A DNA stretch of 64,000 nucleotides from Tetrahymena thermophila SB210. Its lineage: Eukaryota > Ciliophora > Oligohymenophorea > Hymenostomatida > Tetrahymenidae. The stretch lies in contig NW_002476570.1 in assembly GCF_000189635.1 (NCBI RefSeq), positions 310,001 through 374,000 on the forward strand, written 5' to 3'. Made by a program: the position numbers and the translations under genes. Below are positions 1-64,000 of this stretch, in pieces. Each line of letters opens with the position of its first letter. The stretch's first letter is position 1. A model generated the notes under the pieces. The model was not told where the DNA came from, searched no databases, and saw nothing but the letters and a program-made list of their open reading frames with translations.

Positions 1-255
1 ATATTTATTTATAAATAACATTATTGAAAATAAAAATAATTTTCTTCTCCATTTTCTTTTACATTTTTTATATATAAAAAATTTAGATAAAATTGGTTAG
101 AAATTTACTTATTAAAGTTATAATTTAAATACTTATCAAAATCCTAATAATAATTAATTAATAACCAACAAAATCTAATTAAATAATCAGTACATACAAA
201 ATATATAAGTGGAAACATAAAATTTCAAGACTTTATAAATTAAATAATAAAAAAA
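1..255. repeat. Left copy of a ~250 bp direct repeat bracketing the gene array
   Basis: This stretch matches 31288-31523 at roughly 85-90% by eye, including the run that ends in GGAAACATAAAATTTCAAG and the A/T tract before an ATG. In the right copy the similarity runs up to the start codon of an LRR-like gene. Here it stops at the equivalent ATG (about 255) and no LRR coding sequence follows. It therefore looks like a duplicated upstream region that lost its gene. It may begin before the window. Confidence 0.75.
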
Positions 256-358
256 TGTATTACTAAATTTTTTTTAATGGAACCCATATGCATCTATGTT
301 AAAAGCTAAGGGACCACAAAATTTATATTAATAATATATATGATTAACAGTGTCCTAA

Positions 359-473
359 TTAGGGGGGGGGGTTTTTCGGCCCAATCGGCTAAACTAAAAG
401 TTTAGCCGATAGTTTTGAATGGAAATTTTTCATTCAAAATGAATGGGTCCCTGCTGTGACCCCCCCCCCCTAA
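359..473. mobile_element. Small MITE-like palindromic element with G10/C11 ends
   Basis: The ends are an inverted repeat: TTA plus ten G at 359-371 and eleven C plus TAA at 460-473. Inside are two further hairpins: a perfect 12-bp arm pair ATCGGCTAAACT / AGTTTAGCCGAT and a 9-bp pair TTTTGAATG / CATTCAAAA. The element is far more GC-rich than anything nearby and has no reading frame. It is about 115 bp and its target duplication is not clear. Homology with the spacers of genes B and C begins just after its right end, so it sits at the left edge of the array. A non-autonomous DNA transposon is the best guess; a structured regulatory or chromatin element is the alternative. Confidence 0.6.
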
Positions 474-1925
474 ATTTAATCAATCAAAAGATCCCCTAGC
501 TGATTAGTAAAGGTAATTTATTTTTAGTTACTCATTTTTTTAATAAAATATATTAAACTAAAAAAATTAGATCTGATAAACCCAATTTTAAGTAACAATT
601 AAAACTCAAGAAATCCATATTTGGTAAGAAGATAATATGCTTTTTCAATTAAAGAATGAGTTATAATTGATATATTAGCATTTAAATTATGTTAAATTTC
701 ATTTATGTTTTAATTTATATTTACGAAAAGAAAAAATATATCAAATAAGCACTTGTGTTTTAAATTTAATTACTTAATTTATTATATAAATGGCTGATTT
801 TTTAATTGTAAAATATGAATTTATATTTTTATCATTTTCAAGTTATAAATTTAGTATTTAAGAATTTAATAGTTAAATTAATAAATGCAAAATTCGTTTA
901 TTTTAATAATTTTCACCTTTTTATTAATTTCGTAAAGATAAAAATTAAAATAAATCTTAATAATACTTCTTAAAGCTTCAATAATGATAAATTGTTAGTT
1001 TAAAATATATTCGAAAAAAATCTAAAACAAAAAAAGAAATTTTAAAATAATTAATTTCAATAAAAAATAATATTATTCAATAATTCAAATTTAAGTGATA
1101 ATAATAAAAATATTAACTTAATTATTTTTTTCATAATTTATTTGCAAATAGAATATTTTATTGTTATTCATTATTATTATTAATTTTTTTTTCTTTCTTG
1201 ATTTTCCAAAATAATCTATCCTTAGCTTATTTAAATTATAAAATACGTATTTTATTTGATTATATTATGTTTATTTTTTAGCATTAACAATTGATATCCG
1301 TATATTTAACAACAATATAAATTAAATAATTAGATATATATAAAAGAATACTGCTCTAATAATTTACTCATTCATTTAATTGTCAAATTTAGACTTTATA
1401 ATCTTTTTTTCCACTAACTCATACTATAAATTGTGTAATTAAATGGGGGGAAATATTATGTAAGTAAATCACATTAGAAGATTACTATAAATTAAACAAT
1501 TCTATGGCCGAGCTTCAATTTGCTTTTATTTAAGATTAGGTATGTTATGATCTAAAGATTAATTAGATTATTTTTATAATTTTATGAGATAAATGTAAAG
1601 TTATTTTTTATTACAATTACCTCTCTAAAAATTTAAAATCAGGCTAAAAGACTTCATTTTGTTATTTTAAAATGAGTTTATATTATTTTCTAATGAAAAA
1701 CTTTTTAATTTGAGGAAAAAAAATATATTTTTATATTTAAATAAATATAACCATTTGAGTTGAAATAGAATCGTAAATTTTTTTAAAAATAACTAAATTT
1801 GTTGCAATTAATTCAATGATATAATTCCACTTTTGAAAATCAAAAAAAATTTGATTTCTGATTTGCAAAAATAATAAAAAATAAAAAAACAATTCAAGAA
1901 GAAATTTATTTAGAATTGCTTTAAA
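474..1925. other. Upstream spacer of array gene A
   Basis: This AT-rich non-coding spacer is homologous to the spacers before genes B and C. It opens with a well conserved GC-relative patch (CCCCTAGCTGATTAGTAAAGG, also at about 7070 and 13030). It contains a second conserved patch, a G-run followed by AAATATTA, about 480 bp before the start codon that recurs before every array gene (about 1444, 8091, 13989, 20404, 25380). That recurrence makes it the best candidate for a shared promoter region. No gene is seen. Confidence 0.6.
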
Positions 1926-4900
1926 ATGAATAAAATTTTAATCTTCTCCATAGTTTTAAATTTGCTATTATAATAGACATTTACTTTATAATACATATAA
2001 TCTAGTTCTTCTTAGTCTGATATAATTGAATTCGCTCGTTACAATTCTACTAATTATTGTGATTAAGTTGACTAAACTGCTAATTTATCCAAAACCTTTT
2101 CCTAATAATTCAATAGTGTTCCTTAAATTTTTATTGGAATTCTCTTCTTTGATTTAGATACGACAACTTAAAGAATTGCCTTCAATTTTACAGTAAAAAG
2201 TGTTAATTAAAATCAACTCTCTATTCAATTAAATAAATATGGAGTTACATGCATATTTGGAATCAAAATATCATACTTTGCTACAGTAGATCAAGATGTT
2301 TAAATATAAAATTATATTCTTATGTTTAATTAGCTTGCTGATATTTAAACATAAAACAATAAGTAATATTAATTTATAATTCCATAGAAATTAGGTTATT
2401 AAAGAGGAGTTTAATGTGCAATAACAGGATTTGATTCAATTTACTAAATTCCACCAAGTAGCGATGCTTCTTATTCAGATCGAAACTTATCTACTACAAC
2501 ATAAGTTGATACATCAAACAACTTTTACTATATTTAAATACAAGCTTCTGATTTATCTGTAAATCTTTAAAAAATTTATATAAATTGCATAGAATATTAT
2601 ATCGGGTAAGCAGGAGATTATTCAATGATTCATAACATTTAATAAGAATAAACAACATCATAAATCACAACAAATTAAAATTTTTAAATAAATCTTGATT
2701 CGTCTTTTACAGGAAATACAATCACATCATTTTTAGGACTCTAATAATTTGACTTGTCCTAAAATTAAGCTTTAAGATTAGAATATCAAAACTTCAATTT
2801 TTAAAGTAAATAATAATCATTTTAAGTAATTACATGGGCTTCGAGCATTATATATTCTTCAACAGCTTTATTCTTTTAACATTAAATGATAGACTGCAAA
2901 TCTAGCTCTTATTAAATAAACTCAAGCGATTTAAAATAATGTGTTTCAAGGTGTTAAGATGGTTAATATCCAGCTAACTTTCAAACTACTTAAGTGTGTT
3001 CTCCTTGTAATCCAATTTGTAAAACTTGCTCAAGTTTAAATGTATGTACTTCTTGCTAATCAAATTAATTTGTAGATTCCTCTACTTAGTCCTGTAGCAA
3101 CTGCGATACAAACTGCTTAACTTGTTAAAATTCTTCTACATAATGCTTAAGTTGTCCTTAAGGTTGGTTTCTTTACAATTAAAAGTGTTATTCAATTCAA
3201 CCATAAGGCACTTATTGCGATCAAAATAAAATATGCTAAGATTGTTAAAGATCTTACTAATGCAATTTTTGTGATAATACATTATAAATTTGCATTAGTT
3301 GTATTAATTAAAGTTTATATTTTTTAAATGGAGTTTGTTCTAATATATAGCCACCAAACACATATTGCAATTTATAAAATATATGCCAAAAATGTCCAGA
3401 CTCATGTAATGGATGCGATTTAAATTTAAATTGTACATAGTGCGCAAATCTATAAAATTACTTTTATTTTGGAAAGTGTCTTTAGTAATAACCACAAAAT
3501 ACCTATTGTAGTGTAAATTTTGGTTTTTAAAAATTTTGCTAAAACTGTCATCCTGCTTGTAGTTAATGTTTTGGATAATAATTAGATCAATGTTCGACTT
3601 GCTAGTAGGGATATTAATTAGTTGGTTCTTCTTGTTTTTGTTAACAAGGATATGGTTATAGTACTGTTTCTTAATAATGTGAAGCTTGCTAAATTAGTGG
3701 ATGTATTCAATGTAGTAAGAGTTTAAACTAATGTGAAATGTGTTAAGCTTAATTTTTATTAGACTAAGCATCAGGTAAATGCTACTGCTCTAACCCTTAA
3801 TAGTATTATTCAACTGAATTATAATCATGCTTTTAAAATAATATTCATTTCTGTAAAGTCTCATCCAAATTTTAAAATACTTGTGAATAATGTCAAGATG
3901 GATATTACAATTATAATAAATTACTTTGTAGCTATTGTGGAAAATCGAAATACACAGACTCCTAAAATTAATGCAATAATGACTGCTAACCTTAGTGTAT
4001 AATATGCTCAAATAAATCAACATGCCTTCTCTTTTAAGATGAAGTAAATTCTAATACTAATGGAAATTTACCAATTAATCCAAACTAAAATATTTGCCAT
4101 TATAGTTGTGGTTTGTGCAACGGAAGTGGGTAATCAAATTGCCTAACTTGTAGCTCATAAACAAGAGTTTATGATATCTAATAGCAAACATGTAATTGTA
4201 AAAGTGGTAGATTAGATAAAGGGGATGCTGAATGTTAGGCAGCTTTTGACTTTTAATAAAACTACATATAGATATTATAAACTATCTTTATAACATTTTT
4301 AATAACCTAATCTTCCTTAGTGTTTTCCAATTAATTTAGGAAAGCAAATTTGAATTTTTATTTAATACAATAATTAATTTTTATAAGTTATGATAATACA
4401 TTAAATACTTCACTAAACTATGCTTAAACGATGAAATAATTTTAATATTTAAGTTTGGTTACTTTTATACCTATTTCATTAGTTAATGAAAGCAATTCAT
4501 AAATTACTTAAAAATGCAATTAAATAGTAATTTTATTAATATTTTAGGTTGCAGTTCTTTCAGCCTTTTTTATCTAAAATTTTTTGAAATATGAAAAACT
4601 AAAGTACTTTAACAAAGAAATACTGTTTAGCTGTAATAGATTAACATCCACCATGAATATAGCATTAATTCTTTAGCTATTAATAAAAGAAATTAAAGAT
4701 ATTTATAAATCAACACTTGTTTTGCTCATAATAGCATCATTATTTTAGCTAATTTTATAAATATTGGTTTTTAGAAAAATATATTTGGATTATAAAGCCA
4801 ATTTTTAAATTACGTCACCACAAAATAATACATTTAATTTATCTTTGATATTTAAATATCCATATATCTCATTTTAAACCAGAGAGTAATATCTTATTTT

Positions 4901-5438
4901 AAATGCTATCTTAGAAGTAAAAAGAATGATAAATGGTTTAGTGTTTGCATTTTTCAGTTAAAATGGATATGAATATTAAGTACTCAGTGGTATTTCTCTA
5001 TTCATAATAATTATAATCATATACTTAAAACCTTTTAATAGCTTATTAGCCAATCTAGAAGCCATAGTTATAGAATTTCTAATCTCTTCTTGCTTCGTTC
5101 TTCATTCATTTTACAGTAAAAATATATTTTAAAATAATGATGCTTCTTACCTTCTATGTATAATGATTACAATAACCGTAATCTAATTATTTGCTATTAT
5201 TTAATGTGCAATTTAAGTTTTCTTTTTCATTTATTAAAAAATAAAATCATGTAAATCTAAATCATCTAATTCAACTACAATCGAGCTCCTTCCTTAATAT
5301 ATTTAAAAAGGTAAAGTAATTGTATTTAAATTTAAGATTAAATAATTTTTTTTAGATAAAATAGATAATATTCTTGCTTCTAAAATGTTTAATTACAAAG
5401 TATTTAGAGTAAAAAATAATAACAAAGTTTAAATATGA
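1926..5438 (+). CDS. Array gene A: H-type-lectin/Cys-rich multi-pass membrane protein
   Basis: Two exons, 1926-5310 and 5356-5438, with a 45-bp phase-1 intron, give 1155 aa ending at TGA. Residues 1-22 are a signal peptide. About 45-125 is an H-type-lectin-like module (VPQIFIGI, FNFTVKSV, then ISYFA), and a second similar module lies near 255-330. About 338-770 is cysteine-rich, with dozens of CxxC-type pairs in furin/growth-factor-receptor style. From about 778 to 1090 there are roughly six to eight hydrophobic segments, then a short basic tail. The family is known in ciliates as large putative surface membrane proteins; ligand and function are unknown. A role in sugar or cell-surface recognition is inferred only from the lectin modules. 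The start is the first ATG before the signal peptide and is shared by the paralogues. An antisense frame over the Cys-rich part is a shadow. Confidence 0.9.
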
Positions 5439-8400
5439 TACATAAAATTCATAAAATGAACTTCAAGACCTAAAAAAAATATATTAATTATGTTTATAAT
5501 TTATTTATTGCAAATACTACTTTTCTTTGTTTCTTACTACTATTTAAATTGGCAGTTAATTGTGAAAAATTATTTAAGTGAATTATATCAAAATATAATA
5601 AAAATTTAGTTGCCTATTATTAATACTATTTTAGATTGAAAAAAGATATTTTGAATTTCTTGTTACTGATAATTAAACATTTGAAAGCTAAAAATAATTT
5701 TTGTCTTGATTAAGAACTCTTAATTAGTTTATTTATAACATAAGCTAAATTAACTCAAGAAGATAGTTAAATAAATGAATATGAATAAAATATTTTTTAA
5801 ATAAACTAGCTTAAATCATAAAAAATCAAATTTTTATAGATTCTAACATGACAAAAACTGATTTCTTAAAATAGATTTAGTAAATAAAACTAAATACACA
5901 AGTAAATAAATTTGTTACAGATAAACATTTTTTTGATTAAAATATTCTACTCAAATTAATAATTTATATAATTTATAAATACTACAGATTAGATTACTTT
6001 ATCAAGTAAAATAATCTATCCTTTGATAGAATAAAAGATACTTTAAATTTTTTTTAACCATAAGAAATTGACATAGTTTTTTAGTTTTTATTTCATCAAC
6101 TTTTACATCTTTTAAAAAAATAAATTTTTTTCAATAAATCTAATCTAGTTGATATCAATTTATGATATAAAATTTATGCAATTACTTAGTTTTAAATAAA
6201 TTAAGTATAATTTTTAGCTTTAATTACATTTAATAAGAATAAAAATTTTTAGTTAACATCATAAGATTAATACCAGTATAGATAATCTATCAAAACAATA
6301 TTTTCTTTAATTACATAAGCAATAAATAATACAGCTAATTACTTAGTCTATAATTCTAATAATTTACTTCTTCTAGAACTTTTTTAAATTCAAAATATAC
6401 AATATTTAAATAACTAAATAGTTTTATTTTATTGTAACAATTTAACTTTAACAATCAATATGTCACTTTTATTTTATCTTTGAATGTTTCAATAGAATTT
6501 TTAAAAATGAAGAATTAAAAAGATTTGGAGATATAATTGAAAAAAGAAATACCTATTATATATATTATCTATTTCAAATTTATTTTATACAACTAATAAT
6601 TTCTTAAAATGTATTTTTAATCATATTTATTTTAAAGTAGTAAGTAAAATTGATAAAAAAATTAAATTTTCTTATTAAATTCACATCATTTTTTTTAATG
6701 AATATTTAGATGTAATATCAATATTTTTAATTCTTATTTTTCTATATAAATATTATGAAAAAATAAAATAAAAATATGCTCAAAAAACTTTGAAGCTACA
6801 AATATTAATATGATATCTCAAAAATATTTGAACATATAACTGAAAAAAGAAAAACCTAATATATATATTATCTCTCAAAAATCTATTTTTTATAATAAAT
6901 ATTTTCTAAAAATGTATTTATATTGATTTAATCTGCTGTCATTTTAATAGTATATTTCTTTCAAATCATAATATCGATTTAATGCTTTTTAAATATAATC
7001 CATGTAATAAAAAACAATATAAATCATTACCAAATAATATAAATAAAATGCCAAATTTAATCAATCAAAGGATCCCCTAGCTGATTAGTAAAGGTAATTA
7101 ATTTATTTTTTGTTACTCATTTTTTTATTTAAATTTATTAAATAAAAAAAACTCAATATGATAACTCAATTTTAAGTTACAATTAAAACTCAAGAAATCC
7201 ATATTTGATAAAAAGATAATATGCTTTTTCAAGTAAAAGAATGGGTTTTATTGATATATTAACATTTAAATTGTGTAAATTTCATTTATGTTTTAATTTA
7301 ATTTATATTTACAAAAAAAAAATAAGATTTTATTGTTTATTTTTTTATATTAAATTTTCAATTTCAAACAAGCACTTGTGTTTTAAAAGTTAATTGTTTA
7401 ATTTATTATATCAATGGCTCATTTTTTAATTTCTAAAAATATGAATTTATATTTTTATCATTTTAAAATTTTTATTTTTGTGTTTAGAATTTAATAGTTA
7501 ACTTAATAAATGTAAAAATATTTTATTTTTATAAATTTAGCCATTTTATTAATTTTGTAAAGTTAAAAATTAAAAAAATATTAATAATATTTTCTTAAAG
7601 CTTCAACAATATATTGTTAATTTAAAATATTCTCGAAAGGAATCTAAAATAATAAAAAAAAGTATTAAAATAATTAATTTCTGAAATGATAGAAAATAGT
7701 GTTATTCAATAATGCAAATTAAAAATAAAAATCTTTTTAAAGGTATTAATAAAAATATTATCCTAATTATTTTAAATTTATTTTCCAAACAGAATATTTT
7801 ATAGTTATTCATTCATTATTTGTAAAATTATTTTTTATATCTTGATTTTCTAAAATATATTTGTCTTAACTTATTTATATCATAAAATAAAAATTTTATT
7901 CAATGATATTATGTTAATTATCTTTAGTATGAATGATTTATTTCTGTATATGTAACAACAATGTAAATTAAATTAAATAATTAGATATCTTTTAAAGATT
8001 ACTCTGTTTTAATAACTTTCTCCTTCATTTAATTATCAAATCTAATTTTTTTTTTTCCGATAACTCATTTTATAAATTTTATTTAATTAAAGGGGGAAAA
8101 TATTAGGCAAGTAAATCTTAGAAGCTTACAATAAATTAAATAATACTATCGTCCAATTTCAATTTACTTTTATTCAAGATTATGTAAATTATAATGTAAG
8201 GAGTTAATTAGATTTTATTAATAATTTTTTGAGACAAAAAATCAAACATATTAAGTTATTTTTTATTAACAATAAATACTTCTCTAAAAAAAAGAAACTT
8301 CATATTATTTTTTTTTAAATGAGTTTATTTTTTATTCATATGGAAAGTTTTTTAATTTGAGGAAATATATATATAGGATCTTACCTTCATTTGGGGGTAC

Positions 8401-8738
8401 TGATTTTATAGAATATATAGCAAGATGCCATTCAAAAATATGCAAAAGGATAGAAAAATAAAGATAATAATTTACTGCAAAAATTCAAAGTTAGAACTGT
8501 ATATATTATTTTTTTAAAATAAAAATAGCCAGTCACTTGAATTGAAATAGTAACATATTTTTTTTAAAGAATAATTAGATTTGTTACAACTAATTCAATG
8601 ATATTATAGCACTTTTGAAAATCAATTATATTAAAATTAATTGAGTTAATTTCTTAAAGAAATTTGATTTCTGATTTACAAAATAAAAAGAAATAAAATA
8701 ATAATTCAAAAAAAAAATTTATTTAGAATTGCTTTAAA
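5439..8738. other. Spacer between array genes A and B
   Basis: This 3.3 kb spacer is AT-rich and non-coding. Its first kilobase matches the sequence after genes C, D and E, including a conserved run at about 5650-5830. A ~310 bp repeat family lies at about 6480-6890. From about 6940 onwards it matches the upstream spacers of A and C. A short element beginning TATAGCAAGATGCCATTC lies at 8416 and recurs at 12530. No gene is seen. Confidence 0.7.
6480..6890. repeat. ~310 bp spacer repeat, about 1.3 units
   Basis: A unit carrying a gap-tolerant core (AGATATAATTGAAAAAAG, then AATACCTATTATATATATTATCT) is followed about 305 bp later by a related core near 6815-6875. The same units occur, about two and a half in a row, at 30531-31287. 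Edges are approximate because everything here is AT-rich. Nothing suggests a protein or RNA product. Confidence 0.6.
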
Positions 8739-11700
8739 ATGAAGAAAATTTTAATCTTATCAATAATTTTAAATTTACTATTATAATAGACATTCACTTA
8801 AAAATACATATAATCTAGTTCTTCTTAGTCTGGTTTAATAGAATTCGCTCATTACTATGGTACTACTTATTGTGATTAAGTTGACTAAACTGCTTATTTA
8901 TCCAATAACTTTTCTTAATAATTCAATAGTGTTCCTTAAATTTTTGTTGGAATTATCTTCTTTGATTTAGATACAACTACTTTAAGAAATGCCTTCCGTT
9001 TTACAGTAAAGAGTGTTGATTAAAATCAAGTCTCTATTTAATTAAATAAATATGGACTAACATGTATATTTGGAATCTAAATATAATACTTTGCAATAGT
9101 AGATCAAGATGTTTAAATATAAAATTATATTCTTACGTTTAATTAGCTCTCTGATATTTAAACATAAACCAATAAGTAATATTAATTTAAAATTCCATAG
9201 AAATTAGGCTATTAAAGAGGAGTTTAATGTGCAATAACAGGATTTGACTCAACTTACTAAACTCCACCAGATATTGATGTTTCTTATTCACATCGAAACT
9301 TATCTACAACAACATAAGTTGATTCATCAAACAACTTTTACTAAATATAAATACAAGCTGTTGATTTATCAGTAAATCTTAAAATAATTTATATAAATTG
9401 CATAGAATATTATATCGGGTAAGCAGGAGATTACTCAATGATAAATAACATTTAATAAGTGTAAACAACATAATAAATCACTACAAATTAAAATTTTTAA
9501 ATAAATCTTGATTCTTCTTTTACAGGAAATACAATCACATCATATTTAGGACTCTAATAATTTGACATGTCTTAAAAATATGCTTTAAGATTTGAATATC
9601 AAAACTTTAATTTTTAAAGTAATTAATAATCATTTTAAGTAAAAACATGGGGTACAAGTATTTTATATTCTTCAACAGCTCTATTCTTTTAACATTAAAT
9701 GATAGACTGCTTTTCTAGCTTAAGTTTAATAAATTCAAATGATTTAAAATAATGTGTTTCAAAGTGTTAAGATGGTTAATATGCAGCTAACTTTTAAACT
9801 ACTTAAGTGTGTTCTCCTTGCAATCCAGTTTGTAAAACTTGCTCAAGTTTAAATGTATGTACTTCTTGCTAATCAAATTAATTTGTAGATCCCTCTACTT
9901 AGTCCTGTAGCAGCTGTGATACAAACTGCTTAACTTGTTAAAATTCTTCTACATAATGCTTAAGTTGTCCTTAAGGTTTGTTTCTTTACAATTAAAAGTG
10001 TTATTCAATTCAACCATAAGGCACTTATTGCGATCAAAATAAAATATGCTAAGATTGTTAAAGATCTTACTAATGCAATTTTTGTGATAATACATTATAA
10101 ATTTGCATTAGTTGTATTAATTAAAGTTTATATTTTTTAAATGGAGTTTGTTCTAATATATAGCCACCAAACACATACTGCAATTTATAAAAGATATGCC
10201 AAAAATGTCCAGACTCATGTAATGGATGCGATTTAAATTTAAATTGTACATAGTGTGCAAATCCATAAAATTACTTTTATTTTGGAAAGTGTCTTTAGTA
10301 ATAACCTTAAAATACCTATTGTAGTGTAAATTTTGGTATTTAAAAATTTTGCTAAAACTGTCATCCTGCTTGTAGTTAATGTTTCGGATAATAATTAGAT
10401 CAATGTTCGGTTTGTTAGTAGGGATATTAATTAGTTGGTTCATCTTGTCTTTGTTAACAAGGATATGGTTATAGTACTGTTTCTTAATAATGTGAAGCTT
10501 GCTAAGTTAGTGGATGTATTCAATGTAGTTTGAGTTTAAACTAGTGTGAAGTATGTTAAGAGTAATTTTTATTAGACTAAACAACAGGTAAATGTTACTG
10601 CTCAAACCCTTAATAGTATTATTCAACTGAATTATAATAATGCTTTTAAAATAATATTCATTTCTGTAAAGTCTCATCCAAGTTTTAAAATACTTGTGAA
10701 TAATGTCTAGATGGATATTACAATTTTAATAAATTGCTTTGTAGCTATTGTGGAAAATCGAAATATACAGACTCCCAAAATTAATGTAATAATGACTGCT
10801 AACCTTAATGTATAATATGCTCAAATAAATCAACATGCCTTCTCTTTTAAGATGAAGTAAATTCTAATACTAATGGAAATTTGCCAATCAATCCAAACTA
10901 AAATATTTGCCATTATAGCTGTGGTTTGTGCAATGGAAGTGAGCAATCTAATTGTCTAACTTGTAGCTCATAAACAAGAATTTATGATATCTAATAGCAA
11001 ACATGTAATTGTAAAAGTGGTAGATTAGATAATGGAGATGCTGAATGTTAGGCAGCTTTTGATTTTTAATAAAACTATCTTTGGATATTATAAACTATCT
11101 TTGTAACATTTTTAATCACCTAATCTTCATTAGTATTTTCCAGTGAATTTAGGAAAGCAAACTTGAATTTTTATTTAATACAATAATTAATTTTTATAAG
11201 TTATGATAATACATTAAATACTTCACTAAGCTATACATAAACAATGAAATAATTCTAATATTTAAGTTTGGTTACTTTTATACCTATTTCATTAGTTAAT
11301 GAAAGCAATTCATAAATTACTTAATAATGCAATTAAATAGTAATTTGGTTAATATTTTAGGTTACAGTTCTTTCGGCCTTTTTTATATCAAACTTTTTGA
11401 AATATGAGAAACTCAAGAACTTTGACAAAGAAATACTGTTTAGCTGCAATAGATTAACATCCACTATGAATATAGCATTAATTCTTTAGCTATTAATAAA
11501 AGAAATAAATGATATTTATAAATCAACACTTGTTTTGCTCATATTAGCATCATTAATTTAGCTAATTCTATTAATAATTGTGTTTCGAAAAATATATTAA
11601 GATTATAAAGGTGATTTTTTATTTAGATCACAATAATAAAATACATAGTAATTAAATTTGATATTTAAATATCCATATATTTCATTTTAAATTAGAAAGC

Positions 11701-12253
11701 AATATCTTATTTTAAATGCTATCTTAGAAGTAAAAAGAATCACAAATGGTTTAGTGTTCGCATTCTTCAGTTAAAATGGATATGAATATTAAATATTCAG
11801 TGGTATTTCTCTATTCATAATAATTATAATCATATACTTAAAACCTTTTAAAAGCTTATTAGCCAATCTAGAAGCCATAATTATAGAATTTCTAATATCT
11901 TCTTGCTTTATTCTTCATTAATATTACAGTAAAAATATATATTAAAATAACGATACTCTTTACCTTCTTGTCATAATGATTACAATAATCGTTATCTAAT
12001 TATTTGCTATTATTTAAAGCACAATTTAAGTTATCTTTTATATTTATTAAAAAATAAAATATCATAAATCTAAGCCATCTAACTCAAATACAATCGAGCT
12101 CCTTCCTTAATATATTTAAAAAGGTAAAATAATTGTATTTAAATTTAATATTAAATAATGTTTTTTTTAGATAAAATAGATAATATTCTTGCTTCTAAAA
12201 TGTTTTATTACAAAGTATTTAGAATAAAAAATAATAATAGAGATTAAATATGA
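8739..12253 (+). CDS. Array gene B: H-type-lectin/Cys-rich multi-pass membrane protein
   Basis: Exons 8739-12123 and 12171-12253 with a 47-bp phase-1 intron encode 1155 aa, the same length as A, C and D. Architecture is the same: signal peptide, lectin-like modules, Cys-rich repeats, multi-pass C-terminus. I read the frame through without an internal TGA, so the gene looks intact. Differences from A concentrate in the N-terminal third (for example FAHYYGTTYCDQ against FARYNSTNYCDQ, and WGTSILY against WASSIIY), while the Cys-rich part is nearly the same. The 3' flank is shorter than that of A, C, D and E and lacks most of the shared downstream kilobase. Function is unknown beyond surface recognition by inference. 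Confidence 0.9.
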
Positions 12254-14498
12254 TACTATACATACAATTCATAAAATGAATTTCAAGACCTATATAAAAT
12301 AGATTAATTATATCTATAATTTATTTATTGCAAACACTACTTTTATTTTTTTCTTACTACTATTTAAATTGGCAGACAATTATAAAAAATTATTTAAATT
12401 CTCAAAAGTAATTTAATAATTTTATTTAACATCATAAGATTAGTACCAGTTTAAATTCTTTCATTTTCATAGTTTTCATATCCTTCAAATGGTTAAACTT
12501 GAACATTAAATTTTCTGTTTTATATATACTATAGCAAAATGCCATTCAAAAATTTAGTGAATTGAGATCACTATTTTTTTGAATGGTTGATGCCTTTGAA
12601 TATTATTTATATAAAAATAAATAATTTTATAATAGAATTTAATTAATAATATTAATAATTTTAATTTATATCAATCTTTATGATTTTTCTATTAAATTTT
12701 TAAATACAGAAATGCGTATTAATTAGACAAAATGGATTATATTCTACTGAATTCACATTTCCATTATCCTATATATATCAGTTTTTTTATGCTTTTTAAT
12801 TCAAAATATTTAGAGGAATAATATGATAATCAATTTAAATGTGACCTATTTCAGCTAAACGACGAGCCGGAATTTGATTTAATCTATCTTTTTAATAATA
12901 TTTTTCTTTCTAATCATAATATCGATTTAATGTTTTTTAAATATAATCCTTGTAATAATAATATACAAAAAATATAAATCATTACCAAATAATAAAAATA
13001 ATATGCTAAATTTAATCAATCAAAAGATCCTCTAGCTGATTAGTAAAGGTAATATATTTTTATTTACTCATTATTTTACTAAAATAAACTTAATTTTAAG
13101 TAACAATTAAAACTCAAGAAATCCTTATTTAGTAAGAAGATAATATGCTTTTTCAAGTAAAAAAATGAGTTATTATTGATATATTTGAATTTAAATTATG
13201 TTTAATTTAATTTATGTTTTAATTAATATTTTAGAAAAAAAAAATTAAATATTTCAAATATGCACTAGTGTTTTAAAATTTAATTACTTAATTTATTATA
13301 TTAATTACAGATTTTTTAATTTCTAAAATATGAATTTATATTTTTATCATTTTAAAATTATAAATTCAGTGTTTAAGAATTTAATAGTTAAATTAATAAA
13401 AGCAAAATTCGTTTATTTAATTTTAATAATTTTCACCTTTTTATAATTTTATAAAGTAAAAATTAAAATAAATCTTAATAATACTTATTAAAGCTTCAAT
13501 GATAAATTATTAGTTTAAAATACATTCGAAAGTAATCTAAAATAAAAAAAGAAAATTTAAAATAATTAATTTCAAAAAAATAATATTATTCAATAATTCA
13601 ATTTTTAAGTTAAAAATTTTATTAAAGGTAAAAATAAAAATATTTTCCTAATTATCCTTTTCATTGAATTTCATTTATTTGCAAATAGAATATTTTATCG
13701 TTATCATTATAGTATTAATTATTTTTAATCTCTTGATATTCTAAAAAAAATTATCCTTAGCTTATTTGAATTATAAAATACATATTTTATTTGATTATAT
13801 TATGTTTATTATTTTTAGTATTAAAAATTTATTTCTGTAGATGTAACAATAATATAAATTAAATGAAATAATTAGAAATATATAAAAGAATACTCAGATA
13901 TAATAATTTATTCTTCTATTTAATTATCAAATCTATATTTATAATTTTTTTTTTCCACTAACTCATACTCTTAATTGTGTAATTAAATGGGGGGAAATAT
14001 TAGGTAAGTAAATCACATTAGAAGCTTACTATAAATTAAATAAATCTATGGTCCAACTTCAATTTGCTTTTATTCAAGATTATGTAAGCTATAACATAAG
14101 GATTTAATAAGATTATTTATATGCTTTTATAAGACAAGAAGATAAGAAATGCTAAGTTATTTTTATTACAAATACCTCTCTAAAAATTTAAAATTAAGTT
14201 AAGCGACTTCATTTTATTATTTTAAAATGAGTTTTTATTTTTTTCGAATGAAAAATATTTAATTTTAAAAAATATATCTATGATTATACTTAAATAAAAA
14301 TAATCATTTGAGATGAGAATCATAAATTTTTTAAAAAATAATTAAATTTGTTACATTGAATTCAATGATTTATTTATACTTTTGAAAATCAATTATTTTG
14401 AAATTGAATTTATTTTCTTGAAAAATTTGATTTCTAATTTACAAAATAAAAAAAATAAAAAACAATTCAAGAAGAAATATATTTAGAATTGCTTTCAA
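12254..14498. other. Spacer between array genes B and C
   Basis: This spacer is AT-rich and non-coding. The start resembles the 3' flanks of the other array genes for only about 150 bp before the similarity breaks off. From about 12890 it follows the spacer that precedes genes A and B, including the CTAGCTGATTAGTAAAGG patch near 13030 and the G-run/AAATATTA patch near 13989. A hairpin element is listed separately. No gene is seen. Confidence 0.65.
12530..12586. repeat. Short hairpin element beginning TATAGCAA
   Basis: Two 19-base arms, 12542-12560 and 12568-12586, match at 17 of 19 positions as inverted repeats around a 7-base loop. The lead-in TATAGCAAAATGCCATTC recurs almost exactly at 8416, and a diverged form at 19801 precedes a smaller GTGGT/ACCAC hairpin. 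This suggests a family of tiny foldback elements in the spacers. Mobility is inferred from recurrence only. Confidence 0.45.
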
Positions 14499-17400
14499 AT
14501 GAAGAAAATTTTAATCTTCTCCATAGTTTTAAATTTACTTTTATAATACACATTCACTTAAAAATATATATAATCTAGTTCTTCTTAGTCTGGTGTTATG
14601 GAATTCGCTCGTTTCTAATCTAATAATTATTGTGCTTAAGTTGACTAAACCGCTAATTTATCCAATAAATTTTCTTAATAATTCAATAGCGTTCCTTAAA
14701 TATTTATTGGAGTTATCTTCTTTGATTTAGATACAACCACTTTAAGAAATGCCTTCAATTTTACAGTAATAAGTGTTAATTAAAATCAAGTATCAATTTA
14801 ATTAAATAAATATGGAGGAACATGCATATTTGGAATGAAAATATCATACTTTGCAACAGTAGATCAAGATGTTTAAATATAAAATTATATTCTTACATTT
14901 AATCAGCTCTCTGATATTTAAACATAAAACAATAAGTAATATTAATTTACAATTCCTTAGAAATTAGCCTATTAAAGAGGAGTTTAATGTGCTATAACAG
15001 GATTTGACTCAACTTACTAAATTTCACCAAGTAGCGATATTTCTTATTTACATCGAAATTTAGCTACTGCAACATAAGTTGATTCATCAAACAACTTTTA
15101 CTAAATATAAATAGAAGCTCCTGATTTATCAGTAAATCTTAAAATAATTTATATAAATTGCATAGAATATTATATCGATTAAGCAGGAGATTACTCAATG
15201 ATTCATAACATTTAATAAGTGTAAACAACATAATAAATCACTACAAATTAAAATTTTTAAATAAATCTTGATCCGTCTTTTACAGGAAATACAATCACAT
15301 CATTTTTAGGACTCTAATAATTTGACTTGTCCTAATATAAAGCTTTAAGATTAGAATATCAAAACTTTAATTTTTAAATTAATTAATTATCTTTTTAAGT
15401 GATTACATGGTATTTTAGTATTTTATATTCTTCAACCGCTCTATTCTTTTAACATTAAATGATAGATTGCTAAACTAGCTTCAATAAAATAAATTCAAAC
15501 GATTTAAAATAATGTGTTTCAAGGTGTTTAGATGGTTAATATGCAGCTAACTTTTAAACTACTTAAGTGTGTTCTCCTTGCAATCCAATTTGTAAAACTT
15601 GCTCAAGTTTAAATGTATGTACTTCTTGCTAATCAAATTAATTTGTAGATCCCTCTACTTAGTCCTGTAGCAACTGCGATACAAGCTGTTTAACTTGTTA
15701 AAATTCTTCTACATAATGCTTAAGTTGTCCTTAAGGTTTGTTTCTTTACAATTAAAAGTGTTATTCAATTCAACCATAAGGCACTTATTGCGATCAAAAT
15801 TAAATATGCTAAGATTGTTAAAGATCATACCAATGCAAATTCTGTGATAATACATTATAAATTTGCATAAGTTGTATTAATTAAAGTTTATATTTTTTAA
15901 ATGGAGTTTGTTCTAATATATAGCCACCAAACACATACTGCAATTTATAAAAGATATGCCAAAAATGTCCTGACTCATGCAATGGATGCGATTTAAATTT
16001 AAATTGTACATAGTGTGCGAATCCATAAAATTTCTTTTATTTTGGAAAGTGTCTTTAGTAATAACCTCAAAATACCTATTGTAGTGTAAATTTTGGTTTT
16101 TAAAAATTTTGCTAAAACTGTCATCCTGCTTGTAGTTAATGTTTTGGATAATAATTAGATCAATGCTCGGCTTGCTAGTTGGGATATTAATTAGTTGGTT
16201 CTTCTTGTCTTTGTTAACAAGGATATGGTTATAGTTCTGTTTCTTAATAATGTGAAGCTTGCTAAATTAGTGGATGTATTCAATGTAGTAAGAGCTTAAA
16301 CTAATGTGAAATTTGTTAAGATTAACTATTATTAGACTAAGCAACAGGTAAATGCTACTGCTCAAACCCTTAATAGTATTATTAAACTAAATTATAATCA
16401 TGCTTTTAAAATAATATTCATTTCTGTAAAGTCTCATCCAAGTTTTAAAATACTTGTGAATAATGTCTAGATGGATATTACAATTTTAATAAATTGCTTT
16501 GTAGCTATTGTGGAAAATCGAAATATACAGACTCTCAAAATTAATGTAATAATGACTGCTAACCTTAGTGTATAATATGCTCAAATAAATCAACATGCCT
16601 TCTCTTTTAAGATGAAGTAAATTCTAATACTAATGGAAATTTACCAATTAATCCAAACTAAAATATTTGCCATTATAGTTGTGGTTTGTGCAACGGAAGT
16701 GGGTAATCAAATTGCCTAACTTGTAGCTCATAAACAAGAGTTTATGATATCTAATAGTAAACATGTAATTGTAAAAATGGTAGCTTTGATAAAGGGGATG
16801 CTGAATGTTAGGCAGCTTTTGACTTTTAATAAAACTATCTATGGATATTATAAACTATATTTGTAACATTTTTAATCACCTAATCATCCTTAGTATTTTT
16901 CAGTTAATTTAGGAAAGCAAATTTGAATTTTAATTTAATACAATAATTAATTTTTATAAGTTATGATAAAACACTAAGTATGTCACTAAACTACGCTTAA
17001 ACGATGAAATAATTTTAGTATTTAAGTTTGGTTACTTTTATACCTATTTCATTAGTTAATGAAAGCAATTCATAAATTACTTAAAAATGCAACTAAATAT
17101 TAATTTTATTAATATTTTAGGTTGCAGTTCTTTCAGCCTTTTTTATCTAAAATTTTTTGAAAAACCAAAAACTAAAGTACTTTTACAAAGAAATGCTGTT
17201 TAGCTGTAACAGATTAACATCTACCATGAATATAGCATTAATTCTTTAGCTATTAATAAAAGAAATAAAAGATATTTATAAATCAACACTTGTTTTGCTC
17301 ATAATAGCATCATTAATTTAGCTAATTTTATAAATATTGGTTTTTAGAAAAATCTATTTGGATTATCAAGCCAATTTTTAAATCACGTCACCATAAAATA

Positions 17401-18013
17401 ATGGATAGAATTTATCTTTAATATTTAAATATCCATATATTTCATTTTAAACTAGAGATCAATATCTTATTTTAAATGCTATCTTAGAAGTAAAAAGAAT
17501 CATAAATGGTTTAATGTTTGCATTGTTTAGTTAAAATGGATATGAATATTAAATACTCAGTGGTATTTCTCTATTCATTATAATTATAATCATATACTTA
17601 AAACCTTTTAATAGCTTATTAGCTAATCTAGAAGCCATAATTATAGAATTTCTAATATCTTCTTGCTTTATCCTTCATTAATTTTACAGTAAAAATATAT
17701 ATTAAAATAATGGTACTCCTTACCTTCTTATTATAATGATTATAATAATCGTTATCTAATTATTTGCTATTATTTAATGCGCAATTTAAGTTTTCTTTTT
17801 CATTTATTAAAAAATAAAATCATATAAATTTTAGTCATCTAATTCAACTACAATCGAGCTCCTTCCTCAATATATTTAAAAAGGTAAAATAATTGTATTT
17901 AAATTTAAGATTAAATAATTTTTTTTATAGATAAAATAGATAATATTCTTGCTTCTAAAATGTTTAATTACAAAGTATTTAGAGTAAAAAATAATAAAAT
18001 AGTTTAAATATGA
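14499..18013 (+). CDS. Array gene C: H-type-lectin/Cys-rich multi-pass membrane protein
   Basis: Exons 14499-17883 and 17931-18013 with a 47-bp phase-1 intron give 1155 aa. The reading frame is intact and collinear with A, B and D. The signal peptide, lectin-like modules, Cys-rich repeats and C-terminal membrane segments are all present. Lectin-module variants include FARFQSNNYCAQ and a WYFS stretch where A has WASS. Its Cys-rich region is closest to D (both share TGCTCG with a TTGGGATAT context near 16165 and 22558), suggesting that C and D duplicated or were homogenised recently. Function is inferred as for gene A. Confidence 0.9.
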
Positions 18014-20892
18014 TACATACAATTCATAAAATGAATTTCAAGACCTATATAAAATAGATTAATTATTTTTATAATATATTTATTGCAAATACTACTTTTC
18101 TTTGTTTCTTACTACTATTTAACTTAGCAATCAATTGTGAAAAATTATTTAAATTACCAAAGTAATAAATATGTTTTTAAACATGAAATATATAATAGTT
18201 ACAATGAATTATATCAAAATATAATAAAAATTTAATTGCAAATTATGAATACTTTTTTAGATTTGATATTAGATATTTTGAATTTCTTGTTACTGATAAT
18301 TAAAAATTTGAAAAGTAAAAATAATGTTTGTCTTGATTAAAAACTCTTAATTAGTTTATTTATAACATAAGCTTATTGACTTAAGAACATACTTAAATAA
18401 ATGAATATGAATTGTGTATTTTTTAAATAAACTAGCTTAAATCATAAAAATCAAATTTTTAATAATTCTAGCATGTTAAAATATGATTTGTTAAAATACA
18501 TTTAGTAAATTAAACAAAACACACAAGTAAATAAATTTGTTACAGATAAACATTTTTTTGATTAAAATAATCTACTTAAATTAATAATTTATATAATTTA
18601 CAAAAACTACTGATTAGATTATTATATGAAGTAAAATAATATATCCTTTGATAGAATATAAAATTCTTACAATTTTTTCCATAAGAAATTGATAAAGCTT
18701 TTTAAATTTTTACAACTTTTCCTTCTTTTAAAAGAATATTTTTTTTCAATAAATCGAATCTATCTAGCTGATATAAATAGAGATATAAAATTTATGTAAT
18801 TACTTAGCTTTCCATAAATTAAATACTATTTTTAGCTTTAATTACTCTTAATTAATTATTTATTTTTAGTTAAACATCAAAAGACTAATACATATATAGA
18901 TATTCTATTAAAATTATATTTCTTTAATTACATATGTAATAAATAATACAGCTATATCATTAATTACTTAGTTTATAACTCTAATAATTTACTTCTTCTA
19001 GAATTTTTTTAAATTCAAAGTATACAATATTTAAATAAGTAGTTTTATTTTATTGTAACAATTTAACTATAACAATCAATATGTCACTTATATTTCAACT
19101 TTTTGCAAACAAATTTAAAAATATTAATTTTTCTAATTTATTCTGTAATATATGATCTATATCTTACTTTATAAGTGTTAAAATTAAGAAAAATTTTTAT
19201 TGATTATTTGAGTTATTTTTCATGCAAAAAGCTCTCCATATACTAAGTTTAATCGAACACAAATTGCCTTCATAATTTTAACTTTATTTGAGATAAAAAG
19301 AATAATTAGAATTCTATTTATATCATATATAATGCTAATTGATATATCTTTATTATTTATTAAACAAATAGTATATTTAAGCCACTTTAAAGCAATCTAG
19401 TTAACTAAAAAGTTGCTGTAAAAGAGCTGGTATCCTCTTCACAATTAGTCTAATTTTTAGTTTAAATTTTTTTATTGTCTATAGAGCTGTTAAATTCTAA
19501 TTAATTAAAGATACTTTCACCACAAATTATGTATAATTTACTCCTTAAATTATCTAAAAAGGTAAATTGAGTTATAATTATTAATAAATAACATTACATT
19601 TTTTTAAAGGAAAAATAGTTTTTTTCAATTTAAAATGTTTTTAGAAATTATTTGTTAATCCATATATATTTAACTGTAAAATAAATTTTAAAAGTAATTC
19701 AATAACTTCATTTAATTGCATTTCATCTCTGTTAAATAATAATTTTCTAGCTAAATTTTTATTACTATTTCTTTTTATATCAAAAATATCTTTTTCTATT
19801 TATAGCAAGATACCATAGTTAAATTTCGTGGTTTGGTTACCACTTATTATGAAATAGATTTTATAGTTATTAATTAAAAAATATGATTTTGATATTTCAT
19901 AATAGAATTATAATTAATTAATTAATAATTTAATTTATTATAATTTCAAAAATAAATTATTTTCTGTAGTGATTGTTTAGAATTTCTAAATTTTTTTTTA
20001 GAAAAAAGAATATTCATTCATTCAAATTTAAGTTAAAAATTTTATAAAAGATAAAAATAAAAATATTATCCTAATTATTTTTTTCATAGAAATAAATTTA
20101 TTTGTAAAAATAATATTTTATTTTATTCATTATTGTATTAATTAATTTTAATTTCTTGATTTTCTAAAATAAAAATATCCTTAGCTTATTTAAATTATAA
20201 AATACATATTTTATTCGATTATATTATGTTTATTATCTTAAGTATTAACATTGATTTCTGTATATTTAACAACAATATAAATTTGATATTTAGATATAAA
20301 TAAAATAATACTCTAATCTAATAATTTTCTCTTTCATTTAATTATCAATATTCTTTTTCTTTTTTTTCTCCACTAACTCATACTATAAATTGTTTAATTA
20401 AATGGGGGAAAATATTAGGTAAATAAATCACATTAGAATCTTATTTTAAATTAGACAAATCTATGGTCCAACTTCAATTTGCTTTTATTTAAGATTAGAT
20501 ATGTTGTGATCTAAGTAAGGATTAATTAGATTATTTTATAATTTTATGAGACAAATTTTAAGTAATCTTTTATTACAAATACCTCTATAAAAATTTAAAA
20601 TTAAGGAAGGAGACTACATTTTGTTATTTTAAAATGAGTAAACTTTTTAATTTGAGGAAAATGTATATATTATTATATTTAAATAAAAATAACCATTTGA
20701 GTTGAAATAGAATCGTAAATTTTTTTAAAAATAACTAAATTTGTTACACTAAATTCAATGATATAATGCCACTTTTGAAAATCAATGATATTGAAATTGA
20801 ATTAATTTTCTTGAAAAATTTGATTTCTTATTTACAAAATAATAAAAATAAAAAAACAATAAAAGTAGAAATTTATTTAGAATTGCTTTCAA
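18014..20892. other. Spacer between array genes C and D
   Basis: The spacer is AT-rich. 18014-19080 matches the 3' flanks of A and E, and about 19100-19680 matches about 29830-30300. A TATAGCAAG-type short element lies at 19801. From about 20010 it matches the later part of the spacer before the other array genes, so the first ~500 bp of that spacer (with the CTAGCTGATTAG patch) is missing here. The 207-base standard-code frame at 20766 overlaps the start of gene D in another frame and is not a gene. Confidence 0.65.
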
Positions 20893-23800
20893 ATGAAGAA
20901 AATTTTAATCTTCTCCATAGTTTTAAATTTGCTATTATAATAGACATACACTTAATATTACATATAATCTAGTTCTTCTTAATCTGGTGTAATGGAATTT
21001 GCTCGTTACGGTTCTGCTATATATTGTTAGAAAGTTGACGAAACTGCTAATTTATCCAATAACTTCTCTTAATAATTCAATAGTGTTCCATAAATATTTA
21101 TTGGAATTATCTTCTTTGATTTAGGTACAGGTATTTTAAGAGATGCTTTCAATTTTACAGTAAAAAGTGTTAATTAAAATCAAGTCTCCATTTAATTCAA
21201 TAAATATGGAGAAACATGCTTATTTGGAATGAAAATATAATACTTTGCAACAGTAGATCAAGATGTTAAAATATAAAATTATATTCTTACATTTAATCAG
21301 CTCTCTGATATTTAAACATAAAACAATAAGTAATATTAATTTACAATTCCTTAGAAATTAGCCTATTAAAGAGGAGTTTAATGTGCTATAACAGGATTTG
21401 ACTCAACTTACTAAATTTCACCAAGTAGCGATACTTCTTATTCACATGGAAAATTATCTACTACAACATAAGTTGATTCATCAAACAACTTTTACTATAT
21501 TTAAATACAAGCTCCTGATTTATCAGTAAATCTTAAAATAATTTATATAAATTGCATGGAATATTATATAGGGTAAACAGGAGACTACTCAATGATAAAT
21601 AACATTTAATAAGTGTAAACAACATAATATATTACATCTAATTATAATCTTAAAATAAATATTGATCCGTCTTTTACAGGAAATTCTATCACATCATTTT
21701 TAGGAATATAATAATTTGACCTGACATAATATCAAGCTTTAAGATTAGAATATCAAAACTTTAATTTTTAAAGTAATTTATACTCATTTTAAGTAAAAAC
21801 ATGGGAAGGGAGTATTATTTATTCTTCAACAGCTCTATTCTTTTAACATTAAATGATAGACTGCAAATCTAGCTTCAATAAAATAAATTCAAACGATTTA
21901 AAATAATGTGTTTCAAGGTGTTTAGATGGTTAATATGCAGCAAACTTTTAAACTACTTTCGTGTGTTCTCCTTGCAATCCAATTTGTAAAACTTGCTCAA
22001 GTTTAAACGTATGTACTTCTTGCTAATCAAATTAATTTGTAGATCCCTCTACTTAGTCCTGTAGCAACTGCGATACAAGCTGTTTAACTTGTTAAAATTC
22101 TTCTACATAATGCCTAAGTTGTCCTTAAGGTTTGTTTCTTTACAATTAAAAGTGTTATTCAATTCAACCATAAGGTACTTATTGCGATCAAAATTAAATA
22201 TGCTAAGATTGTTAAAGATCATACTAATGTAATTTTTGCGATAATACATTATAAATTTGCATAAGTTGTATTAATTAAAGTTTATATTTTTTAAATGGAG
22301 TTTGTTCTAATATATAGCCACCAAACACATACTGCAATTTATAAAAGATATGTCAAAAATGTCCTGACTCATGCAATGGATGCGATTTAAATTTAAATTG
22401 TACATAGTGTTCAAATCCATAAAATTTCTTTTATTTTGGAAAGTGTCTTTATTAATAACCTCAAAATACCTATTGTAGTGTAAATAATGGTATTTAAAAA
22501 TTTTGTTAAAACTGTCATCCTGCTTGTAGTTAATGTTTTGGATAATAATTAGATCAATGCTCGTCTTGCTAGTTGGGATATTAATTAGTTGGTTCTTCTT
22601 GTCTTTGTTAACAAGGATATGGTTATAGTTCTGTTTCTTAATAATGTGAAGCTTGCTAAATTAGTGGATGTATTCAATGTAGTAAGAGTTTAAACTAATG
22701 TGAAATGTGTTAAGATTAACTATTATTAGACTAAGCAACAGGTAAATGCTACTGCTCTAACCCTTAATAGTATTATTCAACTGAATTATAATCATGCTTT
22801 TAAAATAATATTCATTTCTGTAAAGTCTCATCCAAGTTTTAAAATACTTGTGAATAATGTCAAGATGGATATTACAATTATAATAAATTGATTTGTAGCT
22901 ATTGTGGAAAATCTAAATATACAGACTCTCTAAATTAATGTAATAATGACTGCTAACCTTAGTGTATAATATGCTCAAATAAATCAACATGCCTTCTCTT
23001 TTAAGATGAAGTAAATTCTAATACTAATGGAAATTTGCCAATTAATCCAAATTAAAATATTTGCCATTATAGTTGTGGTTTGTGCAACGGAAGTGGGTAA
23101 TCAAATTGCCTAACTTGTAGCTCATAAACAAGAGTTTATGATATCTAATAGTAAACATGTAATTGTAAAAATGGTAGCTTTGATAAAGGGGATGCTGAAT
23201 GTTAGGCAGCTTTTGACTTTTAATAAAACTATCTATGGATATTATAAACTATATTTGTAACATTTTTAATAACCTAATCATCCTTAGTATTTTCCAGTTA
23301 ATTTAGGAAAGCAAATTTGAATTTTTATTTAATACAATAATTAATTTTTATAAGTTATGATAAAACACTAAGTATGTCACTAAACTACGCTTAAACGATG
23401 AAATAATTTTAGTATTTAAGTTTGGTTACTTTTATACCTATTTCATTAGTTAATGAAAGCAATTCATAAATTACTTAAAAATGCAGCTAAATAGTAATTT
23501 TATTAATATTTTAGGTTGCAGCTCTTTCAGCCTTTTTTATCTAAAATTTTTTGTAATATGAAAAACTAAAGTACTTTGGCAATGAAATACTGTTTAGCTG
23601 TAATAGATTAACATCTACCATGAATATAGCATTAATTCTTTAGCTATTAATAAATGAGATAAAAGATATTTATAAATCAACACTTGTTTTGCTCATAATA
23701 GCATCATTAATTTAGCTAATTTTATAAATATTGGTTTTTAGAAAAATCTATTTGGATTATAAAGCCAATTTTTAAATTACATCACAATAAAATAATTCAT

Positions 23801-24407
23801 TTAATTAAAATTTGATATTTAAATATCCATATATCTCATTTTAAACCAGAGAACAATATCTTATTTTAAATGCTATCTTAGAAGTAAAAAGAATGATAAA
23901 TGGTTTAGTGTTTGCATTGTTCAGTTAAAATGGATATTAATATTAAATACTAAGTGGTATTTCTCTATTCATAATAATTATAATCATATACTTAAAACCT
24001 TTTTATAGCTTATTAGCGAATCTAGAAACCATAGTTATAGAATTTCTAATATCTTCTTGCTTTGTTCTTCATTCATTTTACAGTAAAAATATATTCTAAA
24101 ATAATGATGCTTCTTACCTTCTATTTATAATGATTACAATAATCGTTATTTAATTGTTTGCTATTATTTAATGTTCAATTTAAGTTTTCTTTTTTATTTA
24201 TTAAAAAATAAAATCACATAAATCTAAATCATCTAATTCAACTACAATCGAGCTCCTTCCTTAATATATTTAAAAAGGTAATATAATTGTATTTAAATTT
24301 AAGATTAAATAATTTTTTTTATAGATAAAATAGATAATATTCTTGCTTCTAAAATGTTTAATTACAAAGTATTTAGAGTAAAAAATAATAATAAAGTTTA
24401 AATATGA
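20893..24407 (+). CDS. Array gene D: H-type-lectin/Cys-rich multi-pass membrane protein
   Basis: Exons 20893-24277 and 24325-24407 with a 47-bp phase-1 intron encode 1155 aa. The frame is uninterrupted. Domain order is the same as in gene A. The N-terminal lectin module carries its own variants (FARYGSAIYCQK, and TWEGS in the second module), whereas long stretches of the Cys-rich part are nearly identical to gene C. The upstream spacer is truncated compared with A-C but keeps the last ~880 bp, including the G-run/AAATATTA patch, so a promoter is probably retained. Ligand and role are unknown. Confidence 0.9.
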
Positions 24408-25884
24408 TACATATAATTCAGAAAATGAATTTCAAGGCCTAAATAAGACATATTAATTATGTTTATAATATATTTATTGCAAATACTATTTTTCATTGTT
24501 TCTTACAACTATTTAAATTGGCAGTCATTTGTGAATAATTATTTACATTATTAAAAGTAATAAATATGTATTTAAACATGGAAAATATAATGGTTACAGA
24601 GAATTATATCAAAATATAATAAAAATTTAGTAGCCTATTATGAATACTTTTTTAGATTTGATATTAGATATTTTGAATTTCTTATTACTGATAATTAAAA
24701 ATTTGAAAAGTAAAAATAATGTTGTAATTCTTGATTAAGAACTCTTAATTAGTTTATTTATAACATAAGCTAAATTAACTCAGGAAGATAGTTAAATAAA
24801 TGAATTAGAATAAAATATTTTTTAAATAACTAGTTTAAATTATATATAATCAAATTTTTATTAATTTTAACATGTAAAAATATGATTTCTTAAAATACAT
24901 TTAGAAAATAAAACAAAACACACAAGTAAATAAATTTGTTACAGATAAACATTTTTTTGGTTAAAATAATCTACTCAAATTAATAATTTATATAATTTAC
25001 AAATAATATTTGATAGAATAAAATATTTTTTTAATTTTTTTTTCCATAAGAAATTGACATTATCCTAATTATTTTTTTAATCGAATTAAATTTATTTGCA
25101 AGTAGAATATTTTATCATTATTCATTATATTTCTTGATTTTCTAAAATAAATATATCTTTAGCTTTTTTAATATTATAAAATAAATATTTTATTTTATTA
25201 TATTTAGTATTAACTATTGATTTCTGTATATTTGACTATAATATAAATAAAAATAAATAATTTAATATATATAAAAGAATACTCTTATCTAATAATTTAC
25301 TCTTTCATTTAATTATCAAATCTAGACATAATAATTTTTTTTTCCACTAACTATTACTTTAAATTGCCTAATTAAAGGTGGGGATTATTAGATAAGTAAA
25401 TCACGTTAGAAGCTTACTATAAATTAAACAATTCTATGGTCCAACTTCAATTTGATTTTATTTAAGATAAGGTATTTTATGATTTAAGGATTATTAGATT
25501 ATTTTTATAATTTTATGAGACAAAAAGATTAGAAATCTTTTATTACATATGCCCCTCTAAAAACTTAAAATCAGGTTAAGAGACTTCATTTTGTTATTTT
25601 AAAATGATTTTATATTTTTTTCTGATGAAAAACTTTTTAATTTGAGAAAATTTATATATTGTTATATTTAAATAAAAATAATCATTTTAGTTGAAAAAGA
25701 ATTGTAAATTTATTTAAAAATAACTAAATTGGTTACAATTAATTCAATGGTATAATACCACTTTTGATAGATCAATTATATTGAAATTGAATTAATTTTC
25801 TTGAAAAATTTAATTTCTTATTTACAAAATAATAAAAAATAAAAGAACAATTTAAGAAGAAATTTTATTTAGAATTGCTTTAAA
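24408..25884. other. Spacer between array genes D and E
   Basis: This is the shortest spacer of the array, about 1.5 kb. It joins ~650 bp of the shared 3' flank directly to the last ~830 bp of the shared 5' flank. The join lies near 25010-25060, so the middle is lost relative to the A-B spacer. It is AT-rich and no gene is seen. Confidence 0.65.
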
Positions 25885-28784
25885 ATGAAGAAAATTTTAA
25901 TCTTCTCCATTACTTTAAATTTGCTTTTATAATAGATATTCACTTAAAAATACATATAATCTAATTCTTCCTAGTCTGATGTAATGGAATTTGCTCGTTA
26001 CGGTTCTACTTAATATTGTGGGAAAGTTGACTAAACTGCTAATTTATCCAATAACTTCTCTTAATAATTCAATAGTGTTCCATAAATATTTATTGGAATT
26101 CTCTTCTTTGATTTAGGTACAACTACTTTAAGAAATGCCTTCAATTTTACAGTAAAAAGTGTTAATTAAAATCAAGTCTCCATTTAATTAAATAAATATG
26201 GAGAAACATGCATATTCGGAATCAAAATATCATACTTTGCAACAGTAGATCAAGATGTTTAAATATAAAATTATATTCTTACACTTAATCAGCTCTCTGA
26301 TATTTAAACATAAAACAATAAGTAATATTAATTTAAAATTCCATAGAAATTAGGCTACTAAAGAGGAGTTTAATGTGCAATAACAGGATTTGACTCAATT
26401 TACTCAACTCCACCAAGCACCGATACTAATTATTCACATCGAAATTTAGCTACTGCAACATAAGTTGACTCATCAAACAACTTTTACTAAATATAAATAG
26501 AAGCTCCTGATTTATCAGTAAATCTTAAAATAATTTATATAAATTGCATAGAATATTATATCTGGTAAGCAGATGATTACTCTATGATTAATAATATTTA
26601 ATAAGAATAGACAACATAATCAATCACATCAAATTATAATTTTTAAATAAATCTTGATTCGTCTTTTATAGGAAATTCAATCACATCATTTTTAGGACTA
26701 TAATAATTTGACTTGTCTTAATAAGCGGCTTTAAGATTGGAATATAATCACTTTTTTTTTTTAAATAATTAATATTATTTTTAAGTAAATACATGGAGTT
26801 CGAGTATTTTATATTCTTCAAAAGCTCTATTCTTTTAGCATTAAATGATAGACTGCAAATCTAGCTTTAATGAAATAAATTCAAACGATTTAAAAAAATG
26901 TGTTTCAAAGTGTTAAGATGGTTAATATGCAGTTCAATTTTAAACTACTTAAGTATGTAGCAACTGTGATCCAAGCTGCCTAACTTGTTAAAATTCCTCT
27001 ACATAATGCTTAAGTTGTCCTTAAGGTTTGTTTCTTTACAATTAAAAGTGTATTCAATGTTGTAAGAGTTTAAATTAATTGGAAATGTGTTAAACGTAAT
27101 TTTTATTAGATTAAGCAACAGGTAAATGCTACTGCTCTAACCCTTAATAGTATTATTCAACTGAATTATAATCATGCTTTTAAAATAACATTCATTTCTG
27201 TAAAGTCTCATCCAAATTTTAAAATACTTGTGAATAATGTCAAGATGGATATTACAATTATAATAAATTGATTTGTAGCTATTGTGGAAAATCGAAATAT
27301 ACAGACTCCCAAAATTAATGTAATAATGACTGCTAACCTTAGTGTATAATATGCTCAAATAAATCAACATGCCTTCTCTTTTAAGATGAAGTAAATTCTA
27401 ATACTAATGGAAATTTGCCAATTAATCCAAACTAAAATATTTGCCATTATAGTTGTGGTTAATGCAACGGAAGTGGGTAATCTAATTGCCTAACTTGTAG
27501 CTCATAAACAAGAGTTTATGATATCTAATAGCAAACATGCAATTGTAAAAGTGGTAAATTTGATAAAGGGGATGCTGAGTGTTAGACAGCTTTTGACTTT
27601 TAATAAAACTATCTTTGGATATTATAAACTATTTTTATAATATTTTTAATCACTCAATCCACCTTGGTGTTTTCCAGTTAATTTAGGAAAGCAAATTTGA
27701 ATTTTTATTTAATATAATAATTAATTTTTATAAGTTATGATAATACTCTAAGTATGTCACTAAACTATGCCTAAACGATGAAATAATTTTAGTATTTAAG
27801 TTTGGTTACTGCTATACCTATATCAATAGTTGATGAAAGCAATTCATAAATAATTTAAGAATGCAATTAAATAGTAATTTTATTAATATTTTAAGTCGCT
27901 GCTCTTTCAATTTTTTTTATCTAATATTTTTTGAAATACCAAAAACTAAAGTACTTTGACAAAGAAATACTGTTTAGCTGTAATAGATTAACATCGACAA
28001 TAAATATAGCATTAATTCTTTAGCTAATAATAAAAGAAATTAAAAATATTTATAAATCAACGCTTGTTTTGCTTGTAATTGCATCATTAGTTTAGCTAAT
28101 TCTATAAATAATTGTTTTTAGAAAGATCTATTTGGATTATAAAGGCAATTTTTTAATTACATCACAATAAAAGAATACATTGAATTTATCTTTAATATAT
28201 AAATATCCATACATTTCATTTTAAACAAGAGAATAATATCTTATTTTAAAAGCTATCTTAGAAGTAAAAAGAATTATAAATGCTTTAGTGTTTGCATTGT
28301 TCAGTTAATATGGATATTAATATTAAATACTTAGTGGTATTTCTCTATTCATAATAATTATAATCTTATACTTAAAGCCCTTTCATAGCTTACTAGCCAA
28401 TCTAGAAGCCATAGTTATAGAATTTCTAATATCTTCTTGCTTTCTTCTTCATTCATTTTACAGTAAAAATATATTTTAAAATAATGATGCTTCTTACCTT
28501 CTATTTATAATGATTACAATAATTTTTGTCTAATTATTTGCTATTATTTAATGTACAATTTAAATTTTATTTTTCATTTATTAAAAAATAAAATCGTATA
28601 AATCTAAATCATCAAATTAAGCTACAATCGAGCTCCTTCCTCAATATATTTAAAAAGGTAAAATAGTTTTTTTAAATTCAAGATTAAATAATTTTTTTTA
28701 GATACAATAGATCATATTCTTGCTTCTAAAATGTTTAATTACAAAGTATTTAGAGTAAAAAATAATAACAGACTTTAAATATGA
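25885..28784 (+). CDS. Array gene E: shortened lectin/Cys-rich membrane protein
   Basis: Exons 25885-28657 and 28702-28784 with a 44-bp phase-1 intron give 951 aa. The gene is intact, but it is 204 codons shorter than A-D through two in-frame losses in the Cys-rich part. One of 32 codons lies at about 26957, where a TGT codon is joined to AGC AAC. One of about 172 codons lies at about 27050, where AAG TGT runs straight into ATT CAA TGT. Both junctions fall on cysteine codons, so the CxxC spacing style is kept and no single odd codon is left. Signal peptide, lectin modules and membrane segments remain. It is the most diverged of the five outside the losses. It could be a functional short-stalk form or a relic under weak constraint; the open frame over 950 codons favours function. 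Confidence 0.88.
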
Positions 28785-30530
28785 TACATACAATTCATAA
28801 AATGAATTTCAGGGTAATATAAAATTATTAATTATGTTTATATTTTATTTATATTTATTTGATGTGAATTATGCTTTTATTTGTTTCTTACTGCTATTTA
28901 AATTGGCAGTCAAGAGATAAATTATTTAAATTCTAAAAAGTAATAAATATGTATTTATAAAAATGGAAAATATAGGAACTAAAATTAATTATATCAAAAT
29001 ATTATAAAAAATTATTCGCCAAATATGAAAACTAATTTGATATGATATATTTTGAATTTCTTGTTACTGATAATTAAAAATTTGAATGGTAAGAATAATG
29101 TTTGTCTTGATTAAGAACTCTTAATTAGTTTTATAACATAATCTGAATTGACTCTAGAAGATAGTTAAATTAACGAATACGAATTAAGTATCTTTTAAAG
29201 AAACTAGCTTAAACCAAAAAGCAAGAAACTTTTATTAACTCTAACATGTCAAAATATGATTTCTAAAAATACATTTAGTAAATTAAAAAAAACACACAAG
29301 TAAATAAATTTGCTAAAAATAAACATTTTTTGATTAAAATAATCTACTTAAATTAACAATTTATATAATTTAAAAATAATCCTATGATAGAATAAAACAT
29401 ACTTTAAAATTTTTCCATAAAAAATTGAAATAGCTTTTTAGTTTTTATTTCATCAATTTTTACATCTTTTAAAAGATTATTTTTTTTCAATAAATTGAAT
29501 CTAGTTGATATCAATAAATGATATAAAATTTAGGCAATTACTAAACTTTCCATAAATTAAATATTATTTTTAGCTTTAATTACATTTAATAAGCATAAAA
29601 ATTTTAGTTAACATCAAATAACAGTAAATATAATCTATCAAAATAATATTTAATTACATACACAATAAATAATACAGCTATATCATTGATTACTTAGTCG
29701 TCTATAATTCTAATAATTTACTTCTTCTAAAAATTTTTAAAATTCAAAATGTACAATATTTAAATAATTACATAGTTTTATTTTATTGTAATAATTTAAC
29801 TTTAACATTCAATATGTCTCTTATATTTTATTTTATTTTAATTTAAATTTAAAAAATTAATTTTTCTAATTTATTCTGTAATATATGATATATATCTAAC
29901 TTAATAAGTATTAACCTTAAGTAATATTTTTATTCATTATTAGAGTTATCTTTACTGCAAAAAGCAATAAACCAATACAAAAGCTTTATCGATTATGTTT
30001 GAATCTCCATACACTTCATTTAATCAAACACAAAATACATTTATATAATATATATATATGTTAATTGAGATATCTTTATTATTTTTAAAGAAATAGTATA
30101 TTTAAGCCTTTTCATGATTAGCTTAATTTTAATTTAAATTTTTTTATAGTCTATATAGACCTATTAAATTCTAATTAATTAAAGATAATTTCACCCCAAA
30201 TTATGTATAGATTGCTCCTTAACATATCTAAAAAGTTAAATTGAGTTACTATTATTAATAAATAAAAGTAAATTTTTTTAAACGAAAAATAGATTATATA
30301 CTTCATAAAATGTTTTTTATAGTAATAACTACAAAGAAAAGATTAAGCAATCATATTTGTTGATTAAATTAGTAATTAAATGTAATTTATATGATAATTC
30401 TATTCCTTCAATTTTTTAAATATTTAGAAGCAGAGCAATAATTTTAATTCTTATTTTTCTATTTTATTACATTTAATAAAATAAATAAAATCTATTATAA
30501 ATACACTTTAAACCTTTAAATATTAATAAA
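28785..30530. other. 3' spacer after array gene E
   Basis: 28785-29820 matches the 3' flanks of genes A and C, and 29830-30300 matches the C-D spacer around 19100-19680. The stretch is non-coding and very AT-rich; no gene is seen. It marks the right end of the repeated unit before the ~310 bp tandem repeats begin. Confidence 0.6.
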
Positions 30531-31287
30531 GGTCAACATTTTAAAAAATGAAGTATTAAAAAGATTTGAAGATATAATTGAAAAAAGAAATACCTGTTAT
30601 ATATATTTTATCTCAAATATTAATTTTCAAAAACAAATACTTTCTAAAAATATATTTTTTATAAAATTAGTAGTATAATTAATTGATAAAAAAATAAATT
30701 TTCTTCTCTAATTCTCATCAATTTTTTAATGAATATTTAGATGTAATAGATATATTTAATTCTAATTTTTTTAAATAAATATTATGAGAAAATAAATTAA
30801 ACATATGATTAAAAAAAACTTTGTAGGTAGCTATAAATATTAATAAATTTCAGTTTTTAAAAATGATATCTCAAAGAGACTTTAACATTAAATTGAAGAA
30901 GAAAAACCTATTATATTATCTCCAAAACATTTATTTAACACAATACATATTTTCTTAAAATATATTTTTTTATCATATTAAATAGTATAATTGATAAAAA
31001 AATAAGTTTTTTTCTCTAATTCACATAAATTTTGTTACTGAATATTTAGATGTAATAGCCATATTTGAATTCTTATTTTTATAAAAAAATGCTTCGAGAA
31101 AAATAAAATAAATATATGCTTAAACAAAACTTTGAAGGTACAAATTTAAATAAATGCAATTATTTTTAAAAATGATATCTCAAATAGAGTTGAACAATAA
31201 ATTAAAAAAAGATACACCTATTAAATTACATTGTTTTATATATACTACTAATACTTACTATAAGTGTATGTATTTCTTAATATATAT
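30531..31287. repeat. ~310 bp tandem repeat, about 2.5 units
   Basis: Three successive versions of one unit start near 30541, 30870 and 31180. Each carries an AAATGATATCTCAAA-like core, a GAAAAAAGA..ACCTATTA block and a GAATATTTAGATGTAATA block. Units are clearly diverged from each other. The same family is at 6480-6890, and the first bases of the window look like the tail of another unit. No coding potential is seen. Confidence 0.6.
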
Positions 31288-31523
31288 TTTTAAATAACAT
31301 TATTTGAAATAAAAATAATTTTCTTCTCCATTTCCTTTTACATTTTTATAAAAAAGAATTTAGATAAAATTGCTTGCTTAGAGATTTACTTATTAAAATT
31401 TAATTTAAATACTTATCCAAATCCTACTAATAATTAATAAAATCAAATTAAATACTTAGTAAATATAAAATGCATAAGTGGAAACATAAAATTTCAAGAC
31501 TTTATAAATTAAATAATAAAATA
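31288..31523. repeat. Right copy of the bracketing direct repeat; upstream region of LRR gene
   Basis: This matches 1-255 as described there. Here the repeat leads directly into the start codon at 31524, so it probably carries the promoter of that small gene. Both copies are preceded by sequence of the ~310 bp repeat family, so the two ends of the array share the same local context. Confidence 0.75.
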
Positions 31524-32153
31524 ATGAAGATTGATATTTCTGATGTACATGAAGCATCATAAGCCTTGTTAGGAATAAGTTAAGAATTAACAAATTGTGG
31601 AAAATTAGAATAAATTCTTTTAAATGTTTGTGTTGATTATTCTGAGTAATAATATGAGGATTTAGGAAAAGCAATCAAATAATGCAAGATGATTAACCTA
31701 TTCATAAATAATCCATTTCATACTCCTAATCTTAAAAAATTTATTAAGTAGATTTCTTATTTAAATAAAGTAGAGCTTTTAGAATTATATTTATAATAAA
31801 ATTGGTATAATAAGAATCTATCTTTGTATTTCGAAAATTTGCAAGAAATAGCCAAACTTTCTAATTTAAAGACTTTAATAATATCATTAAATAATTCAAG
31901 AGAATTTATTAACATGAAATCTGATGTTAAAAAAATCTAATAATTTGGTGATCAAATTTCTAATTTAAAAAATCTAATATACATTAAAATAGATTTTGGA
32001 CCAATAAACACCTACAATAAATATAGTGGAGTAGAATTAGATAATTAAATTATCTTACCACTTAGATCTTTTTTTATTAAAAATAAAAAAATCATATTAA
32101 TCAAAATAAGTTATAATAGATTTGATCCATATGAGGGTTCAACTTATGAATGA
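31524..32153 (+). CDS. Small leucine-rich-repeat-like protein
   Basis: A single-exon frame of 209 aa ends at TGA. It has no signal peptide or membrane segment. The C-terminal two thirds show two or three loose leucine-rich repeats (for example LSNLKTLIISLNN at about residue 110-122 and ISNLKNLIYIKIDFG at about 150-165) separated by helical stretches. This is the style of the large ribonuclease-inhibitor-like LRR family of Tetrahymena and Ichthyophthirius, whose members are often much longer. The short length suggests either a truncated family member or a stand-alone adaptor. It sits between the lectin array and its diverged sixth member. No partner or function can be assigned. Confidence 0.75.
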
Positions 32154-32972
32154 AAATTAAAAAAAATTTATTAATTTAATTATTATACTAAAATGTATTT
32201 TTAGATTTTTTTATTTGTATTAAAGCATTCTCTAATTACGAAAAAGATAATTTTAATATTTCAAAAACAAATCATTTTAATTTTCTAATTTATTTTTACA
32301 AAAGTAAAATTTAAAATAAATTATGATCAAAATTTTTAACAAAACTAATTAATTATTTTATAAACAAAATTCAATATATTTAAATATGAAATTAATGAAG
32401 ATATTTTGAATTTAATATTGATTATAAAATAATATAAATACATAATAACTTGCTTGCTATTATTCTTTTTGATAAATAATTTAATAATCAATCATAAATT
32501 ATTGAGAAATTCTGAAAATTTAAAAAGTTTAATGAACAAATTAATTAATTGAATTTTAAATATATTTATTTTGTTATAATTTATCTGTTAAAAAAATTAT
32601 TTTTTATATCCTTATTTTATTTTTAGTTATTTGTTAAAAAAAGTTAGTAATAAAACTGAATATAAAAATTTAAAACTCACTAACTAACTTTGAGAAATTG
32701 GGACAAATTGAAATCTTGATGAATTTCAATTATTTATCAAATTTAAATATGTATTATATTTATGGTGTTTGTGATTTTTTATTTTAAGAGAAATTTAATT
32801 ACATTTATTTATGTGAAGATCTTTACCAATTTTTGTGCCCACAATAATTTATATGAATGGGATAATTAATCATTAATGTAAGTAATCGTTTCCATGCTAA
32901 CTAATTAATCAATCAATAAATTAAAAAAATTTCTCATACTTTTTTTAATTAATAAAATAAGCAAAAAGATAG
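32154..32972. other. Intergenic, nothing recognised
   Basis: This AT-rich stretch separates the LRR-like gene and the sixth lectin/Cys-rich gene. I see no gene, tRNA or clear repeat, and no obvious match to the array spacers. Confidence 0.5.
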
Positions 32973-35900
32973 ATGAGTATGAATAGGGAAATGAATAAAA
33001 TGGTTCAAAAAAAATTATTATTATTGTTAATTTTATTAAACTTAATAAAAACTACAATTTGTGAGAGTGGTAGCTACACATTAGCTGATTTTTATCAGGT
33101 AATTTAACTGAGAATAGTAGACTTTAGTGTTAATCCATTGAGTACAAGTAACATTTAAAATACAATTACATTCAATTCAGATAAATTTAAAAACCCTCAA
33201 ATTCTCATCGGAGTGATGTAATTTGATGTTGCTACCAATACGAACTACATAGGATATAAATTGGATAATACAGTTAATGGAAATTCTATTACATTAACTG
33301 CTTAACAATTTTAAGATTCAAAAATAAGTTAAATCATAATATTATGTTTGATAATTTAACACTAAAGCGTTTACATACAAAAAGGTTCAATTATTATGCC
33401 TGCTCCAAATTCTAATTTAATTATCAAATAAACTATTAATTATCAAAAGTAGACTCAAAACCCTCCTCAAATTTAGGCATATATCACAGGATATCTAAAT
33501 TAAGTATAAGGTGACTATCTAAAAGTTAAATTAACTGTCTAATAAGGTTAAAACTCATTTGATTTAATTATAGAAAGATCCGATATGGGTTTACAAGAGG
33601 TTTACTATAATTACATTGAGGTATATGATGATGTAAATATTGGCTTCTAACAGTCTTTTACAACCTATCAACCAAGTCCTTATTATTTAGCAAACATGTA
33701 TTAAGAAAATTCATATGAGGACTCCTCAAATACTGCTCTAAATAATGGATAAGTAGGAAATAGACTAAGTAATCAAAGAATTCTATCAGTAAATCTTTAA
33801 TATCCAGCTTCTAATTCCTATAATTTTACTCAAGTAGGGTTTTTTATTGGGTTTACTTTCTATGAGTATGATATTACTGTGAAAACAAATGGATTGAGAG
33901 CAGAAATTTTTAATATTCAATTTTTAAATAATATTTTCAATTTCAACTACAGAGTTTGGTATACCTCTCAGATTTTAGGGATAACAGCTTCCTATTTATA
34001 CTTTGGAATGCTTAACTGTTAGATATCTAATCCGAGTAATCCAATTAATGATTTTACCAATTAAGCTTGCATAAATTAGTGTTAAAGCGGTTTCTATGTT
34101 TATTCTAACTCTTAAACAAATCTTTAGTCCTGTAATGCTTGTGATAGTTCGTGCCTAACTTGTAATGGAGGAAGCACAAATAATTGTTTGAGTTGCACAA
34201 GTGGGAATTATTTAACATCAACTAGTTCATGTGCTAGCTGTCCTATATAATGTAATTAATGCACTTCTTCCACTTATTGCAGTTCTTGTAATTCAAATTA
34301 TGGATTTTTTTTTAAAAACTTTTGCTATTAATCACCACCACCATATACCTATTGCGATCAATAAACATATCAGTGCAAAGCTTGTAACTCAATGTGCGCT
34401 ACTTGTAGTTCAAATCTCTAATGCTTGACCTGTTAAAATAATTATTATTTACTAAATGGGATATGTAGCTAAAATTAACCAAGTAATTCTTATTGTGATC
34501 CTTTAACAAAAAAATGTGCTCCTTGTAATTAAAATTGTGGTGCTTGTGATTCATCTCTCAAATGTACATATTGCAGTAATAATTCTTATTACTTTTATTT
34601 TGGTATTTGCTCAACTACACAACCGCCATCTACTTATTGCCAAAATAATGTTTCTTAAGGAATTTAAAATTTTTGCTAAACATGCCATCCAGCTTGCAGT
34701 AGTTGTACAGGGCCATAAATTAATTAATGCTCCTCATGTAATAGTGGGTATTATCGAAATGGGAACTCCTGCTATTGCAATAATCTCAGCTAATCATACA
34801 ATCCAATAACATAATAATGTTAAAATTGTATAGTTAGTGGATGTGCTTCATGTTAAGATGATATAAACACTTGCGATTACTGTTAGAGCCAATACAAAAT
34901 GATAAATAATTAATGTGTATGCAAAAATTCATAACAATACTTTGATTAAATTCAGTAAACGTGTATATAAAATTCTATTTAAAATTGCTTAATTTCCTAC
35001 CCAAATTAAAATAAATGTGCAAAATGCAATGATGGATTTCTTAATTACTAGGACTTAATGTGTACTTATTGTGGAAAATTTAAATATACTGACTCAAATA
35101 ATTAATGCACAAATAACTGCTAATAGAATTGTCTCATATGTACAAATAGCAATAGCTGCCTTTATAATATTAATAATAACAGTAATAACAGTACAAATGA
35201 TTCAACTAATTCTTAAAATGGCAGTATTCCATACAGCAACAGTTTATGTCATTATTCATGCGCTTTATGTAATGGATATGCCTATAATAACTGCATCTAA
35301 TGCAGCTAAGATGATAATAGGATATATAACATAATTGATTCTACTTGCGATTGCATGGATGGATTTGTAGATAAAGGGTAAAGATTATGTGCTCAAGGAA
35401 GTGATATTAGTGAAAGTTTAAAAAAAATTCTTTTAATAGGATTTTATTTGATATTATTAGCAATTTAAGTGCCATTTATATTTTTTGATAGGTTTTAATG
35501 GATTCATTTTAACTATCATTTAATACAATATGTGGCAATACTAAGTTTTTAGTCATTTTACTAACAAAATTTACATTATGCATAAATCATTTAACTATTT
35601 AAATATTTAGGATTTTATAATATAATTCCTATCAAAATAATAACAACTGAAGACAGTCAAATTAATTTTCTAATCAATAGTTTAATTATCACTAAAATTA
35701 TTTAAGGCACTTCTGTGTTAATATTTATGATTACATGCTTAATAAATAACACCAAGTTCAACAAGATTAATCAATTAATAACATCAACAAATAGATTTAC
35801 AACTACAACATAAATAATCTCTATTATTTACTTATTCTAACAAGCTTAATCATTAACAAGTTTTCAATATGTGCTTGTAATCATAGCTTCTGTTATATAA

Positions 35901-36667
35901 GTGATTGTAGTATTAATCATATTGTTAAAGCCAATTCTATGGCTAAAAAAGAGTTTTTAATAAAATCATGTTACTGACTAAAAAACTATTGAAAATTTGG
36001 ATACTTCCTTTTAAAGTAACTAAAACAAAGAAACTGACTAAAAAACAAAAAAGCTATTATTTAACAGTCTATTTTATGAAATTAGAAGAATTTTCTTAAT
36101 AATTTTTTTCATTTCTCAAAGTGATAGCTCAATGCCTTACTATGTTTACACGTTTGTGTCTTTTTTTTTTATCTTAACTATTATTTACTTAAAACCTTTT
36201 AAGACAAAAATATAAGATGTAATAGTAATTTTATCTGAAATATTAGTAAGTTCTATATTTGTGAGCAGTGTTTATATAAGATTATATAAAAATGTGGTAG
36301 ACAATAAAGTAAATTATTATATATAAGCTTTGATAATAGGCATAGGAACACTTATTATTCTTGCTATTTTCTAAGTAATTTATGAGCTTATCAATATTAG
36401 ATAATAATATCAATCATAAAGTAAAAGTGCGAATCCTCTCTCAATTTAACTCTAGTAAAAAATGCCTGAAATCATTACAAAAGGTAAATATTTTTGAATT
36501 ACATAAATATAACTAAATTAATAAATTTTTATAAAGACTAAATAGATTTAATTTTAACATCTCAAAGATTTGAAAAACCATTTAAATCGTATAATAGAAT
36601 AAGCTTAAACTTGATTAAAATAAGAGCTGATTCAAGAAGCTTGACAAGATCAAAAAACTTATTTTGA
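32973..36667 (+). CDS. Diverged sixth member of the Cys-rich multi-pass membrane family
   Basis: Exons 32973-36483 and 36537-36667 with a 53-bp intron give 1213 aa. The intron is phase 1 and at the same point as in genes A-E. Several in-frame ATGs (32973, 32979, 32991, 33000) precede a strong signal peptide, so the exact start is open. An N-terminal region with weak H-lectin-like strands (PQILIGVMQFD) is followed by another beta-rich region, then furin-like CxxC repeats from about residue 355 to 800, then five to seven hydrophobic segments. A Ser/Asn-rich insert lies near residue 740 (a NINNNSNNST-type run). It is clearly homologous but far more diverged than A-E are from one another, so it predates the recent amplification. 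The linked position suggests it is the older neighbour from which the array arose. Confidence 0.87.
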
Positions 36668-37184
36668 AATTAATATTCTAAGATTAAATAATTAATTAAT
36701 TTATAGTGCTAAAATACAATTATATTTTACATTTAAAGTAGTGGTTGTTTGGAAACGAATAAATATTTTTATATATTTAATTATATTTATTAAATATTAT
36801 GATTTGGATTAAGTAAGAAATAAAAATTTAGATAATCAATCTAAAATAAGTAGATACTATTACCTTTTATAAAGCAAATAATTTAAAAAATATGAATTAG
36901 TATTTAATAAGTTAATTAAAATAGAAAGGACTTTTGCTCTAAAGGTAGCCAAAAAAAATATCTATCTCAAATTAAGACCAAATAAAATCAAAGAGAAAGA
37001 ATCACAAGATATTTTTCTATTTCTAAAGATTAATAGGAAATTAATTTATTTTTTCTACTTTAATTAAGAGAAAATATATTTATTAATTAATTACATACAG
37101 TACAACATTTTAAATTATAATTAAATTGTAAAAAAAAATAAATAACTAAATTAAAAGCCTTTGGAAGAAATATATATATACACC
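36668..37184. other. Intergenic, nothing recognised
   Basis: This is AT-rich sequence between the sixth lectin-family gene and the SNARE gene. One frame stays free of TGA for about 150 codons but has no start codon, and that is not unusual at this base composition. No RNA gene or repeat is seen. Confidence 0.5.
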
Positions 37185-38265
37185 ATGAGTTTCTTAAAAA
37201 TGTTTTCTTTCCTTCAAAACTAGGTAAATTTTGATTAGCTTAAATTATCATTCTAAGTGCAAAATAATATTTAGGACGACTCTAATATCGAACTAGAAAC
37301 AATAAAAGTTAATGAATAAGGATTCCACTAGTTTAATGACTTAAAAAAACTTGAGAAAGCATGCAACAAAAAATTAGATTTTGTTAAAACAACACTTGAT
37401 GACATGAAACCATAATTCGAGGAGAAAAAATCATTTAAGAACCAAGAAGAGAAAATGTAAGTTTTAATATTTATTTTTTTTTCTACAGCTTAAAATTTAT
37501 TATCAAATTATTTTTAATAGAAGATTTAAAATACATGAATGCTCAAATGAACTCGAACTAGCAAAAGCTTAAATTAACAAAATAAGCTAATTTAAGTTTT
37601 AAGAAGAAAAAGAAAATGTAAAAAAAATTATTAAAAATCTTAACTTAAATTAAAAAAATATTTTATTTTAATAGAATTCTATAAACGATATACTGAAAAT
37701 ACTACTTGAAAAATTTGTAATAGTAAGATAGTAGCTGCTAGAAACAATAAATTCCTTCTAAGAAAATTAGAATAACCAAGTTACTGAATAAAGAAAGACA
37801 ATTTAAAGACTCTCATAAGTATTTGAAACTGAAGTAGATCAATAACAAAAATAAAAGTAAATTATTAATCATTTTATACAATTTACTAATTATTTTTAAT
37901 AATGTTTAGATATCAGTAAATCATCTATGATGAATAATACATTCTAAACTAGAGACAATAATAAATTTAAGAAATTCTATACTAATTAAAAAACGTTGTT
38001 GAAATGGTTTCATATATAGACTAAAAAGTATATGAACAAGGACTTATGATTGGTAAATTAATTAAAAAATTTTGTTTAAACTAAATTCATTTTATAAATA
38101 GATTAAGCACTTACATAAACCGAAGAAGCAAAAGAAAATACAGAGAAAGCAAAATAAGAAATGGTACAATTCTAAAGAATTAATAAAAACGAATGCTCTA
38201 ATGTTGCATTTTGCTTTTTAGTAGGAACTATAGTAGTAGTTGTAATGCTTGTTGCAACTGCTTGA
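37185..38265 (+). CDS. Syntaxin-type Q-SNARE
   Basis: Five exons (37185-37456, 37521-37617, 37675-37856, 37910-38052, 38102-38265) encode 285 aa; phases and domain continuity agree at every junction. The N-terminal half is a helical, charged region consistent with a Habc bundle. The SNARE motif lies at about 193-255. It has heptad hydrophobics and a central glutamine in the context VYEQGLMIDQ, which matches the zero-layer glutamine of syntaxins. A single C-terminal membrane anchor follows at about 266-285 (FLVGTIVVVVMLVATA), with only the TGA after it. Syntaxins act in membrane fusion as target-side SNAREs. I cannot place it on the plasma membrane, Golgi or endosome from sequence alone. All four introns are 49-64 bp. 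Confidence 0.85.
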
Positions 38266-38882
38266 ATATTGATCTTTTTACTTATTTATATATATTTAAC
38301 CAACTAGAATAAATACTCAACAACTTACAAAATATCCTTACTTTATTTATATAATTAAAAATACTCCGATTCTGTACTCTAATATTTATTTATTTATATA
38401 TGTATTAATTTAATATTTTAAAAACTGAAGAAAATTATTAATATGTTGTTGCTTAAAAATACATTAAAACATTTGATTGCTTCAAATATTCAAAATTAAA
38501 TTTTGAAATATCTTTGACTACAAAGATTATTTTAAATAACAAAATTAGTTTACATAGTTAGCTTTATACTTACTAAAATAAAAAGTTTTTGATGTTTAAA
38601 TTATTGTCAAACATGAATCAATTAATCACTCAATAAATCAAAATCTTCACTTGAATTAAAAATTTAAATAGTTGCTAGCTTCCGAATGAGCAATCACCAA
38701 ATAAGTTTATTGATACTGCCTATACGCTGATTGATTTTTATGTTTTATAAACAATTTATTTGTGTGCGTGCTTTCTATCAAATATCGAAAATTTAAGAAC
38801 TCAACCACAAATTATTTCCTCTAATAATAAAAAAAATATTTAATTATTAAGAATATTCAATTCAATTAGTAGAATAAATTAG
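38266..38882. other. Intergenic, nothing recognised
   Basis: AT-rich, with no gene, tRNA or repeat seen. It probably holds the 3' end of the SNARE transcript and the promoter of the receiver-kinase gene. Confidence 0.5.
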
Positions 38883-41800
38883 ATGGCGGATAGATCATAT
38901 TAAAGTATTCATGTTTTAGTCGCAGAGGATGATAATTTCCAAAGATTAGCTCTTATAGATATTTTGACCCTTTGCGATTACCAAGTTACTGCTGTAGAAA
39001 ACGGAAGATTAGCTAGGGATGAACTCTTAAAAGCAGATTCAAATATTGATATTGTTCTTTTAGATCTATACATGCCAGAGATGGATGGTATTGAGTTATT
39101 ATTATTAATGTAAGAACATGAACATTTAAAAAGAATTCCTGTAATTATGATGAGTTTCGATAATGAATAAGAAAGAGTTGCCTATTGTATTGCAAATGGA
39201 GCTAAAGATTATCTTGTTAAACCTCTTAGAATTTAAAACGTTAAAGGTACAATAATTATTTTAAGTGGGTATTAAAATTATAAAATATGAAAAATAAAAT
39301 AAAAAAAAACAAATAGCTGATCTGCAAAATAAGTTTGAAGCTTTTTCTTACTACTTTATCAATGCATTTAATTAAATATAGCTAAATATCCCTATTTTAA
39401 GAATAGAATGTCTTCCTTTATAATATATGAACTAATATCATTTAGTTTTTATGAATTAAATTTTAATTTGATCTATAAAATTATGAATTGAAATCCAATA
39501 AAATCATGTCTGCAGCATTCAGAAGTTATATATTTTTTTAAAAATATTTGTAGGTTTAGCAAAATATGTGGAATATAATCCAAACAATACCACAGTAGGA
39601 AATGGAGGAGTTGGTTTATAGTCTTATAAAGTAATTAGAATGATTGGTTAAGGCGCAGGAGGAAGTGTAGAGTTAGTTTAAAAAAGAAGCGATGGATAAC
39701 TTTTTGCTCTCAAAACTATTAGTATGAAATTCATGGATGACTAGTAAAAAAAAATGGCATAACAGGAAATCACCTTGTTAAAAGTGCTTGTTGCTCCTTC
39801 TATAATTCGTTATTATGAATCTTTTGTGGAAAATGATTCGATTCACATGTAAATATATAGAAAATATTAACAAAATGTTAAAAAATGTTTAACTAAAATC
39901 TTATTTTTTATTAGTATCATGGAATACGCTAAAGAAGGTGCCTTAAGCGATAAAATTACAGAACATAAATAAAAAGGAATACCTATAGATGAAGAAACAG
40001 TTTTATATTTCACAGCATAGATTATTATTTCAGTGCTTTTTATGCACTCTAAAAACATTTTGCACAGAGATATTAAAACTTAAAATCTCTTTTTGACCAA
40101 AGAAAATATAGTTAAGTTAGGAGATTTTGGTATCTCTAAAGAATTAGGTACAAATGCAAACGCAAAGACATTAGTTGGTACACCTTATTTCATGTCTCCT
40201 GAAGTATGCAGTGGTGAAAATTATGGATAAAAAGCAGATATTTGGGCTATAGGGTGCACTTTGTACGAAATGGTCATGCTGAAAAGACCTTTTGATAACG
40301 ATAACTTGAATATTCTTTTCAATAAAATTAGATTTGAAGTATTAATAAAATGTTAGCGCAATTGTTTTATATCATTTTAAATAATAAATAAAATAGGCTC
40401 CTCCTCCTTTACATGAAAATACTAGTACTGAAATACGTATGCTTATAACATTCATGCTTTAAAAGGACCCAGTAAAAAGACCTTCTGTTTGGGATTTGGC
40501 TAAAATTCCTATCATATCTAAAAATATCAGAAAATATTATGAAGAAGAAGCTCAAGATGATCCATTTTTAAAGGAATATATCTTTTCTGGACCTAAAAAT
40601 CACCCAAATATAAATAAAAATGTGCCAAAAGACGAAAAGAAAAATACAAGCGATAATACTTCAAAAACTTAAGATTAGTCTTAAAACACAAATGAAGAGA
40701 TGTTTAAAGCTCTTAGTTCCGCTTTGTCTCCTTATGACTAGAAAATTAGCATGTTTAAGGTTGAAAGAAACGTCATAAATGGAAAGTAGTTATTTTAATG
40801 GATTTAGCAATACTATACAAATTACAATACTTCTCAGGTAGTTGAAATGTTGAATGAGTTAGTTGAGAAAAAATATCTTCACCACATTGCTGGTCCTTTG
40901 CATCAATCTGATCCAAATTCTTTATATAGATTCTAATTTGATATGCCAGGAATTGCAGCTAATCTGACAAGAATTTGGAATAAGACTGCTAGACCTGCTC
41001 TTTAATGTCTTTAGGGAATTGTAGAAACTGCAAATGAAGTATTAACTGAAGTAATTATACTAACTATTTAAAAAAAAGCAAAAAATAAATTTATTTCCTT
41101 AATTTTTAATATGATAAATAGGTTACAGATAAGCTGGAAGGAAAGGTTTTTGATGATAAGCTATATCAAAATAAAAAATATATCAAATTCTTAGAATTGG
41201 TTTGTGAGCTGTAAAAAATTTATTTGTAAGATACTAATGAACAAGAGAGAAAGTGCATTTTTATCAATTTACTCTAAATTATGTATTTCCATAAATTCAT
41301 GAAGCAAAGATACATCAGAATGAGGAACGAAAAGAAAGAAAAAGTCACTACTCTTTTTGAGACTTTAGCATCATTTTTGCCTTTCTTTAGCAGTATAATT
41401 GATCATTTATTTATTAATTCATATATTAAGTAGTTCTTTTACTAATATTAGAAAGTTAAGATGAATTTTACTATACTATTGGTAACCTTTAATTCACATT
41501 AGATGACATTAAGCATGGTATAATAAGAGGTAATAAGACTCAAAAATTAAGCTCATTTAAGCCATTTGCAGACAACGATAGTAGGAAATAATTTGTTCTA
41601 ACTCCAGATTTAAGAATTTTGATGCTTTTTAAAGAAGAAAATGTCATTCCAACTGAGTTGAAATATATAAAATTAGAAACTATGGAATAGTAGTTAAATG
41701 AAATTTGCAATAAATTTTTGAGCACATACGTGTACATAGATAATATAGAAAATGATCTAACTATGCATAAGATATTCTAAATATATCAAAGCGATTTCGG

Positions 41801-41930
41801 CCCAGAACCATAAGATGCAATAGTGTGGGCTTCAAACTACACTAAAAATCTAGGTAGAGTAGACGATTTAGTTTAAAATATAAAATCAGGAGATATATTT
41901 GTATAGTATTAAGAAAAATTTGAATCCTGA
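38883..41930 (+). CDS. Response-regulator receiver / NEK-like kinase / DEP / DUF547 fusion
   Basis: Six exons (38883-39246, 39554-39848, 39915-40338, 40397-41050, 41122-41392, 41452-41930) give 828 aa. Residues 8-120 are a receiver with acidic pair (VAEDDN), phospho-acceptor Asp ([12 protein letters not shown]), Ser (IMMSF) and Lys (YLVKPL). About 146-400 is a complete protein kinase: glycine loop GQGAGGSV, lysine in FALK, LHRDIKTQN, GDFGISK and GTPYFMSPE, closest in style to NEK kinases. About 480-542 reads as a DEP domain (FKVERN..GKQLFQWI). About 579-730 is DUF547, with the hallmark [20 protein letters not shown]. All catalytic residues are present. A receiver fused to a Ser/Thr kinase implies direct control of the kinase by a phosphorelay (inference). 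The first intron, 307 bp, is much longer than the others (58-71) and could hide a small exon. Confidence 0.88.
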
Positions 41931-42202
41931 TATCTAAAAATATAAATATCATATTAATTCATTGACCAAATACTAACAAATTAAATATATTTTATTATAT
42001 ATTTCTAAAACTGTATTCAATTTATAATTGTATTATATAAATTTTTTTTTTTGATGTTGGATTTATTTTAATTCTAAATTTTATTTATTAAAAATATTTG
42101 ATAAATAAATGAAATTTACAAAAAAATTATGATTATTTCTAAAAAAAAAATTCATGATTTTTATATTTTGTTATATCAATATTAAAAATAAAAAAAGCGG
42201 AT

Positions 42203-42275
42203 AGCCCGCCGTGGGGCTCGAACCCACGACCACAAGATTAAGAGTCTTGCGCTCTACCGACTGAGCTAGGCGGGC
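42203..42275 (-). tRNA. tRNA-Lys(CTT), copy 1
   Basis: The reverse complement folds as a standard tRNA: acceptor GCCCGCC/GGCGGGC, D-arm with AGCTCAGTCGGTAGAGC, anticodon arm CAAGA-CTCTTAA-TCTTG giving CTT, and T-arm CGTGGGTTCGAGCCCCACG. There is no intron. A T-rich Pol III stop (CTTTTTTT) follows just downstream on the minus strand. The coordinate includes one discriminator base; CCA is not encoded. Confidence 0.96.
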
Positions 42276-42399
42276 CTTACAATATTTGATATAATTTTTT
42301 TATTAATTTTTCTAATTTAATTATAATTTATTTTTATTACTTTTTTAAGCATATGAATTTCATTTGAAAATATGAAAAATTAAAAAATAAAAAGCGGTT

Positions 42400-42472
42400 A
42401 GCCCGCCGTGGGGCTCGAACCCACGACCACAAGATTAAGAGTCTTGCGCTCTACCGACTGAGCTAGGCGGGC
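42400..42472 (-). tRNA. tRNA-Lys(CTT), copy 2
   Basis: This copy is identical to copy 1 over the mature tRNA and about 200 bp away in the same orientation. The next dozen bases downstream are also nearly identical (CTAACCGCTTTTT here, CTATCCGCTTTTT there), whereas the 5' flanks differ, which points to a duplication or conversion limited to the tRNA and its terminator. Confidence 0.96.
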
Positions 42473-42662
42473 AGTACATGAGTTAAAATATGAAATTGAG
42501 TGATTTTATTAAATTTTAAGGAGTAAAGCTATTAAAAAATAGGATTTTTAATTGTAAATCTAATTTAGTTTTATCATTAATTAAAAACATGTAAATTTAT
42601 TTGAGTTCTTTTTTAAGAATTTCAAAGCAAATGAAATGTAAAATAAATAAATAGGATTATTT

Positions 42663-44422
42663 TCATTACTATGATTATTACTGCTATTAATACTATTAAA
42701 ATTATTTTAAGAATTATTTTTCTTTCATAATTTTTTTTTCTGCATACTTTTCTAGTTCATTAACTTCTTTTTGTGCAATCGATTCATTTTAAATATAATA
42801 AGAATTAACCTATTCTTCAAGACAAAATCCACTATTAAAAATATATTTTTTTATAAATCTTACAAATAATTAATTATATGTAATAAGTAATTTACTCAGC
42901 TTATATAGTAACTGTATGTATACATTCATATTCTTTTTTCATGATATCAAAACAGTCTTATAGAGATTACTTTGTTATTCCAGAGTTTTTTCTTTTAATA
43001 TATTAAAAAATATACATAATCAATAAATCAAACCACATTTTCTTACTAAACATCTATAGAAAGAGATGAAAGATATATCAAAGATCTGAGCTACTAAATT
43101 AAATATATAAATCCACCTTCATCAATGATAGTTTGACTTGAATTATATAAATAAAATAAAATATATTTTCAACCTTTTAATTAAAATAAACCTCAAATTT
43201 AAAAAAATAGAAGAGAGCAGCAATAGTTGTGATAAAGATTCTCCAATTGACATACATCCTTTATTCAATATTTTATTATCCCTAATTTTTTCATAATTTT
43301 TAGAATTAACTAAACACTTTCAATTTAATTACGATATGTCTACACTCAAATCTTCTAAAACCTTAGCTAAGACAATTGCTTAAAAAAATAACTGGCAGCC
43401 TTCTTTACTAATAGAATTATTCCTAATAAATTTAAATTATTAATGCTCAAGGTAAAAAATCGGTAAATAGTTTTCATACGATAAATTGATATTCAAAATT
43501 TTAAGTTTACTACTCAACATACCAATTCCTCTACCAATTCTTTGAGCACCCATATCTCCCAAATAATTATTCCTATTTAACATAGATAAATGTTAAATAA
43601 AATATTTAATATCATAATTACCATAAATAGATATTTATTAATTCAGTTTCTTTACATGATTCTAAAATTTACTAAACAAATATTGACCCATCAGACCTTA
43701 TCTAATTATTTCTTTGAAAATATTTTATCGAATTATATTTTTGATGTTATTAATTTACTGTAGGTCAAGTGTAACTTCCTTTGCCTGATTAAATAAGTAA
43801 ATATTATCTGAAGGTGAGCTTATGTTTAATATATTTTTTAAGGCATCCCTATCTAAGTTGCAACTCCTATTTGATTAGATATTCACTAAGATTTCAAATA
43901 AATTAATAACAAAATATTACATAAAGCATAATTCTAAATTTTTTATAGTTGAATAAGAGCTAATAGCTCTTCCAAAGCTAACCCAATCTTAAGAATCTAA
44001 AATATTGTTACTTATATATTTAAATTGTATTTTTTATCATATTAAGCGCAGAGATAAAATTTGATTTTACGATAACTCCAACTTTAACATTGAGAGTTTT
44101 TTGTGACCTTCAAGACCATTGCTTAGAAAAGATAAGCTTTGTTTTGTCAGCTTACAATCTCTTTATACAAATTAAAATATAAGAAATGTTTATATAAACT
44201 TAAAGAAATTACGAAACATCCATAACTATTGTTTCAATTTGATAGCAACCTTTTAGCTTATGACATAAATTATATGCTTATTCATTTGATAAACCACTTA
44301 TTCTTTTTGAATTAAAAGTTTTATTAATGGTTGCCAAGCTAAAAATGTATTTTTATAGCAATTTACGATAATTAAATATGTCGCTGATGATCTTTAATAT
44401 TTTGTACTTTACTCTCAAGCAT
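42663..44422 (-). CDS. Leucine-rich-repeat protein with one-repeat exons
   Basis: Nine exons read leftward: 44367-44422, 44213-44338, 44071-44160, 43480-44010, 43333-43422, 43192-43281, 43047-43136, 42896-42991, 42663-42831; 445 aa. Four exons are exactly 90 nt and one is 96, each holding one ~30-residue leucine-rich repeat. Every internal intron is phase 2 and most split a Ser codon in an L-x-L-S motif. Repeats such as GDMGAQRIGRGIGML and DEGGFIYLIQQLRSL resemble the ribonuclease-inhibitor LRR type. The C-terminus is a helical, Gln-rich tail. There is no signal or membrane segment. The first exon is uncertain: it needs a 28-bp intron (44339-44366), far shorter than any other here, so the true start may lie elsewhere. 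The role is probably protein binding; the partner is unknown. Confidence 0.75.
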
Positions 44423-44984
44423 TATCTATATATTTAATTCTATTTTAATTGTAAGAATATTTTTAAATATATATGTGTTCAACACTTTTAATTTTTGAAT
44501 GATAGATATAAATAAATATGAATATTTTTAATTAAAATCTTCAATGAAGATAATAAATACTTATCTTATTTATTTATTTATTTACATTAAATAACTATCA
44601 AATACATTTATTCTATTTAATATAATAAAACATTTTTAAAATCAAAAACATCAAAAAAAAACATACAAAAATGTAAAATTTATTTTTAGTCAGAAAATAA
44701 AAAGTAATCACTTCCTTTATCAAAAAGATTTTTAAATTGATTTACTGTAAATAATTCTAAATAAAAGCTCTTACTTTTAGCATATTTTGAGAAATTTAAA
44801 TTAATCTAGTTCAGTAAAATTTAAAAATATTTTTTAATTTATTTAATTTATAAACATTATTTAAGAGGAAAAAAATTGACAGTAACTTATAAAATTCAGT
44901 TTTAAAGTTTTTTTTAATGTTTGATTAGTAATTTTAACCATTTTTGACAATTTTACAGTTAAAAGTTAAAATTAAAATGCTTTT
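44423..44984. other. Intergenic, nothing recognised
   Basis: AT-rich sequence between the 5' side of the LRR gene and the 3' end of the coiled-coil gene, both on the minus strand. It may contain the LRR promoter and, if the 28-bp intron is wrong, an alternative first exon. No RNA gene or repeat is seen. Confidence 0.5.
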
Positions 44985-47900
44985 TCAGTGATTTATAGAT
45001 GAATTATTTAATGAAACAATACTTTGTTTCATGATAAACTATCTTCTTTTCTCGTAAGAAGACACCTTTTCTTTATTATTTTATGGATTTTTTGAAAAGT
45101 TAATGGAAGTTCTGTTTAGCTAAAATTATTCGTTATTTTATTATGTTTAAGATTTTTAATTAGGTTTACTTTGAATGAGTTTTCTTACTTTATGCTGTGT
45201 TGTAATTTTAATTTAAGAACAGGTTAATTAGTTAAAATTAAAATCATTAACCTATATTTGTTTGCTATCTAAACTTGAAAACCTTTTGAGCTTATCCTCT
45301 TAACAATATGATTATTCTTATTGAAAAAAATTTTATTCTCTTGATCTTAGCTAAGCACGTGGATTTGATTCCTATATTTCATAATAGTTACCTTCCTTTT
45401 ACTCCCTTGAAGTCAATGAATTATTTAGTAAATTAATTTCATTTTCTAAATTATTATTAGATTAATTTAAAAGTGAAGGACGATAAGTAGAACATCCTTA
45501 ATCTATTGTTTAGCTTAGAGTGTTTGAAGTTCCTACATGATGAGTACTAGGTTCGTTTAAAGACCTACATGTTTCTTATAAAAAAGCTTCATTATTTGTT
45601 TACTACTTAGTTTAATCTTTTTAATCATCCAATCTAATTGATTATCTCAATACTTTTTTGTATATTTTTTGAGGCTAAGCTTTGTTATGAGAAGGATCTA
45701 GAGAAATACTTGATAATATTTTTTAGCAGAATTAAAGTAAATCTATTCTTGTATAGTTTTTACCATCTAAATAAACTGGTTATGGCTTGTATGCTAAACA
45801 TGCAAGCTTAAACAACTAATTTATTTATATTTATTAGCCTGAACAGCTTAGACATTTATCATCAAAATGTATATTGCTTATGAATCCTCTTTAACTATTC
45901 TAGTTTATTCTTTAGTTATCCTGTTAGCAAAAATTTTATTAGAATCCTGTATCTATTTTTTTTATTAAACTAATATAAAATTTTTAATAATATAAAAATA
46001 AATTTACTTTAGTCTATAGGACTCTCTCGAAAGCCATAAAGTCCAATTGAATTTTTATCTTTTTCGTCCTAGAGGAATAAATGAGTAATAATTGTGCAGA
46101 ATTAATTTAAATGAAAGACATTTGATTCAAAAATATGATTTGCCTACTAAATTAACTATAAGCATTATTAAATAGTGTTTAAGCTATCATTTTATGCATC
46201 AACAGTATTAGAAAGACCTAACCTCATGCTATTTGTTTTATTTTATTCTTACTCTATCATTTCATAGCACCTATTATATTAAATTTAGTTATACTCTTCC
46301 CTTTCTTCAAGCTATTTATTTATTTTTAGCTAGAATTCTTATTGTTAATTCTCAAATTTATGAGTATACTATTTAAATTAATCTTCTACTTTCTAATAAA
46401 ATTTAGGACTTGATAACTCTTTAGCTATAATTTCTTCTACACTTAAAATCTCTTCTTCGTTTCCATCTGGTGAATAAGCTCTATTTGTTTTAGAAGATTA
46501 ATCAAAATATCTCTGATCTTTTCTACTATTTTAAGTACTTGCTTAATTAGAAGATTTGAGCTAATTTTGCTAAATATTGCTATTACTCTATGCCAATTAT
46601 TTTGGAAAAACTTCATTAAACTCTTAGCTATTATTAGTATTTTCTTATTATGTTTATTATACAGCTGGTATTGAATACTTTTCTTCTGTATTCTATTCAT
46701 AGAAATTGTTTAGATTAACATCATTTTAATTTTATTCTTTCTATTAGCTTGATAACCGCTCTTCTTTATTCTAGTTTTTCAAAAGCTTTTATCTATTTAA
46801 GCCTTATTAAATAATCAAAAATAAGCCAAATAATTATCAAAATAAAATTAATTTTATATAAAGAAAAATAAATTTAAAAAGAAATGTTTAAAATTACAAA
46901 ACATTTTACAATTTAAAAATAATTGATTGATTGAGAAAAATATTACTTACTTATTTTTTTAAATTTTGCATTTCTTTTGACAATATTTGATATTTTATCT
47001 TAAAAGAGCTTATTAATCTCAGAAAAGTCTATTGAAATTGGCACATTCTACTTCTCATAGTTTAATTCATTAGATTGGTTTAGCTGTTATGTTTCCTACT
47101 ATTATAAGCGATTATTTAGTATTTTAAATTGCTTTTCATCAAAATCTACTAGCTTCTTTTAGGCTTCATTAGAAATACAAGCATATAAACATTCTGTAAT
47201 TTGTGTGTAAGTATTTAGTGGAATGTGTAAATCAATAAATGAACAAAGCATTGATAAATCTTTTTATTGTTTATCAATACATTATTATATTAGCTACACT
47301 TTTTGCTGTAGAATAGGTATATCCTCTAATTTCTTATTGATATTAAATATATCGTTCTCGTTTTAAAGCATCCTTTTCTACAGTTAATTAATTATTTCAG
47401 TATTCTATTTTATATGAATTCCTTTTTATCCTAAAGATGATTAAAGTGTATTTATGCTATTATTCATTTCTTACTAAATTTCAGACTACTCTGTCATGTA
47501 CGCTTTAATCTCTTCCTTTAATTTAGTTTATTTGCTAGATTGATTGTCTATTAAATAAGATATTTCTTATTTAAATTTGTCCATTTACTTTACTGATTAT
47601 TCCATATTCATATTACTCGAATCTATTTATAAGGATTGTTATTTAATTTATCCCTATATCTAGGTAAATAAAATTTCATTATTTTAATTTGTTTTCACCA
47701 TACTGTCACCCTTTTCTTTTATATCAATTTTAATTTTACCAAGCTCTTAATGTAAATTATTAAATCTTTTAGTTGCCTCATCAAAAATTTTCATTCTTCT
47801 CTCATTTTATATTAAAGTCTCATCAAATTATTATATTTTTTCCTAAATTTAGTTTAGTAAATCTTCAAAGCCATCTACTTTCTGTCTATCTTTCATTAAT

Positions 47901-48034
47901 TTATTAATATTAGGATCAATCAGCTCAAATACAAATTATCTTATCTTTGTCTCAACTTCATACCATTCAAACTCCCTTAATCTTAAACCTTTTTATTTCT
48001 CATCGCTTCTAGTTTATAAATTTTCATTAGACAT
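44985..48034 (-). CDS. Long coiled-coil protein with a CLSC motif
   Basis: Three exons (46951-48034, 46008-46802, 44985-45952) with introns of 148 and 55 bp give 948 aa; phases agree. Residues 1 to about 360 and again about 500-580 are rich in Lys, Glu, Gln, Asn and Leu with heptad-like spacing and should form coiled coils. The middle (about 380-480) is Gln/Asn/Ser-rich and probably disordered. Near residue 650-680 there is a compact segment with HFDDKCLSCSGQ followed by a conserved-looking ACLAYKPQPVYLDGKNY stretch. A CLSC-type motif after long coiled coils recalls DUF4795 proteins of cilia (QRICH2 relatives), but I recall that only loosely and the assignment is tentative. There is no signal peptide or membrane segment. 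A cytoskeletal or ciliary role is a guess. Confidence 0.8.
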
Positions 48035-49584
48035 TTATGTATTAATTTTTATGAATTTATATATCTAATTATTTGATTAACCTGTTTAAAAGCTATTATT
48101 TTCTAATTTTAATTTAATAACAAAATTGTATAAGTTAATATAATTACCAATAACCAAGCATAGATATTATTAAAATATTTGATAAAAAAAAAGAAAAAAT
48201 AAATTCTAACTTTAACAAATAAAATTGGGACTTATTTCATAAGTAACTTTAACTGATAAATATATAAGTTGGCTTTAATATAATTTTAATTAAATTATAT
48301 TTTTTAGATGTTCTAATTATTAGTAATTTATTTTAAAGCTCAAAAAACTAAATAATTGGGGATAATAAACTTTTATAGTTATGGTTTAAATATTCATAAA
48401 ATATACATTTTAGCTTAACTTTTTTGCAATTTAAAAGTAAAGTATATTGGATCATCATAAATCAATATCTTTCCTTTATAAAATAATATAAAAATTTAAT
48501 TTCCTAATTTCCTAAAAGATTTTTTATAAGAAAAAGTATTGACTGATATATAGTAATATAAACTTTATTTATAATATGCCATTTAAAATTATATTAATTC
48601 CTTCATAATAAATTACTGGTTTTCTTCATAAATAACTTTTACCATAAAAAAATCCACAAGAGAGCAAATTTAATGAATATTATTTAACTTTTTTTCAAAA
48701 ATAAAAGAAAATGATTGAGTTTTCAGTTTATAAAATTCTTTATCCTTAAGACTATTTGAATACAAACATTTTTTTCTGTATAGCTTTAATATATAATTAT
48801 TTTGATAATAAAACTTATTTTCATGCAATCAAAAATATGAAAATAAATTGTTATGAAATTAGCAATAAATAATAGCATTTTGTTTTTAAAAATTTGTCCA
48901 AATAACATTGACTGCATAAAATTTTATACACTTTGAAGTTTGACTTTATTATAAAAGCTCGTTTAAATATAAATAGTTGCTCTCAACTTTAAACAAAATT
49001 AAACATGTAAAATAATTATTCTAATTTTTATAAGTTAATCATTATGTTAAATAGAAAAGAATTTGATTTTTTCTTCATTAACAATAAATCCTCAATTTAA
49101 ATCAAAATTCTTAAACTTTATTTGGATTTAAGATAAGAAAATTTGGATTTCCAAAAATAAAAAGTTAATTATGTAATCAGATCTAATAATATTCAATCAA
49201 TATAATTTTTTTTGTTTTGTAAGTAATACTTTGCTCATATATTAAAATCTAAATTTATGTTATTGTAGAGGATTTTATAATTTGCCCTTTATTCATATAT
49301 TATCCATCATTTAATTATTGATTTTTAATTGAATGAATAAAAATAATAAATAACTTTGAACTTATTTTATTCTCTCTTCTCTTTGTTTACAAACATTGAA
49401 TGAATAAAGCCCATGTTTTGAGCAAAAACTTTTTGGTAATACATGAGGAATTCAATTATTTGATTAATTAGTTTTAACCAACAATATGTTTTTTAAGTAT
49501 CACTATATTTTTAAATGTAAAAATCTGATAAAAATTAGATTAATTAAAGAAGATATAAATCAGATTTTAGAACAAAAATAAAGA
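48035..49584. other. Divergent intergenic region
   Basis: This 1.5 kb AT-rich region separates the coiled-coil gene (leftward) from phosphoesterase gene 1 (rightward), so promoters for both should lie here. No gene, tRNA or conspicuous repeat is seen. Confidence 0.5.
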
Positions 49585-51506
49585 ATGAATAAATATAGCG
49601 TATTAGCTCTGCTTGCCTTGCTAGCAATTGTTTCTGCTCAAAATTGCAAAGTCACTCTTCCAAGACTATTAATTGGTGATAAATATACTAACGCTACCAG
49701 TGATGTTACCGCAGTTATAGCCTTCGATACTATTGATGAATGTAAAGGTGTTGCAACTTTAAATTTCAATAAAGGTGACCCAACTTTTGACTTCAGAGTT
49801 ATAGACCCTGTAATACAATTAGTTGATGCAGATTTAGACCATAGCGGTAAATAAAAAGAACATGTGAAATACTTAAAATACACTCAAATCATTTAACTTA
49901 AGGCTGATGTAGAAAAGTCTTACACTGTCTAAATCTAAGGAAATAAAACAAATGCAACTAGTATTTTTGACACTAATTACACATTCATTCTTCCTAAACT
50001 TCCTTCAGACAACGCTAAATACACTTAAAATTAAGTTAAATTCTTGTTCTTAGGAGATTAAGATTTAACTGCAAACGGTACTGCAGTCTTAAATTATCTC
50101 AATGCTAACACTTAAACTAATAAGTTTGATGCTATGATTTACCTTGGAGATTATGCTTACGAATTCTATTAAAATAATGGTAAAAAGGGAGATGACTATC
50201 TTAACACATTCGCCCCTCTTTCTTTCAGCTACCCATTGGCAATGACTCCTGGTAACCATGAAGACAACTTAAACTTTACTATTTTCAATAGTAAATTCTT
50301 TTTACCTGGCTTCAATAGAACTTAAAACAACTACAACTCATTCACAATTGGTAAATAATTAATTAGCTTTAATTACCTTCCATTCAAAAAAAATTAAGTG
50401 ATTTTACACAAAAAAAAATTGGAAATACTTTAGTTAATTATATAAGAATTATTAAATGCAGCAAGCAGCAGTAGTAGCAGCCGATTAATTTATTTATTTA
50501 TTTTCAAATGGTTTTTATTTTATTATTTTCAAAAGAAATTAATTAAAATAAAAGAATAATCATTCTCAATATCTTCTTTCATCTTTTTTTAATTAGAAGG
50601 ATAAAATTATTATTTAAACAAAATGTCAAACCCAACAAACAAATACAATAAACTCATTAATAAATTTATTAATATTATGATTAAATTAAAACATAAGAAA
50701 TAATTTTATTAAATATCATATGAGTATTAGTTTAGAAATTATTAAATTATATTGATAAAAAGTTAAATTTCTAACTTTTTGTTTTAAATAAATAAATAAT
50801 AGGTATGGTCCATTTCGTCCATATTAATTTGCACTTCTTTTCCATAACAAAGGATGATGAAAAAGATAAAATGTTGAAATGGTTGAAGAACGATCTTGCT
50901 ATTGCTTCAAATGCAGGTTAAAGAAAAAATGTTCCTTGGATTATTGCTGTTGGCCATAAGCTAAACTATTGTTATGATCCTTATTATGCTAATAACACTG
51001 AATGTATTGGATATGCCTAATAATTCTTACCTATTGATAATCTTTTGAGCTAATATGGTGTTGATATGTTTATTGTTGCACATTAACATTACAACTAAGT
51101 TATGGCTCCTATGGCTCGTAATTAACTTTAAGACTACAAATTGACTACTGTTTCTAGCAACGAATTTACTCTCCAAAAAGGTAAGGGATACATAACTATT
51201 ATTTAAGGTAATGGTGGTTGTGTTACTCCTATTATTCCTCCATCTAAAAGCAGAATGTTAGATCTTGCTTCTGACTTACAAAAAGCTAACCTCTTCATTG
51301 ATGCTTTTAACTATGGTTATGGATATATTTAAGTTATTAACTAGACCAATGTTGAATATGTATCATATGATGCCATCAACAAGAAACAACTCGTTAAATT
51401 CAACATTAAGTCTTAACATCAAGCCTCTGGGGGTCAAAGCGCTACTTTCGGCTAACTTATTACTTTCTCATTAGTGATTTTATTAGCATTATTTACTACT
51501 ATTTGA
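49585..51506 (+). CDS. Secreted purple-acid-phosphatase-like metallophosphoesterase 1
   Basis: Exons 49585-50350 and 50803-51506 with a 452-bp phase-1 intron give 489 aa. Residues 1-18 are a clear signal peptide ending in SAQ. The calcineurin-like core follows: LFLGDQD near 152, YLGDYAYEF near 188, PGNHED near 222, AVGHK near 304 and AHQHYN near 348. The last ~20 residues are hydrophobic and end at the stop, as in a GPI-anchor signal or tail anchor. This order (GD, GDxxY, GNHE, H, then xHxH) is that of metal-dependent acid phosphatases. The last motif has Ala where family members usually have Gly (GHxH), and the first GD motif is unusual. The metal ligands otherwise look present. A cell-surface phosphatase is likely. 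Paralogous to the gene at 56663. Confidence 0.87.
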
Positions 51507-52343
51507 AGATAAAATTTAAAAGTAAACATAATATTAAATATATTTTATTTAGGTTTACCTTTTTTATTTCTTTATTTGGTAGATAAAAAATTTATATAAT
51601 ATAATTAAACTATTATAAATTTCTCTTTTAGAAACAAATTTTAGTAAATTTCAATTTTTTAAAAATTAAATCTAAATATTTAATGCTAGTATTATTTTTT
51701 AAATAAAATAATCATATCTTACTTAAAAAATATATATCCAATTTTTCTTAAATAATAACTATTTTAAAGTAAAAAATTCATATTGTTTATTTGATATATA
51801 AGTTTTTTAGAGTATTAAAATTTAAATAAATTAATTATAATGTTAATACTAAATTTAAATAAAGTTCCTATGAGCGCTGGACTCCCTTTTTAAATTTAAG
51901 ATGGAATACATAATTTGCAAAGGTAAAATATTGAGCTAAATTATCTATTGAATATTAAAATATATATCCTTACAGTTTGATTGATCAAGTAAAAGTTTAA
52001 TTAAGAATGAAAGATAAATTTATATATAAAGATATATTAAAATCTATTATAAAGTATATTCATATAATAATATAAATCTTCAATATTAAAGCTTATTTTA
52101 ATTTTCTGTAAATTATTTATTTATTTATATTTTATTAAAATTAATTTATTTACTTACTAAGTTAGTTAGTTAGTTAGTTATTTTAGTTATTAGTTAATTA
52201 AGTAAGTAAAGTTCTATTTATAAGGATTAAAGTTCTATTTTATATAATTTCTATAGTAGTGAAGTAAATATAAGAAAATTTTTATTTTTTAGACTTTTAT
52301 AATTTTTTTAAAAGTTATGAATAATAATTGGTTTATTTAATTA
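51507..52343. other. Intergenic with a short TTAG repeat
   Basis: This is AT-rich sequence between two converging genes (phosphoesterase 1 and the TBC gene). Near 52160-52180 it holds about five copies of the 4-mer GTTA. These sit inside a pair of inverted 10-bp arms (TTTACTTACT near 52149 and AGTAAGTAAA near 52201-52210), so this may fold back and act at the shared 3' end. The 12-mer AAGTTCTATTTA is repeated nearby. No gene is seen. Confidence 0.5.
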
Positions 52344-54481
52344 TCAATCTTATTTTTTTTCTTTAACGATTTCTTAATTGATGTAATATAGCTTAATTTT
52401 TTCTAGATACTTTAGTTTTTCTTATTTGTCTTTGATGGTAAAATATTCTACAAAAAAAGTTATGTTGCTAACTTCACTGGCATAGTTTTAAACAAAACTA
52501 TCAGAATCTTGTTCTTGATAGTTTACTTTGTCTACTAATTAAGCATATTCCTCAGAAACGTAAGCTTTGCATTCTATTGCCAGTTTTCTTATTTAACTAT
52601 TTTTAAGTTGATACTTTTATGCATTCGAGATAACTTATTCTATGTCTACTGTATCAAGGGAGGGTAAATTTGTTTGAGTGAAACTGCTTTCATCTACTTT
52701 ACACATTTTTTTTGAAAAAAAGTGTATCATATCCATATTATCCATCTTTAAGAGCTGTTCTTTATACTAAACAAGTATTTCAAGAGCAACATATATCAAA
52801 GCAAAAATATTAGTGCTAATTACATAGTCCATAATACGAATACACTTACTTAAAGGAAAACTATATAAATATAACGTCATAAGCCATTTAGTTAACCATA
52901 TTGTATTTACAATTTCTTAATCCTTAAAATGCAAATACAATTCATTTAAGTGAGTCTTAAATAAATCTTCAAATACATATTCTAAAAATCTTAGCAAAGG
53001 AAAACCATTTTCAAACAAACCCACAAGCATATATTCTGGTCTAAAAGAAAGACTTATAAAACAATCAAAGACAGATGATTCATCTCCTCCACTAACAAGC
53101 AAAAGCATTCCCATGATAAAGTTCATTCCTTGACAATAACCGACCTATTTTTTTAACAATAACGCAAATTAAGAATTAGTTAAATTATATTTAAATTAAA
53201 AAAGCTGTTAAATATCTTTTAAGATAACTTATCTGACGTAAGTAAAAAGTGGGAAAAAGAAAATTTTATAAAAAGAGTAATTAATATTTTTTATCTATAT
53301 TAAAAAGAGACTTTGCATTTCAAATTTAATTCGCTTTTTTCAAAGAAATAGAAAAAAATAATAATAAAAATAGAAAACACTCTTTATTAATAAAAGGTTA
53401 TTATTATTTTATGTTATCACATATCAGCTGATTAATTAAAGTATTTGAATTATAAAAAAATGAATATCCCAATTGAATTTGAGACATAGTTTTAATTTAA
53501 AAGAGCTGATGCTAAACATTTTTAAGTATTTTCTTTTTCTTATGAGTAAGCTATGAAGTTTTAGTTTACATAATAAATACATAAGAAAATTAAAAAAGCT
53601 AATTATTAATGATATTTTTAGTAATTTATGAGAGAAAATTAATAAATAGTGGGGATTTGAATAAAAAATTAATTAGTTTTTATTATAATTTGTATAGAAA
53701 AACTAATTATTACCTTTCTAAATAGATTAGATGTTGCCATCAGAGTCCTTTTTAGCTGATCTTAACCCATTTACTTATCTTCAAAAAATTTTATTTCTGG
53801 AAAAGTTCTTGTTATGTCTTTGACAATTTGATACATATTATTTTCATAAAATTAGCCTTGATTTTTGTTCATGTATGGACACAGTAAATATTCATAAATA
53901 TTAGTCACTTTAAATTAAAAATACTTCTAGTATTCCTCTTCATTTAAAAGCTTTGTTTTCCAGCAAGACCAACGAATTTGCTAAGTTGGACCTACTTTTA
54001 GTTTTTAATTATAACTTTTTTTATTTTTTTTATAAGATTATTTCATAAATTCAGTCAAAAATTCATTGTAGTCTTCCTTATTTAAATCTTCTTTTGATTC
54101 CTCATTTATTTTCTTCCATTTTCCACTAGGATCAAACGACTTAGTCCTTCTTTGATCAAACTCTTCAGATGAATCTTCTACGTTCAAGTATTAGCCTATG
54201 TTCAATCCTTAATCAAAACTTTAAATAATCTTAATTTTAGACTGATTTGAGAGGAGATTGCTGTTAACCGCATTCTTAAATAAAATTATGGAGCCGTTAT
54301 CATCTATTTCTGTTTTCACAGAGCCACCACGATAGTGGGAGTCAATATCATTATTAACAATATTTTAATTGAGAGAAGTAATCTTTGTTTCTAAATTGGC
54401 TAAGCTATCTTATCCTAAAAAAACTCCACATGAATGAGCTTAGACTTATTTTTTGCATTCCTTTTCATTGGCACAACCCAT
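52344..54481 (-). CDS. TBC-domain Rab GTPase-activating protein
   Basis: Two exons, 53714-54481 and 52344-53144, with a 569-bp phase-0 intron give 522 aa. The TBC domain spans about 170-380. Both catalytic fingers are present: IVKDITR (IxxDxxR, near residue 223) and VGYCQGMNF (YxQ, near 258), the second starting right at exon 2. Further hallmarks are LLLVSGGDE, a W..KW segment and LYLYSFPL. TBC proteins speed GTP hydrolysis by Rab GTPases; the Rab target is unknown. The N-terminus MGCANEKEC fits N-myristoylation at Gly2 with palmitoylation at Cys3, so membrane tethering is likely (inference). The rest of the N-terminus is low-complexity and acidic; the C-terminus is helical. Confidence 0.88.
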
Positions 54482-56662
54482 AAGATAATAATAGTAAAAA
54501 AAAATTTCAGCTTTTTTATGAATAATTGAGGGTTCTTTCCTTAAAAAAATAATATTATAAAATATCTATATTAAGTGTATTTTACTTATTATTAATTAAA
54601 AAAAATTGATAATATTGTTTATTACTGATTACTTTGAGTTACTGCAGAATGAATTTTTGATAAGTCTATACAAATTCTTTAGTCTCTCAAAAAAAATTCA
54701 ATAACATTTGAATGTAAAAAACCTTTCCAGCAATCTGAGATAAAAAATAATACTAAAACCAATAAATACATGTAAAATTCATTTTGACTAATCTAAAGAT
54801 TATTAAAAAACCAATCATAATGCAAATCCCTCTTTATTTTGGAATATAAAATTTTGACTAAAGCAAATTAGTGTAAAATTAATAAGTGTCCTAGATTTCA
54901 TATGCAAATAAATTTTATTTTTGGGGTTCTGCTTAACTTATTTTTGAACATAAAAGACTAAATATATTTAAATATTGTCACCAATCAAAATATGTGAAAA
55001 GACAAATCTATTTATACTTCTGTAAATTTAGTATATTTAGTGAAAAGATAAATTACTCATTTTAATAATTTATACTTGTAAAGTTTTGATTTTAGTCTTA
55101 GTAATTAATTTTTGTTTGATATTTATACGAGTTTCTTTTAATTGATTATTTATTTATTTTTGAAAAAAATACTTAACAAAATATTATTTAAAAAATTAGC
55201 TTTAAAAAATCCAAAATTAATAATTTATAAAACAGATTGATAAAATATATTGAATAAATTAGTAATAATTATTTAAAAATATCAAATTATTTGAATTATC
55301 TTGCTCTATATAATAAATATCTAATAACCACTCAATAAATATAATTTACATTTTATGTGATAAAGTTTGTTAATAATCTTTTGTCAATATGTTTATTGGA
55401 TTTTTAGATATTTTTCTTAAATATTTTTTACAAATTGATAATTTTTTTAAAGAAAATCAATTTTTAAAAATATGATTTTTTAAAACGAAATTATTTTTTA
55501 AAAGGAAAAAATAAAAAAAGCTTAATTTATTATTATTTTTAATAAAATTTTTTAGTTAAAAAATTGCAAATGATTAATTTAATATCAAAACTATATAACA
55601 CAACAAATAATACATTATTAATATTTAAATGATTTTAAATAATTTTATAATAAGAATTATAAAAGACAGCTACTAAATAGCGTTTTTTGTTATAAAATAA
55701 AATTTAATTAATTAAAATTAATTATTTTAAAATTACTTTAAGTAATGATTTTTTTTGATTTTATTAAAGTTAAAATAATTGATCTTAATGAAATATAATA
55801 TTTTTTTATTCAATTCCATACTTTTGTAGAATTAGTAGAGAAGATCTTTATCATATTATTTGAAATTAATTTTATCCTATTAAGAATTATTTGATTTGAG
55901 AATTCTTAAATTAAAGAAAGTTGTTAATTGATATTCTTTTTGTTTAAAAGGTGGTTACCTTTTTCCTTCTTAGTTTGATTTGCTTTTGTATTTAGTGCTG
56001 AGTATTTTATGTTTTCAAATTTCATAAAGATAATTAGGATTATAAAAACATTATATTAATAGATATGATCTCATTTTTTGATGAATCATTTTTAAATATC
56101 AATTAAAATTTATTTTATGTTAAAGTGATTGATTCAACAAGTTAAACAAAAATCATCTTTTCTCTTAAATTAATAAAGATTAAAAAAATTACTTACAATA
56201 GAATCCAAATGAAAAAATATAAAATTTGATATAAAAATTGAAGGCATTTTTTATGAAGTAATTTAATTATAAAAAAGATTAAATTAATTACCATTTAAAA
56301 TATCAAAAAATTTATCTTATTTTAATCTTTAATTTATTTTAAAAATTTAAAATATAGTTAAAATCTTTTGTTGATATTTTTTGATAATTTTTTTGATCTT
56401 ATTAATTGATTTTATGATTAAATATATGAGTAAAATAAGACAAAATTTAAGTATGTTTTAAACATTAATCGCAATTTATAATTTAAATGGAATTTATTAG
56501 AATTTATATTGTTAATTTAACAAAATACGTAACAAAAAATATTACGATATCAATTCATGTCAATCCATTAATGTTTAAATAAAACTTACCATAAATTAAA
56601 ATTTAGGGTTGTAAACTAATATAATTATTAAAAAATAAAAATACTATAACTTAATATTTGAA
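54482..56662. other. Divergent intergenic region, 2.2 kb
   Basis: This extremely AT-rich region lies between the 5' end of the TBC gene and phosphoesterase gene 2, so it should hold both promoters. I see no reading frame with domain-like content, no tRNA and no obvious repeat. Confidence 0.5.
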
Positions 56663-58546
56663 ATGTAGAAAAATTTAATATTTTGTGTGCTCATTATCAG
56701 CTTGGCTTGTCAGTTGACTACTTCTTAGAGTGATGAATGCTTTCCTCGTTTAGTCCGCTTGCTAATTGGTGATAAATATGCTGATAACAGCTCACCTTAC
56801 ACTGCTACATTGATGTATTAGACATACTCTGAATGTCAAAAATCTGGTATTGTTTTTAAAGGTTAAAGTTTTTAGACAGCTACAGTCTCTACTATCCACT
56901 CTGATTGGAATGACACCTTCTGTCATAATAAAAAGAAGTGTGAAAAGGTTATATACAATTAATATATTCACACTGTTAAAGTAGCAGTTGATCCATAAAC
57001 TAGTTTCACTTATGCTTTCTGTGCTGATAGTGCTAATAAAGAAGGATGCACTGAATTTTACACATCTAAAATGCCAGTTCTTTCTAGTAATACCAACATA
57101 GAATTTAGAACTAATTTTTTGTCTCAACTCGGTGATATTAAAAAAAAAACTACTCCTTTGAAGATTATCTTTTTCGGTGATAATGATTTAAGTGATGCTG
57201 GAAAAATTACTGTAAATGCCATTTATAAGATTTAAGAGAAAGAAAATTTCGATGCCTTTATATTTTGTGGTGACTATGGGTATGAATTCTATCAAAACAA
57301 TGGCACTGTAGGTGATGATTATATTAATGCTCTTACTAAAATTAACACAGCTGCACCAATGGCTATAACTGCTGGCAATCACGAAGACAACTTCAATTTC
57401 GAATTCTTTAACCAAAAATTCTAAATGCCATTTTTCACTGAAAATTAGAACAATTACTACTCCTTCAACATAGGTAATTTGAATCAATAACTTAATTATA
57501 ATGAATCGATGAATAAAGGACGCAAATTATGGTACATGAACAATACCCCACCTACTAAATTATGAAATATCCAAATATGTGAAAAATTTTTAATTCATTT
57601 ACTTTAATTGGTGGGTGATTGATTCAGACTATGATTTTTGCCACTTTTTTATTTGATGATATTTATTAAAATGCAATAAGAAGATTACGCAACTTGTTTA
57701 GTAAACAGTAAGATCACTAGATATTAATTTAAACAACAATTTTAATAAGGTTATTATGATAAATTTTATGACTAAAATCTTTTACACATAATCTGCGCAT
57801 TTAAATTGTTAATAGAAAAAATTTACTAATTACAAATAAATACATTCCAAAAATTAATAGATTAAATTTACAAATTCAAGCTATTTTTTTACCTTACTAT
57901 TTAAATCCTTTTTATTTTATTAATAGGAAATACTCACTTTTTGAGTTTAAATCTTCACTATTTTAATGACTAAGTTAACCCACCTAACGCAGAAAACTAG
58001 AAAAAAATGCTTAAATGGGTAGAATAAGACTTAAAAAGTGTAGATCGTTCAGTTACTCCTTGGGTAATTGTTTTTGGACATAAAATGATTTACTGTAAAG
58101 GATCTGATTGCTAAGATTTTGCTAAAGATTATGCTTAATTTGATACAATTTTAAATAAATACAAAGTTGATTTGTTCATTTCAGGTCATAAGCATAAATT
58201 TTTGGTAATGAAACCTATGAATAATGGTGATGTTGCTAAATATAAAATAAGCAAAGATAACATAATATCTTAATACGAAGGATTTTTAACAGTTGTCGAA
58301 GGTAATGGTGGAACAAGCAAAATGGACGATGATACTCTACCTGATATATTAAATACCTAAGAATTGAAAAATTCTGCAAATAGCAGTGGAGATTTTGATA
58401 AGAAAAAGTAAAAAGAAGCTTTGCTTGAAGAAATTACTAATATTGGATTTGGTATTCTAGAAATTTAAGATGATAACAATATTTTGATTCATTCAATAGA
58501 TAGCAAAACTTTAGAATCTGTTTATGATATTGGATTGAAAAAATGA
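56663..58546 (+). CDS. Secreted purple-acid-phosphatase-like metallophosphoesterase 2
   Basis: Exons 56663-57473 and 57927-58546 with a 453-bp phase-1 intron give 476 aa. The second codon is TAG (Gln), so standard-code tools would miss this start. A signal peptide covers about 1-20. Motifs: IIFFGDND near 171, FCGDYGYEF near 202, AGNHED near 238, FGHK near 320, SGHKHKF near 357. The full GHxH is kept here, unlike gene 1. There is no C-terminal hydrophobic tail, so the product should be soluble and secreted or lysosomal. A Lys/Asn/Asp-rich insertion lies near 420. Intron position, phase and length match gene 1, so the two arose by duplication, with the minus-strand TBC gene now between them. 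Confidence 0.87.
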
Positions 58547-59774
58547 ACTATCCAATGAAAACTGATTACAATAAAATTTCCTGAGTAATAATTAGAATTT
58601 TACCTTCTACTAGAATTATAAAAAAGATTAACATTTCATATATAAATTTCTATTTCATAAATACCCTATTTATAAAATATACTAAAACAAACTACTTTAA
58701 AAAATTATAAAATTCAAAAAATAAAAATAAATTTTTAAATTTATAAAACTTTTTAAAAGTATTTCTTTTTATTGTTAAAAATACTTAGATTCAAATTTAG
58801 GTTATTTTCACTATAAAACAAATCTAACTTATAAATACAAAATAAATAATTTTAGCTCTTTGAAAAATATTAAAAAACTTAAAATGCAAAAATTTTTAAT
58901 CAAAGTAATAAATATTTAATTTAATTTTTTTTCACTTTTTATATTTTTACCATTATTTTTAAATAAAATTAAATAATTGATAAATTAAAAATCTTAATTT
59001 TTAGAAGTTTTTTTTATTTATTTTTTAAAAATATTACTTGATGTATGTTATGTCATTTTTACTAAATAATTCTGTTTTAGTTTTAGAGATTTTTTAAATG
59101 TATGTATGTATAATCAGTTTACTATCTAAAGTATTTAATATAAATTAAAATGTAGAAATTTTATTGATTTAGAAGCAAAAGAGATAGCTATAGATAGTTA
59201 AAAATTAGATTATTATTGAATTACTTTACAAACTTAATTCCTTTCATAAGCTTTTTTTCTGATTTTTTTAAATAAAGAGCTAAAGTAATTTTTAATTAAA
59301 ACGAATGTAGATTTGTTTTTTTTTAATATTTGCTAAAAAAATAATATGATTTATTTATTAATAATGATAACTTAATAATTTAATAGATAGAATTTATCTA
59401 TATATTACAAAGTGTGAATATATTTTTTAGAATAAATAATAATTTTATATGTTACATTTGTTTATTTTATTATAAATTAATTTTAAGTATTTTATTTATT
59501 TATTTATTTAATAATTTTTATATTTGAATAATTCTTAATTAATTAAAATATATTTATTTATTTAATAGCTTCAATGACTTAATTTAATTTAAAATTATAA
59601 TTATTAGTTTGTTTATTTGTTTTAGATATTTATTTTTAAAATATGTTTAATCCGATTTAATTGTTTATTATTCATTTTGATTTACTTTTATAGCAGAGTT
59701 AAAGATTTATTTTTTCTATATATTAAATTTAAATTTATATTAACTATTAGGATAAATAAAGACCAATTTATTTT
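58547..59774. other. Intergenic between converging genes
   Basis: This is AT-rich sequence between the 3' ends of phosphoesterase 2 and the hybrid histidine kinase. It includes (TTTA)n-like runs near 59495 and 59550. No gene, tRNA or larger repeat is seen. Confidence 0.5.
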
Positions 59775-62700
59775 TCAGTTATTTCGTATTTTTATTGAAT
59801 CTTTTTGTTAACCTTCATGAGCTGAATTTTAAACATCATCATCATCATAGTCTTCTTCTTCTTCAGATTCATCGTTTTCATCAAATATGACATTGTACCA
59901 TTAGTTAAGTAGGAGGTCTAAGGCTTCTTAAAAGACTGGTTTTTTGATGAAATCATCCATACCATTTGCCAGCGCTTTTGATTTATCCTCATCAGAAACA
60001 TATGCAGTGCATGCTACAATTATAGGTTACTTACTAATGTAGGAATTTCCATTAAAAAAGTTTCTGATATCTTAAGTTGCTTCGTAACCATTTTTAATTG
60101 GCATTTCTATATCCATAAAAATGAGCTTATAAGATTTACAGCAAGTATTTTCATAATATCTTTTTTCAACTAATTCAACAGCTTTTTATCCGTTCTAAGC
60201 TTGGTCAATTTTGAATCCATAAGTTTTAAGTTGCATTGTGATAGCATGCATATTAAATAGATTATCATCTACTACCAAGAGTTATGCACAATCACAAACT
60301 TTTTAAGCTTTTAGATTATTAGTTTTGTCTTCAATGCTAGTGTTATTTAAATTACTATTTTCTTTATTTAACACTTAATTTTATTAGTTTTAATTCTTTT
60401 AAATGTTATAATCACTAGAATTTTCTAATACTTGCTACTAACCATCGAATCTTTCATCTTCTTCACTCTTTTTCTTAGATATATTAAAATTTAAATCATT
60501 GATTATTGATATTTCCTAAGATTATCTTTCATATATTTCAAAATTTGATTCTTATTAAGAAGGTGGAATGGCGACAGTAGTAGCAGTAGTTGCTATGTTT
60601 TTGAGGGCACTTGAGCTTGTAGCTGCTGTTTTCTTATGTTACTAAATTGATGTAGAAGAAGATTAGGACTACTTAATACCTGATTAAGCTAAGAATTTTC
60701 TTTTCTTGCTTGCAATTAACTTGCTACTATTATTATTACCACTACTACTCATATCAATAGGTGATAAATGCATTTGCAAGGCATTTTCTTAAGAGGATGG
60801 TGTTTTTATTAAAGACGTTGTTGGTGAATTACTATTTCTCTTTTTAATGTGAGCTTGAGAATGAATGCTGTTGTAGCTGATATAAGCATCTCCACTCATT
60901 TCTTTTTGCTCAGATTTAATTGTTTTTAAGGTTTTTGTTTTATACGTAGTTTTAGTATGAATGGTTGTTGACTTATACAAAGGTCTTTAATTATTGATAT
61001 AAGATATGCTTGATTTTTAACTAACATTTAGGATATCTTAATTTACGATATCACTTTTGTTGCTGCTACTGCTGCTTAAATCATTGAACTCTGGAAGTTC
61101 GTTTTCTCTAACTTTGAAAGTAGCTATAGGAGTTAAGTTTTAAATGGAGTTCCTATTAATCTCAGAGTCACAAATACAACACGAGTCCTCATACTGTACT
61201 CCAGAGCCGACTAAATTCTTCTAATTATTAGTCTTGACTGTTTTACTTGTCTTGCTAGTTTTATTAGTTTTGTTGGATTTATTTGTAAAGTTGCTATTTA
61301 TACGAATGGTTCTAACTTATGGTGAATCTTCTACTTTCATGCTATGATTTCTTCCGAATTATGAAGTTTACTTGATATATTAATCAACTTATCCAAAAGA
61401 GCTAAGCTACCTCATCTTAGTTTGCTGGCTTACTGGAGAATCAACAAGACTATTGATTGTCTCCATTTTTTTTCTAGATTCCTCCTTATTGTATATCTTA
61501 TGTTCTTACAGGTCTTCTTCTCTATCTTCTACTAGAATAGAAAAAACAGAGCCATGGCCTATTTCAGATTGAACTCTTATTCCTCCTTTATTAATTGGCC
61601 CTAAACCTTTAGCAATACCTTTTAATTATTGATTTTGTTTAAAATAATTAAATTAAAAATTTGAATAAATTTAACAAATAAATGTATTAATGAATGGTCC
61701 GTATAAATTAATTACTAATCAAAATTTTGATTAAGTAAAAATAAGGAGTAATCTTGAAAGATGACCATAGATTCAAATTTTCAAGTTGAAGAAAAAATTA
61801 ATACTATTCATAAAAGTTAAGCAAAATTATTTCATTTGGAGTAAGTTTTATTTAAAATCAAAATTAATTCATTTGCTTAAATTAGAAAATTAATTTTATG
61901 TATAAAGAACATAATTTTAGTGCTAATTTAAAAAAAAAATATTTAATTAGCAAAAATGAAAAAAAAATAGTTTTTTATTTTGAATAAAATCTAAATTGTT
62001 TAATAAATATTCAAAATATAATTCTAATTTTTTTTCATTTTTGATTTTGTTTTACTAATTTTAAAAATAAAATAACAAAAAATGATAATGGAGATAATTT
62101 AAATTTTTTAAATTATGTTTACTTTTTTCAAAACATTTTAAACTTAAATTATAAAAAATAAAATAAAATGAATAAAAAATTACTGTTTGATATTGTAAGA
62201 CCAAGACCACATCCTTAACTGTTCAAAGATTAATTTTCTCCTAAATCAATTTTATTGAAGATTGTAAATATTTTTTGTATATCTTCAGGAGATATTCCTA
62301 TTCCTTGGTCTTCAACAGATATTTCTACTATATTATTTTGGTTATTTTTAAGGTCTTCTTCTGCTAGAAAATCTGATTAAGATTAGCTTGAAATCTAGTT
62401 GGTGCTATCTTTGTAGTTTATTAAAGTTGCAGAGACTATAATTTAGCCCTAAGATGTAAATTTCATAGCGTTTGAAAGAAAATTTAGGACAACTTACCTT
62501 ATCCTGTTAGGATCTGAATTTATAATTTTAGGGCATTTTTCATCATACTTTAGTACGAGCTCTACATTACTTTCATTTTATTTGCCCTAAATTCCAACCA
62601 ATGAAACACAAGAAGAAAGAAGCTCTTCTAAATCAAATTTTATAAAAGAAAATTTGAATTTTCCACTATCTATTTACACAAAATCTAAAATATCATTGAT

Positions 62701-64000
62701 AAGATTTAGTAGCAGTTTATTTGAATTCAATGCAGGATCAATATATGTTTATATGTAATCTGACATCTTTTCTAATAATTTTAAACTGACCTATCCTTCC
62801 TCGGCTTTCTAATTTTAGCTTACTAGCTAATTAGATTAAGACTATGATTTGTTTTAAGCTTGTAGCTTATTTCTGATTTTGTCTTTTATTGATAATATAT
62901 TTTCTGGTTGTTTCTAATCAGCTTACATATCTTCTTTCATTATATTTTTTACTTATTGCAACATGGAAATAGAGCAATTCAAAGGAGTTCTCAGCTCATG
63001 TGAAAGCGAGGCAAACATTTTCATTCTGTATTTGCTCATATCTTCCAATTTTTTCTCATACATTTCCTACCAAAGTGGGTCAACTAAAACAAGGGCTAGT
63101 TACTCAACAAATCCATTAGTAACTATTTCGCACATTACCATACTTAATACTAAAGTACTATTTTTGTATTCAACCTCTACCTTAATCTACCAAAAATATA
63201 AAATAAAATAAATAAAAATTAATAAAAAAAATATTTTATTGTTATAAAAGCCGTAGAGTTAAAATCTATTTTTGAGAAAATTTAAAATTTAATGTCAAAA
63301 ATACAAAAATATATTTAGGAATTAGTATATTTTAATTCATTCATAAGAGGATTTAATTGATAGTAATTTATGGGTCAAGTAAGGGAAAAAAAATTTGAAC
63401 CAGTAACTAGATTTTTATTTATTTATTTAGAAAAAGATAATATAAATTTTGAAAGAAAAATAACTAATTGTAAAGTGCTAAACCATAATTTGAAAGATTA
63501 AATAGTAATTAATTATTTATTGAATTAATAAATCTTGCAAAATAAGTAAGTAAGTATCCTTAAATTTTGATTTGGATTTTTGAGGTTTCCTTTTTTTTTA
63601 ATCAAATTTTTTCTTCTTCTAATCTGATGTGTTTTTTTTTGTACTTTACATCCGTATTTAAAAATTTTAGTAGTATAGAAAAGTATTATTGTCAATTAAA
63701 TAGTTAATTAGATTTTTATCGAATGAATGTATAGATACCATTAATCTATCTATCTATTAAAAACAAAAAATATGTAAGAAATAAATTACCATGTCGTCAA
63801 TGTACTAGAAATAACCAATATACTGCTGCTAGTTTTTCATTTAAGAAACAAAACTTCCCTACCTCGAAGGAGACGCTTTTCTACTTTGCTGAGGTGCCAT
63901 ATATGTTTGCTAACTAGTTATATCTGAATTTCTCTTTTTTAATTAAAAAGTTTTTGCTGTTTTGGTATCCTAGTCTTGCTAGGTAATTTTTAGATTTTCG
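59775..64000 (-). CDS. Hybrid histidine kinase, 5' part beyond the window
   Basis: Three exons are visible: 63790-64000 (continuing past the window end), 62184-63186 and 59775-61618, joined by introns of 603 and 565 bp; about 1018 residues are seen. The first visible part is Ser/Gln-rich. Exon 62184-63186 carries the H box (FASLSHELRTPLN), the N box (VVLNFLSNAMKFT), the G1 box (VEDQGIGI) and the G2 box (CGLGLTIS). Exon 59775-61618 completes the ATPase fold (GGIRVQSEIGHGSVF). It continues with a ~400-residue Ser/Thr/Asn-rich linker and ends with a receiver: LVVDDN, Asp in LIFMDIEMP, Thr in ACTAY, Lys in IKKPV. An acidic tail follows. Autophosphorylation and transfer to the internal Asp are expected from the family. 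Any sensor domain must be upstream, outside the window. Confidence 0.9.

Follow-up and report, generated by a model that had tools for sequence, protein, structure and literature searches.

Does a tandem row of lectin-like receptor genes supply a cell with more of one receptor, or with receptors that differ in what they bind? This question is raised by a stretch of 64,000 nucleotides from Tetrahymena thermophila SB210 (contig NW_002476570.1, positions 310,001 to 374,000; hereafter the window), for which a sequence-only reading had proposed alternative or dose-amplified surface receptors. Genes were translated with the ciliate code (table 6), and all window features given below lie on the forward strand. 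Genes g1 (1926..5438, intron 5311-5355), g2 (8739..12253, intron 12124-12170), g3 (14499..18013, intron 17884-17930), and g4 (20893..24407, intron 24278-24324) encode 1155 amino acids each. They are followed in tandem by g5 (25885..28784, intron 28658-28701), which encodes 951 amino acids in an intact frame and lacks most of the Cys-rich stalk, and by g6 (32853..36667, intron 36484-36536), a diverged relative of 1253 amino acids from the first ATG. Judged by the signal peptide, the true start of g6 may lie further downstream. The row of five intact genes described earlier is thus a real tandem, but the array is larger. Upstream of the window lie three more 1155-residue copies, u3 (C10:289949), u2 (C10:297777), and u1 (C10:304540), and a diverged relative, d0 (C10:~284853-288470).

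In all six window genes the last intron can be drawn from the sequence in phase 1, 44-53 nt long and with GT..AG borders. Amino acid identity is 83-91% among g1-g5 and 33-36% between g6 and these five, in agreement with the earlier description of a diverged sixth gene sharing this intron. The claim that four genes have exactly 1155 codons also holds, although it depends on the chosen acceptor. In g3, g4, u1, and u3, an alternative acceptor would give 1162 amino acids; we preferred the other one because it is present in copies without the alternative. At Rfam gathering scores, only two tRNAs were detected.

The copies are not an assembly artefact, because coding dS between the eight close copies is 0.11-0.24 and the spacers upstream of the other seven match the d0-u3 spacer at only 77-80%. 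With a mean dS of 0.17, the amplification inferred earlier is indeed tandem, but "recent" applies only in a relative sense. A pseudogene reading was ruled out by the mean dN/dS of 0.37 over 28 pairs of the eight copies, which indicates purifying selection overall. Duplicated spacers precede g1 (472..1925), g2 (6923..8738, as 6923-8374 and 8494-8738), g3 (12776..14498), g4 (20021..20892), and g5 (25059..25884). Relics of the d0 3' end were found at the start of the g1 spacer (473-562) and with the spacers of g2 (6902-7158) and g3 (12766-13086), and none was found at g4 and g5. A decayed fragment resembling the membrane region lies between g3 and g4 (19015..19397). Unequal exchange, acting on a unit that begins inside the 3' end of the neighbouring d0, would have given rise to the copies.

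Each full-length copy has 68 Cys in residues 324-770, and 23 CxxC motifs were counted in the whole protein, a clear pattern that marks a Cys-rich stalk (in g1 residues ~338-770, 2937..4235); g5, without most of the stalk, has 42 Cys in its entire protein. The stalk had been called furin-like, although no furin-like or VSP profile reached its cut-off (VSP 19.7-21.2 bits vs 31.4; Furin-like_2 15.5 vs 28). The C-terminus is multi-pass (in g1 residues ~781-1092, 4266..5201), as stated before, with hydropathy giving six strong and three weaker spans instead of six to eight. Pfam searches with the membrane regions of g4 and g6, which addressed a GPCR or channel identity, gave no match over cut-off, an absence that excludes little. 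A profile of the membrane region gave one PDB match at E<=10, the unrelated CdvB at 1.3.

The predicted lectin nature of the head is supported by profile in five of the six window genes: Pfam H_lectin (PF09458) exceeds its cut-off in g1-g5, with E-values of 2e-11 to 1e-12, and also in d0 (E 8e-6), but stays below it in the g6 ectodomain (E 0.064). The ectodomain seems to contain three H-lectin-like modules, M1 to M3, the first certain and the other two weak by profile. In g1, the Pfam match is M1 (residues 57-120, 2094..2285), while M3 covers residues 245-324 (2658..2897) and includes R284, W304, and Y310. Module profiles were built from 11 of 23 aligned heads; the sets lack L008 as well as L003, which is the same gene as L040b, and the poorly aligning M3s of L005 and L006 were dropped from alignment A5. 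The M1 profile (11 members) retrieved seven PDB matches at E<=1, the best at 1e-9: entries of Helix pomatia agglutinin (HPA), HAA, discoidin-1 and -2, and the "galactose-binding lectin" 3wmp, which we take to be the H-type lectin SLL-2. All five matches of the M3 profile at E<=10 were HPA, HAA, or discoidin (E 0.09-0.27). Pfam H_lectin itself was found in only two of 11 M2s (best 2e-4) and one of nine M3s (0.01). With hhalign, the alignment of M1 to M3 spanned 57 columns and had a probability of 54% (P 1.3e-4), M1 aligned to M2 with a probability of 30%, and M2 and M3 did not match (probability 0.1%, P 0.41). A PDB search with exon 1 of g1 (1125 aa) gave no match at 0.01. AlphaFold models from six-row alignments were of low confidence (mean pLDDT 44.6 for the head, 35.2 for the membrane region), and both were discarded; a fold search with the head model retrieved nothing at E<=0.001, its best 50 of 975 rows being antibody entries with TM-scores below 0.25. 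The H-type lectin fold is a six-stranded beta sandwich that assembles as a trimer, and the three modules of one chain might form a pseudo-trimer.

Codon models revealed strong positive selection in the lectin region, weak positive selection in the stalk, and none of significance in the membrane region. For the eight copies, the likelihood ratio statistics (LRT; M1a-M2a and M8a-M8) were 17.2 and 17.0 in the lectin region and 1.5 and 1.6 in the membrane region. The stalk, tested with seven copies, was nominally positive (4.9 and 5.3, with codon 608 under M8a-M8). g5 was left out of this test, of the stalk AU test, and of the polymorphism permutation. Tested singly under M1a-M2a, M3 gave 11.5, M1 4.0, and M2 2.8. 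Across the whole lectin region, dN exceeded dS in none of the 28 copy pairs. The diversification is not strictly confined to the head, because the stalk, as noted, gives a nominally positive result, M8 places four membrane codons above 0.9 despite the LRT of 1.6, and the 26-codon tail has a dN/dS of 1.29.

The most variable of the 1155 codons is 305, with seven residue types across eight copies (AGYEHYDS), followed by 281 with six; 306 is one of six codons with five. Codons 305-306, which are positively selected, lie at 2838..2843 in g1, 9651..9656 in g2, 15411..15416 in g3, 21805..21810 in g4, and 26797..26802 in g5. This variable patch was noticed before it was mapped onto HPA. Residue 305 aligns with His84 of the snail lectin and 306 with Asn85, and the invariant R284, W304, and Y310 (eight of eight copies) match Arg63, Trp83, and Tyr89. 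Residues of the Arg63, Trp83, His84, and Tyr89 type in HPA are presumably the sugar contacts. The Arg-19-Trp-5-Tyr spacing of M3 equals that of HPA, and the HMM alignment shifts R284 by two columns with a compensating gap. M1 retains the Arg, carries Tyr and Gly in the places of Trp83 and His84, and has Y105 and F111 in place of the Trp and Tyr. Selection appears to peak at an expected sugar-contact position, though N/S at four contact-like codons, compared by Fisher's test, gave only P 0.094.

The copies do not share one history along their length. In AU tests, membrane data rejected the lectin and stalk trees, and stalk data (g5 left out) rejected the trees of both other regions. The lectin region rejected the membrane tree but not the stalk topology (AU 0.12). 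Because segments are exchanged among the copies, heads and bodies are reshuffled.

The pattern of selection recurs, less strongly, in a second array of five copies (C23), with LRTs of 8.7 and 10.3 for the lectin region and 0.0 for the first stalk part. In its five copies, the M3 Trp is directly followed by E, D, A, D, and K, respectively. Codon models covered two arrays, the present one and C23; in C13, five loci were aligned, of which only three are similar copies. The genome holds 54 H_lectin matches, a notable expansion in view of PMC8878817, whose available text describes H-type lectins as not expanded in molluscs or brachiopods. Among the matches listed in the open-licence literature, titles and abstract starts contained no description of this family, and neither "lectin" nor "cysteine-rich" appears in the main text of the T. 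thermophila vesicle proteomics paper PMC12029339 or in that of PMC3341644.

We consider it fairly likely that the eight-copy array encodes multi-pass cell-surface glycan receptors, diversified in specificity rather than dose. Alternative receptors are favoured because positive selection acts strongly on the lectin region (LRT 17, compared with 4.9-5.3 in the stalk and 1.5 in the membrane region), seems to culminate at the expected contact position, and recurs in C23. The dose half of the earlier proposal, by which near-equivalent receptors are multiplied for extra product, accords with the mostly conserved stalk and anchor and with the overall dN/dS of 0.37. However, it predicts neither an omega above 1 at pocket-side codons nor the recurrence in C23, and we regard it as highly improbable. 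Relaxed constraint combined with gene conversion could mimic positive selection, given that the copies do exchange segments and that conversion can inflate site tests. Yet in 40 null simulations and in a further 40 that included a topology break, the statistic never exceeded 6.79, against an observed 17.17. The M1a-M2a statistic of the lectin region was 24-29 under the star, stalk, and membrane topologies, so that the result is stable under four topologies, and C23 shows it too, less strongly; such mimicry is quite unlikely.

Antigenic variation or mutually exclusive coats, in which heads diversify for escape rather than recognition, would likewise produce a tandem set with segment exchange and a variable outer domain. 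The invariant Arg, Trp, and Tyr beside the variable residue suggest instead a binding site that is kept, and M2 in C23 has a dN/dS of 0.19, close to the 0.16 of the stalk, so that not all of the exposed head varies. We judge this explanation very unlikely. A further candidate is a sensor for extrusome release resembling the CRMPs, whose head would detect a contact or prey glycan and whose multi-pass anchor would trigger mucocyst exocytosis. According to the available parts of PMC9670195 and PMC9218915, the Cys-rich, multi-pass CRMPs of Toxoplasma work together with an H-lectin protein in a single complex, and mucocyst exocytosis in Tetrahymena involves CRMP1/2 (TTHERM_00442310, TTHERM_00637180); the array proteins unite head, stalk, and anchor in one chain. 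A general trigger needs no tandem diversified set, however, and homology of the anchor to the CRMPs is putative; we regard this role as unlikely.

For diversified glycan receptors, the following mechanism can be proposed. Each protein would enter the secretory pathway and reach the cell surface, where a three-module H-type-lectin-like head would top a disulphide-rich stalk. M3 would provide the Arg/Trp/Tyr frame expected of a sugar site. The Arg is also kept in M1, by profile the most secure H-lectin of the three, and M2 looks degenerate. A membrane domain of six to nine spans would anchor the head, with the basic C-terminal tail predicted to face the cytoplasm. Segment exchange recombines heads with bodies, and selection would change residues next to the invariant Arg/Trp/Tyr set of the putative pocket and leave stalk and anchor mostly conserved; hence the cell should own several receptors that share one output but prefer different sugars, with bacterial prey or other cells as plausible targets. 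The cell probably carries a receptor set with different sugar tastes and not many copies of one. More tentatively, and with somewhat less than even confidence, this predator's lectin-receptor repertoire may be called immune-like, with tandem duplication, head exchange, pocket selection, one membrane body, and several arrays.

To our knowledge, the molecular basis by which bacterivorous ciliates discriminate prey or other cells is largely open. If the proposal is true, a genetically tractable model offers a defined gene set in which codons 281, 305, and 306 are predicted to set specificity. Eight natural variants of one putative pocket on one scaffold would be ready for glycan arrays.

The solved H-type lectins retrieved here are, as far as is known, soluble agglutinins, whereas the array proteins, which belong to a large gene family, carry three H-lectin-like modules on a Cys-rich body with several membrane spans. 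M1 is a clear member of the lectin family, with Helix pomatia agglutinin and the discoidins (PDB E 1e-9 to 4e-6). Lectin and Cys-rich parts in one polypeptide are not new, because MIC15/Tg247195, as the available text of PMC9218915 describes it, carries an H-type lectin domain on a single chain together with TSP1 domains and a pair of Cys-rich repeats; unlike the array proteins, it has one transmembrane region and the TSP1 domains. CRMPs resemble the array proteins, by description, in their Cys-rich ectodomain and several spans, which PMC9670195 (in part) gives as a predicted five for Tetrahymena and nine for both Toxoplasma and Plasmodium. They are, however, chains separate from the lectin, and no tandem diversification is described in the available parts of either paper. 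GFR Cys-rich proteins are among seven domain classes of species-specific, fast-evolving, and often tandem Tetrahymena genes in the portion of PMC6564038 at hand; the array is likewise Cys-rich and tandem, but the lectin head and its selection are absent there ("lectin" occurs 0 times in the main text). The MTA/MTB genes of T. thermophila come close in another respect, with a variable outer segment, furin-like repeats, a transmembrane end, and a tandem germline array (available text of PMC3608545; "lectin" 0 times in the main text), and thus share the variable outer part, the transmembrane end, and the tandem arrangement. Incomplete germline copies with a common transmembrane exon, as in these genes, are absent from our array, in which each copy has its own membrane region in the one assembly. 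Assembly of the MT genes proceeds by DNA rearrangement, which places them onto shared transmembrane exons, whereas the array genes are each complete with a body of their own.

The window (C10:310001–374000) belongs to T. thermophila, as a telomerase reverse transcriptase exon from the same genome is identical over long stretches to 6d6v, the telomerase structure of that species. Six plus-strand genes lie in a row within the window: g1 to g4 encode 1155 aa each, g5 encodes 951 aa, and g6 1253 aa counted from the first ATG. A search of the 101.0-Mb assembly with g1 (40 of 76 candidates scored; the copy count is a lower bound) revealed three further close copies, u3, u2, and u1, likewise modelled as 1155 aa, and a diverged relative, d0, all upstream of the window. 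The eight close copies are 83–91% identical to one another, and g6 and d0 share 31–36% identity with all of them. In gene models drawn from the sequence, a phase-1 last intron of 44–53 nt can be placed in 6/6 window genes; the short exon behind it encodes the tail D-[KQT]-ID-x-IL-x-S. The sequence-only reading had described five intact genes in a row beside a diverged sixth sharing this intron. It was right about g6 and about the row g1–g5 with its four 1155-aa proteins, but the close set comprises eight copies.

A copy of the d0–u3 spacer lies upstream of each of the other seven close copies (77–80% over 864–1851 bp), preceded in five of the seven by a relic of the d0 3' end, which most simply suggests that the duplicated unit began inside d0. 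Past the stop codon, ~600–660 bp are common to six of seven copies; g2 shares 171 bp only. Decayed membrane-region-like fragments sit between copies, indicating that loss happens as well as gain. Such fragments, or DNA matching their surroundings, were seen 3' of several copies (window 19015–19397 and 29649–30322, and 5731–6219 and 6045–6479 of the stretches L015 and L010); they were apparently duplicated together with the unit. Coding dS averages 0.166 (range 0.106–0.239; 28 pairs from eight copies). The copies are thus not near-identical, so that the earlier term 'recent' overstates the case, and the same dS range excludes a read-collapse assembly artefact. The window also contains, on the plus strand, a response-regulator receiver frame and, behind it, a protein-kinase frame, which may together form one intron-containing gene (38655–40413), and two calcineurin-like phosphoesterase-domain genes with N-termini alike by eye, perhaps another tandem pair (49447–50874 and 56375–58543). 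The minus strand carries two tandem tRNA-Lys (CTT) genes (42202–42276 and 42400–42472), a Rab-GAP TBC domain frame (52347–53339), and a long frame whose product has a C-terminal receiver domain and may be the last part of a hybrid histidine kinase (59778–61718).

The protein starts with a signal-peptide-like stretch, and its lectin head runs to about residue 324. Each full-length copy, seven in all, has 68 Cys in its stalk (residues 324–770). By mean hydropathy, six strong hydrophobic segments (781–799, 867–885, 931–949, 1019–1037, 1040–1058, and 1074–1092) and three weaker ones were found; the C-terminal tail carries 11 K+R versus 3 D+E, counted in g4. The intact gene g5 (window 25885–28784) keeps head and anchor and a partial stalk, with an in-frame difference of 204 residues, and as read from its sequence is a natural short-stalk variant. 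Stalks are longer in members at L040, L042, and L043. One relative, L040:3–4673 (C10:228003–232673; 5' end cut by the stretch), has a stalk with 23 units of 45–48 residues, so stalk length varies greatly across the family.

The H-lectin check proposed earlier was positive, as Pfam H_lectin matches the first head module, M1, in g1–g5. An M1 profile of 11 diverse members gave seven PDB matches at E ≤ 1, namely Helix pomatia agglutinin (HPA) entries, HAA, discoidin-1, discoidin-2, and the galactose-binding lectin 3wmp, which we take to be SLL-2. For M3 (9 of 11 members), all five PDB matches at E ≤ 10 were HPA, HAA, or discoidin, with E values of only 0.09–0.27. In hhalign, M1 aligned with M3 (P 1.3e-4, probability 54%, 57 columns) and with M2 (P 5e-4, probability 30%, 28 columns), and no relation was found between M2 and M3. 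Pfam supported M2 in 2/11 members (best 2e-4), and the best H_lectin stretch of d0 falls in M2. H-type lectins form trimers; three tandem H-lectin-like modules suggest that the head may be a single-chain version of such a trimer.

In AU tests, the membrane data rejected the head tree (3e-7) and the stalk tree (9e-6), and the stalk data (seven copies) rejected the head tree (8e-6) and the membrane tree (1e-6). The head data rejected the membrane tree (0.0018) and retained the stalk tree (0.12). Shared polymorphisms of seven copies were clustered, with a sum of squares above 300/300 permutations and a longest run matched by 4/300. Together, these results indicate that heads and bodies of the copies differ in history.

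Among the eight copies, dN/dS was 0.48 in the head, 0.29 in the stalk, and 0.34 in the membrane region; the last 26 codons reached 1.29, from few changes. No pair of close copies showed dN > dS over the whole head. Purpose-written GY94-type site models with the ciliate code gave likelihood-ratio statistics of 17.2 (head), 4.9 (stalk, seven copies), and 1.5 (membrane region) for M1a–M2a, and of 17.0, 5.3 (seven copies), and 1.6 for M8a–M8. The stalk was nominally positive in M8a–M8, at codon 608, and membrane codons 947, 967, 970, and 1038 exceeded 0.9 under M8 with a non-significant test. The head statistic stayed high on the star, stalk, and membrane topologies (28.6, 26.6, and 23.9), and 17.17 was reached by 0/40 plain null simulations (maximum 5.36) and 0/40 with a topology break (maximum 6.79). 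Single modules yielded 11.5 (M3), 4.0 (M1), and 2.8 (M2). Head codons above 0.9 under M8 were 46, 157, 281, 305, and 306.

In the profile alignment, the M3 'TW' aligns with HPA T82-W83, placing residue 305 on His84 and 306 on Asn85 (HPA residues numbered from the chain range given in the alignment). We take Arg63, Trp83, His84, and Tyr89 to be GalNAc contacts of HPA; a literature search by contact-residue names did not find these residues among the matches listed. An ungapped count puts R284 on Arg63 and Y310 on Tyr89; the equivalence of R284 is less sure, because the HMM alignment shifts it by two columns to the right and makes up for this with a gap. R284, W304, and Y310 are unchanged in 8/8 copies, and residue 305 is A, G, Y, E, H, Y, D, S. 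The largest number of residue types at any of the 1155 codons is seven, at 305, followed by six at 281; five occur at codons 40, 46, 57, 280, 306, and stalk codon 608. The M1 counterpart of Asn85 is residue 107 (V, L, G, E, V, L, G, E), and Tyr105 and the invariant Gly106 occupy the places of Trp83 and His84. Since the variable patch was spotted by eye before mapping, the HPA mapping is post hoc; a second array, on contig C23, is the independent check.

This array comprises five H_lectin loci (L044–L048; 5/5 analysed) with 72–77% identity over the stretch read. Its dN/dS was 0.38 in the M1 part, 0.19 in M2, 0.81 in M3, and 0.16 in the first stalk part, and the likelihood-ratio statistics were 8.7 (M1a–M2a) and 10.3 (M8a–M8) for the head and 0.0 for the stalk. 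Directly behind the M3 Trp the five copies read E, D, A, D, K, and two positions ahead of it Q, E, S, K, N; the loop preceding M1 is variable too. Single-site calls from five sequences are rough; one of the sites listed, 255, shows no variation at the protein level. Located on a short contig of 72 kb and showing the same pocket variability, the C23 array makes a good second system. Genome-wide, at least 54 H_lectin matches, counted per exon and not per gene, were found (17 on C10, 10 on C116, 5 each on C13 and C23, and 17 elsewhere, likewise lower bounds). In longer stretches, head, Cys-rich stalk, and membrane region are present in L040 (second gene), L042, and L043 (first gene). The second gene of L043 leaves its stretch inside the membrane region; in L041, the first frame ends in the stalk and the second leaves the stretch.

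The conserved frame with variable contact neighbours, the mostly conserved stalk and anchor, and the repetition in the C23 array fit a set of receptors that would differ in ligand preference and share a common output. H-type lectins themselves are already known. Bacterial glycans are plausible ligands, given the proposal that H-type lectins sense bacteria in Acanthamoeba (PMC11377244). The parallel to CRMPs, Cys-rich multi-pass proteins of exocytosis, offers a possible route for the receptor output. Tandem, fast-evolving GFR Cys-rich genes of Tetrahymena have likewise been described before (PMC6564038). The listed literature matches and the passages seen did not show a head of several H-lectin modules joined to a multi-pass body, multiplied in arrays and selected at the predicted pocket. 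As described in the matched part of its source, Toxoplasma MIC15 unites an H-type lectin, Cys-rich repeats, and one transmembrane region in one protein (PMC9218915); it thus resembles the present proteins in joining an H-type lectin to a Cys-rich part, but differs in having one transmembrane region instead of a multi-pass body.
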